A DNA stretch of 64,000 bases from Sipunculus nudus (lineage: Eukaryota > Annelida > Sipuncula > Golfingiida > Sipunculidae), in the NCBI GenBank assembly GCA_026874595.1, contig CM049313.1, positions 77,324,659 to 77,388,658 of the forward strand, written 5' to 3'. Below the pieces are notes generated by a model. The model made no database searches, was not told the origin of the DNA, and worked only from the letters and a program-made list of their open reading frames with translations. The translations under genes and the position numbers were made by a program. Of the stretch, positions 1-64,000 are shown piece by piece. Every line of letters starts with the position of its first letter. Position 1 is the first letter of the stretch.

Positions 1-1375
1 TTATTGCAAAGAATGTATATCAGTATGTTCAAGAAGATTTGTTAAGAAATCCCTCTATTTGCACTTTCAAACAACCGAAAGGAGATTAAAAAAGGGACCA
101 GCCACGAAACTGAGTCCGCGTGACAGATATCCCACATGCGCATAAGTTAAAGATCCGAAACTTTCATTACCATTTCATTGGCTTCTGTCTATCAAAGTGT
201 ATGTTTGTAATTTTGTAATATTATGACTTATTTTATCACTTTTTTCTTCGAAATATGACATATAAAATGTCTGTGTCGTTCGTATGGAAAGGTCTTGCTA
301 GACTCCCGGTTACAAAAAAAGTTAATGTATATACATGTATACGTATTCAAAGCTTTGATATTAAAGGAAGATTATATTTTTGGCTGTAAACAGCAAATCT
401 GATTGTCCAGCAAAATATTTTCAAGACTTGTCTCTCCATATTTTACGCAAAATGTCATAACAACTGCATGTAATTTGTCATACTATTTTCATGTTTTTAT
501 TTTAAATTAAAATTAAGGGTGGAAGTAAAATGTTTAAATCATAACTAGATTTTAATCAAAATTAGAAAAAAAATATATGAACCCCCATGTCGTTTCAGTG
601 GAATGGACCCCCCAAACATTTGACGTGTTTTAATAAGCTAAAAAGAGACACAAAATATAAATGCTGTGCGACATTTATTTAATTCAATAAACTAATTAAA
701 AAATAGTGAATAGTGAAAATTCAAAACGAGATTTTCGACTGAATTAAAATTATTCTACTTAGTCGATCAAATTGATGATAAGGACTTTTTTTGCCTGTTT
801 ATACCACAAGTAACCATAAGGTTTTAAAATTACATGCTTTTTTTATTTTTTTTATTTTATTAATTTTGAAATTCATATTAAAATTACAAATTTACATTTA
901 TCACTTCATTTCAGTCGAATTAAAGAAAACACAAACAATAACCCCATGCCATTCATATGAAAAATATACATAAAAGTTTTACTCGGCCCGCAGAAGCTGA
1001 TGCATATACCGTAATTAAAAAAAAATAATTACTTACATAATTACTTTAAGTAGCTTTAAATTGTAAACTTTAAAGCTAGAACAAAGCTTAGGGACAAAAA
1101 AATCATTGTTATTCCTTTTGGCACATCAAAGTGGTGATTATGACTAATCTTGCCACTTAATACCCGAAATAACGTAATAAAGGTTTAAAATTTATATGCC
1201 TTTTATATTAAAACATTTAATTTTAAACTTTAAATGTCAAATCTTTGAAATAAAGTTTCGAAGTTAATTTTATGGATTCAGTTCATCAAAATAAGGTAAA
1301 GTAGACGATTTCACTAAATTTAACATAATACATTTTCCACATATTTTTCCAAATGTGAGCCCTTAACATTGACCT
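1..1375. other. AT-rich DNA, no gene seen
   Basis: Very AT-rich sequence with many A and T homopolymers. The open frames are short and rich in Phe, Ile, Lys and Leu, as expected by chance at this base composition. No splice pattern, tRNA box, inverted repeat or tandem array was found. Confidence 0.6.
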
Positions 1376-1394
1376 ATTATATATATATATATAT
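1376..1394. repeat. (TA)n microsatellite
   Basis: Short pure TA run directly before the T-run that opens the family 1 element. Confidence 0.85.
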
Positions 1395-2760
1395 TTTTTA
1401 GCGAACCTGTGAGCTTATGCGATGGTGTGGCGTCGTCCGGCGTCTGTACGTTAACCCCTACTAACTTGAAAACGGCAAGAGTTAGCATCACGAAATTTCA
1501 TGCAAAAAATTAGTCATCTGAAAAACTCTATCGGATTTTGCTTATTTTTTGGCTAACTGCATTTTCGTAGATTTTATAGGGAAAAGCTAAAAAAGCTTTA
1601 AAAATCTTCTTCTCCGAAACTGTTCAGCCATATTGTCCAATATTTCACAGAAATGATCCCTGGAACAATCTCTCAAGTTTGTTCGAATGGTTTAAGTTCG
1701 GTGATTTTTGGCTGAGTTACAGCTAGTTGAACTTAGTCATCTGTCCAAAAAAACATACTAAAATTACAATCTTAGAAACGGCTGGAGCTAAAATCACCAA
1801 ATTTTATGCCAATGTTGGTCACATGAGTCATATCTTAAATTGAGGTATTGGTGGCGCCACCTGCATCGGCCTTTTTTGTACGGGGGTCATCAGTGCCCGT
1901 ATCATACTGACAGCTACAAATAACTTCTTCTCTGAAACGATATGGCCAAATTGTTTAATATCGCACAGAAATGATCCTAGGGTAGTGCTTTCTGAAGTTT
2001 GTTCAAATGGTCTCAGTTCAGTGACTTTTGGCTAAGTTATGGGAAGCTGAATTTAGTCATATACCATAACAGCCCATTTTAGCTAAGTGGCTACAAAAAT
2101 CTTCTTCTCAAAAACCACTGGGCCAAAGTCTTAAATCTCACACATTAATTATCCTTAGATGTTGATAATTCAAGTTTGCTCAAATGGTTTTGGTTCAGTG
2201 ATTTTTGGCTGAGTAATGGATAGCTTAACTAGCCATTTTGCTGTATTTTCCCATATGAGTTATAAACCTGCAAAACATTTTTAGACTGACGCCACTGAGG
2301 CCAATTTGTTTAATATTTTACAAGAATAGTCCCCTGAATAATTCTTATAATGATTATCTTTTATGGTTCCAAAGAATGAATTATGGCTGAATTATAAAGA
2401 TTGAATTAAGTCATTTTACCATATATGGTAGCTGTGTAAAGCAGATTCATCTAGCCTAGCACCAGTTTATCAGCATCCCTTACATCATGCCTCTAGACCT
2501 TCAGATTTCAGGTTATTTATGGTTAATATTGACAAGAATGTTTTTTAAAAGCTTTTAAAAAATGTAGATTTATGATTTTAGATATTCTTCATACCAGGCA
2601 ATGTTAACAATCACAGGTATACAGCTCTCTGTGGGTATATAAAGACGGCTATACATAGATTATAAATAATTGGTATCCATACTCAACTTAATTCAAGATT
2701 TTGCCATCAGTGAGATGTATCTGTATTATAATTTTGCATTCAATATGCATCTGTAGTAAT
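1395..2760 (+). mobile_element. Family 1 tandem-core element, 5' end and core (copy G1a)
   Basis: Opens with a T-run followed by AGCGAACCTGTGAGC at about 1400. The motif GCGAACCTGTG returns inverted as CACAGGTTCGC at 4147-4157. The interior holds degenerate tandem units recognisable by CTTCTTCTC..AAAC, CCAAATTGTT..AATAT, CACAGAAATGATCC, TTTGTTC..ATGGT and TTTTTGGCTGAGTTA. Unit anchors lie near 1613, 1931, 2109 and 2286, so the last two steps are about 177 bp. No 3' end lies before the next 5' end at 2761, so this copy is truncated, or the next copy is tandem or nested in it. No coding capacity is seen. I infer a non-autonomous Helentron-like (HINE) element from the overall plan; a degenerate DNA transposon remains possible. 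Confidence 0.6.
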
Positions 2761-3163
2761 TTTTAGTGAGCCTGTGAGCTAATTTGATGTTGTGGCGGCG
2801 TCCATAGTCCATCTTCTGTAAGTTAACCCATACTATTCGAAAACGACTGGAGCTAGCATCATGAAATGTAATGTAAAAAATTAGCCATCTGAAAAACTCT
2901 GCATTTTCTTAGATTTTAATGAGAAAAAAATTTAAAAACCTTTAAAAATCTTCTCCGACGAAACGGTCAAGCCAAATTGTTCAGTATTTCACAGAAATAA
3001 TCTTTTATATCATATCTTACAAGTTTGTTCGAATGGTTCAAGTATGATATATAAGATTAAAAAGTATTTTAGCCAAAGTCTTCCAGTATGTGTAAACAGA
3101 TTTACCAACAGGCCAAGATTGTGTCTGTAATTTTAAATAGGTTGAGAAACTGCCAACTGTTTC

Positions 3164-3720
3164 AGATTTGGCAACAGAACAAGAGTTCATTCAGTGCAGC
3201 CAGATATAGGTCAAGAGTTCAATCAGTGCAGCCAAGCACAAGGCATGTGATCACCTCATGGGTGACATGTGAACATCTCATGGGCACCATGTGATAACCT
3301 CATAGGTAGCATGTGATCAACTCATGAGTATCATGTGATCACCTCATGTGTGTCATGCCCCACAGGGCTGCATGAGGAGCCAATCCGAGAGCTTATGCAA
3401 TGGTGTGGCTACTATTTCAGATTAGGCAACAGGTCAAGAGTTCACTCAGTGCAGCCAGGTATAGGTCAGGAGTTCACTCTGTGCAGTAGCTGCATTCTAT
3501 TTATAGCAGTGGTAGACTGCCCACTGCATCAGATTTGGCACCAAAGTTCAGCCTGGATCTATTTATAGCTTTGGCAAATTGCCAACTGTGCCAGATTATG
3601 CAACAGGTCAAGAGTTCACTCAGTGCAGCCAGGTACAAGTCAAAAGTTTACTCAGTCTAGCCAGATGCAGGTCATGAGTTCACTCAGTGCAGTAGCCTGA
3701 GCAAGCAATTTGTCACAGTT
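3164..3720 (+). repeat. Imperfect 32-bp repeats inside G1b
   Basis: The block GGTCAAGAGTTCACTCAGTGCAG recurs at least seven times with changes. Adjacent perfect-register pairs are 32 bp apart, for example from about 3430. Groups are separated by other sequence, so this is a mosaic rather than one clean array. Confidence 0.7.
3244..3353 (+). repeat. 22-bp minisatellite, 5 units
   Basis: Five head-to-tail 22-bp units begin with CATGTGATCACCTCATG or a close variant, at 3244, 3266, 3288, 3310 and 3332. Each unit contains the near-palindrome TGTGATCACCTCA. The array sits inside family 1 copy G1b. Confidence 0.85.
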
Positions 3721-4188
3721 CACTCGGGGCAACAGCCTTTCTCACCTGAGCCTGGTCAACCCCATGCATCAGACTCAAGGTTAGTTTGATGTAGTGGCCT
3801 AATATTTTGACCTGTCTATGTGTCTTTGATGGCTTTCTCGCTCACAAGACAGGTGTCGCCACCTACAATGACTTGCACGGTGTGTGTCCCTACGTTTTTC
3901 TCAGGAGGGATTTGATATATCAGTCTGAAATTGGGCATATGTATATATCTCTGATAGCTTCGTTGTATACAAGACTGGTGGTGCCAGCTACAATCTTTTT
4001 AGTGTTGTGTGCACCCATGCCAGAATTTTCAGCAGTGATGTTTGTGTAATTGTTTCTTATTCAAAATGTTTAGTACTTGCATTGTTCATATACATGAAAA
4101 GTAATGGTCCTGCATTGAAGCATTATACCTGGTGAATTTCCCAATGCACAGGTTCGCATTAGGCCTGCACATGTAGGCCTTGTTTAAT

Positions 4189-4570
4189 ATCTGTACCGAG
4201 GTTAGTTTATAAAATTGCCAATTTCAGCCTTTTGGACACTTTTCCAGAGGGCTAATGTTTTTAAATATGGTCTCTATTAATTGCTTTAACAGAAAATAGC
4301 ATAAAACCTTATAATAATGGGGGTGCCGCAAAATCGAAATTAAGGGGCCTTATGGAAATTGGCCTCAGGAAAACAAGTAGCACTTTGTTATTTGATGATT
4401 TAATGGTCACTGTTTCGAAGATTTAAAGATTCTCTAAATGTCTGTCCACAGTACCGCTGTAAAGAACTGTAAGCTTTGAAAATATATAGAATTTTAACTA
4501 AATATAATTTTGTTAAGCTTTTATAAATATTAATATATTTATTTTTATTTGTTTGTAAATTTTAATATGT

Positions 4571-4572
<2 letters not shown>
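4189..4572. other. No gene seen
   Basis: AT-rich sequence between the family 1 3' end and a TA microsatellite. No coherent open frame or repeat was found. Confidence 0.6.

Positions 4573-4648
<76 letters not shown>
4573..4648. repeat. (TA)n microsatellite, about 76 bp
   Basis: Nearly pure TA run with one interruption near its right end. Confidence 0.95.
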
Positions 4649-4649
<1 letters not shown>

Positions 4650-4799
4650 GCCCTTTCTGCTACAACGCACACAAAGAAAATGTTAACTACTTTCCTTACT
4701 TTAACAGTATCGATCTATTATTACACATTTCTTTTTATAATTTTTGGTTTACCAAAAAGTCACAGAACTATTAAACATGAATCGCTGTTGAAAATTGTA

Positions 4800-4970
4800 T
4801 CGTAAGCACACAAAAGATGTCGCCACTATATGCAGTCGAAAACCAAACCGTATGCACGGAGAGTTTAAAACTTCACCCGAAAGTTGCATGTCAGTTGAAA
4901 ATTTGAATCAAAATCTTTAGGCAAGACCATGAGTGATTTATAAAAGACGAATTTCATGTTAATGCCGATT
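4800..4970 (+). promoter_or_regulatory. Candidate TATA promoter in a CpG-rich patch
   Basis: TATAAAAG lies at 4939-4946. The surrounding 4800-5340 has far more CpG dinucleotides than flanking DNA. A start site about 30 bp downstream would fall near 4970. Just downstream of the candidate exon, 5284-5320 also holds an ATTGG (inverted CCAAT) and a CRE-like TGACGTCGTCA. All of this is motif-level evidence; nothing shows transcription. Confidence 0.35.
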
Positions 4971-5216
4971 CTAAACGCATTTTACTGGTAAAAATGTATT
5001 ACAATGTACGTCCGTAGGTCCGGCAGATTTCGTCATCTGCACGGAGGTTAGACCACAGTGTGTGTTAGTGGTCCATGACGGGATGCGGCTCGTATTTTGA
5101 AACAAGTTTAAAGGGAGCAGGTCAGTGACTCCAGATTGAAACTGAGAATGTTTCGGTAGATGGCTTAGGGAAACGAGATATTAGCAGAGACGTTACTTGT
5201 TGTATGCGAGTTACAG
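4970..5216 (+). other. Candidate non-coding first exon
   Basis: This CpG-containing segment lies downstream of the TATA box and ends at ACAG|GTAGGT (donor GT at 5217-5218). A long CT tract ending CTCTCAG lies at 5351-5393, so a 177-bp intron is possible. Several out-of-frame ATGs occur and no long reading frame is present, so any product would be a 5' UTR or a non-coding RNA. The call rests on the order TATA, CpG-rich leader, donor, pyrimidine tract and acceptor. Confidence 0.3.
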
Positions 5217-5350
5217 GTAGGTAGAAAATGATGTTGATGCGAGGGAAAATCGCTAACTGCGTTTTTAACACCCTGACTCCGTGTGATTGGAGTAAATATG
5301 TGACGTCGTCAAAGCAGACGACAGGAACACTGTCATTGGTCTTTACTTAT

Positions 5351-5393
5351 CCCTCCCTCTCTCTCTCTCTATCTCTCACTCTTTCTCTCTCAG
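5351..5393 (+). repeat. CT-rich tract ending in CAG
   Basis: Low-complexity CT repeat ending TCTCTCTCAG. It may be a simple repeat or the polypyrimidine tract of a splice acceptor paired with the donor at 5217. Confidence 0.7.
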
Positions 5394-8300
5394 CGTGTCT
5401 TTGGCTAAAATACTTAACTGTAACTTATAATTTCAAGTTAGGATTACTTTTCTGACGGTAATGCAAATCATTGCATTATTTACATACAACTTAAAGTTAT
5501 CAGTGGTTATATGGATACATTGCAGATTGTAATGCAGCTTGCACTGTTGCAGATCTGAAGAAAAATAGTCATTTTCGAATAATCAAACTATCACATGTAG
5601 ATTTCATGACATATGAGACATTTTCGGTAAATACAAATTTTAGATTTTTGAATGCTTATTTTACTAACTTTAATGCATTATTCACCGAATCTTATGTTTC
5701 ATTTAGTTTTAAAAATAGGGAAAATCTGGGTTTTAGATGTTAAAAATTTATTTAGCGCCTAAATATTCTTCTATCTTTAACACATTATTTCCCAAATTTA
5801 TTTCTTATAATAAGGAGAAATGTAGAATTGGATTGATGCCGATTTGCATGAGCAGAATATTGATGGACTGGTATAAGTACGATTTGAAAATAGAAAAAAA
5901 ACTTATAAATCTAATGTTAATGATTTAATATATGTATGTATAGGCCTATGTATTTGAAGTATTTTTTTTAATTTGATTTATTGATAGAGAGGAAAACCAT
6001 CAGCATTGTAAAACAGAGCAGGGGACAATGATTCTAATGAAGAAACGTCACTTCTATCATAAATTAATAGAAAAATGAACCTCCATTAACCAGTACTCAA
6101 AAATAAAAAAATACATGTATTTAATTATAATATTGCAGTTGCCATTAGCTGAAAGGGACTTTCTTTGAGTGGTCAATTACACCTTGTTCACAACAAGATT
6201 TTTTAAAGGTTGAAACTAAATATATAATATCATCTGTTTAGCTTAAAGCCTTTAACCTTTAAAAAATAAGTAGAGTGGTCCATACCAGTCTGGTCCAGGG
6301 ATAAGAGGTATTTTATGTGAGCATTCTGGTCTGATCTGCACCTCTAACTTAACCAATACAGTTGATATGTAATTTCCAATACTGCTTAAAATATAGCTTG
6401 TAAAATGCAATGTTGTGCACAACGTTTTCAGTCTTGGCTATGTCATCAACTGTTTGTTGGAAGATCAAAAATGGAGCTGATAAATTTAACATAAGAGACA
6501 CAGTGACTCAGACAACACCACCTTTCATTATATAAGTTATAACCCGTATAAATTTATTTTTCTTAAAGTATACATCTTCTGTATATTACAGATTACTAAA
6601 TTTGTTTATAATTTGTGAAAAGGTTGTAAAATAAGCCATGGAAAAAACTCAAAAATACACAACTACCATAAGGAGAGATGTACTAAAAAAAAGGCTTATA
6701 TAGTTCCAAAACCAATTATTTAATATACATGTAAGGACCAAAGATACTGATAATATAGCTTCGGGTAGTACTATATGCAGCATTTTCCAGGCGATGTCAT
6801 AAACATGAATAACGTTATGGCGGAAGATCAAAATTCGAGCCTATAAATAAATTCATTAAATGGACACAATGACTCTAACAGCACCACCTTTCATTACATA
6901 ACCCTTATTATTTGAAAAATGTGCATCTCCTAGATATTACAGATTATTGCCTTTGTTTATAATTTACAATAAGACCGTAAAAAACTATAATATACATAAA
7001 TTTACCAAATTTTTACTCTCTTACCTCTTGCAAACTTTATATTACATTATACTGGTATACTTGGATGAAAGATGAGTAAGAAAAACATGCGAAAAGGAGG
7101 GTACAATCTTATATAGACTATATACCAGAAATAACCCAGATAAATTGAATATTTTGATTGTTTTATATATAAACCATTGTATCTTGCCTTGTTGTAATTT
7201 TGCATATGGATGTTAAGTTTAGGATAAACCTTTCGATAAAGCATTATTTGTACTACAAATTTTATTTTGTAATATTGAAAAAAAAATTTATGCATGTATA
7301 GGCAATTCCTATTAATTCAATATTTGTCAGTGTCACATATAATTCTCAGTGTTGTGTATTTTCAAAGAACTGTATATATAATATTGCACAGTATTTTTGC
7401 ATATATAATAAAATAAAAATAAATAACTAAAGTCTCAGTAACTTCTTCACAGCAGACATGATGAGCAAGTTCTCTAACCATTAAATGTTATTTGATAGGT
7501 TGTTCACTTGAGGTTATAATTTTGTATTATTTATCATGGCTGTGTAGATAACAAAAAAAAGAGCCTCTTGCACGGGACTGTCAAAAGTACTCCTGTTTAA
7601 TTATTTATCACAAAAGTAAATAAAGACTGTTTATATAAATAATATAAAAAATGTATAATTGGTCTGGAATCTTCCATATATGATGAATAGTTTTTGGTCA
7701 GTTGGCTCTAATGAAATTGAGCAGCAGGACAAAATATTAAGTTGGGGCAGTGCTTGAAGCTGAAAGATAAACAAAGACTTGTGACATGTATCAAATGTGA
7801 CAGTGTCATTATCATTCGCTTTATAGCAGTTCTAACGTTGATGACAGTGTGTCCTGCACAGTGTATTCCCTATAATTATTCCATTACTCAGGCGAACTTT
7901 TCGCTGGAATCGGTACAGAGCAGTATAATGAGTTGATGACATAAATGGCTGACTAATTATCAGACTCACAGTCTCTACATATAATTCACAGGGGGACTTC
8001 AGTGTGAAAGTGGAATAAATACCTTTCACTTAAGCAAATAACAAGAGAAAACTAGGGCAACTGTTTTTCAGTTGTTTTGGATTTTGATTAAATTGGCATG
8101 GAAAGAAGCGATGTTCAAGATATATCCTGTATAGTTTGAATGATATCACAGTTCAGTGCAGTGCTTTAGTGCTAAAGTTTTGGGAATAAGATAATTGTGT
8201 GTGTGTTTGGATGAGATGTAGGTTAACCTGCCATGTCATTGATCTTTTATTGGATGCAAGGTATATATTTAATAGGATTGTTGCTGCAAATTTAAGCAAT

Positions 8301-9212
8301 CCCTCCTTATAAATATTCTTCCCTTGACTTAACATGAATCAATCATAGCAGTCAGATAGAAACAGCAAACATACCTAATCTTGTTGAGACTGAAAGAAAA
8401 GAGAGCCATACATGTGTAAGATTAAATAACATACATTGGTTTAACAACATTTTATCCTCAATGATGTTTAATGTTTAGGTTGTGTTATAATCTGTAAACT
8501 CAGATTTTGATGAATTATGATTAAGATGAGCCTAATTTTTATATTCTCTCAGGCCAGTTGAGACTGCTGGATGGTTAATGCTGTATACTGCTGTAAGAAG
8601 TACCGGTATTCAATTTAATGACATTGCTAGATCACATGATGTGGTTTTGACATCAGGCTATTAGCTGTATAGCCTGAACAACTCGCTCTGCAGTATGCAT
8701 GTTTCTCAGAAGAAGTTAACTGGCATGAGGAGATGACTCCAGAAGGGGCGTATATCCACTCATCAGTAATGTTTGTCACAGTGTACTCTGTTAGTGAATC
8801 AGTGATATATGATACCACTGATTACATCTATTTAGCTGATATCAACAGCCTTTTTTCAACAAAGAAAATGTTCACAGTAGTTATTCATATAGTTCAATGT
8901 AGCAAGGTCAAGTAGTGGGCAACAAATATTTTTTTGTAGTTTTTCCAAGGGAGAATAGATCTATGTAATTTGTACAAATGCATGTTGTAGGTCATCATCA
9001 GAGTTCAGTTGGTTAAACTAAAACTACCTTATCAAATGAACTAAACAATGAGTCATTATTCAGGTTCAAGTCAGGTCTTATGAAAATGACCAAACAATGT
9101 CAACTGTTTAGACAGCTTTGACAGCATTTTAGCTGTTTTAAATTCTTTGAATTGATGAAAGGCCAGCTAGTTAAATATAGTGTAATTGAAGCCAGCATAG
9201 GGGTAGATTAAT
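5394..9212. other. AT-rich DNA, no gene seen
   Basis: No convincing exon. Two stretches at about 6480-6560 and 6830-6910 share the phrase GACTC..ACA(A/G)CACCACCTTTCATTA with similar flanks, so they are a diverged direct duplication about 360 bp apart. The open frames at 7742-8029 and 8627-8915 overlap on both strands and have no recognisable composition or motifs. Confidence 0.5.
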
Positions 9213-9515
9213 ATTCTGATCTGGGCTGGTCCAGTTTAAAATCAGTTCACCACAGGATTGTTAACTTGACCGGCCCAGATCAAATTTCTGATCTGGGCCA
9301 GCCCAGTTTAAAATCAGTCCAGACCAGATTTAAATCCTGAAGTCTTCACCACAGGATTTTAATCTGGACCGGCCCAGATCAAAATTTTAATCTGGGCTGG
9401 CCCAGTTTAAAACTGGTCTGGCCCAGATTAGAATTTTGATCTGGGCCGGTCCAAATCAAAATTTTGATCTGGGCTGGCCTAGTTTTAAATTGAGCCAGAT
9501 TCTAATCTGGGCTTC

Positions 9516-9516
<1 letters not shown>
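9213..9516. repeat. Palindromic-unit minisatellite
   Basis: The core TCTGGGCYGGYCCAG occurs repeatedly on alternating strands, joined by linkers such as AGATCAAAATTTTGATCT that are themselves palindromic. Clean cores are seen near 9218, 9273, 9292, 9366, 9398, 9440 and 9467. Two linkers share the phrase TTCACCACAGGATT (near 9245 and 9347). Each strand can therefore fold on itself at many registers. The array abuts a 73-bp AT run, which could itself extrude as a cruciform. No coding frame. Confidence 0.85.

Positions 9517-9518
<2 letters not shown>

Positions 9519-9591
<73 letters not shown>
9519..9591. repeat. (AT)n microsatellite
   Basis: 73 bp of alternating AT with one slipped base, immediately right of the palindromic array. 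Confidence 0.95.
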
Positions 9592-9594
<3 letters not shown>

Positions 9595-12183
9595 TGATGC
9601 CCTTTTATAATAGAGAAAACGGGCACACACACAAATATATTGGCATTGGATCAAATCTTTAATGATCTTTGCACTAAGAACATGTTTTGCAAGAACTTAT
9701 ATAAAGTTTTATTCTGTGTGGTAATTAATGGTTTATGCAAATCATACAGATACAACTTTACAGTGGCCACATAACTTGAAAAAACTTGAAAATGGACAAG
9801 GGGTTGCAGAGCAATCTTTTCATTGATTGTGTTCATCATATCTACAGAATTTAGCAAGACAGTTCTAAACCCTTTTTTTTTATCGATAAAACCACATAAC
9901 TGCAATCAGATAGTTCTACTGCCCATTAAAACCACAAGTTATAACAACTGCGATGTCATACATTATTTTACTTTAGCTGTCAGTTCAAGAGAACCATCAC
10001 ATAGACATTGCACATTAAGTCACAAATGCAAGTAAAAGTCAGCACTTGATAAGTTAGACTCCGACTCACTCCAAATATTAGATCTGTAGTAATCTCTTCT
10101 TAGTTATATCTTTGGTCACAGTGATCTGTAAGATTAGCATTTTTCATGTTGAACAAACATAACAGCAGTAGGTACTTATTGTCAGCAAGTTTAACCTGAC
10201 GTTTTGTTAAATCATGACTGAATGGCCTGCACCAGGTTCTCATTTGAAGATAATTCTTTTAGTTACAGCTGATGACAATAATTTTCATGATCATTACAGA
10301 CAGTTGAAATATTTTTGAATAAAAGGAGTTGATAAGAATACTGAACCAGTTTAAACAACCAGTTTTATGATAGTACCAGTTTTGTGATAGGACATTCTAA
10401 AGTAACAATACCGTAAATACTAATCAGGCTACAAGAAGTAAACCAACAGTTATATGACCCCCTTAGGTGAACTTCATTTCCTTAAATTAGGTAAATTAAG
10501 TGTAAATTACATTGCATGTATCTTAAAGTTGGTAATATCCAATGTACGCCCTTGAAACTGTTTAAAGTGATTAATCTGTGAAGTGTGCTGGAGAAATGAT
10601 CTACATTAACCCATGTTAGACTTGACACAATTAAGGGGATGATTGCTCACACATCTGTTGTTCCTTCATGCCAGGTGGTGCATGTTATGAGGACCATGCA
10701 TAGTCAAGTGGATTCTGTAAAACCCTGTTTCCCTCACAAACAACATCCATGTCCTTATGTTCCTGAAATTTCAGAGTGCCGTCCAGTCAGGCAGGTGGGA
10801 TACAGAGATGAAACACTTGGTCATGTGTGAAGCATACAGTAGTTATCAAGTTCAAAGATGTGCAAGTCATATTTTTTCTCTAGAGCATGGTACATAAATT
10901 TAAACTTGTATATTTCAAGGTACCGCAGATAATCCAATCATAGGATGACTGGTATAATAAATAATTAATTAAGAAACGTTTCTTAGGAGAAGATCAATTG
11001 AGCTAAAAGAAGAAATACATCTCAGGTATTTGAATTTAAAACATACCAAGCTGGTGACATCTGTTAGATTATTTTTGGATTTGGGAAATTGAGATATAAA
11101 TAAAGTTTCCTCAAGACATTGATTTTATGTGATTAATTAAAAAAATTAAAAAAGGTAATTCATGTGATAATCTGTGTATTTGTTATTTTTAAATAGATTA
11201 AATTTTCTAACACACATTCTTTAAAATAGGGACAGAAAGAAGACTCTACAAGACTGATGTTCTCTGTATTTTTATTTTCTGCACTTAATGACTGATAGCC
11301 AGTAATTGTGAGCAATTAATTTTGTTCACCAAACTAGTCATTACCTGTATCTGAGAAGTATCATTTCTGATCATAATTTGGGACATTTGATAATTTCAAA
11401 ATGGGCTCCCTATGCTGCTTGTACTTATTTAAGAAGAGACGTGCAGTATTATAATTTATGTAAAGTTTTGTATGATTTGACTTTAAAGGCCCAGTTGTCA
11501 GTGAAGATGAGTGACAGTCAACAACATTATGTTTAAACATACAGCCTATGCTCTCTTGCATGTTTATACAACAAATAATGTTCAATAGCAATGATCTTAA
11601 ACTACTGGTAAGTGGCAAGTTTCACAGAAAGGTACAAGGAGTAACAGGATATGTCTAGTTTTGATAAGGATGCAGGGTCAAGTGGAATCTGTGAATATCC
11701 TTCCTGTACACAATAATTGGTACATTCAAAGTGTGACAGTTTTTGCCCTGGGTGTTAGGTCAAGTGTCCAACCATGGATGTCTTTTTGTTACATTGTTGC
11801 AGACACATTCACAGTGTGGCAACCAGTTTGGTTAGCGGAACCATGTGGGAGTGTCCTGATCCCCAAGCACATGTCCTGATCACTAGCTGCAACCATTTCG
11901 CTGTAACACCTGCTCTGTAGAAGCTTTGGTGACAAATCAGTTGATGGCCATTGAAGGATGGGCTTTGTTACCTAATAAGCCACAAAATGTGCCAGCGTTG
12001 GTCTTTTATCTCATCTTTAAACCACCCCGTGATTTATAGATTCCCACAGGAGCCATCTGTAGCTTTGGGATACCTTGGAGGGTGATTATACCTGCCACTG
12101 GATAATTGTTAATTAAATTTCATGAACCTGCATTTGCTGTATGTAAGGAATTCAGTTTTTCACTGATGGTCACCACAGTACCT
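9592..12183. other. No gene seen
   Basis: Mixed sequence. Two segments near 10697 and 11662 share the phrase GTCAAGTGGA(T/A)TCTGT followed by a similar C-rich tail, indicating an old local duplication. The open frames here are 60-85 codons with no recognisable motif. Confidence 0.5.
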
Positions 12184-12652
12184 ATTTTTTTAGCGAATCT
12201 GTGAGCTTATGCAATGGTGTTCTGTCGTCCATTCTGCGTCATAGCTATCTCAAAAAGGGCAGGAGCTAGCATCAGCAATTTTTTTGCAAAAAATTTGTCA
12301 TCTAAAAAATTCTATTGGATTTTGCTTAATTCTTGGCTAACTGCATTTTCTTAGATTTTATAGGGAAGAAGCTAAAAAACATTAAAAAATGTTCTTCTCC
12401 TAAACCATGCTGCCAAATTGTTGGTTCATCTGTCCCAATAATCTTCCCTGGCAAAAAGAACATATCCAAAATATCCTGACTGATACATTCTAGTTTTAAA
12501 ATGTCCTAGTAAAAGTCCATTTTACTGAAATCATAATGTCTAAGGTAGATATGCAGGACATAAGAGGATCAATATTAAATTTTAAAAATAAACCTTCATT
12601 CATACTCCCAAACTTTGCACAGGTTTGCATTAGGCCTGTAGGCCTTGTTTAT
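12184..12652 (+). mobile_element. Compact family 1 element (copy G2)
   Basis: A T-run and AGCGAATCTGTGAGC open the copy. CACAGGTTTGC (12618-12628) is the inverted 3' repeat, followed by AGGCCTGTAGGCCT and TTGTTT. The first about 240 bp follows G1a and G1b closely, including the phrase AGGAGCTAGCATCA and one partial unit (CTTCTCC..AAACC..TGCCAAATTGTT). It lacks the minisatellites of G1b, so it is an internally deleted or minimal copy. This copy fixes both termini of the family. Confidence 0.65.
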
Positions 12653-13820
12653 TTTATCAGCAGTAAAATTATTCAAATAGTTTACACATTTATTACATGG
12701 TTGTGCCTTCTGTTTTCATCTCAACTGACTTTTATCTGCATGAGCTGCAGTGAGAGGTATTTTTCCTGTTTTTCCTTTCATACATAGGCAGATGCAAATA
12801 GTCACTACTTGACCAAGAAACATCAGAGTGGATACCTGTGTAGGTGCTGGTGAAATCTATTTGGAAACAGGAATTCAGGGCACCTTACCGGTATACGGAA
12901 CTACTTTGCAAAATTACAATTACAATTTTGATTAATTTCTGACAGGTGACAAACACATTTGGGCAGGTGAATTTTATCAACATGTTTGTCTGACTTGGCA
13001 GTAAAAAAGTCTGTGTCTTTACCCTTGAGTTTTTCCGTGATATACAATAGGAAAATTCTGCACTAACCATCCATCTACATTTGATTAAACTGTTTATCTG
13101 CTTGTAAAAGCTGCACAGAAACTATTTCTGCAGTGATTATGATTTGTCTCAGCTGCTCCTTGGGAGCAATTAAAGAGCAGCTCATTCAGCAGCATTTCAA
13201 TTACTGCCAATAAGAGGGCGATAAAAATTTCTTCTATGGTTATTTCACTCGAGCGTTTCTATATATGCATGCAAGTGGGGGCAAACATAATCATAATTTT
13301 CTGAATTGCTACCTGGCATTCGCATTGAAATTCCTATAAATGACAAAAAGGGAGGGCTTTGCTGTGTTTGCAACCAGTGCCTAAAGTAAAGCCAGCAAGC
13401 TGAAGACACAGACAATGTTCAGTGAAGGTTATGTTTGGAGATTGGTAGAATTTATAAATAAAAGGACTTATGTTTATACTATGCCACCTCTCTCTATCAC
13501 GAGGATATTTAAATGATTTACATAACAGTTAAAACTTGTGACAATGTAAATGCTGGACATAGAGGGAAGGTAACTTTTAATAAATTTGAGTGACATATTT
13601 TCTATTTTTAGATTCTTCTTTAGTTATAGAACACTTAGTTTGGTAAGTAATGCAAAATTCACCAGATGAAACCAAAATTTCTGTGATGTAATTCTGCAGA
13701 AAAGCATGACAATTTTACCACAATTATGTGAAAACACCACGCAAATACCAGTATTTCGCAACTCATATTCATATTTGTGTTCCTTGCGTATGGATATGTA
13801 GCTTCATTATTTCATGAACA
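12653..13820. other. No gene seen; possible conserved regulatory patch
   Basis: No exon found. The segment 13080-13330 is less AT-rich, has several homeodomain-type ATTA or TAAT cores, and contains AATTACTGCCAATAAGAG (13199-13216). That motif recurs with one change at 21439-21456. Regulatory function is only a suggestion. Confidence 0.4.
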
Positions 13821-14559
13821 TTAAGGTGGCACGACTGGTCCCCCCAGCTGACCTGACTTTGTTTCAGTTTTTCCATTGCATGGAACAATCTAATGCTTTA
13901 ATACCCCCTAAAGTATACATTTTCTGAAAGCTGAGAAAATTCTCTATAGTTTGGTGATAATAAACTTTGTTTCCGAGGAACAGGTTTGATTTTGTAAGAA
14001 TTTTAATTTAATTTTAATTTTCAACAAAAAATCGTTTATTCCAGCACAACTAAAGCACATACAGAAAATCTTCTTAAATAAATCGAGAATTTAGATAATA
14101 ATCCCCAGGCGGTTTTTTGTTCAGTGAGTTAAGTTTAAAAATTACGATTTTACAGAGTATTTAATTTTGAAATCTTCACAAATCATTTCATTTTTTACTT
14201 TTACCTTAATAAAATCCTTCAAACTTTGTATAGGCGTAAAATACAAAAACACTTTTTAGAAGACATATTAACAATTATATATCTCAAAGATGGTATGTTT
14301 CGGACAAGTGATTACTGAGAAATAACGCTCTAAAGATAAGGTGTTCAGGTGAAATGATGTTTCGAGAAAATGGCCAAAAACTATATTCTTAGAGATCATT
14401 CGTCCTACACACTTTACTAACCACAACTACATGTTGACAGTCACATGAATTTGGTCAAGACGGTGGTTCCTATCAAACCATGATATAATAACATGGATTA
14501 ATTGACTAATATGCTTTAAAAACGTATTAAAACGATAAAAGGTTGACCTGTCACACAAG

Positions 14560-14760
14560 CGACTTGTCAAACACCACGTGCATGGACTTCAGTAGGCGGA
14601 GCTTACAGTTTTGGCCGAGTGCCAAGGTGTGCTTAGCACCCGACTACTGGGACCCGCGGCAGAACAGGTGCATCGCCGGGCCTAATAGGTAACTGCGTGT
14701 TTACACAGGAACTAGGGGAGCGGGATTTATGGGCATTCAAGGAGAACGAAGATTGATTTA
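14560..14760. promoter_or_regulatory. CpG-rich patch inside the TTAA element
   Basis: CpG density is high relative to flanking sequence. It contains CACGTG (E-box), CCCGCGG and GGCGGAGC. It lies about 560 bp beyond the 3' side of the minus-strand exon pair, or upstream of the plus-strand frame at 14850-15061, so it could be a promoter. No TATA box or defined start site. Confidence 0.3.
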
Positions 14761-14849
14761 CTTATCACGGTTTACAACCTTTATAGGTATTTAGGGGTTG
14801 ACAATAGAGACGAGTTTATAACGATCATACAAATCTCGCATACACATAC

Positions 14850-15061
14850 AAGTCATATGTGAAATCTGGACTTATTGTTTATTGGAGGGAAGAATAGGAA
14901 GACGGTGGTTTGTCACTTTCATACATCATGCACACACATTCAAGTCACAGAAGGAGCCCGATTATCTTATAAGAAGGTTTATTTACATGGAATCTATAAA
15001 TGGCAACAAATTAAAGAATCAACAAATAACAGCGTCCAAGAAGGTCTGGAGGTTCACGGCG
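14850..15061 (+). other. Weak exon-like open frame
   Basis: Two overlapping plus-strand frames are open here (about 60-70 codons each). Both close before an AATAAA at about 15076. One frame reads through YLIRRFIYMESINGNKLKNQ and ends at TAG (15059-15061). Composition is less AT-biased than nearby chance frames. No family is recognised and I see no clear splice acceptor. It could be the 3' exon of something carried by the TTAA element, or chance. Confidence 0.2.
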
Positions 15062-15325
15062 TAGGCCCCCTGAAAAATAAAACGCATAATTAACCAGATA
15101 TGTCGTATATAATAAATAATATATATGAATGTATATATATATATATTTACAACTGCCAGAAGTAAGGTTTATATTTTAATATATGCAAAATAAACGTGAA
15201 TATACAATTACTAATTATATAGTTAATACATCCTTGACCCTCATTGTTTACACACTTTAGTTTTATAAACTGTTTATATGCTCTGTTTAGTGCGTAACAT
15301 TATACATTTCAACACTATTACGTAC

Positions 15326-15429
15326 CGGACGTATTCGCCTTTCACTTGCCCAGGATACATGGCTCTAACGTAGGCCAGAACCACAGGCGGCAGAGCGTAT
15401 TGTGCACCTTCAGGACCAACCTCGTCACG
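15326..15429 (-). CDS. Candidate internal exon, unknown protein
   Basis: On the minus strand the segment opens after TTTACTCCAG (acceptor AG at 15431-15430) and ends before GTACGT (donor). It encodes 34 codons plus two bases beginning RDEVGPEGAQYALPPVVLAY. Its phase matches the exon at 15596-15745, whose donor also falls between codons, so the two join in frame. The composition (Gly, Pro, Val, Glu, Arg) is unlike the Phe/Ile/Lys-rich chance frames of this window. No domain is recognised. It lies inside the TTAA-flanked element. It could be element-encoded or a captured host exon; I cannot name a function. Confidence 0.4.
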
Positions 15430-15595
15430 CTGGAGTAAAATTCTAAACAACGAGTCAGTTATATTCATTTCGCTGAAATAAGCAGCTACATATCTCAATA
15501 TCTCTCACGGCTCATAATGATATTATATGATATTGAATAAAGTGACACTGAGTCTCTTCTAAATAAAATATTTTTCTATTTATAAATAAACTTAC

Positions 15596-15745
15596 TTTCA
15601 GCTCTCTGGCCCAGTGACAGTAAAAGCAGAATCTGATCTGCTTGTGGCTTTTCCCTCTTCTTTTCATTGCATCACCCTTCATGATAATACTGTGGCTATC
15701 AGTTTGATCACGGAAGTAGGTTCGGCCCGCTGAGACTTCTTGATA
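15596..15745 (-). CDS. Candidate exon with GTAAGT donor, unknown protein
   Basis: A 50-codon minus-strand frame runs from an in-frame TGA (15746-15748) to the strong donor CTGAAA|GTAAGT (GT at 15595-15594). It contains the basic, Cys/His-bearing stretch KRRGKSHKQIRFCFYCHWAR. An internal ATG lies at 15682. The intron to the next candidate exon (15429) would be 166 bp, a plausible size. The upstream part overlaps a second open frame on the same strand (15679-15894), which suggests a frameshift. Cys-x-x-Cys-His could be part of a metal-binding motif, but there is too little to assign a family. Confidence 0.4.
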
Positions 15746-15894
15746 TCATTCAACTGCTGCAGTTTTTCAAGTGGATTCGGGATTTGCGTCGTCGGCCCAT
15801 CGTAGTTTCGTTTGGTAGTGGCGTAATATTTATTTGTTGCGGTGTTGACAGTATGAATATCATAGACGTTATGGTTGGGATATGAAGCAGCTTT
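15679..15894 (-). pseudogene. Overlapping open frame, possible frameshifted continuation
   Basis: 71 codons in the neighbouring minus-strand frame, ending at TGA 15681-15679, which overlaps the ATG at 15682. It holds a polar, protein-like run ending PLEKLQQLNDIKKSQ near 15740, exactly where the downstream frame (15596-15745) becomes open. The simplest reading is one coding segment broken by a single-base shift near 15735-15745; separate chance frames are the alternative. No ATG starts this frame, so an upstream exon or a lost start would be required. No family recognised. Confidence 0.3.
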
Positions 15895-16449
15895 TTATAA
15901 AGTAATTTTACGTATCTGTCGATAGGCTTACGATATAGCAGAAATAACATGATGTGAAGTGAAAATTTGTGTTTCAACGTAACATACCCGAAAAAAAGAC
16001 AGAAAGGCCAATGACACTAACAGATCATTCACAAGGACGGGTTTGTTTGCACACTAATTAGCTAGAGTTAGGGTTGCTCTCCAATGCTTATCAGTTGTAT
16101 GCTCAGCTAATTAGATTGGGCTATCAAACGTTGACCGTCAGTTCTTGCCACGGAGGTACTTAGCCCATGCATTAATTAAACACTTGCACCTCGAGATTGG
16201 CTGAATGACCCAGGTGATGGCTGGGGGCAGAGTGATTGACAGGCCTGTGGCAGGGCTGTAGTTAGTTTACAAACACCCTGTCATAACATCTTGGTGTTTA
16301 CTGAATAGAAGTCACCCTTTTCCACAAAATGCACCAGGCGACCCAAAATGTGTTCAGCTGCATTAGATCCGCCCAGTATTCAATATTATGTATACCTTTT
16401 ATTGAAAAAACACCAATTTTTAGGATTTTGACCAGTCGTGCCACCTTAA

Positions 16450-17526
16450 CCTCAGTGTTTCAGATAGTGGCTCAGTCCTGTGCAGAGTATGTCATTTGTT
16501 TAGTTTATCTGCATGATAATGATGATACACAGATAGTTTACTCTATAATGGGTTTTATAAAAACTTTAGTCAGTCTAGATATTTTGATCTTTTGGAAGAC
16601 CAACTTCTTTTGCTGGAGAGAAACATCCTGAAAAAAGCACAGACTGTCAGTCTGTAACTAGGCAAATTCCATTATTATCAAACCAGGCAGGTGAGAGATG
16701 AAACCAAAAAGTTTGACTTATGTTCTCCTGTGGAAGACTTCATGACAGGTTGTGAGCTTCATGAGGACTTGGCCACACAAGTGGGTATCAGGTAGGTCAA
16801 ACTGGTGGTTAATGTGGAAAAAGGTTTAATCAATACAAAATAAGGCTTGATAGCAAGTGTCTGATTCTGTCAGTTCCCTGGTATATTGAATACCTTATTG
16901 CTGTGCCGTGTTTTGATGATGGTGTAAGATGACTTTAGTGTGTTATTTGAACCAAAAATATACAAATTACTTGTCACCTAATATTGCACCATAATTTATC
17001 ATTACCTATGACCCTTTCATGGTAATTATTGTTATTTATACAGTTATAAATGTTTTATATATTTTATCTAGGTCATCATGCATGGGTTTCTGAGCAAAGT
17101 GTATGTGTGGCATGTGCGAATAGTGTCAGAAGTCAACAGTCACAACTATTAATTAGCCTACCTTTAAAAATGTTTATGTTTTGCAAAGAGAAGCACCATA
17201 CATACTGACAGCTGTTTTAGACTTGCTTTTGAATTTGGACACTTCCACAGATTTACTGTGAGACATATAAAATGGTTTGCATTGCATATATTTAGCCATG
17301 CAAGAATATACAAATAGAGTTTGAAATGTTCAAGGACCCACAGGTGGCGACAGGCATAATGCTTGCATTTTTTCACTGGCCCTTGTTTTCTTGAGAAGCA
17401 AGCCCCATGGGCTTGGAAAAATTTACACTTGCAAGAACATCCCCCAGTGTACACCACCAGGTCTCCTGTGCACAACCTGAACCATCAATCATGATATATT
17501 AAAAAATACCTGACAGGTATATTTAT
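16450..17526. other. No confident gene; one Cys-rich open frame
   Basis: On the minus strand 17290-17475 encodes a Cys/His-rich stretch with CSCKCKFF and, 20 residues on, KKCKHYACRHLW. The spacing vaguely recalls a SWIM-type zinc finger (CxC..CxH). The frame then runs into AT-rich chance-like sequence and lacks clear splice sites, so I do not call a gene. Confidence 0.3.
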
Positions 17527-18648
17527 TAGCTCAGCTAACTGTAAGACTACTGAGGTATAGGAATGGCGCTTTGTCCGTCGTCTGTCGGACACAAATCATA
17601 ACTGCTGGTCCTAGAAACTTATGAGTGAATATCCAGGGAGGTCAATAAAAAATCTCCAGATGATAACTCCAGGTTGGATTGACACATGGATTACAAATTT
17701 GACTTACATATGGCCCACCACAAAAGCAAGAACCTATATTATTTTGGAGTCATGAGGTAAAAGGTCAATGTCACATGACTCACTTATTTAAAAAGATTAT
17801 GGCTGCATTTTTAAGCCAAGCTTTTCATCCCGAACTTTCCATTGTGCACATTTAGCTGACTTGTCAGTATGAAGAGAGCATAAATGATTTGGGGTCACAA
17901 GGTCAAAGTTCAAGGTCACAGCGGCCATCTGTTCACAAATTAGTTTCCAGATGACAAATTGGTTTCAAACTTAACTTATATATGGCTCACCAGTAAAGTA
18001 AGAACAGTGTTGATTTTTGAGTTGAATGGTCAAAGGTCAAGGACAAATTTCTTTAAAAAGATATGCATTTGAAGCCAAACTTTTCACCGCAAACCTTCCA
18101 TCTTCAAGATATTGCTAACCTGCCAATGGGGAAAGATTCTGTTCAATTTTGGGGTCATAGGGTCAAAGGTCAAGATCAAAGGGCCCATCCATTCACAAAT
18201 TAGTTTATGGATGATAATTCTGCTTTGGATAGACAGATTGGCTTCAAACTTGATTTAATAATGACCCACCACTTAAGTAAATTCATTTTGATTTTCAGGG
18301 TCCAGAGATCAAACTTGAAGGTTAAAGGAGCCACATCTTTAAAAAGATTGTGGATGCACTTTAAATTAAATTTTCATCCAGAAATTTCATTTTTCACACA
18401 TGGCTTAATTGCCCAAAGTGAGGAAATCTGTAGATTTTTAAGGTTACCTGGTCAGAGGTCAAGGTCACTTTTTAAAAGATTGTTACAATATTGTAAATTC
18501 TGCAAGTTTAAGGATAATAAGTTCTAAGATTTATTGGTCACAAGGTCATTGGTTAAGGTCACAGGACTGTCATTCTGAAAAATTTCATTAAATATATCCT
18601 TATAGACAAATTCAGCTGAGCATTGAGACCCATGGGTCCCTAGTTGCT
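17527..18648 (+). mobile_element. Family 2 tandem-core element, copy A
   Basis: The 5' end TAGCTCAGCTAACTGTAAG is followed by TGAGGTATAGGAATGGCGC and a GTCCGTCGTCTGTCGGAC block. The 3' end has inverted TTCAGCTGAGC (18611-18621), the palindrome GACCCATGGGTC (18627-18638), then CCTAGTT. Between them lie about three tandem units anchored by ACAAATTAGTTTC (17935 and 18195, 260 bp apart) and an earlier diverged unit about 290 bp upstream. Units carry direct-repeat nuclear-receptor-like motifs, annotated separately. No coding capacity. Architecture suggests a non-autonomous Helentron-like element. Confidence 0.65.
17900..18461 (+). promoter_or_regulatory. Array of DR1-type nuclear receptor motifs in copy A
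   Basis: AGGTCAAAGTTCA (17900-17912), TGGTCAAAGGTCA (18027-18039), AGGGTCAAAGGTCA (18159-18172) and GGTCAGAGGTCA (18450-18461) are one-base-spaced direct repeats of AGGTCA-like half sites. The first overlaps a TCAAGGTCA monomer site (17910-17918). Such motifs bind HNF4/RXR/COUP and ERR/SF-1-type receptors in animals. They recur because the element's tandem unit recurs; binding is not shown. Confidence 0.5.
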
Positions 18649-18880
18649 CAGTTTCTAATCCTCAAAAGAAGGTAGTCCTAAAGGAGGGGTTGGTAAGCCA
18701 CACATGGCCAAAAAAAGGGGTGTGGACATGCTGCCAGAAAACATTCTTTCACATAGGTGTCAATAAATATATGTGATATACAGCAGATGTATCATTTAAT
18801 AATATTAAATTAGGATTTTCCAATTAAATATATATGGATTTATTTTACATGTATTTTACAAATAAAACTTTATTATAAAT
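18649..18880. other. No feature seen
   Basis: AT-rich spacer between copy A and the SINE. Confidence 0.5.
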
Positions 18881-19206
18881 AATCGCGGCACTCTTTATGG
18901 CTCAGATAGTGGCCTTCAGGAGTGCGTTAGGGTGGAAGAAACCACAGAACTTTTTTTCTTTGTTTTATTATTGTATTGTATTTGGATTTACTGAATTACA
19001 TGTTATTGATTATAAAAAAGTACATTCATTAGCACTTTTTTGCTACTTTTCCTATTCAGTAGAAATAAATATGTTTAAACCAACCTAGAGAAAACCACCG
19101 ACCTTGGAGAGGTAACTACAACCCACTCTCATAGCCACGCTGGGGATCAAACCCTGGCCACCAGTGGAGAGAGTCCAGCATTTTACCCCTCTGCTGTTAA
19201 GTCCCC
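18881..19206 (-). mobile_element. tRNA-derived SINE, interrupted copy
   Basis: Read on the minus strand it starts with an A-box-like region near 19195, then a B box (reverse complement of GGGATCAAACCC, 19143-19154). It continues with GTGGCTATGAGAGTGGGTTG and GGTGGTTTTCTCTAGG, and ends in GTGCCGCGATTA. The same order is found uninterrupted at 49677-49868. Here the body is split at about 18948-19084 by AT-rich DNA absent from the other copy. Confidence 0.7.
18948..19084. repeat. About 137-bp insertion within the SINE
   Basis: The SINE body reads GAAGAAACCACAGAAC, then this AT-rich segment, then CTAGAGAAAACC. In the 49.7-kb copy the two sides are joined as GAGGAAACCGG..CCAGAGAAAACC. No terminal repeats are evident in the inserted sequence, so its origin is unknown. 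Confidence 0.55.
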
Positions 19207-19624
19207 ACATATTGATTTTAAATCTAGATGATCAGTTCAGTTTACTAAGGTACCCCTTTCCTTTAAGTGCCAGTGTTAAAATTATCTTTTGTTGGTATTA
19301 GTTGGCCTCTTAGAGAATATTTTAAGAAGAAGAAACTGACTGAATTCTTATGCATTGACCTATTACTAAAGATAAGGTTTCTCAGAAAATGTGTGTATTC
19401 TTTAATAAATTTGTGAATAGATTTTCTAATGTATGAACAATAAAATATTAAAGAACATACCCAGTTTGCACAAGCTGTTATTTGGTATATAATCATGGAC
19501 ATGCTGAATCGATACAATAAAAATGAAAGGATTCTATGCAAATACATGAATCTCTTTATGATTTTGAGTAACTGTTCCGTAACATTTTTTAGCAAAATAA
19601 CATTTAATTCAGTTATACTTGTTA
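19207..19624. other. No gene seen
   Basis: A 146-codon minus-strand open frame (19263-19703) crosses into the next element's terminal repeat. It is dominated by Phe, Ile, Leu, Ser and Lys, and I regard it as chance. Confidence 0.5.
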
Positions 19625-20532
19625 CAGTGGAGGGCCGTTCATCCGAACATCTCGGGGGACACGGGTTTTGTTCGGATAAACGAACGTTCGGATGAACGAA
19701 CATCTGTAAAATAAAATCGCTTCATCGATGTTGTCATCCCGGTATTACTACTAAATGGTGGTACGGTGTCACGGACTTCGGTTAGCTTTCAGAGTTATAA
19801 AAAACGTGAACAGAACGGAATAATGTGTTATAAATACCTTTTTACTATCAAATCAAAATTTCAATCAAGCTATTATAATATCTTTAATTACTTTATTAAG
19901 ATTTTTTGTCAGTAAAGTACATGTACCAGTTAATCTTTCTCAAACGTTCCCGTTCTTGCAATTCACGCACGTGGGATCGGAATTTGTCGATGTGGCTGGT
20001 GTCCGCTGACAAGGCCTCGCCCTGAATCTCAAGCTGCCGGATGCCGTGGCGTTCCTTGAACCGCTGAGCCACCCACTTGACCCACTGTTAAACTGCTCAG
20101 ATGAGTACAAGTTTGAGCGTATCAGAGTCCGACATTATCAGCTCAAAATCTACTCGCTCTCATGGCCGGATGGTTTGCAGGTGTGAACAACTCGACATTG
20201 CAGGACACAAGGTTAATTAGGGGACTCGGCCGGTGGTAGTTTTCACATCTATAACTGCTCAAATGAGTACAAGCCCAAGCTGCGTGGGTACAACTTGGGT
20301 AATTAGGCGTTGTCACACCAGCAGAAACGAACCGGTGATGCATTACTAATTAGTTGGGACCGGGAGTAAATACACGAGCCATTATCAGTTCTTCTTATTG
20401 AATAAATATTATTTTTATATTTCCAGATTTTCAAAATTAAGGAATAAACGGTCATAATTTCGGTTCTCCAGTTTTAATTACAGATAAACGATTTTACGGA
20501 TAAACGGTGTTCGGATGAACGGCGCTCCACTG
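19625..20532. mobile_element. pogo/Tigger-like DNA transposon, non-autonomous
   Basis: Terminal inverted repeats of 25 bp with one mismatch start CAGTGGAG at 19625-19649 and end CTCCACTG at 20508-20532. Inside the ends the motif TTCGGATRAACG recurs. The left flank is TA and the right flank TT, so a TA duplication, expected for Tc1/mariner-pogo elements, has probably mutated on one side. The interior is CpG-rich compared with its surroundings and includes a minus-strand fragment resembling the CENP-B-type DNA-binding domain of Tigger transposases. At 908 bp it cannot encode a full transposase. Confidence 0.75.
19896..20087 (-). pseudogene. Fragment of pogo/Tigger transposase (CENP-B-type HTH region)
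   Basis: This 63-codon minus-strand frame includes VAQRFKERHGIRQLEIQGE followed by ALSAD. It matches in style the second helix-turn-helix of the CENP-B/Tigger DNA-binding region (W..RF..RHGI..-..GE..SAD), which contacts the transposon ends. The same frame extends upstream to an ATG at 20135-20133 but is broken by TGA (20099-20097) and TAA (20090-20088). The frame ends at TAA 19898-19896, which overlaps an AATAAA polyadenylation-like signal. The DDE catalytic domain is absent. It lies inside matching terminal repeats, so it is a remnant of the element's own gene. Family assignment is from memory of the motif and needs a profile search. Confidence 0.6.
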
Positions 20533-22522
20533 TTCTTTGAAAAAAGACAGATGTATGATTAGTTAGTGTATGGTGTTTGAAAATTGCTTGTGTATTTTCT
20601 ATAGCAAATTTTAATGACATGTTTATTGTGGTCCTCTGAGAGAAAGATTTGCCTACTTTTTCCCATTCAGGTATTAGCATTAAAGTTTACATTTATATGA
20701 CTTCAGTTTGTTTTCTAAAAATTCTAAACATTTTTTAAAGTCCTGGGACAGAAAATGAACATACTTTTTGGAAGCACACAAAGTAGTATGAACAATATGG
20801 CATCAGGTATACTTGATACTTAGGTCTGTATAATTATAGCCGAAAATAGAAAAATGCATATATTTGTTTGAACTTGATTTCTCTTTGGCCAGGATAACAT
20901 GTATAGGACAAAAACCGGATACTGCTCATGTATTTGTGAAGGTTTATTAAAAAAAACTTTAGAAGCAGAAATTTTGTGAACCAGGTACCCAAAATAGGTC
21001 ACTAGAATGGATTCAGCTGTGGGAAATTGGCTAATTTTGATAATCCAGTTCAAATTTCTACTGCAGTGTGTTAAATGTTATATATAAAACATTTGTACCA
21101 GTTTGACCCAGGTTGCTGCATTGGTGACATGTTACTCTGATGCCTTTCCCATAATCCCTCAATAAAGTGTGTAAAAAGGAATTCTTGGTGCTCACCAGTG
21201 TGTTATCAGCATAACTGTGCTATTGTTGTGGGACCAGTGCATAATTTATCGCTTTGCACACAAAGGTACATCCCCTTGTATTATCAGGCTAGTTTCTTTC
21301 ACCAGGGTTCTGTTTTTCAGTTCCTCCTTGGGGATTTGGCTGAGTTCATGAACACCTGAATTGGTAGTCACTGGTAAAGCACAATTGCTTTTAGCAGAAA
21401 ATAACACATAAACCATAGAGATCTACAAACGCTCATTTAATTACAGCCAATAAGAGTGTGGATTGTAGACGAAAGCATTCTCTGAATATTACACAGTTGC
21501 ACTAAGTGAGTTTATTGTCGTAAATGGAGGCGGGAATGAAACCACATAAGGGATATAAAATTAAACATCTTCTGTCTACGCTTGTTATTGTCCACTATTT
21601 GTACACAGGTGTGTTTAGCTATATTTTTAATTCACAACACCTGGTTGACTTTATATATATATATTCCCACATGATACTTTATATATTTTACATGAATTAA
21701 TCACCTGGTACCATCATAATGTTGTAAGTGAGGTATACAGTGTTGCATGTGTCAGATTACTTCAGTTTGTGAAATATTTGCTTATCTACCAATCCACCTC
21801 TGATGATTTTCACAGTTTCAGTTATTATATTGCCTGTGGTTTGAAATATGATTTTGAATTGACTGCCAAAGTTGCATGCAGTCAATACTTTATCTATCAC
21901 ACCTGATAACATACATGTATTAACCACTGGTGTGCATGCAGTTTTTGAATTATTATAAATTAGTGGAGGGTTACCTTTGCCAGTGATACCCCAGGTTTAG
22001 TAAAATCAGCAAACCTGTGTCAGCAGCAAGGTTGGTTAATTAGAAAAAAAATGTTCCACCTAAGATATATATCTTTTATGTATATCAGTGCATGCTTACA
22101 AACTATTACTCAGAGACAGGATATGGCAGGAACTTTTAAAAATATTCTTAGTGAATTAGATGAGATTATGGGGGTCCAGTGTTGTTATAGGACTCTTATA
22201 TTAAATCCAATTGGAAATTCATTCATTTCAGGATTAGTTTTTCTCTTTTCAAATAATGGAAAATTTTGTTTTACTATAACACTAGTATATCATTAGCTGC
22301 TATTATCATGACAGCATCGTGATGTAAATTGTAAATGAAAGAAGGAAAGGAGGCAAAAGAAAAACCACTTTCAGTCCATCATGTGTTTTCCAAATATTTC
22401 TGTAAATAAATATGTAGAATTGAAAAATAAGATTTACTTTTATTAGTCCTCAAGGACAGGAAGATACTAGTTTAAATTTATCATTGTTTTGAAAATAGTC
22501 AGTGGGTATACAGCTATTTTAC
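20533..22522. other. No gene seen
   Basis: Mostly AT-rich. 21430-21560 is a less AT-rich patch with AATTACAGCCAATAAGAG (21439-21456), GGAGGCGGGAA and a TATAAAA at about 21555, possibly regulatory. Nothing else was found. Confidence 0.45.
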
Positions 22523-22615
22523 ATTTTATTAAACTTTGGATTGTCTGCATTTGGTGCAGCCAAGCCAGCTCTTGTCTGTGTTGTTTGTTTTCCTGCATTT
22601 GGGCCAGATTCTGGT
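22523..22615 (-). CDS. Candidate exon, coiled-coil-like peptide
   Basis: On the minus strand CTCCTTACAG (a good acceptor, AG at 22617-22616) precedes a frame reading QNLAQMQENKQHRQELAW. This is Gln/Glu/His/Lys-rich and amphipathic, unlike chance frames here. A GTAAAA donor candidate follows at 22522. If that donor is not used, the frame continues into AT-rich sequence to a TAG at 22469-22467. No partner exon in phase has been identified and no family is recognised. Confidence 0.3.
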
Positions 22616-22827
22616 CTGTAAGGAGTGTACACAAACAGATCAGTAAGAGCTTAGTTTTTATCCTGCTGGAGGCGGTTGGCAAGTTTCAGTGTCATGTGCA
22701 GTAGCCTTGTCATCTGTTTATGTATCAGCCCTCTCAGCAGCTAGAATTCCTTCTCATTTACCAAGGAAAATGTTGTCAGTACTTTCTCAGTTTCATCATG
22801 GCCTGCCGTTATGTAGTTAAAAAGACA

Positions 22828-22905
22828 CATGACTCAGGCACACCACATGACTCAGGCACACCACATGACTCAGGCACACCACATGACTCAGGCACACCAC
22901 ATGAC
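22828..22905 (+). repeat. 18-bp minisatellite, 4.3 units
   Basis: Perfect units of CATGACTCAGGCACACCA start at 22828, 22846, 22864 and 22882, with a partial at 22900. The period is a multiple of three, so frames through it are open on both strands. Flanks show no gene, so I treat this as a simple tandem repeat. TGACTCA within the unit is an AP-1 type motif. Confidence 0.9.
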
Positions 22906-23130
22906 CTGCTGTAAATCAAACCGCTCCACCTTTGTGTGGAGAATGAAACAATATATCTGGTTAACCAATGTGTCACAAATATCACATTATGACAGCATAA
23001 AAACCCTCTCAAAAACTCATGTGTATCAGGAATCACATTCTTTCTGGTATTCACATTGAATAATTTGTATACCTCTCATGACAAATACCTGGACTTACCA
23101 GCTGTTCTCTCATAAAAATATCTTTACTTA
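22906..23130. other. No feature seen
   Basis: Spacer between the minisatellite and the MITE. Confidence 0.5.
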
Positions 23131-23434
23131 GGTATGGTTCTCAGGCACAGCCCTGCATCAATTTTAAACCCCCGCATCAAGAATTTTTATTTTGATTTTC
23201 CATAGAAACTTACCAATTTTGAGCTGCAACCGCTTGGACATTTCTTTCAAGAAGATAAATCCATACAGTTTGCTTTGTTATGTAGTGCTTTTACTTGTTT
23301 CGCAAAATAAATCTGTTATTATCATGCTTTTCCCTTTTCATTTGACATTTTTATCGAAACATACCAAAAAATTAAAAAAAAAAAAAACGCCCGCCCGCAT
23401 TGATTTATGAAAAAAAGTGCCTGAGAACCATACC
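23131..23434 (-). mobile_element. MITE, PIF/Harbinger-like (copy 1)
   Basis: The ends GGTATGGTTCTCAGGCAC (23131-23148) and its exact reverse complement (23417-23434) flank about 300 bp. The reverse complement aligns through the interior with the copy at 29799-30098: GGTATGTTTCRATAAAAATGTC, AAGCATGATAATAACAGAT, AAAAGCACTACATAACAAA and ATCTTCTTG all occur in order. The outer GGCCAAAAAAAG seen in the second copy is missing on the left. On the right, only the T-run survives, where family 2 copy B begins. Confidence 0.75.
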
Positions 23435-25578
23435 TTTTTTTAGCTCAGCTGACTATAAGTCATCTGAGCTATAGTCGTGGTCCATTGTCCATCTGTCCGT
23501 CCGGATGTCCGTCCATAAGACTGGCACATTTCGACACCATTCGACCTACGGAACTGAAATTCGGCATACAGTTAGATGTCCCCTAAATATCCTTCCATGC
23601 CGAAAATTGGGTCTATAGGACTTTGTTCCTTCGAGATATTAGGAAAAACCTCAATTTTTTTATTAGAAATCTATTTTTCACACTTCAGGACTGCCTAATA
23701 TCAAAACCACTCATCTTTTTTTCAATATATTTACCATAAATATTCCTCTATATAGTTCCTATGTACATGCCAGAAATTAAGTCAGTATTATTTAATTTAA
23801 AAAAGTTATGGGCCCAAACATAATGGACTTTTTTTCAGTAATACAACTTTAATTAATGAAAATTAAATTGTATACCAAAATTTAGATCAAAGTCTGTTAA
23901 TTTTTTTTAAATATTGGCAAAAATATAAAATTGATACCTTAAATTTTGCCCAACTTTGGCCATGGCACGTTTTTTCCTGTAAGTACTGTGGATTTAATTT
24001 TCACAGCATGTACACATAAGGATTTAATCTATTTAGATCTGAAATTTGAAAATAAAAGCTGCAAAATTAGGCTAGTTATTGAATTTTTTTTCAGGCTCTT
24101 GTTGTATTCCCTTACATTGTCAAGCAGTCCACTTTGGTGACTGTAGGTCATTCAGTGCATATCTCTATGCTCCCCAGGCTGTTGGCATAATGTTAGATGT
24201 CCCAAAGATCTCCTACCTACCTGAAAACTGCGTCTTTGCGACTTTGTTCCTTTGAGAAATTAAGGAAAATCCTCAATTTTTATTAAAAACATATTTTCAC
24301 ACTTCAGGACTGCCATATATCAAAACCACCCATCTGTTTTTCCTCATATTTACCATAAATATTCCTCTATATAGTTCCTATATACATGTCAGAAATAAGG
24401 TCTGTATTATTTAATTTAAAAAAGTTATGGGCTCAAACATAATGCATTTTGTAAAAAATCAGAAAAGATATTTGATCGCTTAACACAAAACATAATAAAG
24501 CTAAGGATTTTTTTCCAGTAATATAACTTTAATTAATCAAAATTAAATTGTATACCCAAAATTAGATCAAAATCTTTTAAATTTTTTAAAATATTAGAAA
24601 AAATAAAAATTTCAACCTTAAATTTTGCCGAACTTTGGCCATGGCACGTTTTTTTCCTGTAAATACTGTGGATTTAATTTTCACAGCATGTGCACATAAG
24701 TATTTATCTGTTAAAATCTGAAATTTGAAAATAAAAGTTGCAAAATTAGGCTAGTAATTGAATTTATTTTGAAGGCTCTTGTTGTATTCCCATACATTGT
24801 CAAGCAGTCCACTTTGGTGACTGTAGGTCATTCAGTGCAGCTCTCTCCACTGAGCTGAGCTTGATCAGGCTGTCTGCAGTTAATACCATACCACAGGGAG
24901 CTTTTTCTCTTTTCTCCCCCCCCCCCCCACCCCACCCCCATTCTGTTGACAGACCTGTACTATGAACTGGATGAATCTTAAAATTAACATTTTTTCAGTA
25001 ACGAGCAGTAACAACGGAGACCCCTCCCCCACCCACCCCTTCAATACACAGGACTAATAAACAAGATGAATCTTTTAATTTTAATGTTATGAATAAATTC
25101 TTTTTGATGAGACTTGGACAATTTTGATTGTTTTAAATTTAATCCTAATATTCAAATGTGATAAAATATTAGGATCTAATGTAAGTGCTAACTGACAAGA
25201 TTTAAGAAGATATAAATACTTTGTAGCATTTCATTCATATCTCATAAAGGTGAATAACACTGTTAACTTAGTATAAAAATTAGGAATATTGGTCAAACTT
25301 TGTTGGATTAAATTTTAACTCATATGGCCATATATTGAACTTTTGAAAACTTAATTACCTTCACACATTATTTGTTTATGAAATGTTACTTTTATATAAC
25401 ACTTACCGTAGGCCTATTTGTTACAGAGTTTCATTTTAGCAGGGCCATTTTCTCAAACTTTTCTAATGATAATATACATGAAAAACCAAAAGAAATAAAA
25501 ATATTACTAATAGTAACTTACAGTTACTAATATTTTCAAAATTCAGCTGGGCGATGTGACCCATGGGTCCCATGTTTA
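23435..25578 (+). mobile_element. Family 2 tandem-core element, copy B
   Basis: The 5' end TTTTTTTAGCTCAGCTGACTATAAG at 23435, with GTCCATCTGTCCGTCCGG, matches copy C closely. The 3' end has ATTCAGCTGGGC (25541-25552), CCCATGGG and CCCATGTTT. Between them a block of about 610-680 bp occurs twice: from GTTAGATGTCCC (23571 and 24191) to CATTGTCAAGCAGTCCACTTTGGTGACTG and GTCATTCAGTGCA (ending near 24157 and 24839). The 3' third holds a C-run (24916-24928) and AT-rich sequence. No coding capacity was found. It starts in the terminal T-run of a MITE. Confidence 0.7.
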
Positions 25579-27132
25579 TTTTGGCCCTACTGCTAATGAA
25601 ACTCTATGGTCAGGTAAAAATTCAATGCCTAAAAGTTTTAGTTTTTGCCTTAATTTTCTGTATTAATATCTGTTTTGTAATTTGTAGGTGTTTTTTCTTC
25701 ATGGCTGGAAACTGTGTGTGTTTCAGGCTTATTGCATGAGTGATGATGTATAAGCGTCTCTCCCATGCCTCTGGAACCATTACCTACTGCAAAACAAGTA
25801 CATGATAGACCTCCTGGGGTTGTAATAATTTAAGCCCAGCAGGGAGCAGCTCTTTCAAGTACCTTCATCATTATGAGCTCTAACAATAAGACCTTCAGCT
25901 GTGAAATCTTTGGGCGTAAGAATTCCATTATAAAGCTGGACAGAGGTGCTACTTGGTTTGGATTAATAATCCGCTGTGGATGCTCGCAGTAGCACCTTCT
26001 GATAAGGCTCAAGGTAAATCACATGGCTTTTATAAATCTCTTGCATGTGTATTCCTGCATATATGTAATCTTGGTGAGATTATTATTACAGAAACTTAGT
26101 CTAGGTGTAAAGGACTAAATGGCCAGTAAAGTGGTGTTCTTATCACAGTATGAAACCAGGAAGTTTTTGTTCCTGCAGCATTGTTTGTCAGCCTTTGTTA
26201 TTGAGAGAACAACCAGCCACCTGTCACAAAGCTACGTGGAAGTGTTGAACCCTTTTTATTCTCCCTACATTTGCCATCAGCGGCAGCTTCATGCTTTCAT
26301 CTTCAACAATAGCATGTTGACACATGCACCCCTGCCTGGGTGGCACAGTAAAAACATATCAGCTTTACATATATTCCCCATTCAGAAGCAGTGCAGTTTA
26401 TACAAACAGTATGATTTTTGTATCATTTTGAGCATGGTCATGAACACGGACATTCAACTGTGATCAACTTTTTAATCTTGGCTCTTCAGTGATAGTTGTA
26501 TTGGACAATTGTGACCGTTAACACGGTCAGAATACCTCACAGGTGGGAGCTGGCATAAGGCCATCATCCAGACTGCATGTGCTCAGATTTCTTTCAAATT
26601 AAGTGATGCACTGGTTTATTACGGAACATAACTCCAGAATTACTTAGTTGTTGAGTTCTAGGTTTTCTACTTCACTTTAAGGGGTCTTGTACTCTTTTAA
26701 AAATGTTCGTAGGTCTACACAAATCAGGTATACAGTCAAATAGGTGTTAATAATCATGAATAGAACACTGCCTCTAGTTGGAAGGATTCATTTGAAGATG
26801 ATAAATTTATGGTTGTAGATGATTTATATAATGAAAATTTCTGTATTTGAGGTATTGATAAATACAGATATAACAACAGCCATTGAGACTCTTGATTAAT
26901 CTCCAAGTCCATGACTAGGTCTTAAAACCTGGTCTGGCAGGTGGACTTTGAACTTGTGACCATTAATTATTGTTTCATTATTAGCATGCTCTTTTTATCC
27001 TTGCATGTTTGATTTAGTTTCAACCTTTAACTCATGGAAGTGAAAATCCTCATTGCTTAATGATTTTTAGAAAAGTGACGTTCAGGTTGTGAAAATTTCC
27101 CAGGATCACTATCAGAGACTACAGATTCAATA
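25579..27132. other. No confident gene; two weak open frames
   Basis: 25833-25988 (plus) encodes a run including KTFSCEIFGRKNSIIKLDRG, but the minus strand is also open and an in-frame stop lies just upstream. A single ATG frame at 26119-26463 is described separately. The rest is unassigned. Confidence 0.4.
26119..26463 (+). CDS. 114-codon ATG open frame, unknown
   Basis: This begins with ATGG in a favourable context (AAATGGCC) and ends at TGA. The product starts MASKVVFLSQYETRKFLFLQ. Composition is fairly balanced for the first 80 codons and has no signal peptide or membrane segment I can defend. No polyadenylation signal or promoter is obvious. A frame of this length is not surprising by chance in 64 kb, and no homologue comes to mind, so the call is weak. 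Confidence 0.2.
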   Translation: MASKVVFLSQYETRKFLFLQHCLSAFVIERTTSHLSQSYVEVLNPFYSPYICHQRQLHAFIFNNSMLTHAPLPGWHSKNISALHIFPIQKQCSLYKQYDFCIILSMVMNTDIQL

Positions 27133-27705
27133 TTTTAGCTCAGCTGACTTGCCTGCACAGCAATCAAATGAGTGATACATCACAGTTTTACAAAACAATC
27201 AATGGATGAATTGAATCAAATTTATATGCATTATAAGCATTTACTGTGCATATATCTCCCTATTTCATAGATAAATTTGAATTAATCGAAGTTTAATCAT
27301 TACAGATTTAACAGAAGGAACATCATTTTACCAATATGATGACAAAGTATTTTGTCATTGAAAATTATTATTTTAGCTTAAATCTAGCCCAAAACATTTC
27401 CAGGATAATCCTGCCTAGGATACTTTTATCATTTGCATGAGACCAAAAAATTGTGATATTTTACTCAGATTTAAGTAGTATATACTTGTATTCACATCAC
27501 ATTCCTTGCCAGCTAACTGTTAACAGTTTGTTGGCTGTTTGGAAACAGATGGTTTCTGGGAAGGACAATGATATATTGGTCTGTGCTGATGATGTCTTTG
27601 CAACTTTCTGCTTCTGTTTCAGGGATCTTAACTTTTTGGTCAATGAAAGATCAATGTGCTATGAGTTTTGCTTGTCGGATACACAATATGACCCATGAGT
27701 CATTT
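27133..27705 (+). mobile_element. Family 2 element, decayed copy F
   Basis: TTTTAGCTCAGCTGACTTGCC at 27133 is a clear family 2 5' end. The likely 3' end is ACACAATATGACCCATGAGTC near 27682-27702, where the palindrome is degraded and the inverted subterminal repeat is not recognisable. The interior is unlike the other copies. Boundaries are uncertain. Confidence 0.4.
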
Positions 27706-27963
27706 GGAAAGTTTTAAAATTAAAAAAAGTTAAGTAAAAAATGTGCAGCTAAACCTTTAAAATCCATTAACTGTAAATATAAATATGATAAATAATAAAT
27801 TTGAAAAATTTTTTGTTACACCTAAGAGGAAAATTTTGTAATGTTATGGTATCCTTATAAGGATAGAGTTATTGCTTTCATAATGACGGTAAAGTGGGTG
27901 TCATCTTAAACTGAAAGCTGGTCAAAGGAGTACACACAGGGGAGGGTGGGGCGGGGATCCTAT
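27706..27963. other. No feature seen
   Basis: AT-rich spacer, with a G-rich segment near 27939-27958. Confidence 0.5.
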
Positions 27964-28101
27964 CTATAGCCTTATTGCTTCAAGTGGTGTTTTGTCCAAC
28001 AAAAATTTCATGTCTGTGTGTTCCTGACATAGCAGCAGGTCAGACCAGCTGGACAGCTGCTGCCAGTCAAACCAGGTGCTGTGGCCTCCTGCTGAGCAGG
28101 A
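27964..28101 (-). CDS. Candidate terminal exon, unknown protein
   Basis: On the minus strand TTGTCCCCTTTTCAG is a near-ideal splice acceptor (AG at 28103-28102). The following 45 codons start SCSAGGHSTWFDWQQLSSW, continue through DLLLCQEHTD and end at TAG (27966-27964). Three Trp and several Asp, Ser and Leu residues make it more protein-like than its neighbours. It contains no recognisable domain. No AATAAA is seen directly downstream, and no upstream exon in phase has been identified on the same strand, so it could be an alternative last exon, a relic or chance. Confidence 0.35.
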   Translation of the reverse strand, partial: SCSAGGHSTWFDWQQLSSWSDLLLCQEHTDMKFLLDKTPLEAIRL

Positions 28102-28103
28102 CT

Positions 28104-29798
28104 GAAAAGGGGACAATGTTAGAGAATTCTGGACTATGGTTTTGAACAGAGAAATGATTTGAAGATGTGCACAAATATAGCCATATAACACATTGTAAAC
28201 AAGGCTGCCGTTCTAGACTTAAAATACTATTGCTTGACACTTGATCATGATGCAGGTATTATGAGATGTAAAGATAGAATTTTGATAAATAACTAATAAT
28301 TATCTTGATAAGGTTCCCCTGTTCTTTCTTTTCTAAGTGAAAATATTTTAGTCATTGAGCAGAAATTTTTGGGCGGACCTTTGATCATATGGTCTAATAA
28401 ACCTATGCTTGAACTTTTCATACTTGAACAACCTGAGGTGTGTCAAACAACACTGCAGCAGCTTTCAGTTTTTCATTAATCCTAACCCACTGAGCTGTCT
28501 AAATTTGTAACAGAAACATTATTTTTGGCACAAGAAATCAATTTAAATAAAGTTTGACAAAATATCGAAAGATACCAATATTTTGAAACCAAATTGTAAT
28601 ATGCAAATAGTCTTATCCCGATATACAGTTATATTGCTAATATCATGCACCCTTAATATTTTTGTAAATGCAACAGAGCAACTCCTGTAGCTGTTCATAT
28701 GCTAGTGAAAGTTGGGTCCAGCACCATCAGTAGAAGTCATTACATGACAGATTAATTAAAGCTGAACTGAGTGTTAACCTCCCATGGTGATAAATATGGG
28801 TTCACAAAAATGATGAAGGGTTTGTTAAATTTGCAAAAATTGAGCACTATGACAGCAAATGTCAGCACAGAAACAACAAACGTCACTAGTTGACACAATG
28901 CAGATGACAGACCATTAAACGCATCAGCAATTACATGTCTGCTCTAAGTGCCCTGGCTTGTGCCAGTTTTTATCCTTTTATTGGATCTCATTTTGTAGTG
29001 TACTCTCTTCTCAGTTCTAAAATGAGCTGCATTGGGTCTGTTTACCCAGTAAATTGGACTGTAGTCAGAAGTGAAGTCAAGTTAAGTTTGCAACTTAAAA
29101 AGCCATACTATATGCAAGAATTATGTAATTTGTGTTGTCTGAGGGTATTCTTTTTAAAAGATACAATCACTATACATGCACATTTTCTTTCAGTCACACT
29201 GGGCTTAGAATTAATAATTTCCTGCTGATTAGCAAAATGACAAATAATGAGCAAATAACTTTTAAAAGTTTGCATAAATAGTGATTTCATTCATAAATGG
29301 TTTATTCTATATACAATTGATTATTATTACCATATTTAAGGATAAAATGGGTACATAAACCAACTGGTTCATTTCATAATTATCAAATTCAATGACAGAA
29401 GGTGTTTCAACTTTCATAAGATATACTTTATCAGAAGAAACAAAATAATAAATTTTTATAAGGTTTAAACTTTAAAGAATGCATCAGTTCTTTAATCACC
29501 AAATCACATCAATGCAGTGTTGATCACAGGTTAAATCATGATCGTTAAGGTTTCAGCCTTGGATGGAGTGCACTTTTCAGTGAATCACGCAAGAAGTTAT
29601 TTATGGGTTAGGGTCAGTGCACTCATATAGAAGGTTTCATTAATAGCAAGGTTACATGTATTGTAAATTCTGTGCTGTTCTCGAAAAAGATAAAATATGT
29701 CCAGACAACTTGTGGGAGTTTCCTAAATGTTACTTTAACTTTATGTGTGTTTATTGGACCACTGGTTATAAATACTCTTAACACATTTGGAGTGTTTA
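28104..29798. other. No gene seen
   Basis: AT-rich DNA. The frame at 28935-29228 is 97 codons but has no recognisable motif and a chance-like composition. Confidence 0.5.
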
Positions 29799-30098
29799 GG
29801 CCAAAAAAAGTATGGTTCTCAGACATTTTTTTTTTAATCAGTGCAGTTGGGCAATTTTTCTTCTTTTTTTTTTTGGTATGTTTCAATAAAAATGTCATAT
29901 GATCAGGGAAAAAGCATGATAATAACAGATTCTTTTAGCTAAACAGTTAAAAGCACTACATAACAAATAAAACAATGCAATTTGATAAGATTTCATCTTC
30001 TTGTAAGATGAAAATCAAAATAAAAATGTTTGAGTGGGGGGGGGGGGGGGTGTTAAAATTGACGTACGCATTGCCTGAGAACCATACTTTTTTTGGCC
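29799..30098 (+). mobile_element. MITE, PIF/Harbinger-like (copy 2)
   Basis: 300 bp long with 24-bp perfect terminal inverted repeats starting GGCCAAAAAAAGTATGGTTC (29799-29822 and 30075-30098). The flanks read TTA on both sides, matching the TWA target duplication of PIF/Harbinger elements, whose ends also begin with GG. A 15-base G-run lies at 30036-30050. The interior aligns with copy 1 in opposite orientation. It has no coding capacity, so it must have moved with a transposase supplied from elsewhere. Confidence 0.8.
30036..30050 (+). repeat. G15 homopolymer
   Basis: Fifteen consecutive G inside the MITE. The corresponding part of copy 1 is CCCCCGC-like (near 23169), so the run has probably expanded in this copy. 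Confidence 0.9.
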
Positions 30099-32670
30099 TT
30101 ATTTAGTAAATTTATTTTGATGAAATTTCTTGTCAGCTAAGTTAACAGAAATTGAATACAAACCTTTGCTTTTAGCATAAAAAAGGTGCAGTTGTACCTA
30201 TTTACGATGTATCAGTTGTTCAACTTGTACGAGTTTGAAAACTTAGCAGACTCTTTGATAGCTGACCTTTGGCATTCACTCTTTTTCATTTATTTATCTA
30301 CATGAAAAAAAAGCCAGCAACATCTGCTGTACCCATTAACTCAAAGAGAGATGCTAAAGATGCTTTTTTGAACTTTGAATTACTTAAGATCAAAACTAAC
30401 CTATAACATGCAAAAAACAAAGTTGTATCATCAGACCTATCTTGTCTCATATAAATTAAAAATAATAAATTATTTGGACTACCAACAAACTGATAACTAT
30501 TTTAATCCATAATTTTGTGGTAAAGGTATACCTTTGGTAACAGAATTAATGTTTGAATTTCCGTCTACCCTTTGCATGATTTGTGTTTGCCTCAGTTTTT
30601 ATGTGTTGCTTTTGTAGTGTAGGTTGCTTGTAGTATGAGAACAGTTGGAGGGTTGATGTGCATTTTATTTGCTGCCGACTAAAACTTGTCAGCAATTCAG
30701 TACAGTGCTTATTTTTAGTTTAATACTAGGCCACCAGATGTCATTACCAGTTGGAGATTGCTGTCATGTTGTTGATTTCACTTGGCAACCATGAAGCTCA
30801 GTACAAATATACCACAGGGGGCAATGGCAGCCTGCCATCTCTGTAACCCTTAGTTAGAGGGTCAGGGCTGTGTGTTGTAACAGTTAATCTCCACTTTATC
30901 AGATTTGGGAGTGTCCTGTTTTGTTACATAAGATGATGTTATCTGATCCAATAGGGGGCACTCCACACTGTGCAGCTCAAAGACCTGAGGTATTAAAAAC
31001 ACATTAGCCACCACAGGGGTATGAGGAGAGAAGTGACCCATGCACTGCCACCCTAAACTGGTCTGTCTTCATGATCAAGTGGATCTTTCATTCCAAGTAA
31101 ATGTTATTTAAATGTATTCACACTTGGATAATTTCTGAGCTGAGAGAAGGAATGTCAGATCTGTATCTAAATAAGAAGATTAAAAATACTTACTAACAAC
31201 TTAATTAGAAACAAGAGGCATGTCACATCTTGAACTTGCCTTGGATGTTTTAGACTTATAAATGCCATTGTCAGCCCTGAACTCATAAGACAAGAACAGC
31301 TAAAATGAAACTCTTGTAACAGTCTTTTGTTTCTTAAATTTTATATTTAATTATGTGTTTTACTTTAAGATTCTTATTTTTGATCTTGTTAAGTCAATGT
31401 TATGAGTAATTCTCAGTTTTTTTTTCTGTTTCAGAAAGGCTTGAAACATGTTTTTTTCTTAGAATTTCAGTGCTGTTGATATCTGTTTTTTCATTTAAAA
31501 AGGTTTGAATTATCTGTACACTGATTGAAGAATACTGTATTAGAGTTAACAGTGATCATTCCCTGATCAGGCCTCAAAAGTTAGCTGCAAAATTCTGTAG
31601 TTTGCTGTATTATGATCTAACTGTTCCAATTGCAAAATGTTTTCTTTAAACTTGTAATGAGCATGACTTAATTTAAGTCGTTTTAATTGGTTATTCAGTC
31701 AGCTTCAAATTACAGCTTGTAGAGTTTCATAAAAAAATTGTGAACTGGTAGATTCATTGATTTATTTATCCAGGTTCAAAGTTTAACATGAAATGTTTAC
31801 TGAGTTAATGTCTCTTATATAGATTCATATCAAAATGTGTAAAAAAAATGCCATATTAATCTTAACAGTAGGAGTGTGACAATCCACAGGCTAATCTAAA
31901 CAGTAAAGGGTTTATACTTTCATGGACTATTACTTCTTAAAATTTCAGTTGTTGAATCCTTGATTTGGATGTACTATACTGTGTGGTTAATTGGTTTATG
32001 TGGGGGTATATATTTTTTAATTCATCAGTATGCAAGTGACAATATCTAATAACTTTACTTGTACTGAAATTCAGTTTATTCATTTGGAAAAAACGTGTGC
32101 GTAGGGAAAGGTAGAATTGTTTTAGTTTTATCAGTATTTCTTCAAATTTTCTTTCTTTTAATGACATCGGGCACCTGATAAACAGGCAGAGTGTCACACT
32201 GTCCCCTTGTACAAAGTGCTGTATCATTATTATGGATGAGTGAGCTTTATAAGTATACAATTTGTGGTTTAGTCTGGGCTTACCGGTTTCTTGTGTGTCT
32301 GCCTTGTAAGAGTGGATTTTCTCACCTGATCAATGTGTCAAGTACATGTCTGCTCATATTCTCACCTGGTTACTTAATCTTTCTGTTTATGCATGCACCA
32401 ATCACCATATGCTAAGCCTTACACTTGTACAAATGCTTCTTGCACCATAGAGAAGTGGTTCCTGTGTTAGATGGGGACAAAGACAGCACATGATAATAAA
32501 TAGCATTGACTAAAATAACACCACTTGTGGTCAACCACAAAGACATGATCAAAGGATGGTGCAATGAAAGATTTTTAGAAGCTGCATCTTTTGAGAGAAA
32601 ATTTCTTTATTTTTCATTCATAATTAAAGATCCTCCTGTTATTAGGCTACTGTGTGTCATGTATAATGAG
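30099..32670. other. No gene seen
   Basis: Long AT-rich stretch. Slightly less AT-rich at 30720-31060, without splice signals or open frames worth noting. Confidence 0.5.
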
Positions 32671-32801
32671 TTTTAGCTCAGCTGACTTAAAAGTCAAATG
32701 AGCTATAGTGATGGTTTGTTGTCCATCAGTTGAACTGGCACGTTATAAAACCCTTTGACCTACAAATCTGAAATTTGATTCTTTGTATTGTGACTTGTAT
32801 T
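32671..32801 (+). mobile_element. Family 2 element, 5' fragment (copy D1)
   Basis: TTTTAGCTCAGCTGACTTAAAAG followed by GAGCTATAGTGATGG, GTTGTCCATC and GGCACGTT..AAACC matches the first about 110 bp of copies B and C. The sequence then meets copy D2, which is in the opposite orientation. Confidence 0.7.
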
Positions 32802-33778
32802 AAAACAAGTGACCTGCGGGTCATGATGCTCAGCTGACTGACATGTTAACAATATGACCTTGCACAAGCACCTATTTAGGATAATGCAGGTGGCATCATC
32901 ATTCATGCATATTAGCTTTAGTTCATCAAGACCCATAAGCACACCTAATTGAGGATATGGGTCACAGAGACTTAATCTCAGGTTTACTTGGCGATTTTTT
33001 TCATGTACCTCCTAGGATGTCAAGTTAGAAGATGCTAGGTCCAACGGTTTCGATTTGTGCCCTGTTAAAGGATGACCCTTCATTTGAAGGTATCAAAAAT
33101 GAGAAAATAATGTGTGAAAATAGGAAAAAATACAGGTGGTGCCACCAGCTTGGAAGAACTGATGACACTCCATGATTAACATGCACACAAAAAATCATGG
33201 TAATCAATGCATTAGTTATTCAGCTGGAGCTTATGTATCAAACTTTTAATTATTCTGAAGGGTACTTACCAGCCCCATAGCTCAAAGGATATCAGTAACA
33301 GAGACCTAATTTCAGAATGCCAAGGAGATTTGCCTAGACCCTCCCTGGATGTACAGTTAGAAGATTATAGATCCAATGGTCATGATTTGTGCCCTTTAAA
33401 TGGACAACTGGTTCTTTGAACGCTCAAAAATAATGAAAAAAGATGCATAATGGTTGGAAAAATGTGGCACCACCAGTATGCAGGAACTGATGAAACACTT
33501 CATTATCTATATGGATGCAAAGAATCATGGGGATCAAATGAGTAGTTGTTCAGAAACTGGAGCTTTTGTATCAATTTTTTTTTTATTATTCTTGAGGGAC
33601 CTATGAGCCCAATAGCTCTACGAATATGGGTAACAGAGACCTAATTTAGGTTTTCACTGAGATTTTTCATGATAGGTGTAAAGTCTAATGGTTACGATTT
33701 GTGCCCTGTTAACTGACGGACAACTGGACGGACAACAGACGAAGGTGATCACTGTAGCTCAGATCAGCAGAGCTAAAA
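32802..33778 (-). mobile_element. Family 2 element, copy D2, with 335-bp units
   Basis: On the minus strand it starts TTTTAGCTCTGCTGATCTGAGC (33778 downward) with GTCTGTTGTCCGTCCAG. It ends with the inverted repeat GTCAGCTGAGC, GACCCGCAGGTC and CTTGTTTT (32802-32809). Internal units anchored on GGATATCAGTAACAGAGAC-like sequence lie at about 32953, 33288 and 33623, exactly 335 bp apart twice. Each unit holds a CAGGTGG..CCACCAG near-palindrome and a GATTTGTGCCCT block. No coding frame. Confidence 0.75.
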
Positions 33779-34480
33779 CCCTGAGGCTGGCTTTGAATGG
33801 CTTACAAACCTTTGAGGTGATGAGGAAGATGTGGCTTAGACACCTTTGATTAAATGTAAAGTAAAACCTTTAAAGTTATGTGGCTTAATTAGACACCTTT
33901 GATTGATGAGGAGTAAAACCCTGAAGATAGTGTGGCTGAGAAACTGTTATTTTGATGTGGTGTAGAGCCTTGAAGATGATGTGTGTTAGACTTCTTTTGA
34001 GTTAATGTGGAGTAGAACCCTGGTGATGGTGTGGCTTGGAAACCTTTTTTAAGGTCATGTGGAGTAGAACCCTGAAGATGGTGTGACTTAGAATCCTTTG
34101 AGTTGATGTGGAGGAGAACCCCTTAAGATGGTGAGGCTTAGTCATCTTTGAGTCAAATTAGAGGAGAACCCTGAAGACAGTGTGGCTTATAATCCTTTGA
34201 TGTGGTGTGGAGTAGAACCCTGAAGATCATGTAGCTTAGAAACCTTTGAGTTGCTGTGGAGTAGAACCCTCAAGATGGTGTGGCTTAGTCACCTTTGAGT
34301 TCATGTGGAGTAGAACCCTGAAGATCATGTTGCTTAGTCATCTCCGAGTCGATCTGGAGTAGAACCCTGAAGATGGTGTGGCTTAGATGTGACTTACAAA
34401 CCTTAGCGTTCATGTGGTGTAGTAACTGAGAACCAGAGAGCTATGTTTTGGCAAAAACCTCTAACTTACTGTGGTTAACC
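33779..34480 (+). repeat. 49-bp minisatellite, left part
   Basis: The unit is TGGAGTAGAACCCTGAAGAT followed by GGTGTGGCTTAG and CCTTTGAGTTGATG. Positions 34212, 34261 and 34310 start GTAGAACCCT exactly 49 bp apart. About 14 units are recognisable, with growing divergence towards the left edge, where it abuts copy D2. The period is not a multiple of three and every frame is closed, so it is non-coding. Confidence 0.85.
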
Positions 34481-34905
34481 GGCTTCTGTGGCTCAGGGGT
34501 ATAGCATAGGTCTCAAAGCCGGGAGATCGTGAGTTGGAATGTCAGCCGAGGCGGTGAGATTTTTCACGATCTGCCCCCACCCAAGGTGAGCGCTCTGCAG
34601 GCTGAATGGGAAGGTTGTGCCCAAAGGCTGTGTTTGACTCACAAACGAATGCGCCTTTCGGGGGTTACTCAGTGGTATGATCCAGCTGGGGATGGGGACT
34701 ATTACGCACCCAGGGCCCGCAGGTGCAGTTGTCACAGGGCCTGGTTGACGCCAGGATATAAAATGAAAGGAAGCGTGTGATACTACCCTGTCACGTAGTC
34801 CAAACCCGGAACAGATTTCTGCAGATGTACATATATGTAGTTAAGTTAGCATTAAAAAAGTGGAGGCGGTTACCTCCACCAAAAAAAAAAATAAAATAAA
34901 AAAAT
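34481..34905 (+). mobile_element. tRNA-derived SINE inserted in the minisatellite
   Basis: The A box TGGCTCAGGGG is at 34489-34499 and a degraded B box GTTGGAATG at 34533-34541. The body is more GC-rich than its surroundings. A TGGAGG..CCTCCA hairpin (34861-34878) precedes an A-rich tail (34881-34905). The 49-bp and related repeats resume directly after. Target duplication is not clear. Confidence 0.7.
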
Positions 34906-35175
34906 AGTGGTGAGCAGAAAGCTATGAGTAGTTACTGTGTACAACCAGAGAGCTAGAGGCAAGTAGAATCCTTTGAATTGACATGGAATAGAACCCTGAA
35001 GATGATGTGACTTACAAACCATTGAGTTAATGTGGAGTAGTAATGGAGAACCAGAGAGCTATGTTTGGGCAAAAACCCTTTAACTTGCTGTCATGTAGAA
35101 CCACAGAGCTGGTGGTGAGCAGAAAGCTATGAATAGTTGTGGATTGGAATGACTAAAATCACAAAGCTAGTTGAA
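34906..35175 (+). repeat. 49-bp minisatellite, right part
   Basis: Units continue as AATAGAACCCTGAAGATGATGTGACTTACAAACC, mixed with a second phrase, GAACCAGAGAGCTATGTTTGGGCAAAAACC, that also flanks the SINE on its left (34431 and 35050). The array was therefore continuous before the SINE inserted. Confidence 0.75.
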
Positions 35176-37521
35176 GCAGAAACCTTTTAGCAATATATAT
35201 TGCTGTGTTTTTCAGATGGAATGTACAAATCTTGGATACAGTATATGAAAAAGGAGCTTATTTGACTCTCATTAAGTAAAGTAGCAATATAGACCTTTGT
35301 TTGGACAGAGATCCCTCCAGTACACAGTTATTGCATATATCCTGAAGAAATAAGACCCAACAAGAGAAGTCCATATGTCCTCCAAGGAATTCATGACATT
35401 TGTGATACTGTGACATTCAAATGAATTTTCATAGATTTTGCAATAAATTAGTTTAAACCTGATATCCTTCTCACTTTGATGAACTTAGCAGTTGCCTAGT
35501 GTTAATTAGCTGATTATCAAGACCTGCTGATTAGCAGTAACAGAAAAAATATATATCCTGGTAAATCTGTAGTGATAGGAAAATTTTATACAGATCAGAT
35601 TAACAGACAAATTGCTGAGGCTGACCAATAAAGACAAATTTAGTGCAGGGTGTTAAGCAGCAGTTCTAGACAAAATAACAAGTCTTTCAGCTAATCAAGA
35701 AATGAAGGAGGAATAAATTGCTATGGCTATTATGACAGAGAGTGGGTAGTTGGTGAGTTTTCTTCTGATTGCCAGTCCTGACGGCTGTAATGAGACATTA
35801 GAAGCCCCATGCATAAGGGCATCATCTGAAGGTATCTGAATCGATCAAAATATTTTCACAGAATTATATTCCCTCGACTACCCAAGCACAATGAGTAATC
35901 AGTTAGTAACCAGAGACATCAATTGCAATTTAACCAATGACAATATGGGTAGATTAGCTATGTTGGGTGAGGATAAAGATTTGCCTGTGGGGTGTTATTG
36001 CAGTCAATAGTCATTGCCTTAGGTGACATGTACATGCCTGGGTGCACAGAAAAACAGTAGGACTAGCCACTCATTTGTGCTGGGACTAATGGTGAGCCCA
36101 TCATGAAAGCTGTAAGGTATCCTGTAGAGAAATGTATATAAGAAACCAACCAGGGGGGCTAGTATCACAGCTAAATTACAAGACCAGGACACACAGACCC
36201 ACTACATCTTTTACACCTTAAGTAAACATCACTGCTCTCAATGGGTTCCATATGTCCTCCAAGTTAGAACCCTAGATCTTCTACAAGTCCTACCAGTTTA
36301 AGTCCCGCTGCATAGGTGCATGCATATGCCTGCTTTGCATGCAAAAAGGGGCCTGGATGGTCATGTGATTTGTGTGTATGGCCCAGTAGCCTTCAAAGGG
36401 GTCAAAGGTCAGCTCACTCTTACTATAGCTGGCTTGAGTGGCAAGGAGCATTGGAGTGTGCCAAGCCTCAGATAGATGGAACGCTCACTGATTCACTGCT
36501 CACTACTGCTCTGGAGGAAAGTTTTGTGCGGTGACCCATATGCATGGAGGTTATGATTCACATTCGGAGGTTTACCTGTTGTATGTGTATAGTGCATGTA
36601 GCGCACCACTGACAGAAACATATCTCCTACACAGTAAATGTACTCAGGACAGAACTGTGTATCCTGCTTAAGACATACCACTCTATAGGACTTTACCTAA
36701 GGATTTAACTTGGAGACTTACAAGGAATACCTCATTTATATAGACAACAGGTAAGTCAGGTTTATTTGTTAATTAGTAATGATGGGCACCTCAGGTAATT
36801 ATTATCTGCCTGTGTACATATCTCAGGTTGTGTACTCGTGCCAGGTGTAATCTGTGTACAGTCATTAAACATAGAGTTACTTAGGGGTGTCAGTGATGAT
36901 ATCAGAGACTTGTGGCTTCAGTATCTGATAATGGCAGCCTGATGAAGAAGATTAGAGATAACCAGCGATCCTTGATACAGACAAGAAGGTTGGCACGGCT
37001 GGATGGAGGGGTGTTCATATTGATTTTTGGTGACAAATCACTTGGTGATTAAGCTCTTTGACATCTCTTTTATATGTTAGAAGGGCTTACAGATGGTACA
37101 CATATGTTAGATTAATTTGGATGTTGGATATGAAATATATTATAAAGTTTGCGTAAAATTCAAATATGATCAAGTCCTGGAGAAATAAATGACACACAGA
37201 CACGCTCTGTGGCTTCATTCACATGTTCAAATAAGATAAAAGGGGTTTGATCAGAGCTGAATCAGAAAATGTGTTTGGGAATCAAATATTAATAATTATA
37301 ATATACATTGGTAATATAATAGGATTCTGTAAATGTTACTTATTATAGACACACACATACACTCCTTGTGCCTGTGTTTGTTTTATTTTCAATGATACAT
37401 GTATCAGGTGATCTGTAAAAACTGTCACAGAAAAATTGAACACTTAATTACCTGTTGGAACATGTGTAGATCTACAGGTATACACATTTAAAAAATACAA
37501 TTGTGAATTTAAAAATATTTT
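35176..37521. other. No gene seen; one strong DR1 motif
   Basis: Non-repetitive, moderately AT-rich. CCATATGTCCTCCAAG occurs twice (35371 and 36248). A 72-codon frame at 36316-36534 has no recognisable family. 36290-36540 is the least AT-rich part. Confidence 0.45.
36398..36411 (+). promoter_or_regulatory. Perfect DR1 nuclear receptor motif
   Basis: GGGGTCAAAGGTCA is two AGGTCA-type half sites spaced by one base, the consensus bound by HNF4 and RXR heterodimers in animals. It lies outside the recognised family 2 copies. Function is inferred from the motif only. Confidence 0.4.
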
Positions 37522-39394
37522 TAGCTCAGCTGACTGTAAGTCATCTGAGCTATAGTCGTGGTCCATTGTCCGTCGTCCGTCCGTCTGTCCTGCCGTCCGT
37601 CCGTAGATGTGGCACGTTTTGAAACCGTAAGACCTAGGAATCCAAAATTCAGCAAAATGTTAGATGTCCCCAAGATCTCCTACCAAGCCGAAAACTGGGT
37701 CTTTGAGAAATTAAGGAAAAACCTCAATTTTTTATTAAAATCCTATTTTCACACTTCAGGACTGCCTAATATCAAAACCACTCATCTTTTTTTCCTCATA
37801 TTTATCATAAATATTCTTCTTTATAGTTCCTATGTACATGCCAGAAATTAAGTCTGTTAAGTATTAATTCTTTAAGTTATGGGCCCAAACATAATGGACT
37901 TTGTAAAATATCAGGAAAAATATTTACTCACTTTACATGAAAAATTTTGAAACTAGAGTATTTTCCCAAGTATATAACTATGTTTAATTAAGATTCAATT
38001 GTTTACCCAAAATTAGATCTGAATTTTGTAATTTTTTTAAGTAATTAGCATAAAAATAAAATCAGTACCTTAAATTTTGCCCAACTTTGACCATGGCACG
38101 TTTTTTTCCTGTAAGTACCCTTGATTTAATTTTCACAGCATGTAAACATAAATATTTAATTTGTATAAATCTGACATTCGGAAATAAAAGCTTGAAAATT
38201 AAGCTATTTTTTTATTTTTTACTTGAGGCTCTATTGTAGTCATTTGCTTTGATTACAGATTACAGATCCAGGGTCCCTCTCCAGGTCACTGGAAGTCAGC
38301 TATGCCAGGGTTTCTGATTTGTTACAGTCACTGTCACTGGGGGAGATCCCCTGCTGTGACAGGTGTACAGTTATTCTCATATCACCACCCCAATCACCCC
38401 CCCCCCCAACCCAAACCACCAAGTGTTATGCAGTATTGTTATTGTTTTCACTGTATCTCCTTAATTGTTTCCACTCTGATATGCAAAAACTTTCCTTGAA
38501 AAAGTAATTCAAAGTGTAATCCAGAAGATGCAATGTTGTGTTATGTAGCATTTTTAAAGAAATCATTTTTCTTTTAAATGATTTTACCAATCATAATGGA
38601 ACCCATCAGTATGCTTAAATTATGATAAAATATGAAGCACATTATAGATTAATAAAGACACAATTAAAAATTATGAAATCTAAATCAAGTATTTTTTTTA
38701 GATATTTATTGTTTTGCAGATTTAAAAGATATATTTTTGTGGTAAAAAATAAATAAACATTTGTATGCATGATGTTGTGTTATCTGACAAGATTGAGATT
38801 TATGATGATGCAATTGAGAATTATGAATCAACTTTTATATTCAGATATATATGTTATATTGAAAATGTATAGAAATATAAACTTAAATTAAAAAAAAAAT
38901 TGATGTGATAAAAAAATGAGGATTTATTACAAACATTTGTTCATTATTTTCCTGCATCAGCAGAATTTGAGATCAGGCTTTGTTTGCCATGTTTTATGTT
39001 GTTAATAAGTTATATTTCAACTATACATTTCATAAAAAAAACATATATTTAATAATATATATTATACAAAAAAAAGATTCGATTGAACAAATGTGTAAAC
39101 TACTGAAATGTCAACAGTTAATCGAAAAGCCAACTTATGATCATGGTAATTGTACAGATCATTTGTTCACAAACTGCTCACATGCTTCAGTTTCAACATT
39201 AGGAAACACATGGTCAGGTCACAAAATATTATTTGCAACAATTTCTTGCACATCCATACAAACCAATCATATAAACCAACCATGGCCTTTATTACCTCTT
39301 CCTCTTACACTATATCCCCATTTGATATTATTTTATATTTTTACCTTCAAGGTTAACGTCAGCTGAGCACAGTGACCCATAGGTCCCTTGTTTT
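37522..39394 (+). mobile_element. Family 2 element, copy C, with endonuclease relic
   Basis: The 5' end TTAGCTCAGCTGACTGTAAG and a GTCCGTCCGTCTGTCC block match copy B. The first about 700 bp follow B closely: GTTAGATGTCCC, AAAACCTCAATTTTTTATT, CACTTCAGGACTGCC and TTGCCCAACTTTG. The 3' end has GTCAGCTGAGC (39359-39369), GACCCATAGGTC and CCTTGTTTT (39386-39394). Unlike the other copies its 3' third contains a protein-like frame resembling a non-LTR-type endonuclease. It is therefore the copy closest to an autonomous parent, although no replication-initiator or helicase sequence is seen. Confidence 0.7.
39073..39255 (+). pseudogene. Endonuclease-like relic (EEP/CR1-type C-terminal part)
   Basis: The frame reads QQLIEKPTYDHGNCTDHLFTN and then TLGNTWSGHKILFA. 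The order L-I-x-x-P-T, D-H-x-x-T-N and S-x-H-K is the usual C-terminal signature of the apurinic-like endonuclease of CR1-type non-LTR retrotransposons and of Helentrons, where the final motif is normally SDHK. Here the Asp is replaced by Gly, so catalysis is unlikely. The frame is embedded in a longer AT-rich open frame (38980-39366) whose first 30 codons look non-coding. It ends 25 bp before the element's 3' palindrome. The match is from memory and needs a profile search. Confidence 0.5.
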
Positions 39395-40369
39395 ATGTAC
39401 CATGTAATATACAGGAAACAGTGTACATACACAATTTGTATGGGAGTAAATGTTAAACCCCACATAAGGTGGGCATCACTGCAGGGACAGAAGATTTGTT
39501 GTAGATCTAGTCCGGCCTGCTGTTTTTATATTGATTTTACTGGGATAGGTTTTAGTTGCCGACATGTATCCACATTTATCAGAGACAGGATTATCTTGTT
39601 GTCTAGATAATCCATACCATCACAATATAAAATGGAATTCCATGAAAAGAAATGTACAGGAAAATACCTCAGGGCCACACAGTCGATAAGTTTTACTGAA
39701 CACTTTTATAAATTCAACTTCAGTCATCTTGTAAGCTCTAAAGCTGCTTCAAGACAGAGCTCTGTTGTGTTTACATCAGGTTCCCTGGCTGTATAAAGAA
39801 AAAAGTATTATTTAGCAGATCATTGGCATTTACTAGAAGTTCAGGCTTAATGATTTTAAAATTATTTGGGTTTTTTTTTTGGTAAAAATATAAATATTTT
39901 CTGCATAATTTTCATTAACACTGTGGAAGTAGAATTTTCTGAAGCACTTCCACCAAGGAAGTAATGTTTTCATCCCTGTCTGCATTTTGTTTGTTTGTTT
40001 GTTTGACAGTAAGCAGGATTATGCACTGTTGAACTGATTTCTACAAAACTTTAAGGAGAGTTGTTAGTTTTAACACAGGCCAGAGAAGAACAGTTATGTC
40101 TTGTTGGAGGTTTGCACTCTGCTGAGAGCCCTCTAGTTATTAGATTAGTCGTATATCAGAATTGTCACAGTGTCTTAGAAATTCAGACCAGCTCCATTGT
40201 ATAACATGTTATGTATTTTTAAAGTATTAATTCACAGGAAGAGTTATTGCAAAATTTCATCATGTACAGGTGTCCTCCTAAGTATAATTAACTTAACATT
40301 TATATAAATTTATATAATTCTTTGGAATTTTATTGCATTAATAAAATTACAAAAATAAAACAATCTGAC

Positions 40370-40374
<5 letters not shown>
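39395..40374. other. No gene seen
   Basis: AT-rich DNA with T-runs and a (GTTT)n stretch near 39990. Confidence 0.5.

Positions 40375-40421
<47 letters not shown>
40375..40421. repeat. (AT)n microsatellite
   Basis: 47 bp of pure AT alternation. Confidence 0.95.
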
Positions 40422-40424
<3 letters not shown>

Positions 40425-43028
40425 AAATGGAGGTACGCAATTCTTATTTCCTCATAGCTTGCTGTATTTAGATTGTCTGTACACCTTCTGCTGCATGAAT
40501 GGAAGAGTGAGTTATACAATGCTATTGGTTGTATAACTGTACATTAATGGTCAGGGAAATTTTGAGCATTTCTGGATGTTCGTCTTAGTGGGTGTCATAC
40601 TTTGTATTATAAGTCTGTAGACTGAATGGGTCTTGTACTTGAGGCAAAGGATACTAAGTGTGGTTAAATTGACAAATCTTGCCCATAATGCGCTTATTCT
40701 GAACAACACATTTGTGTCATATTTCACAGCATTATAACAGAGATACGGTTGTCCAGTGAAGTGAGTGTGTTTGCTATAGGCCACCTAAGGTACAGTCATA
40801 TTTTACTATTTGTTTTTCATAGGTTGACGTGATATATGCTTAAGTGTGTCCTTGCACTGCCGCAGAGTGTCTTTATCAGAATGGCTGGCTCTCCCAGGGA
40901 CTGTTTGTCAAATGCTTTCTGATTGGGACGTTTGTGGTTTACCTGTCTCGCATACAGCTAGTACATGTATGTGCATGTTGACTAGGGCAAATAATATTTT
41001 ATGTAAACACATTGAGAGGACAAGTTCACTTGGGACAAGTGCATCTGTAGAATAAATGTGCACAGCCTTTCTTATGCAGGTAACTTGAATCAAGTATGGA
41101 TTGTCAACTTTTGGAACAGACCCCATGGCAAGCTGCCAGGTGGTTTCACTTTGAGTCCTTGTCTTTTACTACCCTGACAGTTTAATGTGGGTGCAAGATT
41201 GTTGGAAATTATTTACACATTAAAAATAAAAAATGTATTCAAGGTTAAAGCTATTTGACAATTTTTTAAATTAATAAACAATTATGCTGCTGTTTAAGCA
41301 CTAATCCTGAATTAGGGAAATTTCCTATTCAGTGTGGATCAGAAATCTTTACCCCCTTGTGGCCACTTTTCATATGCATCTCCGCTCAAATTAGCCTTTG
41401 ACTCTGTCCTGTCCTAACGTTTTTCTATCGCCGCCAGCTCTTAAGCTGTCTGAAGTTTGCTTTTACAGAGTGTCAGGCCTGTTGTGGTCTGCTTTGAGGG
41501 CACCAATATTTTAAGATGCAGGTAATCTTCCTTCTGTAAATAAAATATGAGCAAAGTGGGAAAGACCTTTCCTACCTTTGATGAATTTCTCTTGGTAAAT
41601 TATTTTCAAGGAAGAAGGATACTTGAAAGGGATACTTCATTTCTGGAGGATTATCGTAAAGAAATTTGAAGAAATGACTTTGTAAACCAATGTATGTTCA
41701 GTCAGCATTAACCTTAATGCTCTGTTGGCATAAAACAGAAACTGGCATAGTTTTCAATGAATAAATGGCAAAACAAACAAAAAATATTCTGTGATTGACA
41801 GTTTCATTAAATCTTGATAATTCTTGTTGTGTAAAAATTAACATGATTAATTTTAGTGGAAGCTTTGTCGTTTTATGAGATTTTCTATGGATTTATTCAT
41901 AGATCTTTTTTAGTCGCCAGAGGGCTTGTACAGGATGTATAAACAGCATGCTGGAAAAAGCTGAAGTGGCATAGGACTTGGGTCAGGACAGCTTGTGCAT
42001 GCCACACTATCAAGAGCTGGAACAAGACACTTTCTTCAGTTTGTCGCAAAATACCAGATTGTGCTGAAGAGTGGACCTGATGCCACACACGTGCCTGAAA
42101 AAAGCTCTAGACCAGACCAGGAACTTGGTCTCTCTTTCAGATCCTTTAGTGTTATGTTTACACAGCTACGGTTTTATCAGGCTGGCCTAGATTACAAATA
42201 TATAGACATTAACTGTGTATGTCACAGGTCTCCTCTTCTTTCTAATTCTCATCAATTGTACCTTTAGATCCTGATGTCATAAACTTTTTACAGTAAGCAT
42301 GATACCTTGCACACAAACCACAATATATAGAACGTGTATACACCCACTTGTGGTAGTGCAAAAGCGCATGATTAAGTGCTTCTGAGTGTATACTTAAGGT
42401 GGTTTATAATTTTGTCCTTATTCCTCAAGTGCATTGACTGACTCTGAAATCAGACTGTCCTGGGAAGATACTATCTGTTTAGACTGCAGGTGGGGAACAT
42501 GTATATCCATTGATGTGAATAAAGGCAGGCACAGATATTGGACAAACAGTAAATTTCCTTAAATCCCTAAAATATGGAGTTTGAAATTGCTGTGAAATGA
42601 CACGCTGACATATTTATATATTAATACTGTTATACTTTAAATCTTTATTTTGGATGAATTATCTATTATTGATCCTTTTAATAAATTCCCATATTTTAAA
42701 CCCTATAATTATTATTGACTCAGCTGAAATGTTCCCTTGCACAAAGTCCTACTATTGGCTGACAAGACTGAAACATCCATGTCCAAAACATCCTTGCCTT
42801 TAGCACCCTTGTGCAAGATGTCTTACATAAATTGGCAGAGACAAACACAAAACCAGAGTATCTTATTACAACAGTTTCTTAAAATTTCAGTATACATAAG
42901 TTGAGAAGACTCTACAGAATAAGGCAGATTTTTATGAGATGTTCATCATACAATCTATATGCATACAACCACTATATCTTCAGGTGAACACCAGCTCAGA
43001 CAGCAGATTTGGGCTGTTGTATAAATAT
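40422..43028. other. No confident gene
   Basis: A plus-strand frame at 41964-42130 (through SGPDATHVPEKSSRPDQEL) is fairly protein-like, but the minus strand is also open and no splice acceptor precedes it. 41340-41480 is a less AT-rich, CpG-containing patch, possibly a conserved non-coding element. Confidence 0.4.
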
Positions 43029-43033
43029 TTTAT

Positions 43034-43252
43034 TTACAGCTTACGTAGAGTTGGTAAGACGGCCTGGTAGCTCTCTTTTTTAAGCACTTCTTGGCAGGAT
43101 TTGGAGGAAAGTGGAGCCTTTGTTTCCTGTGGCACATGCTGACCTTTCTTCAGAAGTTCTCTCTGGCTTTTTGCCACCGCCCTCAGTTCTCTTGATTGCT
43201 TCCCTGACATGTCCATTTCCAATCCTCCTTCCAACAAGTGAACCAATATCAC
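43034..43252 (-). CDS. Candidate terminal exon, basic coiled-coil-like peptide
   Basis: The minus-strand frame opens after AGTAGCTTCAG (possible acceptor, AG at 43254-43253, though poor in pyrimidines upstream). It runs 72 codons to TAA (43036-43034). Most of it is charged and polar: GKQSRELRAVAKSQRELLKK near the start and KESYQAVLPTLRKL at the end. In-frame ATGs lie at 43216 and 43210. An AATAAA polyadenylation signal overlaps the stop (43034-43029), as in compact 3' ends or transposon genes. No family recognised. It could be the last exon of a host gene whose other exons I cannot see, or part of a mobile element. Confidence 0.4.
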   Translation of the reverse strand: MILVHLLEGGLEMDMSGKQSRELRAVAKSQRELLKKGQHVPQETKAPLSSKSCQEVLKKESYQAVLPTLRKL

Positions 43253-45588
43253 CTGAAGCTACTAAATTTTACGTGCCAACTGCATCAAGCGGTTCTTGAT
43301 AAAATTGTTTGTTCAAGTACTTTACAGCTGGTTGTGGTGCTTCATTATCCTGCGTCTGCTCATTGGGTTTTTTTTTTCAGTAATGATAACAAAGAAAAAG
43401 GGACAGCTTAATTTTTCAGTCCTTTTCTCAGTGATTTCTTTTGTCCTGAAATAATTACACAATTGGGAAAAAAAGGGGATTGCCTTATTTTCAGTTATGT
43501 TCTCAGTCAATCTTTTTGTCCTTGAACATTCACAGAGTTTTATTCTTAGTTTATAACCAGTTGAAGTGTTGAAGTGTGAATGGGCCTTTGAATTTGGATG
43601 AAAAATATTATTTGTCATATATCTGTGTGGACCTTCTGTGTCTTGTAATATGTTAAGTAACTGTTAAATGATATAAAAAACATGTATATGTATACATGAT
43701 ACAAGAGTTCTACAGATAATAATTAATAAATTTTTATTTTGGGGCGATCTAATTAAAAACATACCTATATCATGGTATCACTCTGTTATGTAATTGTTCA
43801 CAGTATTACAGAAGTCTGATTTACGTTTATGTTTGGTCTTTGTAATGCACTTTGAAAGGAGGCTTGAAGAAACGTAAAAGCTTCAGGAGTGAACATCTAT
43901 TCCTGTGTATAAAGGGTATCAACTCATCCAATTAATGAAGCATCATTAAAGTAGACCAGCGAAAACTGCAAATGAATGGCGGAAGATGAAGGGTATCAAG
44001 TTGACAAGTTATTGTCAGGTAAGGGAGATGAAAAACGAGTTCCAACCCATTAGCAAGTTGGTGTGTATTGATGAGAGAATGGCATGTGGCAGCTAAAGGA
44101 ATACACTTCAATGTCTTCTTACTCCTCACTTAAACCAACGCTGTAGTGTCTGTATCACAGAGATCAATTGAATGAGAATTGTGCAGAAGCAGGACTGTCT
44201 TGTCTTGTTTCCTTTAATGGTGGTTATCAACACTACAAAGTGACCAAGTTACAAACACACCACAACCGCAACTGTTTTGCTGACATGAATGGAAGTAACA
44301 AGTTTCCTGCAGGATCTCTACATGGTCGCATTTTGACATAATCGCTGGTGGTTATAGTATTTCCTAGTACAGTTTTAATACATATTGGAGGTAAGTTGTT
44401 TAAAACAGGGAATGGTGAACTGATGTTTTTTCTCAGGAAGCTGATATTTATATGAGTTATATTGCCAGCAGGATTTCCTTCAATGCAGGCAATCAGCGGA
44501 TACTTAAGGGATGTCATAAATTTACACTTTTCTTGAGGGTTATTTAGTGAGTAACTGCCTCACTTCCTGCTTGTAACATGAAACCATCAAGTAAAGCGAT
44601 GAATAGTGGGCTATGACTCAAATTTCAAATATGGCAGTTCTTATCATGTTCTGCTAATTTTGCTGGAGGGCTTTGCTTTGAACCTTGAGTAGTAGAAGAA
44701 AAGTAATCTTAGATTTAATTCCAAGTCATGCATGTTAAAATATGATATTCATCCTGATCATGTTTCTATTAAATTCTGAACAAAATTCTTCTATGACAGA
44801 CCAGAATACTTAGTCTTTACTACAAATGGATTTTTTGCTCTTTGCTATGCAGAAAATATTTTGTTATATTATATAAATATTCAGATAATAAATAAAAATT
44901 CAGATTGGAATAAAGTTTCAGAAAATAAATCTGTTAGCAAATGTGATGTAGACTTTTTTCTTTTCATAATGATTAAATTTTGGTGTGCACACACTGTATT
45001 TAAGTAACTTTTTATACATAAATATGTGATTGCATGCATATAAGGAATGGGTAGGTTTTGACTAGAAGGGGTTCATAGCTGTGAGTATAAGGCTATAGCT
45101 TCCTGTCAGATAAGAGCCAGGTGGAGGTTGTGGACAGTAATGTACCATTAATGAAGATAAAGTGTGTAGTTATCAATACAACATCCATTTACCTGTCAAA
45201 AACTAATCATGGCTATAAAGTCAGTTACTAAATGGATACAAGATCTCAAAATAACCAAATCAGTCTCTCTCATTTGCTCTTTTTGATATTTTACCACGCA
45301 CAAACAAATTAACTGAGCGGCCATTAACAACAGAACATAACCTTTGATACTAGTCATGCTCATAGCCAGCCTCAATTGGACACTGGCAAGTCTATCTTAT
45401 GTGGCCTCTTCATATTAATTTTCAGGCAGGTAAGGCAGTGCTGTTACTATTACCACCCCATGTATTTACCTGTCACTAGCCTATCAATGTTAATATCTTG
45501 GTGAAGTGCCTGTCAACTGGTGGCGGGGAGCTGAAGTAGTGTGGCCTGGTTTCTGTAGTAAATTTGAGTAACACAGTGTTAATGCTGG
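43253..45588. other. No gene seen
   Basis: The minus-strand frame 44233-44517 (94 codons) is not clearly different from chance. The rest is AT-rich. Confidence 0.45.
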
Positions 45589-45711
45589 AGTGGTGTGGGG
45601 AGAACTCATCAGGGTTTATTACATGGCCTCAAGCTTGATGGACCTGTTGGCATTCAAGAAAAAATCCTCACTCCCCGTGGAAAAGATTGCTGTTAACAAC
45701 CCCACACCACT
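45589..45711. repeat. Imperfect inverted repeat
   Basis: AGTGGTGTGGGG (45589-45600) pairs with CCCCACACCACT (45700-45711). Flanking bases TAATGC/GCATTA-like extend the pairing imperfectly. The loop is about 100 nt. Meaning unknown. Confidence 0.6.
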
Positions 45712-48600
45712 AATGCTGTTGCCAGTTTATTTATAGAATGCATGTTTTTATTTTCCCCTAATCCTCTGACCTATACTTGGAACTTATTTTTTGTTGCCAG
45801 GGAGGTTTACAGGTAACGGGTACCAGAGGAAGGGCACACTAAGATCACAAAAATAAACTATTTATACTTTTCCATGTGTATTTTGTACCCCTGGAATAAA
45901 AGGGAGCTTATATTTGGGAAAATCCCATAATTTTAATAGCAGTTGAATTGAATAATTTATATTTTTTCAACAACCCCAGGAGCTTAGAACAACATTAAAA
46001 AAACAAATACTGTAATCTGTGCCAAATCATACACAATAATATTTTGCTGAATGTATATTGAGATACCTGAGCTCCACAGATCATAGTTTCATGTTAGTAT
46101 TCTGTTAAAAAAATTATTATTATAAATAAATAATTATTTATAAATTATTATTTATTTGTATGATACAGCTGGATTTGGATTGATCAGTGATCAAAGAAAT
46201 ATGATTTAGTTATCACACATAGGTGATTCATCAGTTAATACAAGTTAATGCAGTTTGATATTTGTAAAATATTTTTATATAAGAATACATTTTTTAGTTT
46301 CACTGATATTCAGTCATGCTTAGAGTGATATGTATACCAGTTTTATTTGTTGCATTTCAGATATGTGTTCTATGATTCTTTTGATTTAACCAAGTTTGGG
46401 GTAATTTTGCAACCAAGTAAAATACAGTAATGCATTATTATTACAACGTTATGGCCCATTTGTTACTTGTTATCATGATTTATGGTATTTTGGGATAGAT
46501 AGTGTTGTGTTAATCATGTTAATCTGACTGCTGCTCTGTGAAAGCAGCAGATAACAAGAATATTGTCATGATGAAGGAAGAGTCATGTATGAACCAGGAA
46601 AGTTTTAATACCAATTGACAGAAAATTGTTCATAGAAAGGGAAAGTTGATCATCTGGTAAACAAGAAGATTGTTATAGACAGGAAGGTTGTCATTTTCAG
46701 CTAATAATTTCAAATTAACACATGGATTGAAAGGTTGTAAATACAAGCGTGACAAGGGAAGATTTTAATTCTTAATCTGTTCTGTGATAATCTATGATCA
46801 TCATTAGATTATTAAAACTGGAGTACCAGGAAGTGTCATTAGGTTTATATTCACAGAGACACCAAACCGTATAAGGATTGTTTATATCAATTGTCTTCCC
46901 ATCCATTAACAAGGTGATAGTCCATGTAGTGTATATATAAAGGAGATGAGGGGATACAGACTACCCACAGTTCTTAGAAAATGGGCTTTGTCTTTCTGTC
47001 AAGGCTTCACCTGAAACAGGACATTCCTGCTATGTAAAAGGTATCCTTTCTTCATCATATAATTTATGTAAAATGGTTTTATCATTATTGGTGATAAATC
47101 TGATATTGATAATAACAAAACCATTCTTTATAAATTATATTGGATATAGACTACCTATCAATAGTTAAGGTGGTACCACTCTAAAAGTGTAAGCAGTTTT
47201 AACCATCCTAAAGAGATTTTAATAATGTCTTTAACCTATTGCATTAAGCTTTTTTTAAGTTACTTAAGAAGGTGTAGGACAAAATGCACATATGCTATAG
47301 ATTCCTTGTACTGTACATGGGGATTCTCATTTTAAAGTAGTTTTCACTTGATGGATTTAATTACATTTTAATTGATATTTTAACATGATATTCTGATGTG
47401 TTTGAATAAATATTAAAGGATTTCAACATGAGCTCTTGGTAGGTTAAACAATAAAAGGGGTATGTTCTATATAAGAGGGGCCCGCTGATGCCCATGGCAA
47501 CACAGTGTATGGCAGTATTCCCTGTGGCTGCAAATCAAACAGTCTCCAGCTCAGATGACATCTATTCCCTGTTGACTTTCTTTGGATTAACTTTAAGTGT
47601 GTGGTCTAGTTGAACGTGTGTTAGGTTAGCCAAATCCTCATGTAAAGAAAACCTTGCTCACTGGTCACTATTCCCCAAACATTCTGTAGACAAGTTGAGT
47701 CCCCATTTCATTTCTCAGGTATGTGCTAGGACAATGGATCCTCTGTTTTATCCCCAAGGTATATACTCAAGGAGTAAAGAACAAATAGCAGGTAAAAGAA
47801 CAGATAATGCTCCTATGTTTGTTAAAGTAACAAGGTGCCACTGGTGGCTCCCAGTTTAATGCATGTAATTCTTAGGTCAGTTACTATATTTGGTGCACAT
47901 GTATACAACCAAACATAAACAGTCTGGTAAAAAAAAGAATAGATACATGCATGTGGTGCATGGTCAAAGTGTGAGTGCACATTTTTTATACTATAGAATT
48001 CAAATTTTATAAGAGTTGATCAAAATTAAGTAGTTTTCCATTTAAAGAATATTTTGAAAATTCAAATATAAATAAGGTGAAGAAATCTCTAGAACATTCA
48101 CTAAGAGAAGTATTCATTTTGTTAACTTTGAATACCATCATATATCTAAATTATTTAAATTACTACTTGCATAGACTAAAACCTCTGTGACTATTATACA
48201 AGTTTAGAAGTCATTTGCTTTGAAGGTTGTCTCTTTGAGCTCTCTGTAGGTACATTTTTTATCTCCACTTTATAGTGACTTTTGACACAACCATGTTACA
48301 TCCTTAGGAGTTTTAGTTTTTCTGGGAAAAATGTAAAAAATGTAGCTTGTCATAAGTTCACATGGTAAATCATTAATTTTTACCTAATAAAAACATCAAG
48401 AGTTCAACGGATAGAAAATAGACCTTTAGAAAGATCAATGGGTCGCGGTAAGGTAGTGGGGCACTATTAATATTAAAGTGTTAATATTAGGCATACATGT
48501 GGTTATATACATCTGTTATATGCTTATTAACAAGTCATTGCACATGCTGTACCCAAGTGTCTGAATTACCTTACCTGTGTTCTTGTATTGTCATTCAATA

Positions 48601-48614
48601 GGGGGGGGGGGGGG
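48601..48614 (+). repeat. G14 homopolymer
   Basis: Fourteen consecutive G in otherwise AT-rich DNA. Confidence 0.9.
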
Positions 48615-49097
48615 CTTGATGTTTTGTAGTTGTTTTGAAAATTATCATCCCACATATGTGTTTGCAGTCCTTTTTGTGTATATGTTTATAAAAAAATATC
48701 TCAAAGCACAGAGGAGATTGTAAAGCCTTATGACTAAATAGCTTGGGTATTGTTAGCTAAGTGCAAGTTGCACTTGTTACCTGAGGGGGATGAACAGGAC
48801 AGGTGACCTAGTTACTTCAAGTCAAGATGATATTAAATATACCTAAAGTAACCCTAGTGTCAAGCACAACTGTATAATCTGATTAAAATGCTGTGTCCCG
48901 GTTCACCTAACTGATTATTGATCAGTGTGGTGTTCAAATAAAAGCCTCTTCCAAATTATAGGGTTTATGATAGTGAGTACATTATTAAGAACTCATCAGT
49001 GATTGGGACACTGTCCCTTGTGTAATTTGGTCATTTTCAACACTGTGTCAGAATAATCCCATGGGATAAGTGATTGATGGGATGTGGAATTGAAGCG

Positions 49098-49119
49098 TTG
49101 GTCTAATTAAATAGACCAA
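49098..49119. repeat. 22-bp interrupted palindrome
   Basis: TTGGTCTA (49098-49105) and TAGACCAA (49112-49119) flank the 6-bp core ATTAAA. Inverted CCAAT-type ends and a homeodomain core make a symmetric protein site possible. Confidence 0.6.
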
Positions 49120-49676
49120 TTATTGTGGTAAATTAGATGTTAAAATAATACAGCCAGGACCACAAGATGAGTTTGATGTTTATGATTACTGAAGGAATTT
49201 GTTCTCCATGAACATGACCAATTAAATTCTTTGTATTTTACACAGAAGAATAATTTAGATCAAATTAGATCAGATTCAATGTCTTTATAGTATTAACATT
49301 TAACATAAATACTTTGGTTCTTCTCCATTATGTTTTGCTCTGGGTTATGTCTAGGCATGTCAGGTTTGGACAAGGCTCTCTGCTGGCTATTCCATCTGAC
49401 TTTTTAAGATGTTGTTGTTGTTAAAACTATAGGTTTACCCTAATAATGTTAAAGTTATCCTCATCAGGTCATACTGGTGACAGGTCAAGAGAAATGGTCC
49501 TGTAACATTAATGATTAAACCTTGAGCCTACTTGTGGTAAAGCTAAGTGTTGGTCTCTGGTATACAAAGCAGTGTGACCAATGAAAAGGCATGACTTGTT
49601 AGACAAGTTTTAGTCAGATATCATGTGATTGCATAAACATTTATTTTACAAGGATTGTACATATAGTTATTATATC

Positions 49677-49868
49677 TAATCGAGGCACTCATCATGGCTC
49701 CGGTGATAATGTTCGGTAGTCTGCAGGAGTGGAGGAAACCGGTGTACCCAGAGAAAACCAATGGCTTTGGATGGGCAACTTCAACCCACTCTCATAGCCA
49801 CACTGGGGATCGAACCCGGGTCTCCAGCGGAGAGAGCCAAGCGTTTTACCACTCAGCTGTCCAGCCCC
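49677..49868 (-). mobile_element. tRNA-derived SINE, uninterrupted copy
   Basis: Minus strand, 5' to 3': an A-box region AGCTGAGTGGTAA, the perfect B box GGGTTCGATCCC (49817-49806), and GTGGCTATGAGAGTGGGTTG. Then comes a body block GGTTTTCTCTGGGTACACCG and GGTTTCCTCCACTCC, and the end GTGCCTCGATTAGATATAAT. About 190 bp long. It is related to the interrupted copy at 18881-19206. The body block looks like a conserved SINE central domain, but I do not name the family. Confidence 0.8.
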
Positions 49869-51344
49869 AGGTCCAGCTGTGGTTGATAAGAGTCACTTAC
49901 AATTTGTATTCTTGCCTAGTCATATTCTTGTTAACCTCACTGAAAAATATATATATATAAATATATCAGTAAACCAAGCAGGGCCATCAGGTGCTGCACC
50001 AGATGATTTTACTGGGTACTCCATGCATGCAGTACTTGGAAAGATAATGTGTTAACTGTCATCACATCATTGTGTGTCACATTCCCTTCCAGGACTTGGT
50101 CCTGCTGACAGTACATCTCACTTGTTGACAAAATGATACCATTTATACAGAATGTTAAAATCAGCACCGGAAGTCACACAGTAATAATAAATATAGTGGC
50201 TTTGTTCTGCATTGATGAGACAACAATGACCTGAGTGACCTCATGTGAAAACTAACTACTTAAATATGTACTGATGAAATGCAAAAAAATGTTCTCAGGT
50301 GAGATTAAAACAGTTGTTCATCAACTTCTAAATGATAGATTCCTTTCTTGCCACTACAAGTTAACTGTAAAAGCATTGTATAATTTTTTTACTATTTTTT
50401 CTGAAGTTCAAGTTAAAATCATAACATAGGCAACATCATACAGATTGTAGGTATTTTTTTCTGTAAAAAAAATTGTGAAATTTGAATAATCATTTTTCTC
50501 TAGTCCTGTGCAAATTTTATTTGAGCGTAACTGCATATTTCAGTTATTTAAGAGTAATGGTAGAATCTACATTTTAAAATAATGAATTTCATTTCCTCTT
50601 GTCTTTAAAAATATGAGTAGTTCCCATCTGGAGAAAGATTTGTTGTTTCTGTAAATTTATAAAAATATTTACTTTGTAAAGATATGGTATTTGGTATTGC
50701 CAGATGTAAAAGCAATACCTTTTTGTTTTTTGGACACACTGTTCAAAGTCCTCTTTCATTTATTGTCACATATATTATATAATTTATAACCTCACGCTAC
50801 ATATATTATATAATTTATAACCTGGCGCTGTCTTTAGTGTACAATGTCAGCCGTTTGGGAAAACAGCACACTACTGAGTATATACTTCCATATATATAAA
50901 AAAACGTGACACATGAGAGCGTCACTGTCATTTGAGGTTTGCTCATGCTTCGATGTATTGTGTGATGATGAAGGGGGTCATTCAGGCATACCTAACTATT
51001 GTATCGTAATTTTTAACAACAAAAGTATATGACAATGCTTAGAGTAAAACCATGATGACAGTATGGAACCAGACACAGTTGAGAAAACGACCATTAATGT
51101 AATTCTCTTACACATTAATGAGCCCCCTGGGTTTGTTAAGAAGTAATTTTAGCAGAAGATTTAATTTTATGTCCACATTATACACTTAAATCAACAAGGT
51201 GTTGATAAAAATATGGATATTTTTTTTATAAAAGCCAGAGGAATTTGCCACATTTTAATATTTTCCTTGAATTATATTAGAACAACTCGATTGATTTCAG
51301 TAGCCATCCTGCAGAATGTCAGTATATATATATATTAATTGCTA

Positions 51345-51350
<6 letters not shown>
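49869..51350. other. No gene seen
   Basis: AT-rich DNA. Contains a two-copy 31-bp tandem duplication (annotated separately) and a homeodomain-core-rich patch at 51085-51140. Confidence 0.45.
50768..50829 (+). repeat. 31-bp tandem duplication
   Basis: Two copies of ACATATATTATATAATTTAT plus AACCT and a CGCT end, starting at 50768 and 50799. They differ in the last bases (CACGCT and GGCGCT). Confidence 0.85.

Positions 51351-51380
<30 letters not shown>
51351..51380. repeat. (TA)n microsatellite
   Basis: 30 bp of TA, with a shorter TA run 30 bp upstream (51323-51335). Confidence 0.9.
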
Positions 51381-51385
<5 letters not shown>

Positions 51386-53536
51386 CAACATTTATTTAAA
51401 TTCAGCCTCACACATTAAATGTCCCAAAAAAAGAATAATCCTGAATCGTACAGATTCACCAAATGGTGGTTTTTTTTGCAACTTACTTGTATTCAAACAT
51501 TAAATGTACAAAATACTTTCTGAAGTAATGAAAAAATGAAGATGTATTGGCTTGGAATAAAAATCATCCAGAACCATTAATAGTTATGGCCTGAAGGTGT
51601 ATTGATTCACTTATCCACACATTGAAGTGTTACTATTAAAAGGGGGCAGAACATTTCTTGAGTAGATAACTACATGATAATAGCCATAATAATGGTAATA
51701 TAGTTTTGTACAGACAGCTGATCACATGCAGAGGGCCTTTGACCACTTGACCAGTGCCTAATGATGTCTTATACAACAGCTGTATACAAGGAGATGAGAC
51801 CATACAAGGCTGACCCTGTGACCTGGGGTCTTGCTGAGACAGCTCCTGTACTGTCACTGCCATTATGGGTTATTTTGGTGGGGTTCATTGGCTGAATAAT
51901 CTTCATCATGCTTCACCTCCAGTTTAATCAATTAAGCACCTTTCACTTCAGCTGAACCATTCAATAAATATTCAATATCACCCTTGTTTGTGACTGTGGT
52001 GAATAAGTGTTATTTAAGACATGTCTCTGTATACCTTTAAATGGTTTCATATTCATGTGGTCTGATGGAATTTTTGGTAAAGTCGGAGGACCCACTTTTT
52101 TCAATTGTGTAAGTGCTCGCTTTATGTAATAAGTTTGTTGCTAAATATTGAAGAATTTGAAAATTATTATACATTAGTAATGTACAGTGGGTCTTGCCAT
52201 TAAACATAGAAGCAGACCAGCTCTAATGTCATGACATTACATATAAGATCAAATAAGTTATACAACAGTACAGGAACATTACTATGGTAAAACATTGTAC
52301 ATAAAAACATTGTACATAATGCATGTCTGCTGCTGGGACTTCACAGTAGTCTGACACAGCACTGGCCTGTTGTTAACATGCTGTAAGTATAATAATATAA
52401 GCATATAAACACGATCTGTTTTCCGGTGTTTGAAATTTGCCTGGTGTATTAAGGGTCATTTTCAAAGCTCATGTTGTAAAAGTTGAGAAATGTAAATGAA
52501 GGACAGTCACTCAAGAGTCCTACTCCTAGAACACCCCTTATAAGTTATCCATGTAGGGTATGGGGGTTGGGTGTATTCTGTATGTCTAGTTTTACCACTA
52601 CTGACATGTTATATGTTTTAGGAAAAATGTTATACTCTACTTTGCGTAATAGTATATAAAAATGTTGTCTTTATTGTGACTTATTGTCATACCAGTTAAA
52701 ATGTTCTAGTCTGTGGCTTTGCTGGTATATTAATATCCTTTTTATTCTGATGATATTGAGAATTTTAGCTGTTACTTGCAACATTGTCTAAATAAAATGT
52801 TTGTTGTGTGTTGCTTGTGAAGCAAAACACTCATCATAAACAGTTTGATGTCATTGCACCACATGCACCAGTGTAGGAGGTTTCTTCTTCTGGCTGTATA
52901 ACTCACCTGATTATTCTGTCAAAAGCCTGGGCCTTTAATAAAGGGAAGGTACTATATCACCAAGTACCTGTACTGAATGCTTGTACTACAGGTAGGAGTG
53001 GCTCCTTCAGTGTACAAGGTTAGGTCCTGCTTGCTCAGGTATAAAAAAAGTAGGAACAACATGAGGAACTAGTCGGCACTGACCTGTATGACTCAGTTCG
53101 TAGTAAAGAGTCGCATGCATGATTTTGTTGAACTGATCTTGGTGACGTCTTACTACACACAAATAACAACAACGTAGGTCTATACTGAACTGTGGGTGTA
53201 ATCTCTTTAAAACTTATGAAACTGAATATCTTTGTTTACTCTTCAAAATGAAACCTGATCCAGGTCGCCCCTGTTCACTTTAAAGCATTATCAGTCTGAA
53301 GCAGTGGATCAGATTTCAGAACAACTGTCACTTATTAATTTCATATTATACTCTCATGGAAAACATGCCTGTATTTGTTAGGTTTATCATTACTCTCTGT
53401 GTGATTATCTTTATTGGAGTGAAGTTAGTTTTTATAATGTATCTTTTTACATTAGAGTGGGATTTTATTTATTAACATTCATGTAAGAAGGATATTAGGC
53501 TGACAGGTTGTCTGTAAATCTTACTACACTTAAGTA
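51381..53536. other. No gene seen
   Basis: AT-rich to mixed sequence. A short duplication CATTGTACATAAAAA/CATTGTACATAATG lies at 52292-52321. Confidence 0.45.
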
Positions 53537-53560
53537 AAGACCCATGGGTCTTGTACGCTC
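53537..53560 (+). mobile_element. Solo family 2 3' palindrome (relic)
   Basis: AAGACCCATGGGTCTT is a perfect 16-bp palindrome (53537-53552) followed by GTAC. It resembles the family 2 3' end (GACCCATGGGTC then CTTGTTT). The inverted subterminal repeat is not recognisable upstream, so this may be a decayed 3' end or a chance palindrome. Confidence 0.35.
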
Positions 53561-53809
53561 CCAAGGCAGCGGAAATCTTACACTTCTAAAGAAGCAACTG
53601 ATTTTCAAGCTGCCAGCTTTGACCATTTATGATATATTTAGACACCTGATGGGGGTTCGTTGTCCGCTGAAAAACATATGCATATGATGTGACAAGCAGC
53701 CAACCAGATGCAAATAAACAAACACTCAACAGGCATCCTGGCTCCGCCCATAGCTGTGCTTCAAGCACTGTTTGAAGACAGTTAATGGTCGAATTTTAAT
53801 TGCTCCCTC

Positions 53810-54240
53810 TGCATTCTCGCATCATCGACCGATTCGATTCTGACAGTATGACTGTGTTAGCGTAGCCATGTATCTGCTGTCTGCAGAACTGAAACCAGTC
53901 AGCGAGGTGTGCACACAGCCTTTGTTGTTACGTTTCGTTTGAATTACAGCTCACTGGCCGGGCATCCTATGTGCCCAAGGCCCTAAGCAAACCACGTCTG
54001 TGGCAATTCTCTCCAAGCCTGTGGCCTGTTCAGACAGTTACCCGGATGATGAGCTGACACTCAAAACGAAATGAACATGATTGGCTCCGTGTATTCCTCG
54101 CTTGGCCGTGTCTTCCAGCACAAGGTCTCATCTGATTGGACAAAAATACAGTGCACCCCTCTGGTGTAGCAATTCAGGATACGAGGTCATAACAAACAGC
54201 GCTTACCATATAGACAGTAGGCCTATAGTTAAAGCACTGT
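53810..54240. promoter_or_regulatory. CpG-rich, CCAAT-bearing patch
   Basis: CpG density is well above that of flanking DNA. ATTGG (inverted CCAAT) occurs near 54080 and 54136, and CACGT lies near 53994. A 96-codon plus-strand frame (54081-54371) crosses from here into copy E and is therefore unlikely to be a gene. A promoter or enhancer is possible; no TATA box or splice donor was identified. Confidence 0.35.
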
Positions 54241-54332
54241 GTAAAGAGCGTATGGGTCTTGACACTCAGCTGAATTTGTCTATAGGGATATTTTCATTAG
54301 CTTTTTCAAAATGTGATCAGTTGGGACTTAGG

Positions 54333-55126
54333 AGTACTTCAGGAACTGAAGAAACTAATCATGATCAATAAATGCATCACTAGATAAAATCACAGCTAAA
54401 AAATGTTAAAAAATTTATATAAAATCATCAAAAACCAGAAAAAATACAGGTGGCACCACCAGTTTTCTGGAACTGACAAAACAAGTGTCAGTATTCATGA
54501 TCAATAAATGCATCAGGTTTTGGAACACTAGATAACATCATAGTTGAAAACTGACATGATTTGCTGGATTTGGTGAGAAAAAAATACAGGTGGCACCACC
54601 AGTCTTCTTGAACTGAAGGAACTAGTCATGATAAAAAAATATACCAGGTTCAAGGATACCAGGTGACACCACAGCTGAAAAACTGACATGATTGCTGTGA
54701 TTTAACAGTCTAAAAAATAGGATAAAAAAATTGTTAAAAACCAGAAAAAATACAGGTGGCTCTATCAGATTTCAGGAACTGACAAAACTAGTCATGATTA
54801 ATATTCAAGGCAAGATTTATGGCAATCCATACATTAATTATCAAGACACTGGTGGTTTTGTGTCATATTTTGAATTATTCTAGGGGGGTACTTGTGAGCC
54901 CAATAGCTCAGGGGATATGGGTAAGAGAGACCTGATTTCAGGTTTTCAAGGAGATTTTTCTTTTTTACCTCCCTGGATGTTCACTAAGAAGTTTCCAGGT
55001 CCAGTGGTAAAGATATGTGCCCCGCTAATGGCCGGCCAGACACACAACTGCCAGGACACGCAGATGGACAATGGACAAAGCGCCATTCCTATACCTCAGT
55101 TGACCTTCAGTCAGCATAGCAAAAAA
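54333..55126 (-). mobile_element. Family 2 element, copy E, 3' end missing
   Basis: On the minus strand it starts TTTTTTGCTATGCTGACTG (55126 downward), then TGAGGTATAGGAATGGCGC and GTCCATTGTCCATC, matching copy A. The interior matches D2 (CAATAGCTCAGGGGATATGGG, AGAGACCTGATTTCAGG). It then has shorter units anchored on ACAGGTGGCACCACCAG at 54446, 54586 and 54752 (140 and 166 bp apart). No 3' subterminal repeat or palindrome is seen on the left. Confidence 0.65.
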
Positions 55127-55132
55127 TGATCA

Positions 55133-55200
55133 AGTGGGCAGGACTAGTGGTTAAGGCTCTGGGCTGAGGATGTAAAGGTCTCAGTTTGAACAGATGGCAA
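55133..55200 (+). mobile_element. tRNA-Leu/Ser-like SINE head
   Basis: GGACTAGTGGTTAAGGC resembles the D-arm/A-box of leucine or serine tRNAs. CAGTTTGAACAG, about 36 bp on, is a degraded B box. It directly abuts the 5' end of copy E. The body and tail are not identifiable. Confidence 0.45.
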
Positions 55201-58200
55201 CTTTAAAGGCAAGGTACTGAGGTCTTGGTGGAACCTTATAGAGAATGATGCTTTTGTTCTAAAGGATGGTTTCCATATAAATAAAAAAATATAAATTTTT
55301 ATGAAGAAAAAACACTTTTAAAGTTTAAAAAACACCAGCAAATTTAGAAATAAATTAAAACAATAATATGCAACTCTCTGTAGTCAACTGTTTTGAGGAA
55401 ATAAATCCCATATGAATGCATAAAATGAATAAATGGTTGAACTAATAGACATGATTAGACTTTTTGTTTTCATTTGACCAAACATAATATCATATATATA
55501 GGATATGACTAACCATATGATCACTGCAGTACAAGCTGATAGACTTTTTTTTAGTGCTGAAGGAATTTCTCAATCCTTAAAATTAATGCAACATGTCTGA
55601 TGAAAACTGGTCCAGACCTACAACATGCTTTTTGAAGCTTTCCTATACCCATACAAACAGCTGATTTACTATGTGACTCTTATTCAGACTTGCAGTGTGC
55701 TTTGTTAGACATACCTATACACATTCAAACAGCTGATTGACTATTGAAGGCAGGCATATAATTGCACCATGGCGTTCACTTTTCCTTATGACACACCCAA
55801 ATTAAAAGACTATTTTTCCTTTTTGCCCATCATGGTGGATACAGGTGACTGGTTCACTGTAGAAATTTCATGCTGTCATCTTATGGTTGTACCGTAGATA
55901 CATCACCTGTAATTACATATACTTCAACTATAAACAATCATACATGTCTGCTTCTTTCACTGATACTGTATATAAAGTCAGACCCATTCAGTCATGCAAG
56001 CCTGTTTTTCCCATTAACTATTTAACCAGTCAGATTTTATGATTGTAAATTGATCATTTCTTTCTAAAACAGATTATTTTGAATTTTAGTAATATATACT
56101 TTCAGTTAATATTCACATTTTTTCAAGAATTTTAGTAAATAACCACCATTAGATGTCTACCATCCTTGTGTCCTTTTATCCTCAGCTGGTACTGTGATGT
56201 TACTCCTGGGGCTGTCAACCACCAGTAACAAACTCTTTGTAATACAACATTATATATACCAATGAAAAGCTAACAGCATTTATATATACTCAGAACTCTA
56301 TTCTACAAAACTAAAATTTCCTAGATGGGGGTATTTCTCTTGGCAGCTGCAAGCTTCAGACTTTCAAAAACCAAATATAGTTTCAGCAGTCTCACAATTC
56401 AGTTGCCTACTACTGACTTATTAAAATGCTTTAGGTTCTTTTTGACTTATTTACATTAAGAACATGGTGCAACTGAGTAAAAGCTAGGTCGTAATTACCT
56501 CAGTATTTTTATTATGGTAAATAAATGGTCTTTTAGTGGGTGAAAATACTGACTACTAGAGGGTGATGCGGGTTGTAACAGCAGATATTTTACACATAGA
56601 AGTATTGAAAATGCTTACTGATTAAGAAGGTAACCTACATGAGGGAATGCCGATACGTGGCCAGGATGGATAAACAGGTAAATCTAGCTAGATAGGAATG
56701 CAATATGGAAAAGAAATGGTTTGTTGAAATTTCATTTGAACACTTGTGTATTTGGTAGTATCTGCTTTATTTAAGAAATTCCTCTGTATTTGAGGGAATA
56801 AGACTGATCCAGACATGCTCTGGTTGTGGAAGCTTTCACATATGATCAAATACTAGTAACATAGATACAGAGTGAGGGTATAAATGGTTTGGTCATGTAT
56901 CTGTGCACACCTGTGACAATACCAGCATGGCTGAGCCATTGACATATGGCCAAGGGACGTACATAGTAAGATTGAACCGAGACTAGACCAACGGAGGACC
57001 CCATTCATTGTCCACTATGTACACACACACTGACACTGGTTTGAGAGAGGACTAGTGTTTAAATGATTTCCTCCCAGATTAACCATTGTTGGAATTGATA
57101 AATCAATAGACACGCGAAAGTTCGTGACTCCAGGATGGTGGTGCTCTATGACCAGAGCTTTCCCAGCAGCAAGCCGATAATTTAGCTACTTATATTTCCA
57201 TCATTTGCCAAAACCAGTTCTCTCTCAGTAATAATTGTCAATGTTCTTGTATTAGCTACCAGCTGGTTTAACTGTATAAGACTGGCACTGTGAGCAGAGG
57301 GTGGGGACCAGTGGGGTAATTGTACTCATTTAGCCTCACATGTATATGGGACTTATTCAGATAATCATTAGCTCACAAAAGCACTGTTAAACACATGCTG
57401 GGATGCAGTGATGTAACAAGGATCAACTGAGAGTTCTTAATAAGCTCGTAGCAATTTAGATTACCCTTATTGCAATTTATGGCTGAAGAATGGTAATTCC
57501 TATTTAAGCTAGATTTTCATATACTCTGGGCCATACTACTTCAAGGATCTTATGGGAACTCTCACACAATCTCTTTGATGTAGTGTGACTGTTACCTATC
57601 TATTGTTACCTGGTATGGCCACCCGTGGGCAAGTTCATTCATGATTTACTGTGAACTTTAGTACTAATAGTGCCATTGCATCAAACTTGGAAGTGATTTC
57701 TCTTTGCATGGAAGCAGTTGGAAGGTCTGGAAGACCACAGATATACAGATATACAGAAACGAAGGTGTTAGTAATTACTCTTAGAGATCTGATTCAAGGT
57801 AATTTTGCAAGAGATGTCTTGCCAGATTGACTGTGGATCAATGAATATTCATTGCCTGGCCTGAAGTTTTGATGGCTTCAGCTTGAAACTGTTTTAATGA
57901 CAGGAATGTTCAATAAGAGCAGTCTCAAGGAACAGTTTTACACTCTGTGAAAAACTCTGAAAGGTAAGTGATGTTTGCATATGAACATCCTATATTAAGA
58001 AATTTAAAGGTTATTGCATCCTTGGTTTTAATGCTAACCATAATATCTAGGACATTGCTCATGAACTTTGTGAAAAAAAAACATCAGAAGCATACAGTGC
58101 AGAAGGAATGTATATAACCTGTGACTAGTTTATAAACACATTGAACCAGTAAATGTAATACATTCTCTAATTCTTACATGCAGGTTGACAAAATGGAAAA

Positions 58201-59090
58201 TGATCAGTACCCGATGGATATCTGTCATTCAGTATCATATTTAAGAAGCCTTATAAAACATATAAGAAGGTTAATAAGACTATAATTGTGCCTGTTATAT
58301 TTAGCATAAGGAGTACTCAAAAGTGACTGTTTAGAAAACTCATAACCAGGATAGTAGATTGCTCAAAATGCAAAGTATTAACTTACAGTGAATTATCTCA
58401 CTCAATGAAAATAAATGACCATACACACAAAACTTGTATGATTCTATGAAACGTATTGAAATAATGTATGATATCCACATGTATCACATGTAGAAATTAT
58501 GCATTTAGGCCTAATTAAATCAAAATCATGCCATGAAGACAAGAGGATGAGAAAAAAAAAATATTTTAATGCTGGAGAAATAAAAGTAAGAATAACTTGT
58601 GTGCACACATATTTCCCTATCACAAAACATTGGAATTCACAGAATTTAGGTGTTTCTTATAGTCTGAGAGTGAGGTAAACTTGTATTCTGTCACCAATCA
58701 TCCTGGGACTAAAATTTTCAAAAACTATCTTGTGCTACAATATCATTGACCATGAGTAGGTTCTTCCTTTAGACCAGTATTTCAAGTGTTTGGGATTTGG
58801 TAGCACATTTACCTATAGGTTTGAGTTATTATGAGGACATCTGAATCATCTGATGGCTCTCCAATCAAGGGCGGGTCGAGGCTTTAGGAAAATATGTGTC
58901 TGTGTGTTGGGGGATGGGGGTTTCCAGCCAAGGTAGACTAATCAGAAAACGTGGAAAAGGGTCTCGAGTCCAGAAAAGGGGAAGGTCAAAGCTCATAAAA
59001 ATGAGGGCTGTGACTGCTGATGAGGAGTAGGTGTACCTAGTAGTATAAAGTATCATTTTATATTCATGTTTTACTGAACTGCCAGATCAT
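55201..59090. other. No gene seen
   Basis: Long AT-rich to mixed stretch with no tandem repeats, coherent frames or terminal repeats that I could find. A short (AGATATAC)n duplication lies at 57742-57757. Confidence 0.45.
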
Positions 59091-59265
59091 CAACCCGCAG
59101 CCCACCCCGCCCCGCACAGATGTCATTTTGGCCCGCCCCGCACTTTCTTAGATGAAGCCCGCCCTGCCCCTCCCCGCAAAGATTCCTATGCGGGGGCCCG
59201 CGGATGACAGCGACTGCAAGCCCCCGCGGGCTGCGGGTCAAAACCCGCCCGGCGCAGGGCCCTGA
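59091..59265. mobile_element. GC-rich foldback, possible hAT-type MITE
   Basis: About 175 bp of very GC-rich sequence in an AT-rich region. Arms ACCCGCAGCCC (59093-59103) and GGGCTGCGGGT (59228-59238) are perfect inverted repeats. Repeats of CCCGCCCCGCA lie between. The right side ends GCAGGGCCCTGA; reversed this starts CAGGGCC, the style of hAT ends. No matching left end is seen, so the superfamily is a guess. Confidence 0.5.
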
Positions 59266-62200
59266 TACCTACTGACTTTAAACATCAAATCGTACCAGTT
59301 CCAGTTGGATATAGGCATTTAGTACGTTATTTACAATATAAGTTATATCAGTGATGAACCAACATCCTGGAGCTTTTATGACCATCAAATAGGTTTCATG
59401 AACAACCAAGGATGTTCCTCTCATATAACCGCAGGCCAGGCTCAGGAGGCTAATATAGTCTTCCTTTCATGTTAATCCCTGTAGGCTCTGGTTCACTGAA
59501 TATTTAAGGTGGAAGGAAATCAATATAAACTATCAACTTTTTATGTCCTTGGCACCCCTATATGTAGATACCACATAATAAGAGAGCCAAGCCTTGTAAC
59601 ATTAAATATGCATGTAAATGGCTTGTTTTATAATACATAGATATGGCTATGCTTAGCCAACTGTGATTATTCTTTTTACACTCGGCCTTGACAATTATGC
59701 AGACCTTTAGTTTTTACGGGATAGTATATATGACTTTTGCATATCTCTGTCTGCCTATCTGTATATATGCCTGTTAAATAATATCTTATGAACAGTAGCT
59801 TGACTCGGGTTGGAGGCAGTATTACATATATATTCTATATGACTATGTTTGCTGTAAAAAAAGTGTAAGAATGAGGGATCTTGTATCCAGGGGTGTAATG
59901 GGGATAAAAATGGCCAGTAAAAGTTGGCAATACATGTCAGTAATATTTAATCTGACAGGCAAACTGTAATAGCAAGCGACTGACAGGAGGGTTTTGGCCT
60001 TAATGTTGATGGTATGGTGACATGCACAGCTGGCTAGCTTTTTGAGGACAGGTTACAATAACTCCTACTATACCCCAGGATTTGCATTTTCAAGTGACGT
60101 TATGTTATATGCCCAACATTTATCCCGGCTTGCGTGTCATACTAACCTTGTCACGAAAGTTTTATTTGGCATATCAGTGTTACAGAATTTGTGCACCGTG
60201 AATTTTCATGTCACCATGGCAATGAATGCTGGTACAACAATACATTATGTATACAGAAGCTGTGGCCCTGATATGTGTATATCTATATGTGACCACATAA
60301 AGGAAGAAACGGCTATTATTGTTCTATATCATTTATGCAGAGGCTTGTATTTGTGTCACTGGTTTATATTTATGACACCTATCAGAAGACATTATGTTTA
60401 AACAGTGACAGAACAGATACTATGAACTTTTGCAAATTAGAATTTTGTTAATTTTTTTTTCTCTAATTGATCTTTCTTTTGATGAATGAGAAAATTTGTA
60501 TTGTCAGTTGCTATCTCATATTTGTTAAGCCTTATATACCAGATAAATATATATATTTTTTATATGGGATCATCTTCACAGAGTGAACTTGGTGAACTGT
60601 AACAGTATATGTTCCTAGTGAATTATAAAGTCTGTACTGTATACATGTAGCCACTTACAGGATCGTGCTTTCACCTGGAGAAATACCAGGCCCTGCACAG
60701 AATACTGATTGCCTTCAGCTTTCATTATATTTTATGCCCTGTACATCCTGCCTAATGTCACATAGACACACCTGTCAAAATGTGAAAGCAGCATACCCTA
60801 TTGATTAGTAAATAAAAAAAGTCATGCATTATGTACTATCCTACAGATAATGCTGTCTGAGTGGTGACATACATAGATTAATTAACAAAAAGGTCAGTTT
60901 ATCAATATTGTCACTTCATCAGACCTGTGATGTTTCACATGTTCCATGTGCTTTTTCATGAAAAGCATTTTTCAGCTCAGTCAGAAAGCTTTCAGATCAA
61001 CACGCAAACTCTATAATGTGAAGATCATGCATGTCTGCCTCAGTGTTAGCAGGCCCTGATTTTATAAAAAGTGACACGATAATTTGTGGTGCATAGCATG
61101 ATTGGGAATTGCCTCAACTTGTCCATTGGCATTTGATTGAACCCTTTAAGTGGCATTTGCTATTGAAATGTTTTGGTGCATGACTGATATATTGCATTAA
61201 ACTTTAAAAAAAAGTATAGCTCTGTATATGTTTAGTTGTGATAGGCAGCCTGGTAAGGATATATCTTTATACAGTTGTAATATGGCGGGAATCATGTATT
61301 TACCAGCATGCTTATCTCACATTCATTGCCACAAAGTGCTTGACTATTTCAAGTGATTTTACCAATCATTACATCACCCACATCCAGTTTCCATTTTCCT
61401 GTTTTTAAAGGGTCTTCCTGTGCCCTTAATCACTGTTAGTAACTTTTGGTCTTTCCCGGCCGGCCACCACAGATATATTTAAACTTACAAAAATATGTCT
61501 CAGACTATGTTTAGGAGAAAGTTAGAAAATAGTGAAGAAAATACTTGACAGAAAATGGAAGGTACCATATAAAAATTTTGGGAAGGATTGAAAAGGGAAG
61601 GTGGGGGGAGGGGCCTGAGATGATAAATGGAAGAGGGAAACAATGATCTTTAAAAAGACAAAAGAAGGGGGCCAGGTCAGGAAGAAAAAAACAGTTTTAT
61701 CTCTGCTGGAGCAATTTGTGTACAGAATAACTTTAGAATTAATTGAAAATTGAAGACAAGGTACAGAGAAAACATTGTCATATCTTATGCGGATGTATTC
61801 AAAATTTTGTGTCCAATGGCACAGATTAGGTAGGCTACACCATGGAGATCTGAGAGTATTTATGAGCAATTTAGCATGACTTATAGGTTGTCACAGGGGG
61901 TAGGTAGCTTGATGTGTATCGTGGATACCAGGTGATCATGATATTCCTAGGAACTACAAACTCTACACCTGTGTTGTGTTTGACAAGGTGGGAACACCCA
62001 GGGGCCTGGACAGAGCAAATTAAACAAATAGTGTACCCCGCTGTCCATGTGTCATCTCCAACCCCCGATTCCTCCATTGAATTTAGCCACAAACCTGTGT
62101 GTACCTATACAGCTCTGGGGTATTTACTTACATTTACTGTAATCATAGTCATTCTTATCATTTGTTGGCACATGTTTGCTGATTTTATGGGGCCAGTCTT

Positions 62201-63104
62201 AGAGGGAATAATACACTAGCACATTTGTGAAAGTTTGCTTGGTTAATTTGGAATATTGAGTTTATCACATGCTATAAATTCACTAGGAGTTTATCGCAAA
62301 TCGAGCATGATGTGGTTTGACCCATCCTGATGGAATACATGGTCATCGCTCCACTGTAACAATATGGTCTTTGTGAGGAACCAATGAGAAGGGTAATAGT
62401 ATTTGTGAGTCATTATAAAGTGGAGGCATGCCCTCCAGTTAACCTTGCAATAACCCCTAATCATGCTGTAAGCTTGACTTCACCGGAGCATTGAGGAATG
62501 CTAATTCTTCTCTTATTTAACTTCCACATACAGCAAATTTAGTATTGTTAATTAATTCTTGATTGCCCCAAACATGGGTAGTCACTGTAAAAATCAGGTA
62601 ACCGTTCTTGTGAAACTTTTGGAATAAATTTATTTAAAACCTTATGTGGAATACTTGGGAGCCAGCCAGTGCATTAATTAAATAGGTATCATTGTCACTG
62701 TAGGTATATATTATTAGTTTTGTTTAACAATCAATTCTAGTATATAGTTATTGGAGATTAGAAATGTTGTATGGATAAATGTTGGGTCAAATGGTTGCAC
62801 AGTGATCAAATAAAAACAGTTAAATTCCAGGAGGCTGTTATCAGTATCATGGTTCATGTAGCCTGCATGTCACACAAGGAATGTGGCAGCTTACTTAAGG
62901 GAAGCTTAAAAAGTGTAATAAGACCCCACAGGTTGTTCACACCTGCTTATTGCTTTAATAGGCAAATATGATCCACAATACAGTCCACTCAGTTAGTCAG
63001 AGTCCAATGTTACCTTCCTGGAGGTATTGGCAAACCGTTTCATAAGAAACCTGGATAGACCTGCATGTTTATTGTATCTAATACTTTCCTTTGATTTTAA
63101 ATGA

Positions 63105-63113
<9 letters not shown>
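59266..63113. other. No confident gene
   Basis: Two longer plus-strand frames (60042-60401, 119 codons; 61914-62219, 101 codons with a hydrophobic C-terminal run) have no splice context or recognisable motifs and are within chance expectation. The rest is AT-rich. Confidence 0.4.

Positions 63114-63185
<72 letters not shown>
63114..63185. repeat. (TA)n microsatellite, about 72 bp
   Basis: Pure TA alternation, except for the closing T-run. Confidence 0.95.
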
Positions 63186-63188
<3 letters not shown>

Positions 63189-63626
63189 AATGTTTTCTAG
63201 GTGTCTTGGTTCAAATTTTTATATTTTGCTTAAATACTAAAAATAGAAACATCAGGACCTGATTGGTCAAATGTAGATATTTTGTCATCAAGATGTAGTT
63301 ATATTCAGCAGAGATTTTCCATCAGATGCTGCACATGCGATGTGATATAACTTGAATATATATTATTTTGTAAATTGTTTTAAATTTGATCAGATAGCTG
63401 ACAGTGAAGTGTGTATGGGGGGGAGGGGGGTGGCCTTCAAAATATGAGGTTTCTTTTACCACATTTATGAATGTTTGCATATTTTGTTTGTAATTGGGCA
63501 AAAGGAGGAGTGATGCCATACAACTGGTCAGCATTGTGTCTCCAAGTTAAATGTCAACTAGTTGCTGTTTCTGTTTTGAAATTTCCCTGAGTCTTACTCT
63601 TCAACTGGAATGAGCAGACTCCTTGA
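63186..63626. other. No feature seen
   Basis: AT-rich with a short G-rich run at 63417-63430. Confidence 0.5.
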
Positions 63627-63800
63627 TTAATATTGGTTCCCATCAAAATCGTCAGCTCTCTGGTCATATGATTCAGTCAGGTTCAAGTGTTCACTGGCTG
63701 ACAGGGGTTCTCCTTCTCTATCCATCTTCACTGTCATCCCCTGGTTCTTCATGGCCATCAGTGTACCATCATCTTCCCTGCCTCTTCTTCTCCTTGTCAT
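63627..63800 (-). CDS. Candidate small frame or terminal exon, acidic C-terminus
   Basis: This minus-strand ATG frame of 57 codons begins MTRRRRGREDDGTLMAMKNQ and ends with an acidic tail, DQRADDFDGNQY, before TAA (63629-63627). A basic N-terminus followed by Glu/Asp/Ser-rich sequence is strikingly unlike the hydrophobic chance frames of this window. An in-frame TGA lies 18 bp upstream of the ATG. The upstream sequence is purine-rich, so a splice acceptor is poor, and an independent small ORF or a pseudogene fragment are both possible. No family recognised. No AATAAA is seen soon after the stop. Confidence 0.4.
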   Translation of the reverse strand: MTRRRRGREDDGTLMAMKNQGMTVKMDREGEPLSASEHLNLTESYDQRADDFDGNQY

Positions 63801-64000
63801 CTGGTCACTCTCTCAAGCTCCAGTGATGACCAAATTATCATTTAGTTTAAACTTAAAATCATGATGTACTAATGATGTTTCTTTTTCTTTTATCTCTTTC
63901 TATCCATCTTGTCATTGGAATCGGATATATTCTGTTGTATGTCAGTCCTTTGAGTATGTGTATGACTTGTCAACACAAGATGAGTCTTAACTCATAACCT
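63801..64000. other. No feature seen
   Basis: Pyrimidine-rich on the plus strand near 63870-63910. Nothing else supported. Confidence 0.5.

Follow-up and report, generated by a model that had tools for sequence, protein, structure and literature searches.

The window, a stretch of 64,000 nucleotides from contig CM049313.1 of the sipunculan Sipunculus nudus, contains a series of non-autonomous elements (HINEs) of the Helentrons, the eukaryotic rolling-circle, HUH-nuclease transposons. Five of these elements have both ends and a further one is a 5' stub; there are no tRNA or Rfam gathering matches in the window.

17526..18646, + strand: copy A, type III HINE; 5' end TTAGCTCAGCTAACT; tandem core of ~272 bp; 3' TCAGCTGAGC..GACCCATGGGTCCCTAGTT
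23440..25577, + strand: copy B, type I HINE; ~621-bp core in two units; 3' GACCCATGGGTCCCATGTTT
27137..27149, + strand: "copy C" of the initial annotation; bare 13-mer only, no element accepted
32673..~32797, + strand: copy D1, 5' stub of a type I-like HINE, broken by D2
32803..33780, - strand (5' at 33780): copy D2, type II HINE; ~334-bp core; 5' end decayed; 3' TCAGCTGAGC..GACCCGCAGGTCACTTGTTT
37521..39393, + strand: copy E, type I HINE with a single core unit
54252..55126, - strand (5' at 55126): copy F, chimera in which a type II core is enclosed by type III ends; beyond GACCCAT the 3' terminus is decayed

The initial annotation had named six copies and, as probable, a seventh, F; the copy called F here lies outside the range 17527..39394 that it covered and may be a different one. 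Because C is only a bare 13-mer with a palindrome variant and D1 only a stub, this number is reduced to five two-ended copies (A, B and E on the + strand, D2 and F, by correction, on the - strand) and one stub. As an element, C (27137 to 27701) would lack the 5' hairpin partner, the GTCC stretch and the inverted 3' motif; whereas A, B, D1 and E reach 5' profile scores of 45.5-60.9, C obtains 15.3. Low scores were also obtained for D2 (10.7) and F (35.9), but in both of these the core and the 3' end do match. Similarly, a single + strand element D with terminal inverted repeats was rejected; it resolves into D2, a full copy on the - strand, nested in the + strand stub D1, whose 3' part was not found.

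The terminal motifs that the initial annotation considered to be shared are real: AGCTCAGCTGACT, with up to two mismatches, has 16 matches in the window versus 0.86 expected, and GACCCATGGGTC, with at most one mismatch, has 5 versus 0.03 expected. Just inside the 5' subterminal inverted repeat of B and E there is a complementary inverted repeat, as in known HINEs, that forms a 13-bp stem with one mismatch and a 3-nt loop (-10.6 kcal/mol, z ~ -5); this hairpin is weak in A, D2 and F, and a search of viral contigs for its pattern gave no exact copy. The palindrome GACCCATGGGTC or its variants, followed by a CTTGTTT-like terminus, is present in the 21 profiled 3' ends, as is characteristic of HINEs, and in L027 it carries a paired change (GGCCC..GGGCC); the stability of the 3' hairpins of single copies did not exceed that of shuffled sequences. 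The subterminal inverted repeat itself reaches the length usual for HINEs (~11-15 bp), the exact inverted motif between the ends being 13 bp in L013a, 12 in L010b, 11 in E and L009a, and 10 in L013b and L027a; thus it measures 11-13 bp in 4 of the 15 full-length copies and 10 bp in 2 more. It is shorter than 10 bp in the other 9 copies, all decayed, which counts against the HINE assignment.

The tandem cores within these ends are real as well: copy A repeats at an offset of ~272 bp, B at ~621 bp (2 units), D at ~334 bp and F at ~140 bp. Copy E contains a single unit of the B core and shares 94% identity, from end to end, with L013b (C8:75.3 Mb). The 15 full-length copies can be sorted into three types of ends and cores. 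These three types, the chimera F and the presence of several different arrays in the single copy L010a support the view that the inner cores have been repeatedly swapped or expanded among related ends. New cores could be created when the 5' end of one copy is used together with the 3' end of another, or by recombination between cores.

Among the insertion sites, one clean empty site was found. It belongs to a relative in another part of the genome and to no copy of the window, although its empty paralog lies in the window:

3955..4050, + strand: empty paralog of the site at which the type III copy L010a (C1:1.02 Mb) is inserted; identity of 95% and 97.5% in the flanks, 80 bp per side; no duplication

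The filled site reads AATCATTTTT / AGCTC..CTAGTT / GTGTTGTG, and its empty copies are AATCTTTTTAGTGTTGTG (window), AATTTTTGTGTTGTG (L008) and AATCATTTTAGTGTTGTG (L028). Hence the expected insertion into a T-rich (TT) target without duplication was observed at this one site, L010a; nested sites, viewed from their left side, are also in T-runs. In a systematic test, 23 pairs of ends produced 5 candidates, 4 of them the L010a insertion and the fifth in L005. The repeat pair 23268-23440 / 29803-29973 was rejected as an empty site of B: its left side is homologous (83%), only TTTTGGCC is shared to the right of the T-run, and the rest of the right flank scores no higher than chance (740 of 1000 shuffles attain its score). 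The repeat may simply stop at the T-run.

The 13-mer of the 5' end has 42,888 exact copies in the 1.43-Gb genome versus 6 for its reversed pattern. There are 148 head-to-tail junctions and no tail-to-tail ones, and among the 100 of the 148 that were listed, 49 have 0 or 1 extra base. Together with the anatomy and the one clean empty site of the family, these one-sided junction counts make the Helentron/HINE identity, already proposed in the initial annotation, well supported. The inverted motif at both ends, the tandem cores and the lack of any visible coding capacity could also suggest MITE-like elements with terminal inverted repeats or mere satellite fragments. This is very improbable: the copies are dispersed with fixed ends, the inverted motif is subterminal, the apparent terminal inverted repeat of D is two nested copies, tail-to-tail junctions are absent, and no target duplication of fixed length accompanies the one site tested. 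Canonical non-autonomous Helitrons, defined by a 5' TC, a 3' CTRR and insertion between A and T, would share the rolling-circle class, the 3' palindrome and the lack of duplication; they are equally improbable here, since the ends are a T-string with AGCTC and CTTGTTT, and insertion is into T-runs.

Closely similar systems are described in the literature. The HINE/DINE-1/Helentron superfamily (PMC4067079) has the same subterminal and internal inverted repeats, 3' palindrome and TT target, and in Culex a boundary string of 2-5 Ts. In that superfamily an autonomous partner with common ends was demonstrated. The search for such a partner here yielded no autonomous copy with these ends: Helitron_like_N has 143 matches in the genome, and one locus (L039) has an open Helentron frame with OTU, Helitron_like_N, PIF1 and Exo_endo_phos domains, but the ends described here do not occur within the 9 kb around it; its termini may lie farther out. 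A close counterpart is Cg_HINE of Crassostrea gigas (PMC7492417), which likewise has a 5' subterminal inverted repeat with an adjacent complementary repeat, a GTCC-type microsatellite, a short satellite-like core, a 3' subterminal repeat with palindrome, and a T-rich target without duplication. This likeness is one of anatomy, and the core units of 138-181 bp in Cg_HINE contrast with units here that also reach 270-680 bp. In Cg_HINE, too, cores that are unrelated lie between flanks that are related, and double arrays occur; core exchange between related ends is thus a published phenomenon (PMC7492417). Its copies are reported to occur in both orientations with no positional preference, and the accessible account makes no mention of orientation blocks. 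None of four element strings was present in the papers that our text search covered.

On contig C1 (0-14.3 Mb), element orientation is organized in blocks of ~0.1-1 Mb. When 195 of 200 sites on the list are used (3 with an internal-arm flank and 2 tandem duplicates were dropped), neighbors within 50 kb have the same orientation in 147 of 181 pairs, and beyond 0.3 Mb about half agree. Between 0.096 and 0.935 Mb, 73 "-" and 2 "+" elements are found among the matches listed. The blocks were re-tested with two other site lists and with directly read sequence. In a genome-wide sample (196 of 200 listed sites, 4 near-duplicates dropped) only 12 of the 17 pairs at 10-300 kb agree, and in the window D2 and F run against the local + orientation. 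A sharp switch from "-" to "+" at C1 1.0-1.2 Mb was rejected, its "+"-only part being apparently a listing artefact, and a telomere-ward polarity rule is contradicted by three "-" sites at 95.6-96.9 of the 97.5 Mb of C4.

The window also contains a second HINE-like family that is unrelated in sequence to the first:

1394..2230, + strand: second HINE-like family; TTTTTTAGCGAACCTGTGAGCTTATGC, GTCGTCC, divergent repeated units
2757..3043, + strand: further copy or unit
12186..12421, + strand: further copy, 81% identical to 1394-1636

On C1 the two families follow the same orientation blocks. Cross-family pairs within 20 kb agree in 57 of 63 cases (72 of 100 first-family sites were used, those below 14.3 Mb), a concordance reached by none of 71 strand rotations, and those at 10-50 kb agree in 85 of 102; at L023 the three ends of the second family are opposed to the local orientation. 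Since two unrelated families follow common blocks, orientation seems to reflect the locus. Control elements that we take to be SINE-like from their tRNA-like letters were too sparse (922 and 940 copies): they were concordant in 12 of 23 pairs at 10-200 kb, although one of the two controls agreed in 9 of 11 pairs less than 100 kb apart, and of the 12 sites that could be placed, 8 match the local Helentron majority. These numbers are too small for a Helentron-specific polarity to be claimed.

Blocks could also originate by local spread, if nested T-run self-insertion, rolling-circle tandems or segmental duplication retained the orientation of a founder. Head-to-tail tandems are indeed present, some 12-nt flanks recur, and of the 31 strong 5' ends 12 are nested in another copy, all 12 co-oriented and 3 of them at one site. 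Only hits that came within 25 nt of the end of the 120-nt flank were counted; by this rule 13 of the 31 ends matched in the same orientation, one of them in a microsatellite alone. Because 11 of these 12 cases are in the C1 "-" block, they are not independent evidence. The main prediction of such spread, one family and one founder per block, fails: the "-" block has neighbors of more than one type (L009a and L010b, type II; L010a, type III), with 75-79% identity over most of the length between copies of the same type, most printed 12-nt flanks differ, and the blocks are common to an unrelated family, even at 10-50 kb. Local spread is therefore an unlikely source of the blocks.

The best explanation as a whole, to which we assign a probability of roughly 0.9, is that the elements are HINEs, non-coding derivatives of Helentrons, which exchange their cores and are presumably moved in trans by Helentron machinery. 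The Helentron Rep/helicase/endonuclease would nick the T-string/AGCTC end and displace one strand until halted at the 3' palindrome; failure to stop would generate head-to-tail dimers. The displaced single strand would then be joined into a T-rich single-stranded target, and if one particular target strand is required, orientation would be a record of the strand exposed there.

Our preferred, though tentative, candidate for this strand is the lagging-strand template at replication forks. Such fork dependence is reported for the bacterial single-strand transposons IS200/IS605 (PMC5371812), whose copy orientation follows local strand asymmetry; for the elements here we infer it, and the comparison is one of working only, not of membership. 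By this analogy, it is quite possible that Helentron insertions in this genome are oriented by replication-fork direction, the single strand being joined on one template strand of the fork; copies of unrelated families, numbering in the tens of thousands, would then constitute a fossil map of germline replication direction, and block edges would lie at initiation and termination zones. The skew of masked DNA also tends in the direction of the blocks, with a G+T excess on the element strand. This tally covers 25 of 32 regions; among its 15 "+" regions, 10 had no strong end of their own and were placed by lying between "+" ends. It omits L001 (3 nt unmasked), L014, L015, L030, L031 and L032 (no assigned block), and L012, whose "+" end with a skew of -0.054 goes against our reading. 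L006, an overlap of L005, was omitted from the counts.

The rival to fork direction is the transcription strand. Insertion into, or survival in, long genes could favor one orientation relative to the gene, by exposure of the non-template strand or by selection against sense insertions. Any locus-level strand asymmetry would be common to two families, the G+T excess suits a coding strand as well, and long genes or clusters of genes could account for a block length of 0.1-1 Mb. Intronic orientation bias, however, is not known to be as pure as these blocks, in view of the 73 to 2 and the 57 of 63 cited above. Moreover, beyond 3 Mb on C1 concordance at 0.5-1 Mb falls under one half (308 of 746), which fits alternating blocks, although over the whole C1 stretch it is even at that distance (605 of 1197). 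Transcription is a plausible basis for the blocks, though less likely than not, and we retain fork direction as the preferred one.

With these elements, HINE anatomy and core exchange are seen in a further large genome, where the copy number is very high. Of greater importance than the elements themselves are the orientation blocks; a literature search that covered few subscription journals found no title reporting them for Helitrons or Helentrons. If the blocks follow forks, the target-strand choice of eukaryotic rolling-circle transposons would become directly testable, and an element-rich genome would be a readable record of the direction of germline replication (or transcription).

The window is C8:77324659-77388658 of a 1.43-Gb genome assembly (153 contigs), and its copies were delimited by comparing the window with itself and by profile models for both element ends. 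The 5' motif AGCTCAGCTGACT occurs 16 times in the window at up to two mismatches, where 0.86 are expected; for the palindrome GACCCATGGGTC, at up to one mismatch, the count is five and the expectation 0.03. The initial annotation had proposed Helentron-like copies A to F; five of these have both ends and D1 persists as an additional 5' stub, but C was rejected, as it is a bare 13-mer (the 5' end motif) that lacks the hairpin partner, the GTCC stretch and the inverted motif of the 3' side.

Family 2 copies in the window
17526-18646, plus strand: copy A, both ends
23440-25577, plus strand: copy B, both ends
32673, plus strand: copy D1, 5' stub broken by D2
33780-32803, minus strand: copy D2, both ends, interrupting D1
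37521-39393, plus strand: copy E, both ends
55126-54252, minus strand: copy F, both ends

D was also considered as a single element with terminal inverted repeats, a reading abandoned for D1 with D2 nested in the opposite orientation. Elsewhere in the window, tandem repeats of 49 bp and remnants related to them (33830-34387 and 34964-35160) flank a tRNA-like SINE at about 34473-34880 and may or may not once have been part of the D1 core; CTGGGCYGGCCCAG units form a palindromic array at 9205-9498.

From 5' to 3' an element consists of a T string, AGCTCAGCTGACT, AGTCATCTGAGCT, a GTCC-rich stretch, the tandem core, TCAGCTGAGC (the inverted motif of the 3' side), GACCCATGGGTC and CTTGTTT. AGTCATCTGAGCT is a near-complement of AGCTCAGCTGACT, and the two pair over 13 bp, with a single mismatch, around a 3-nt loop; computed as DNA, this stem reaches -10.6 kcal/mol in both B and E, which no shuffle equals, and is weak in A, D2 and F. 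The 3' hairpins, folded as single molecules, were no more stable than shuffles; the palindrome of locus L027 is GGCCC..GGGCC, a paired change. The two ends of a copy match exactly, in inverted form, over 13 bp in L013a, 12 bp in L010b, 11 bp in both E and L009a, 10 bp in both L013b and L027a, and less than 10 bp in the remaining nine of 15 full-length copies. These 15 (five from the window, ten from fetched loci) were typed by their ends and cores.

Types among the full-length copies
Type I, core unit about 600-680 bp: B, E, L013b, L016a, L021a, L029a
Type II, core unit about 165/335 bp: D2, L009a, L010b, L013a, L016b, L027a
Type III ends: A, L010a, F

That cores are replaced or expanded, as first proposed, is supported by the three types, by F, in which type III ends are joined to a type II core, and by L010a, which holds three arrays (one resembling type II, one with the core of A, and another). 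L013b and E are 94% identical across 1.9 kb. Such exchange and expansion resemble the core groups and double arrays published for Cg_HINE (PMC7492417).

Genome-wide, the exact 13-mer is found 21,287 + 21,601 times and a reversed control pattern 4 + 2 times. Head-to-tail junctions, in which a 3' end is joined to a 5' end with at most six bases between, number 72 + 76 (control pattern 0), and among 100 listed, 25 have no extra base and 24 have one; a like exact pattern for tail-to-tail junctions found none in the genome. Head-to-tail junctions alone are what rolling-circle read-through predicts, but one-sided junctions would also arise if copies inserted into T-rich DNA on the 3' side of existing ones. 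The genome has machinery of the right class: 150 of 195 candidates were scored, which gave at least 143 Helitron_like_N matches, and seven of these lie in open frames of 2,229-2,426 aa.

Open frame at locus L039 (C11:50380500-50389500)
1110-7814 of the locus, minus strand: protein P0001, 2,235 aa, with OTU, Helitron_like_N, PIF1 and Exo_endo_phos domains; an in-frame stop lies just upstream

This frame is a Helentron, and similar matches occur at loci L035-L038. The 9 kb of L039 contain neither AGCTCAGCTGACT at up to three mismatches nor GACCCATGGGTC at up to two, and for the window ends this Helentron is a candidate partner only.

When 23 pairings of a 5' with a 3' end in the sampled sequence (window and fetched loci) were examined for empty sites, one clean case emerged, the type III copy L010a (C1:1.02 Mb). 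The filled site reads AATCATTTTT, the element AGCTC..CTAGTT, then GTGTTGTGTGCACC; window 3955-4050 is the same locus type without the element (AATCTTTTTAGTGTTGTGTGCACC; flanks 95% and 97.5% identical, 80 bp each), as are L008 (AATTTTTGTGTTGTG) and the more diverged L028 (AATCATTTTAGTGTTGTG). Between the filled site and these three empty versions there is no target duplication, and the number of boundary Ts belonging to the element is ambiguous. The proposed insertion at T without duplication therefore holds at this one site, in a relative of the window copies. A candidate empty site for B was rejected: the repeat that forms B's left flank has a second copy at 29803-29973, but on the right side the similarity ends after TTTTGGCC. 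Nested insertions, viewed from the left side, also sit in T-runs; at L001 the compared host copies have three Ts and the filled site five, which fits the element-owned, variable boundary Ts described for Culex Helentrons in PMC4067079. One type I core T-run (site CCATGGCACATTTTT) holds an inserted copy at L005, L007 and L010, either as an insertion hot spot or as one amplified composite. In kind the elements are ordinary: a new HINE family whose anatomy fits well and whose copy number is very high.

Their orientation falls into blocks. Among the matches listed for C1:0.096-0.935 Mb, 73 13-mers are minus and two plus. For 195 sites among those in two lists (C1:0-14.3 Mb, G or C at position -12), strands agreed in 147/181 pairs below 50 kb, 119/160 at 50-100 kb, 202/289 at 100-200 kb, 158/260 at 200-300 kb, 243/474 at 300-500 kb and 605/1197 at 0.5-1 Mb. 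Without the initial 3 Mb, agreement was 88/114 below 50 kb and 308/746, below one half, at 0.5-1 Mb, and a runs test counted 47 runs where 71.5 were expected (p 5e-5). Upstream flanks (100 sites of one list, 75 of 100 of the other) are mostly different, some being found two or three times. Direct reading gave minus for C1:0.935-1.13 Mb and C8:75.3 Mb, and plus for 10/10 5' ends scoring above 45 in C8:75.9-78.7 Mb, where the weaker ends of F and D2 are minus and L023 is almost evenly split, with a slight lean to minus. In a sparse genome-wide sample (196 sites) concordance was only mild: 12/17 pairs at 10-300 kb, 19/33 at 0.3-1 Mb and 24/57 at 1-2 Mb.

A second family, HINE-like and known here from its 5' end only, has 2,358 + 2,287 = 4,645 exact 5' ends genome-wide.

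Second family in the window
1394-2230, 2757-3043 and 12186-12421: T-string 5' end, TTTTTTAGCGAAYCTGTGAGCTTATGC then GTCGTCC

On the same C1 stretch (0-14.3 Mb) its strand agreed with that of the first family in 57/63 pairs within 20 kb, 60/74 at 20-50 kb and 82/106 at 50-100 kb, values matched by 0/71 rotations of the second-family strands (3/71 at 100-200 kb); at 10-50 kb the count is 85/102. Beyond 1.2 Mb agreement was 39/45, 38/52 and 47/70 in the same three classes (0/57 rotations). Binned at 100 kb, the two families agree in 32 bins, disagree in 4 and tie in 6 (42 bins, rho 0.67); at 300 kb rho drops to 0.25 (p 0.15), and therefore many blocks are short. As exceptions, the three second-family ends at L023 are minus inside the C8 plus stretch. 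Local spread of one founder fails to explain the shared blocks, the families being unrelated in sequence; since both follow the same blocks, it is the locus that seems to set orientation. A third dispersed tandem family, CAGGTCAAGAGTTCACTCAGTGCAGCC, is plus at window 3147-3700 and minus in L004, L008 and L010, within the C1 minus block.

What property of the locus is responsible can be suggested with caution. We prefer replication-fork direction, at a probability of roughly 0.4, because the transposition machinery belongs to the single-strand HUH class and because, past the first 3 Mb, the blocks show a tendency to alternate. A further reason is that IS200/IS605 orientation is reported to follow replication via the lagging-strand template (PMC5371812). 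Element-masked GC+TA skew is positive in 12/15 C8 plus regions (several near zero; 10 of the 15 assigned by position only) and negative in 8/10 minus regions, one an extreme outlier; L012, a plus end outside this tally, is slightly negative. L009 (C1:935000-944999) has extreme skew outside masked elements (GC -0.42, TA -0.41), perhaps another satellite. The skew leans to the leading or the coding strand alike. Orientation set by the direction of transcription is about as likely as fork direction. Two sparse SINE-like controls were concordant in 12/23 pairs at 10-200 kb; one alone gave 9/11 below 100 kb (7/9 from three three-copy clusters) and 1/7 at 100-200 kb. The C1 stretch has 13 control sites, of which 12 were placeable, and 8/12 match the local Helentron majority; the polarity may or may not be special to Helentrons.

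A literature search, mainly at title level, found no report of orientation blocks common to two families. It is these shared blocks, and not the kind of element, that are the surprising part.
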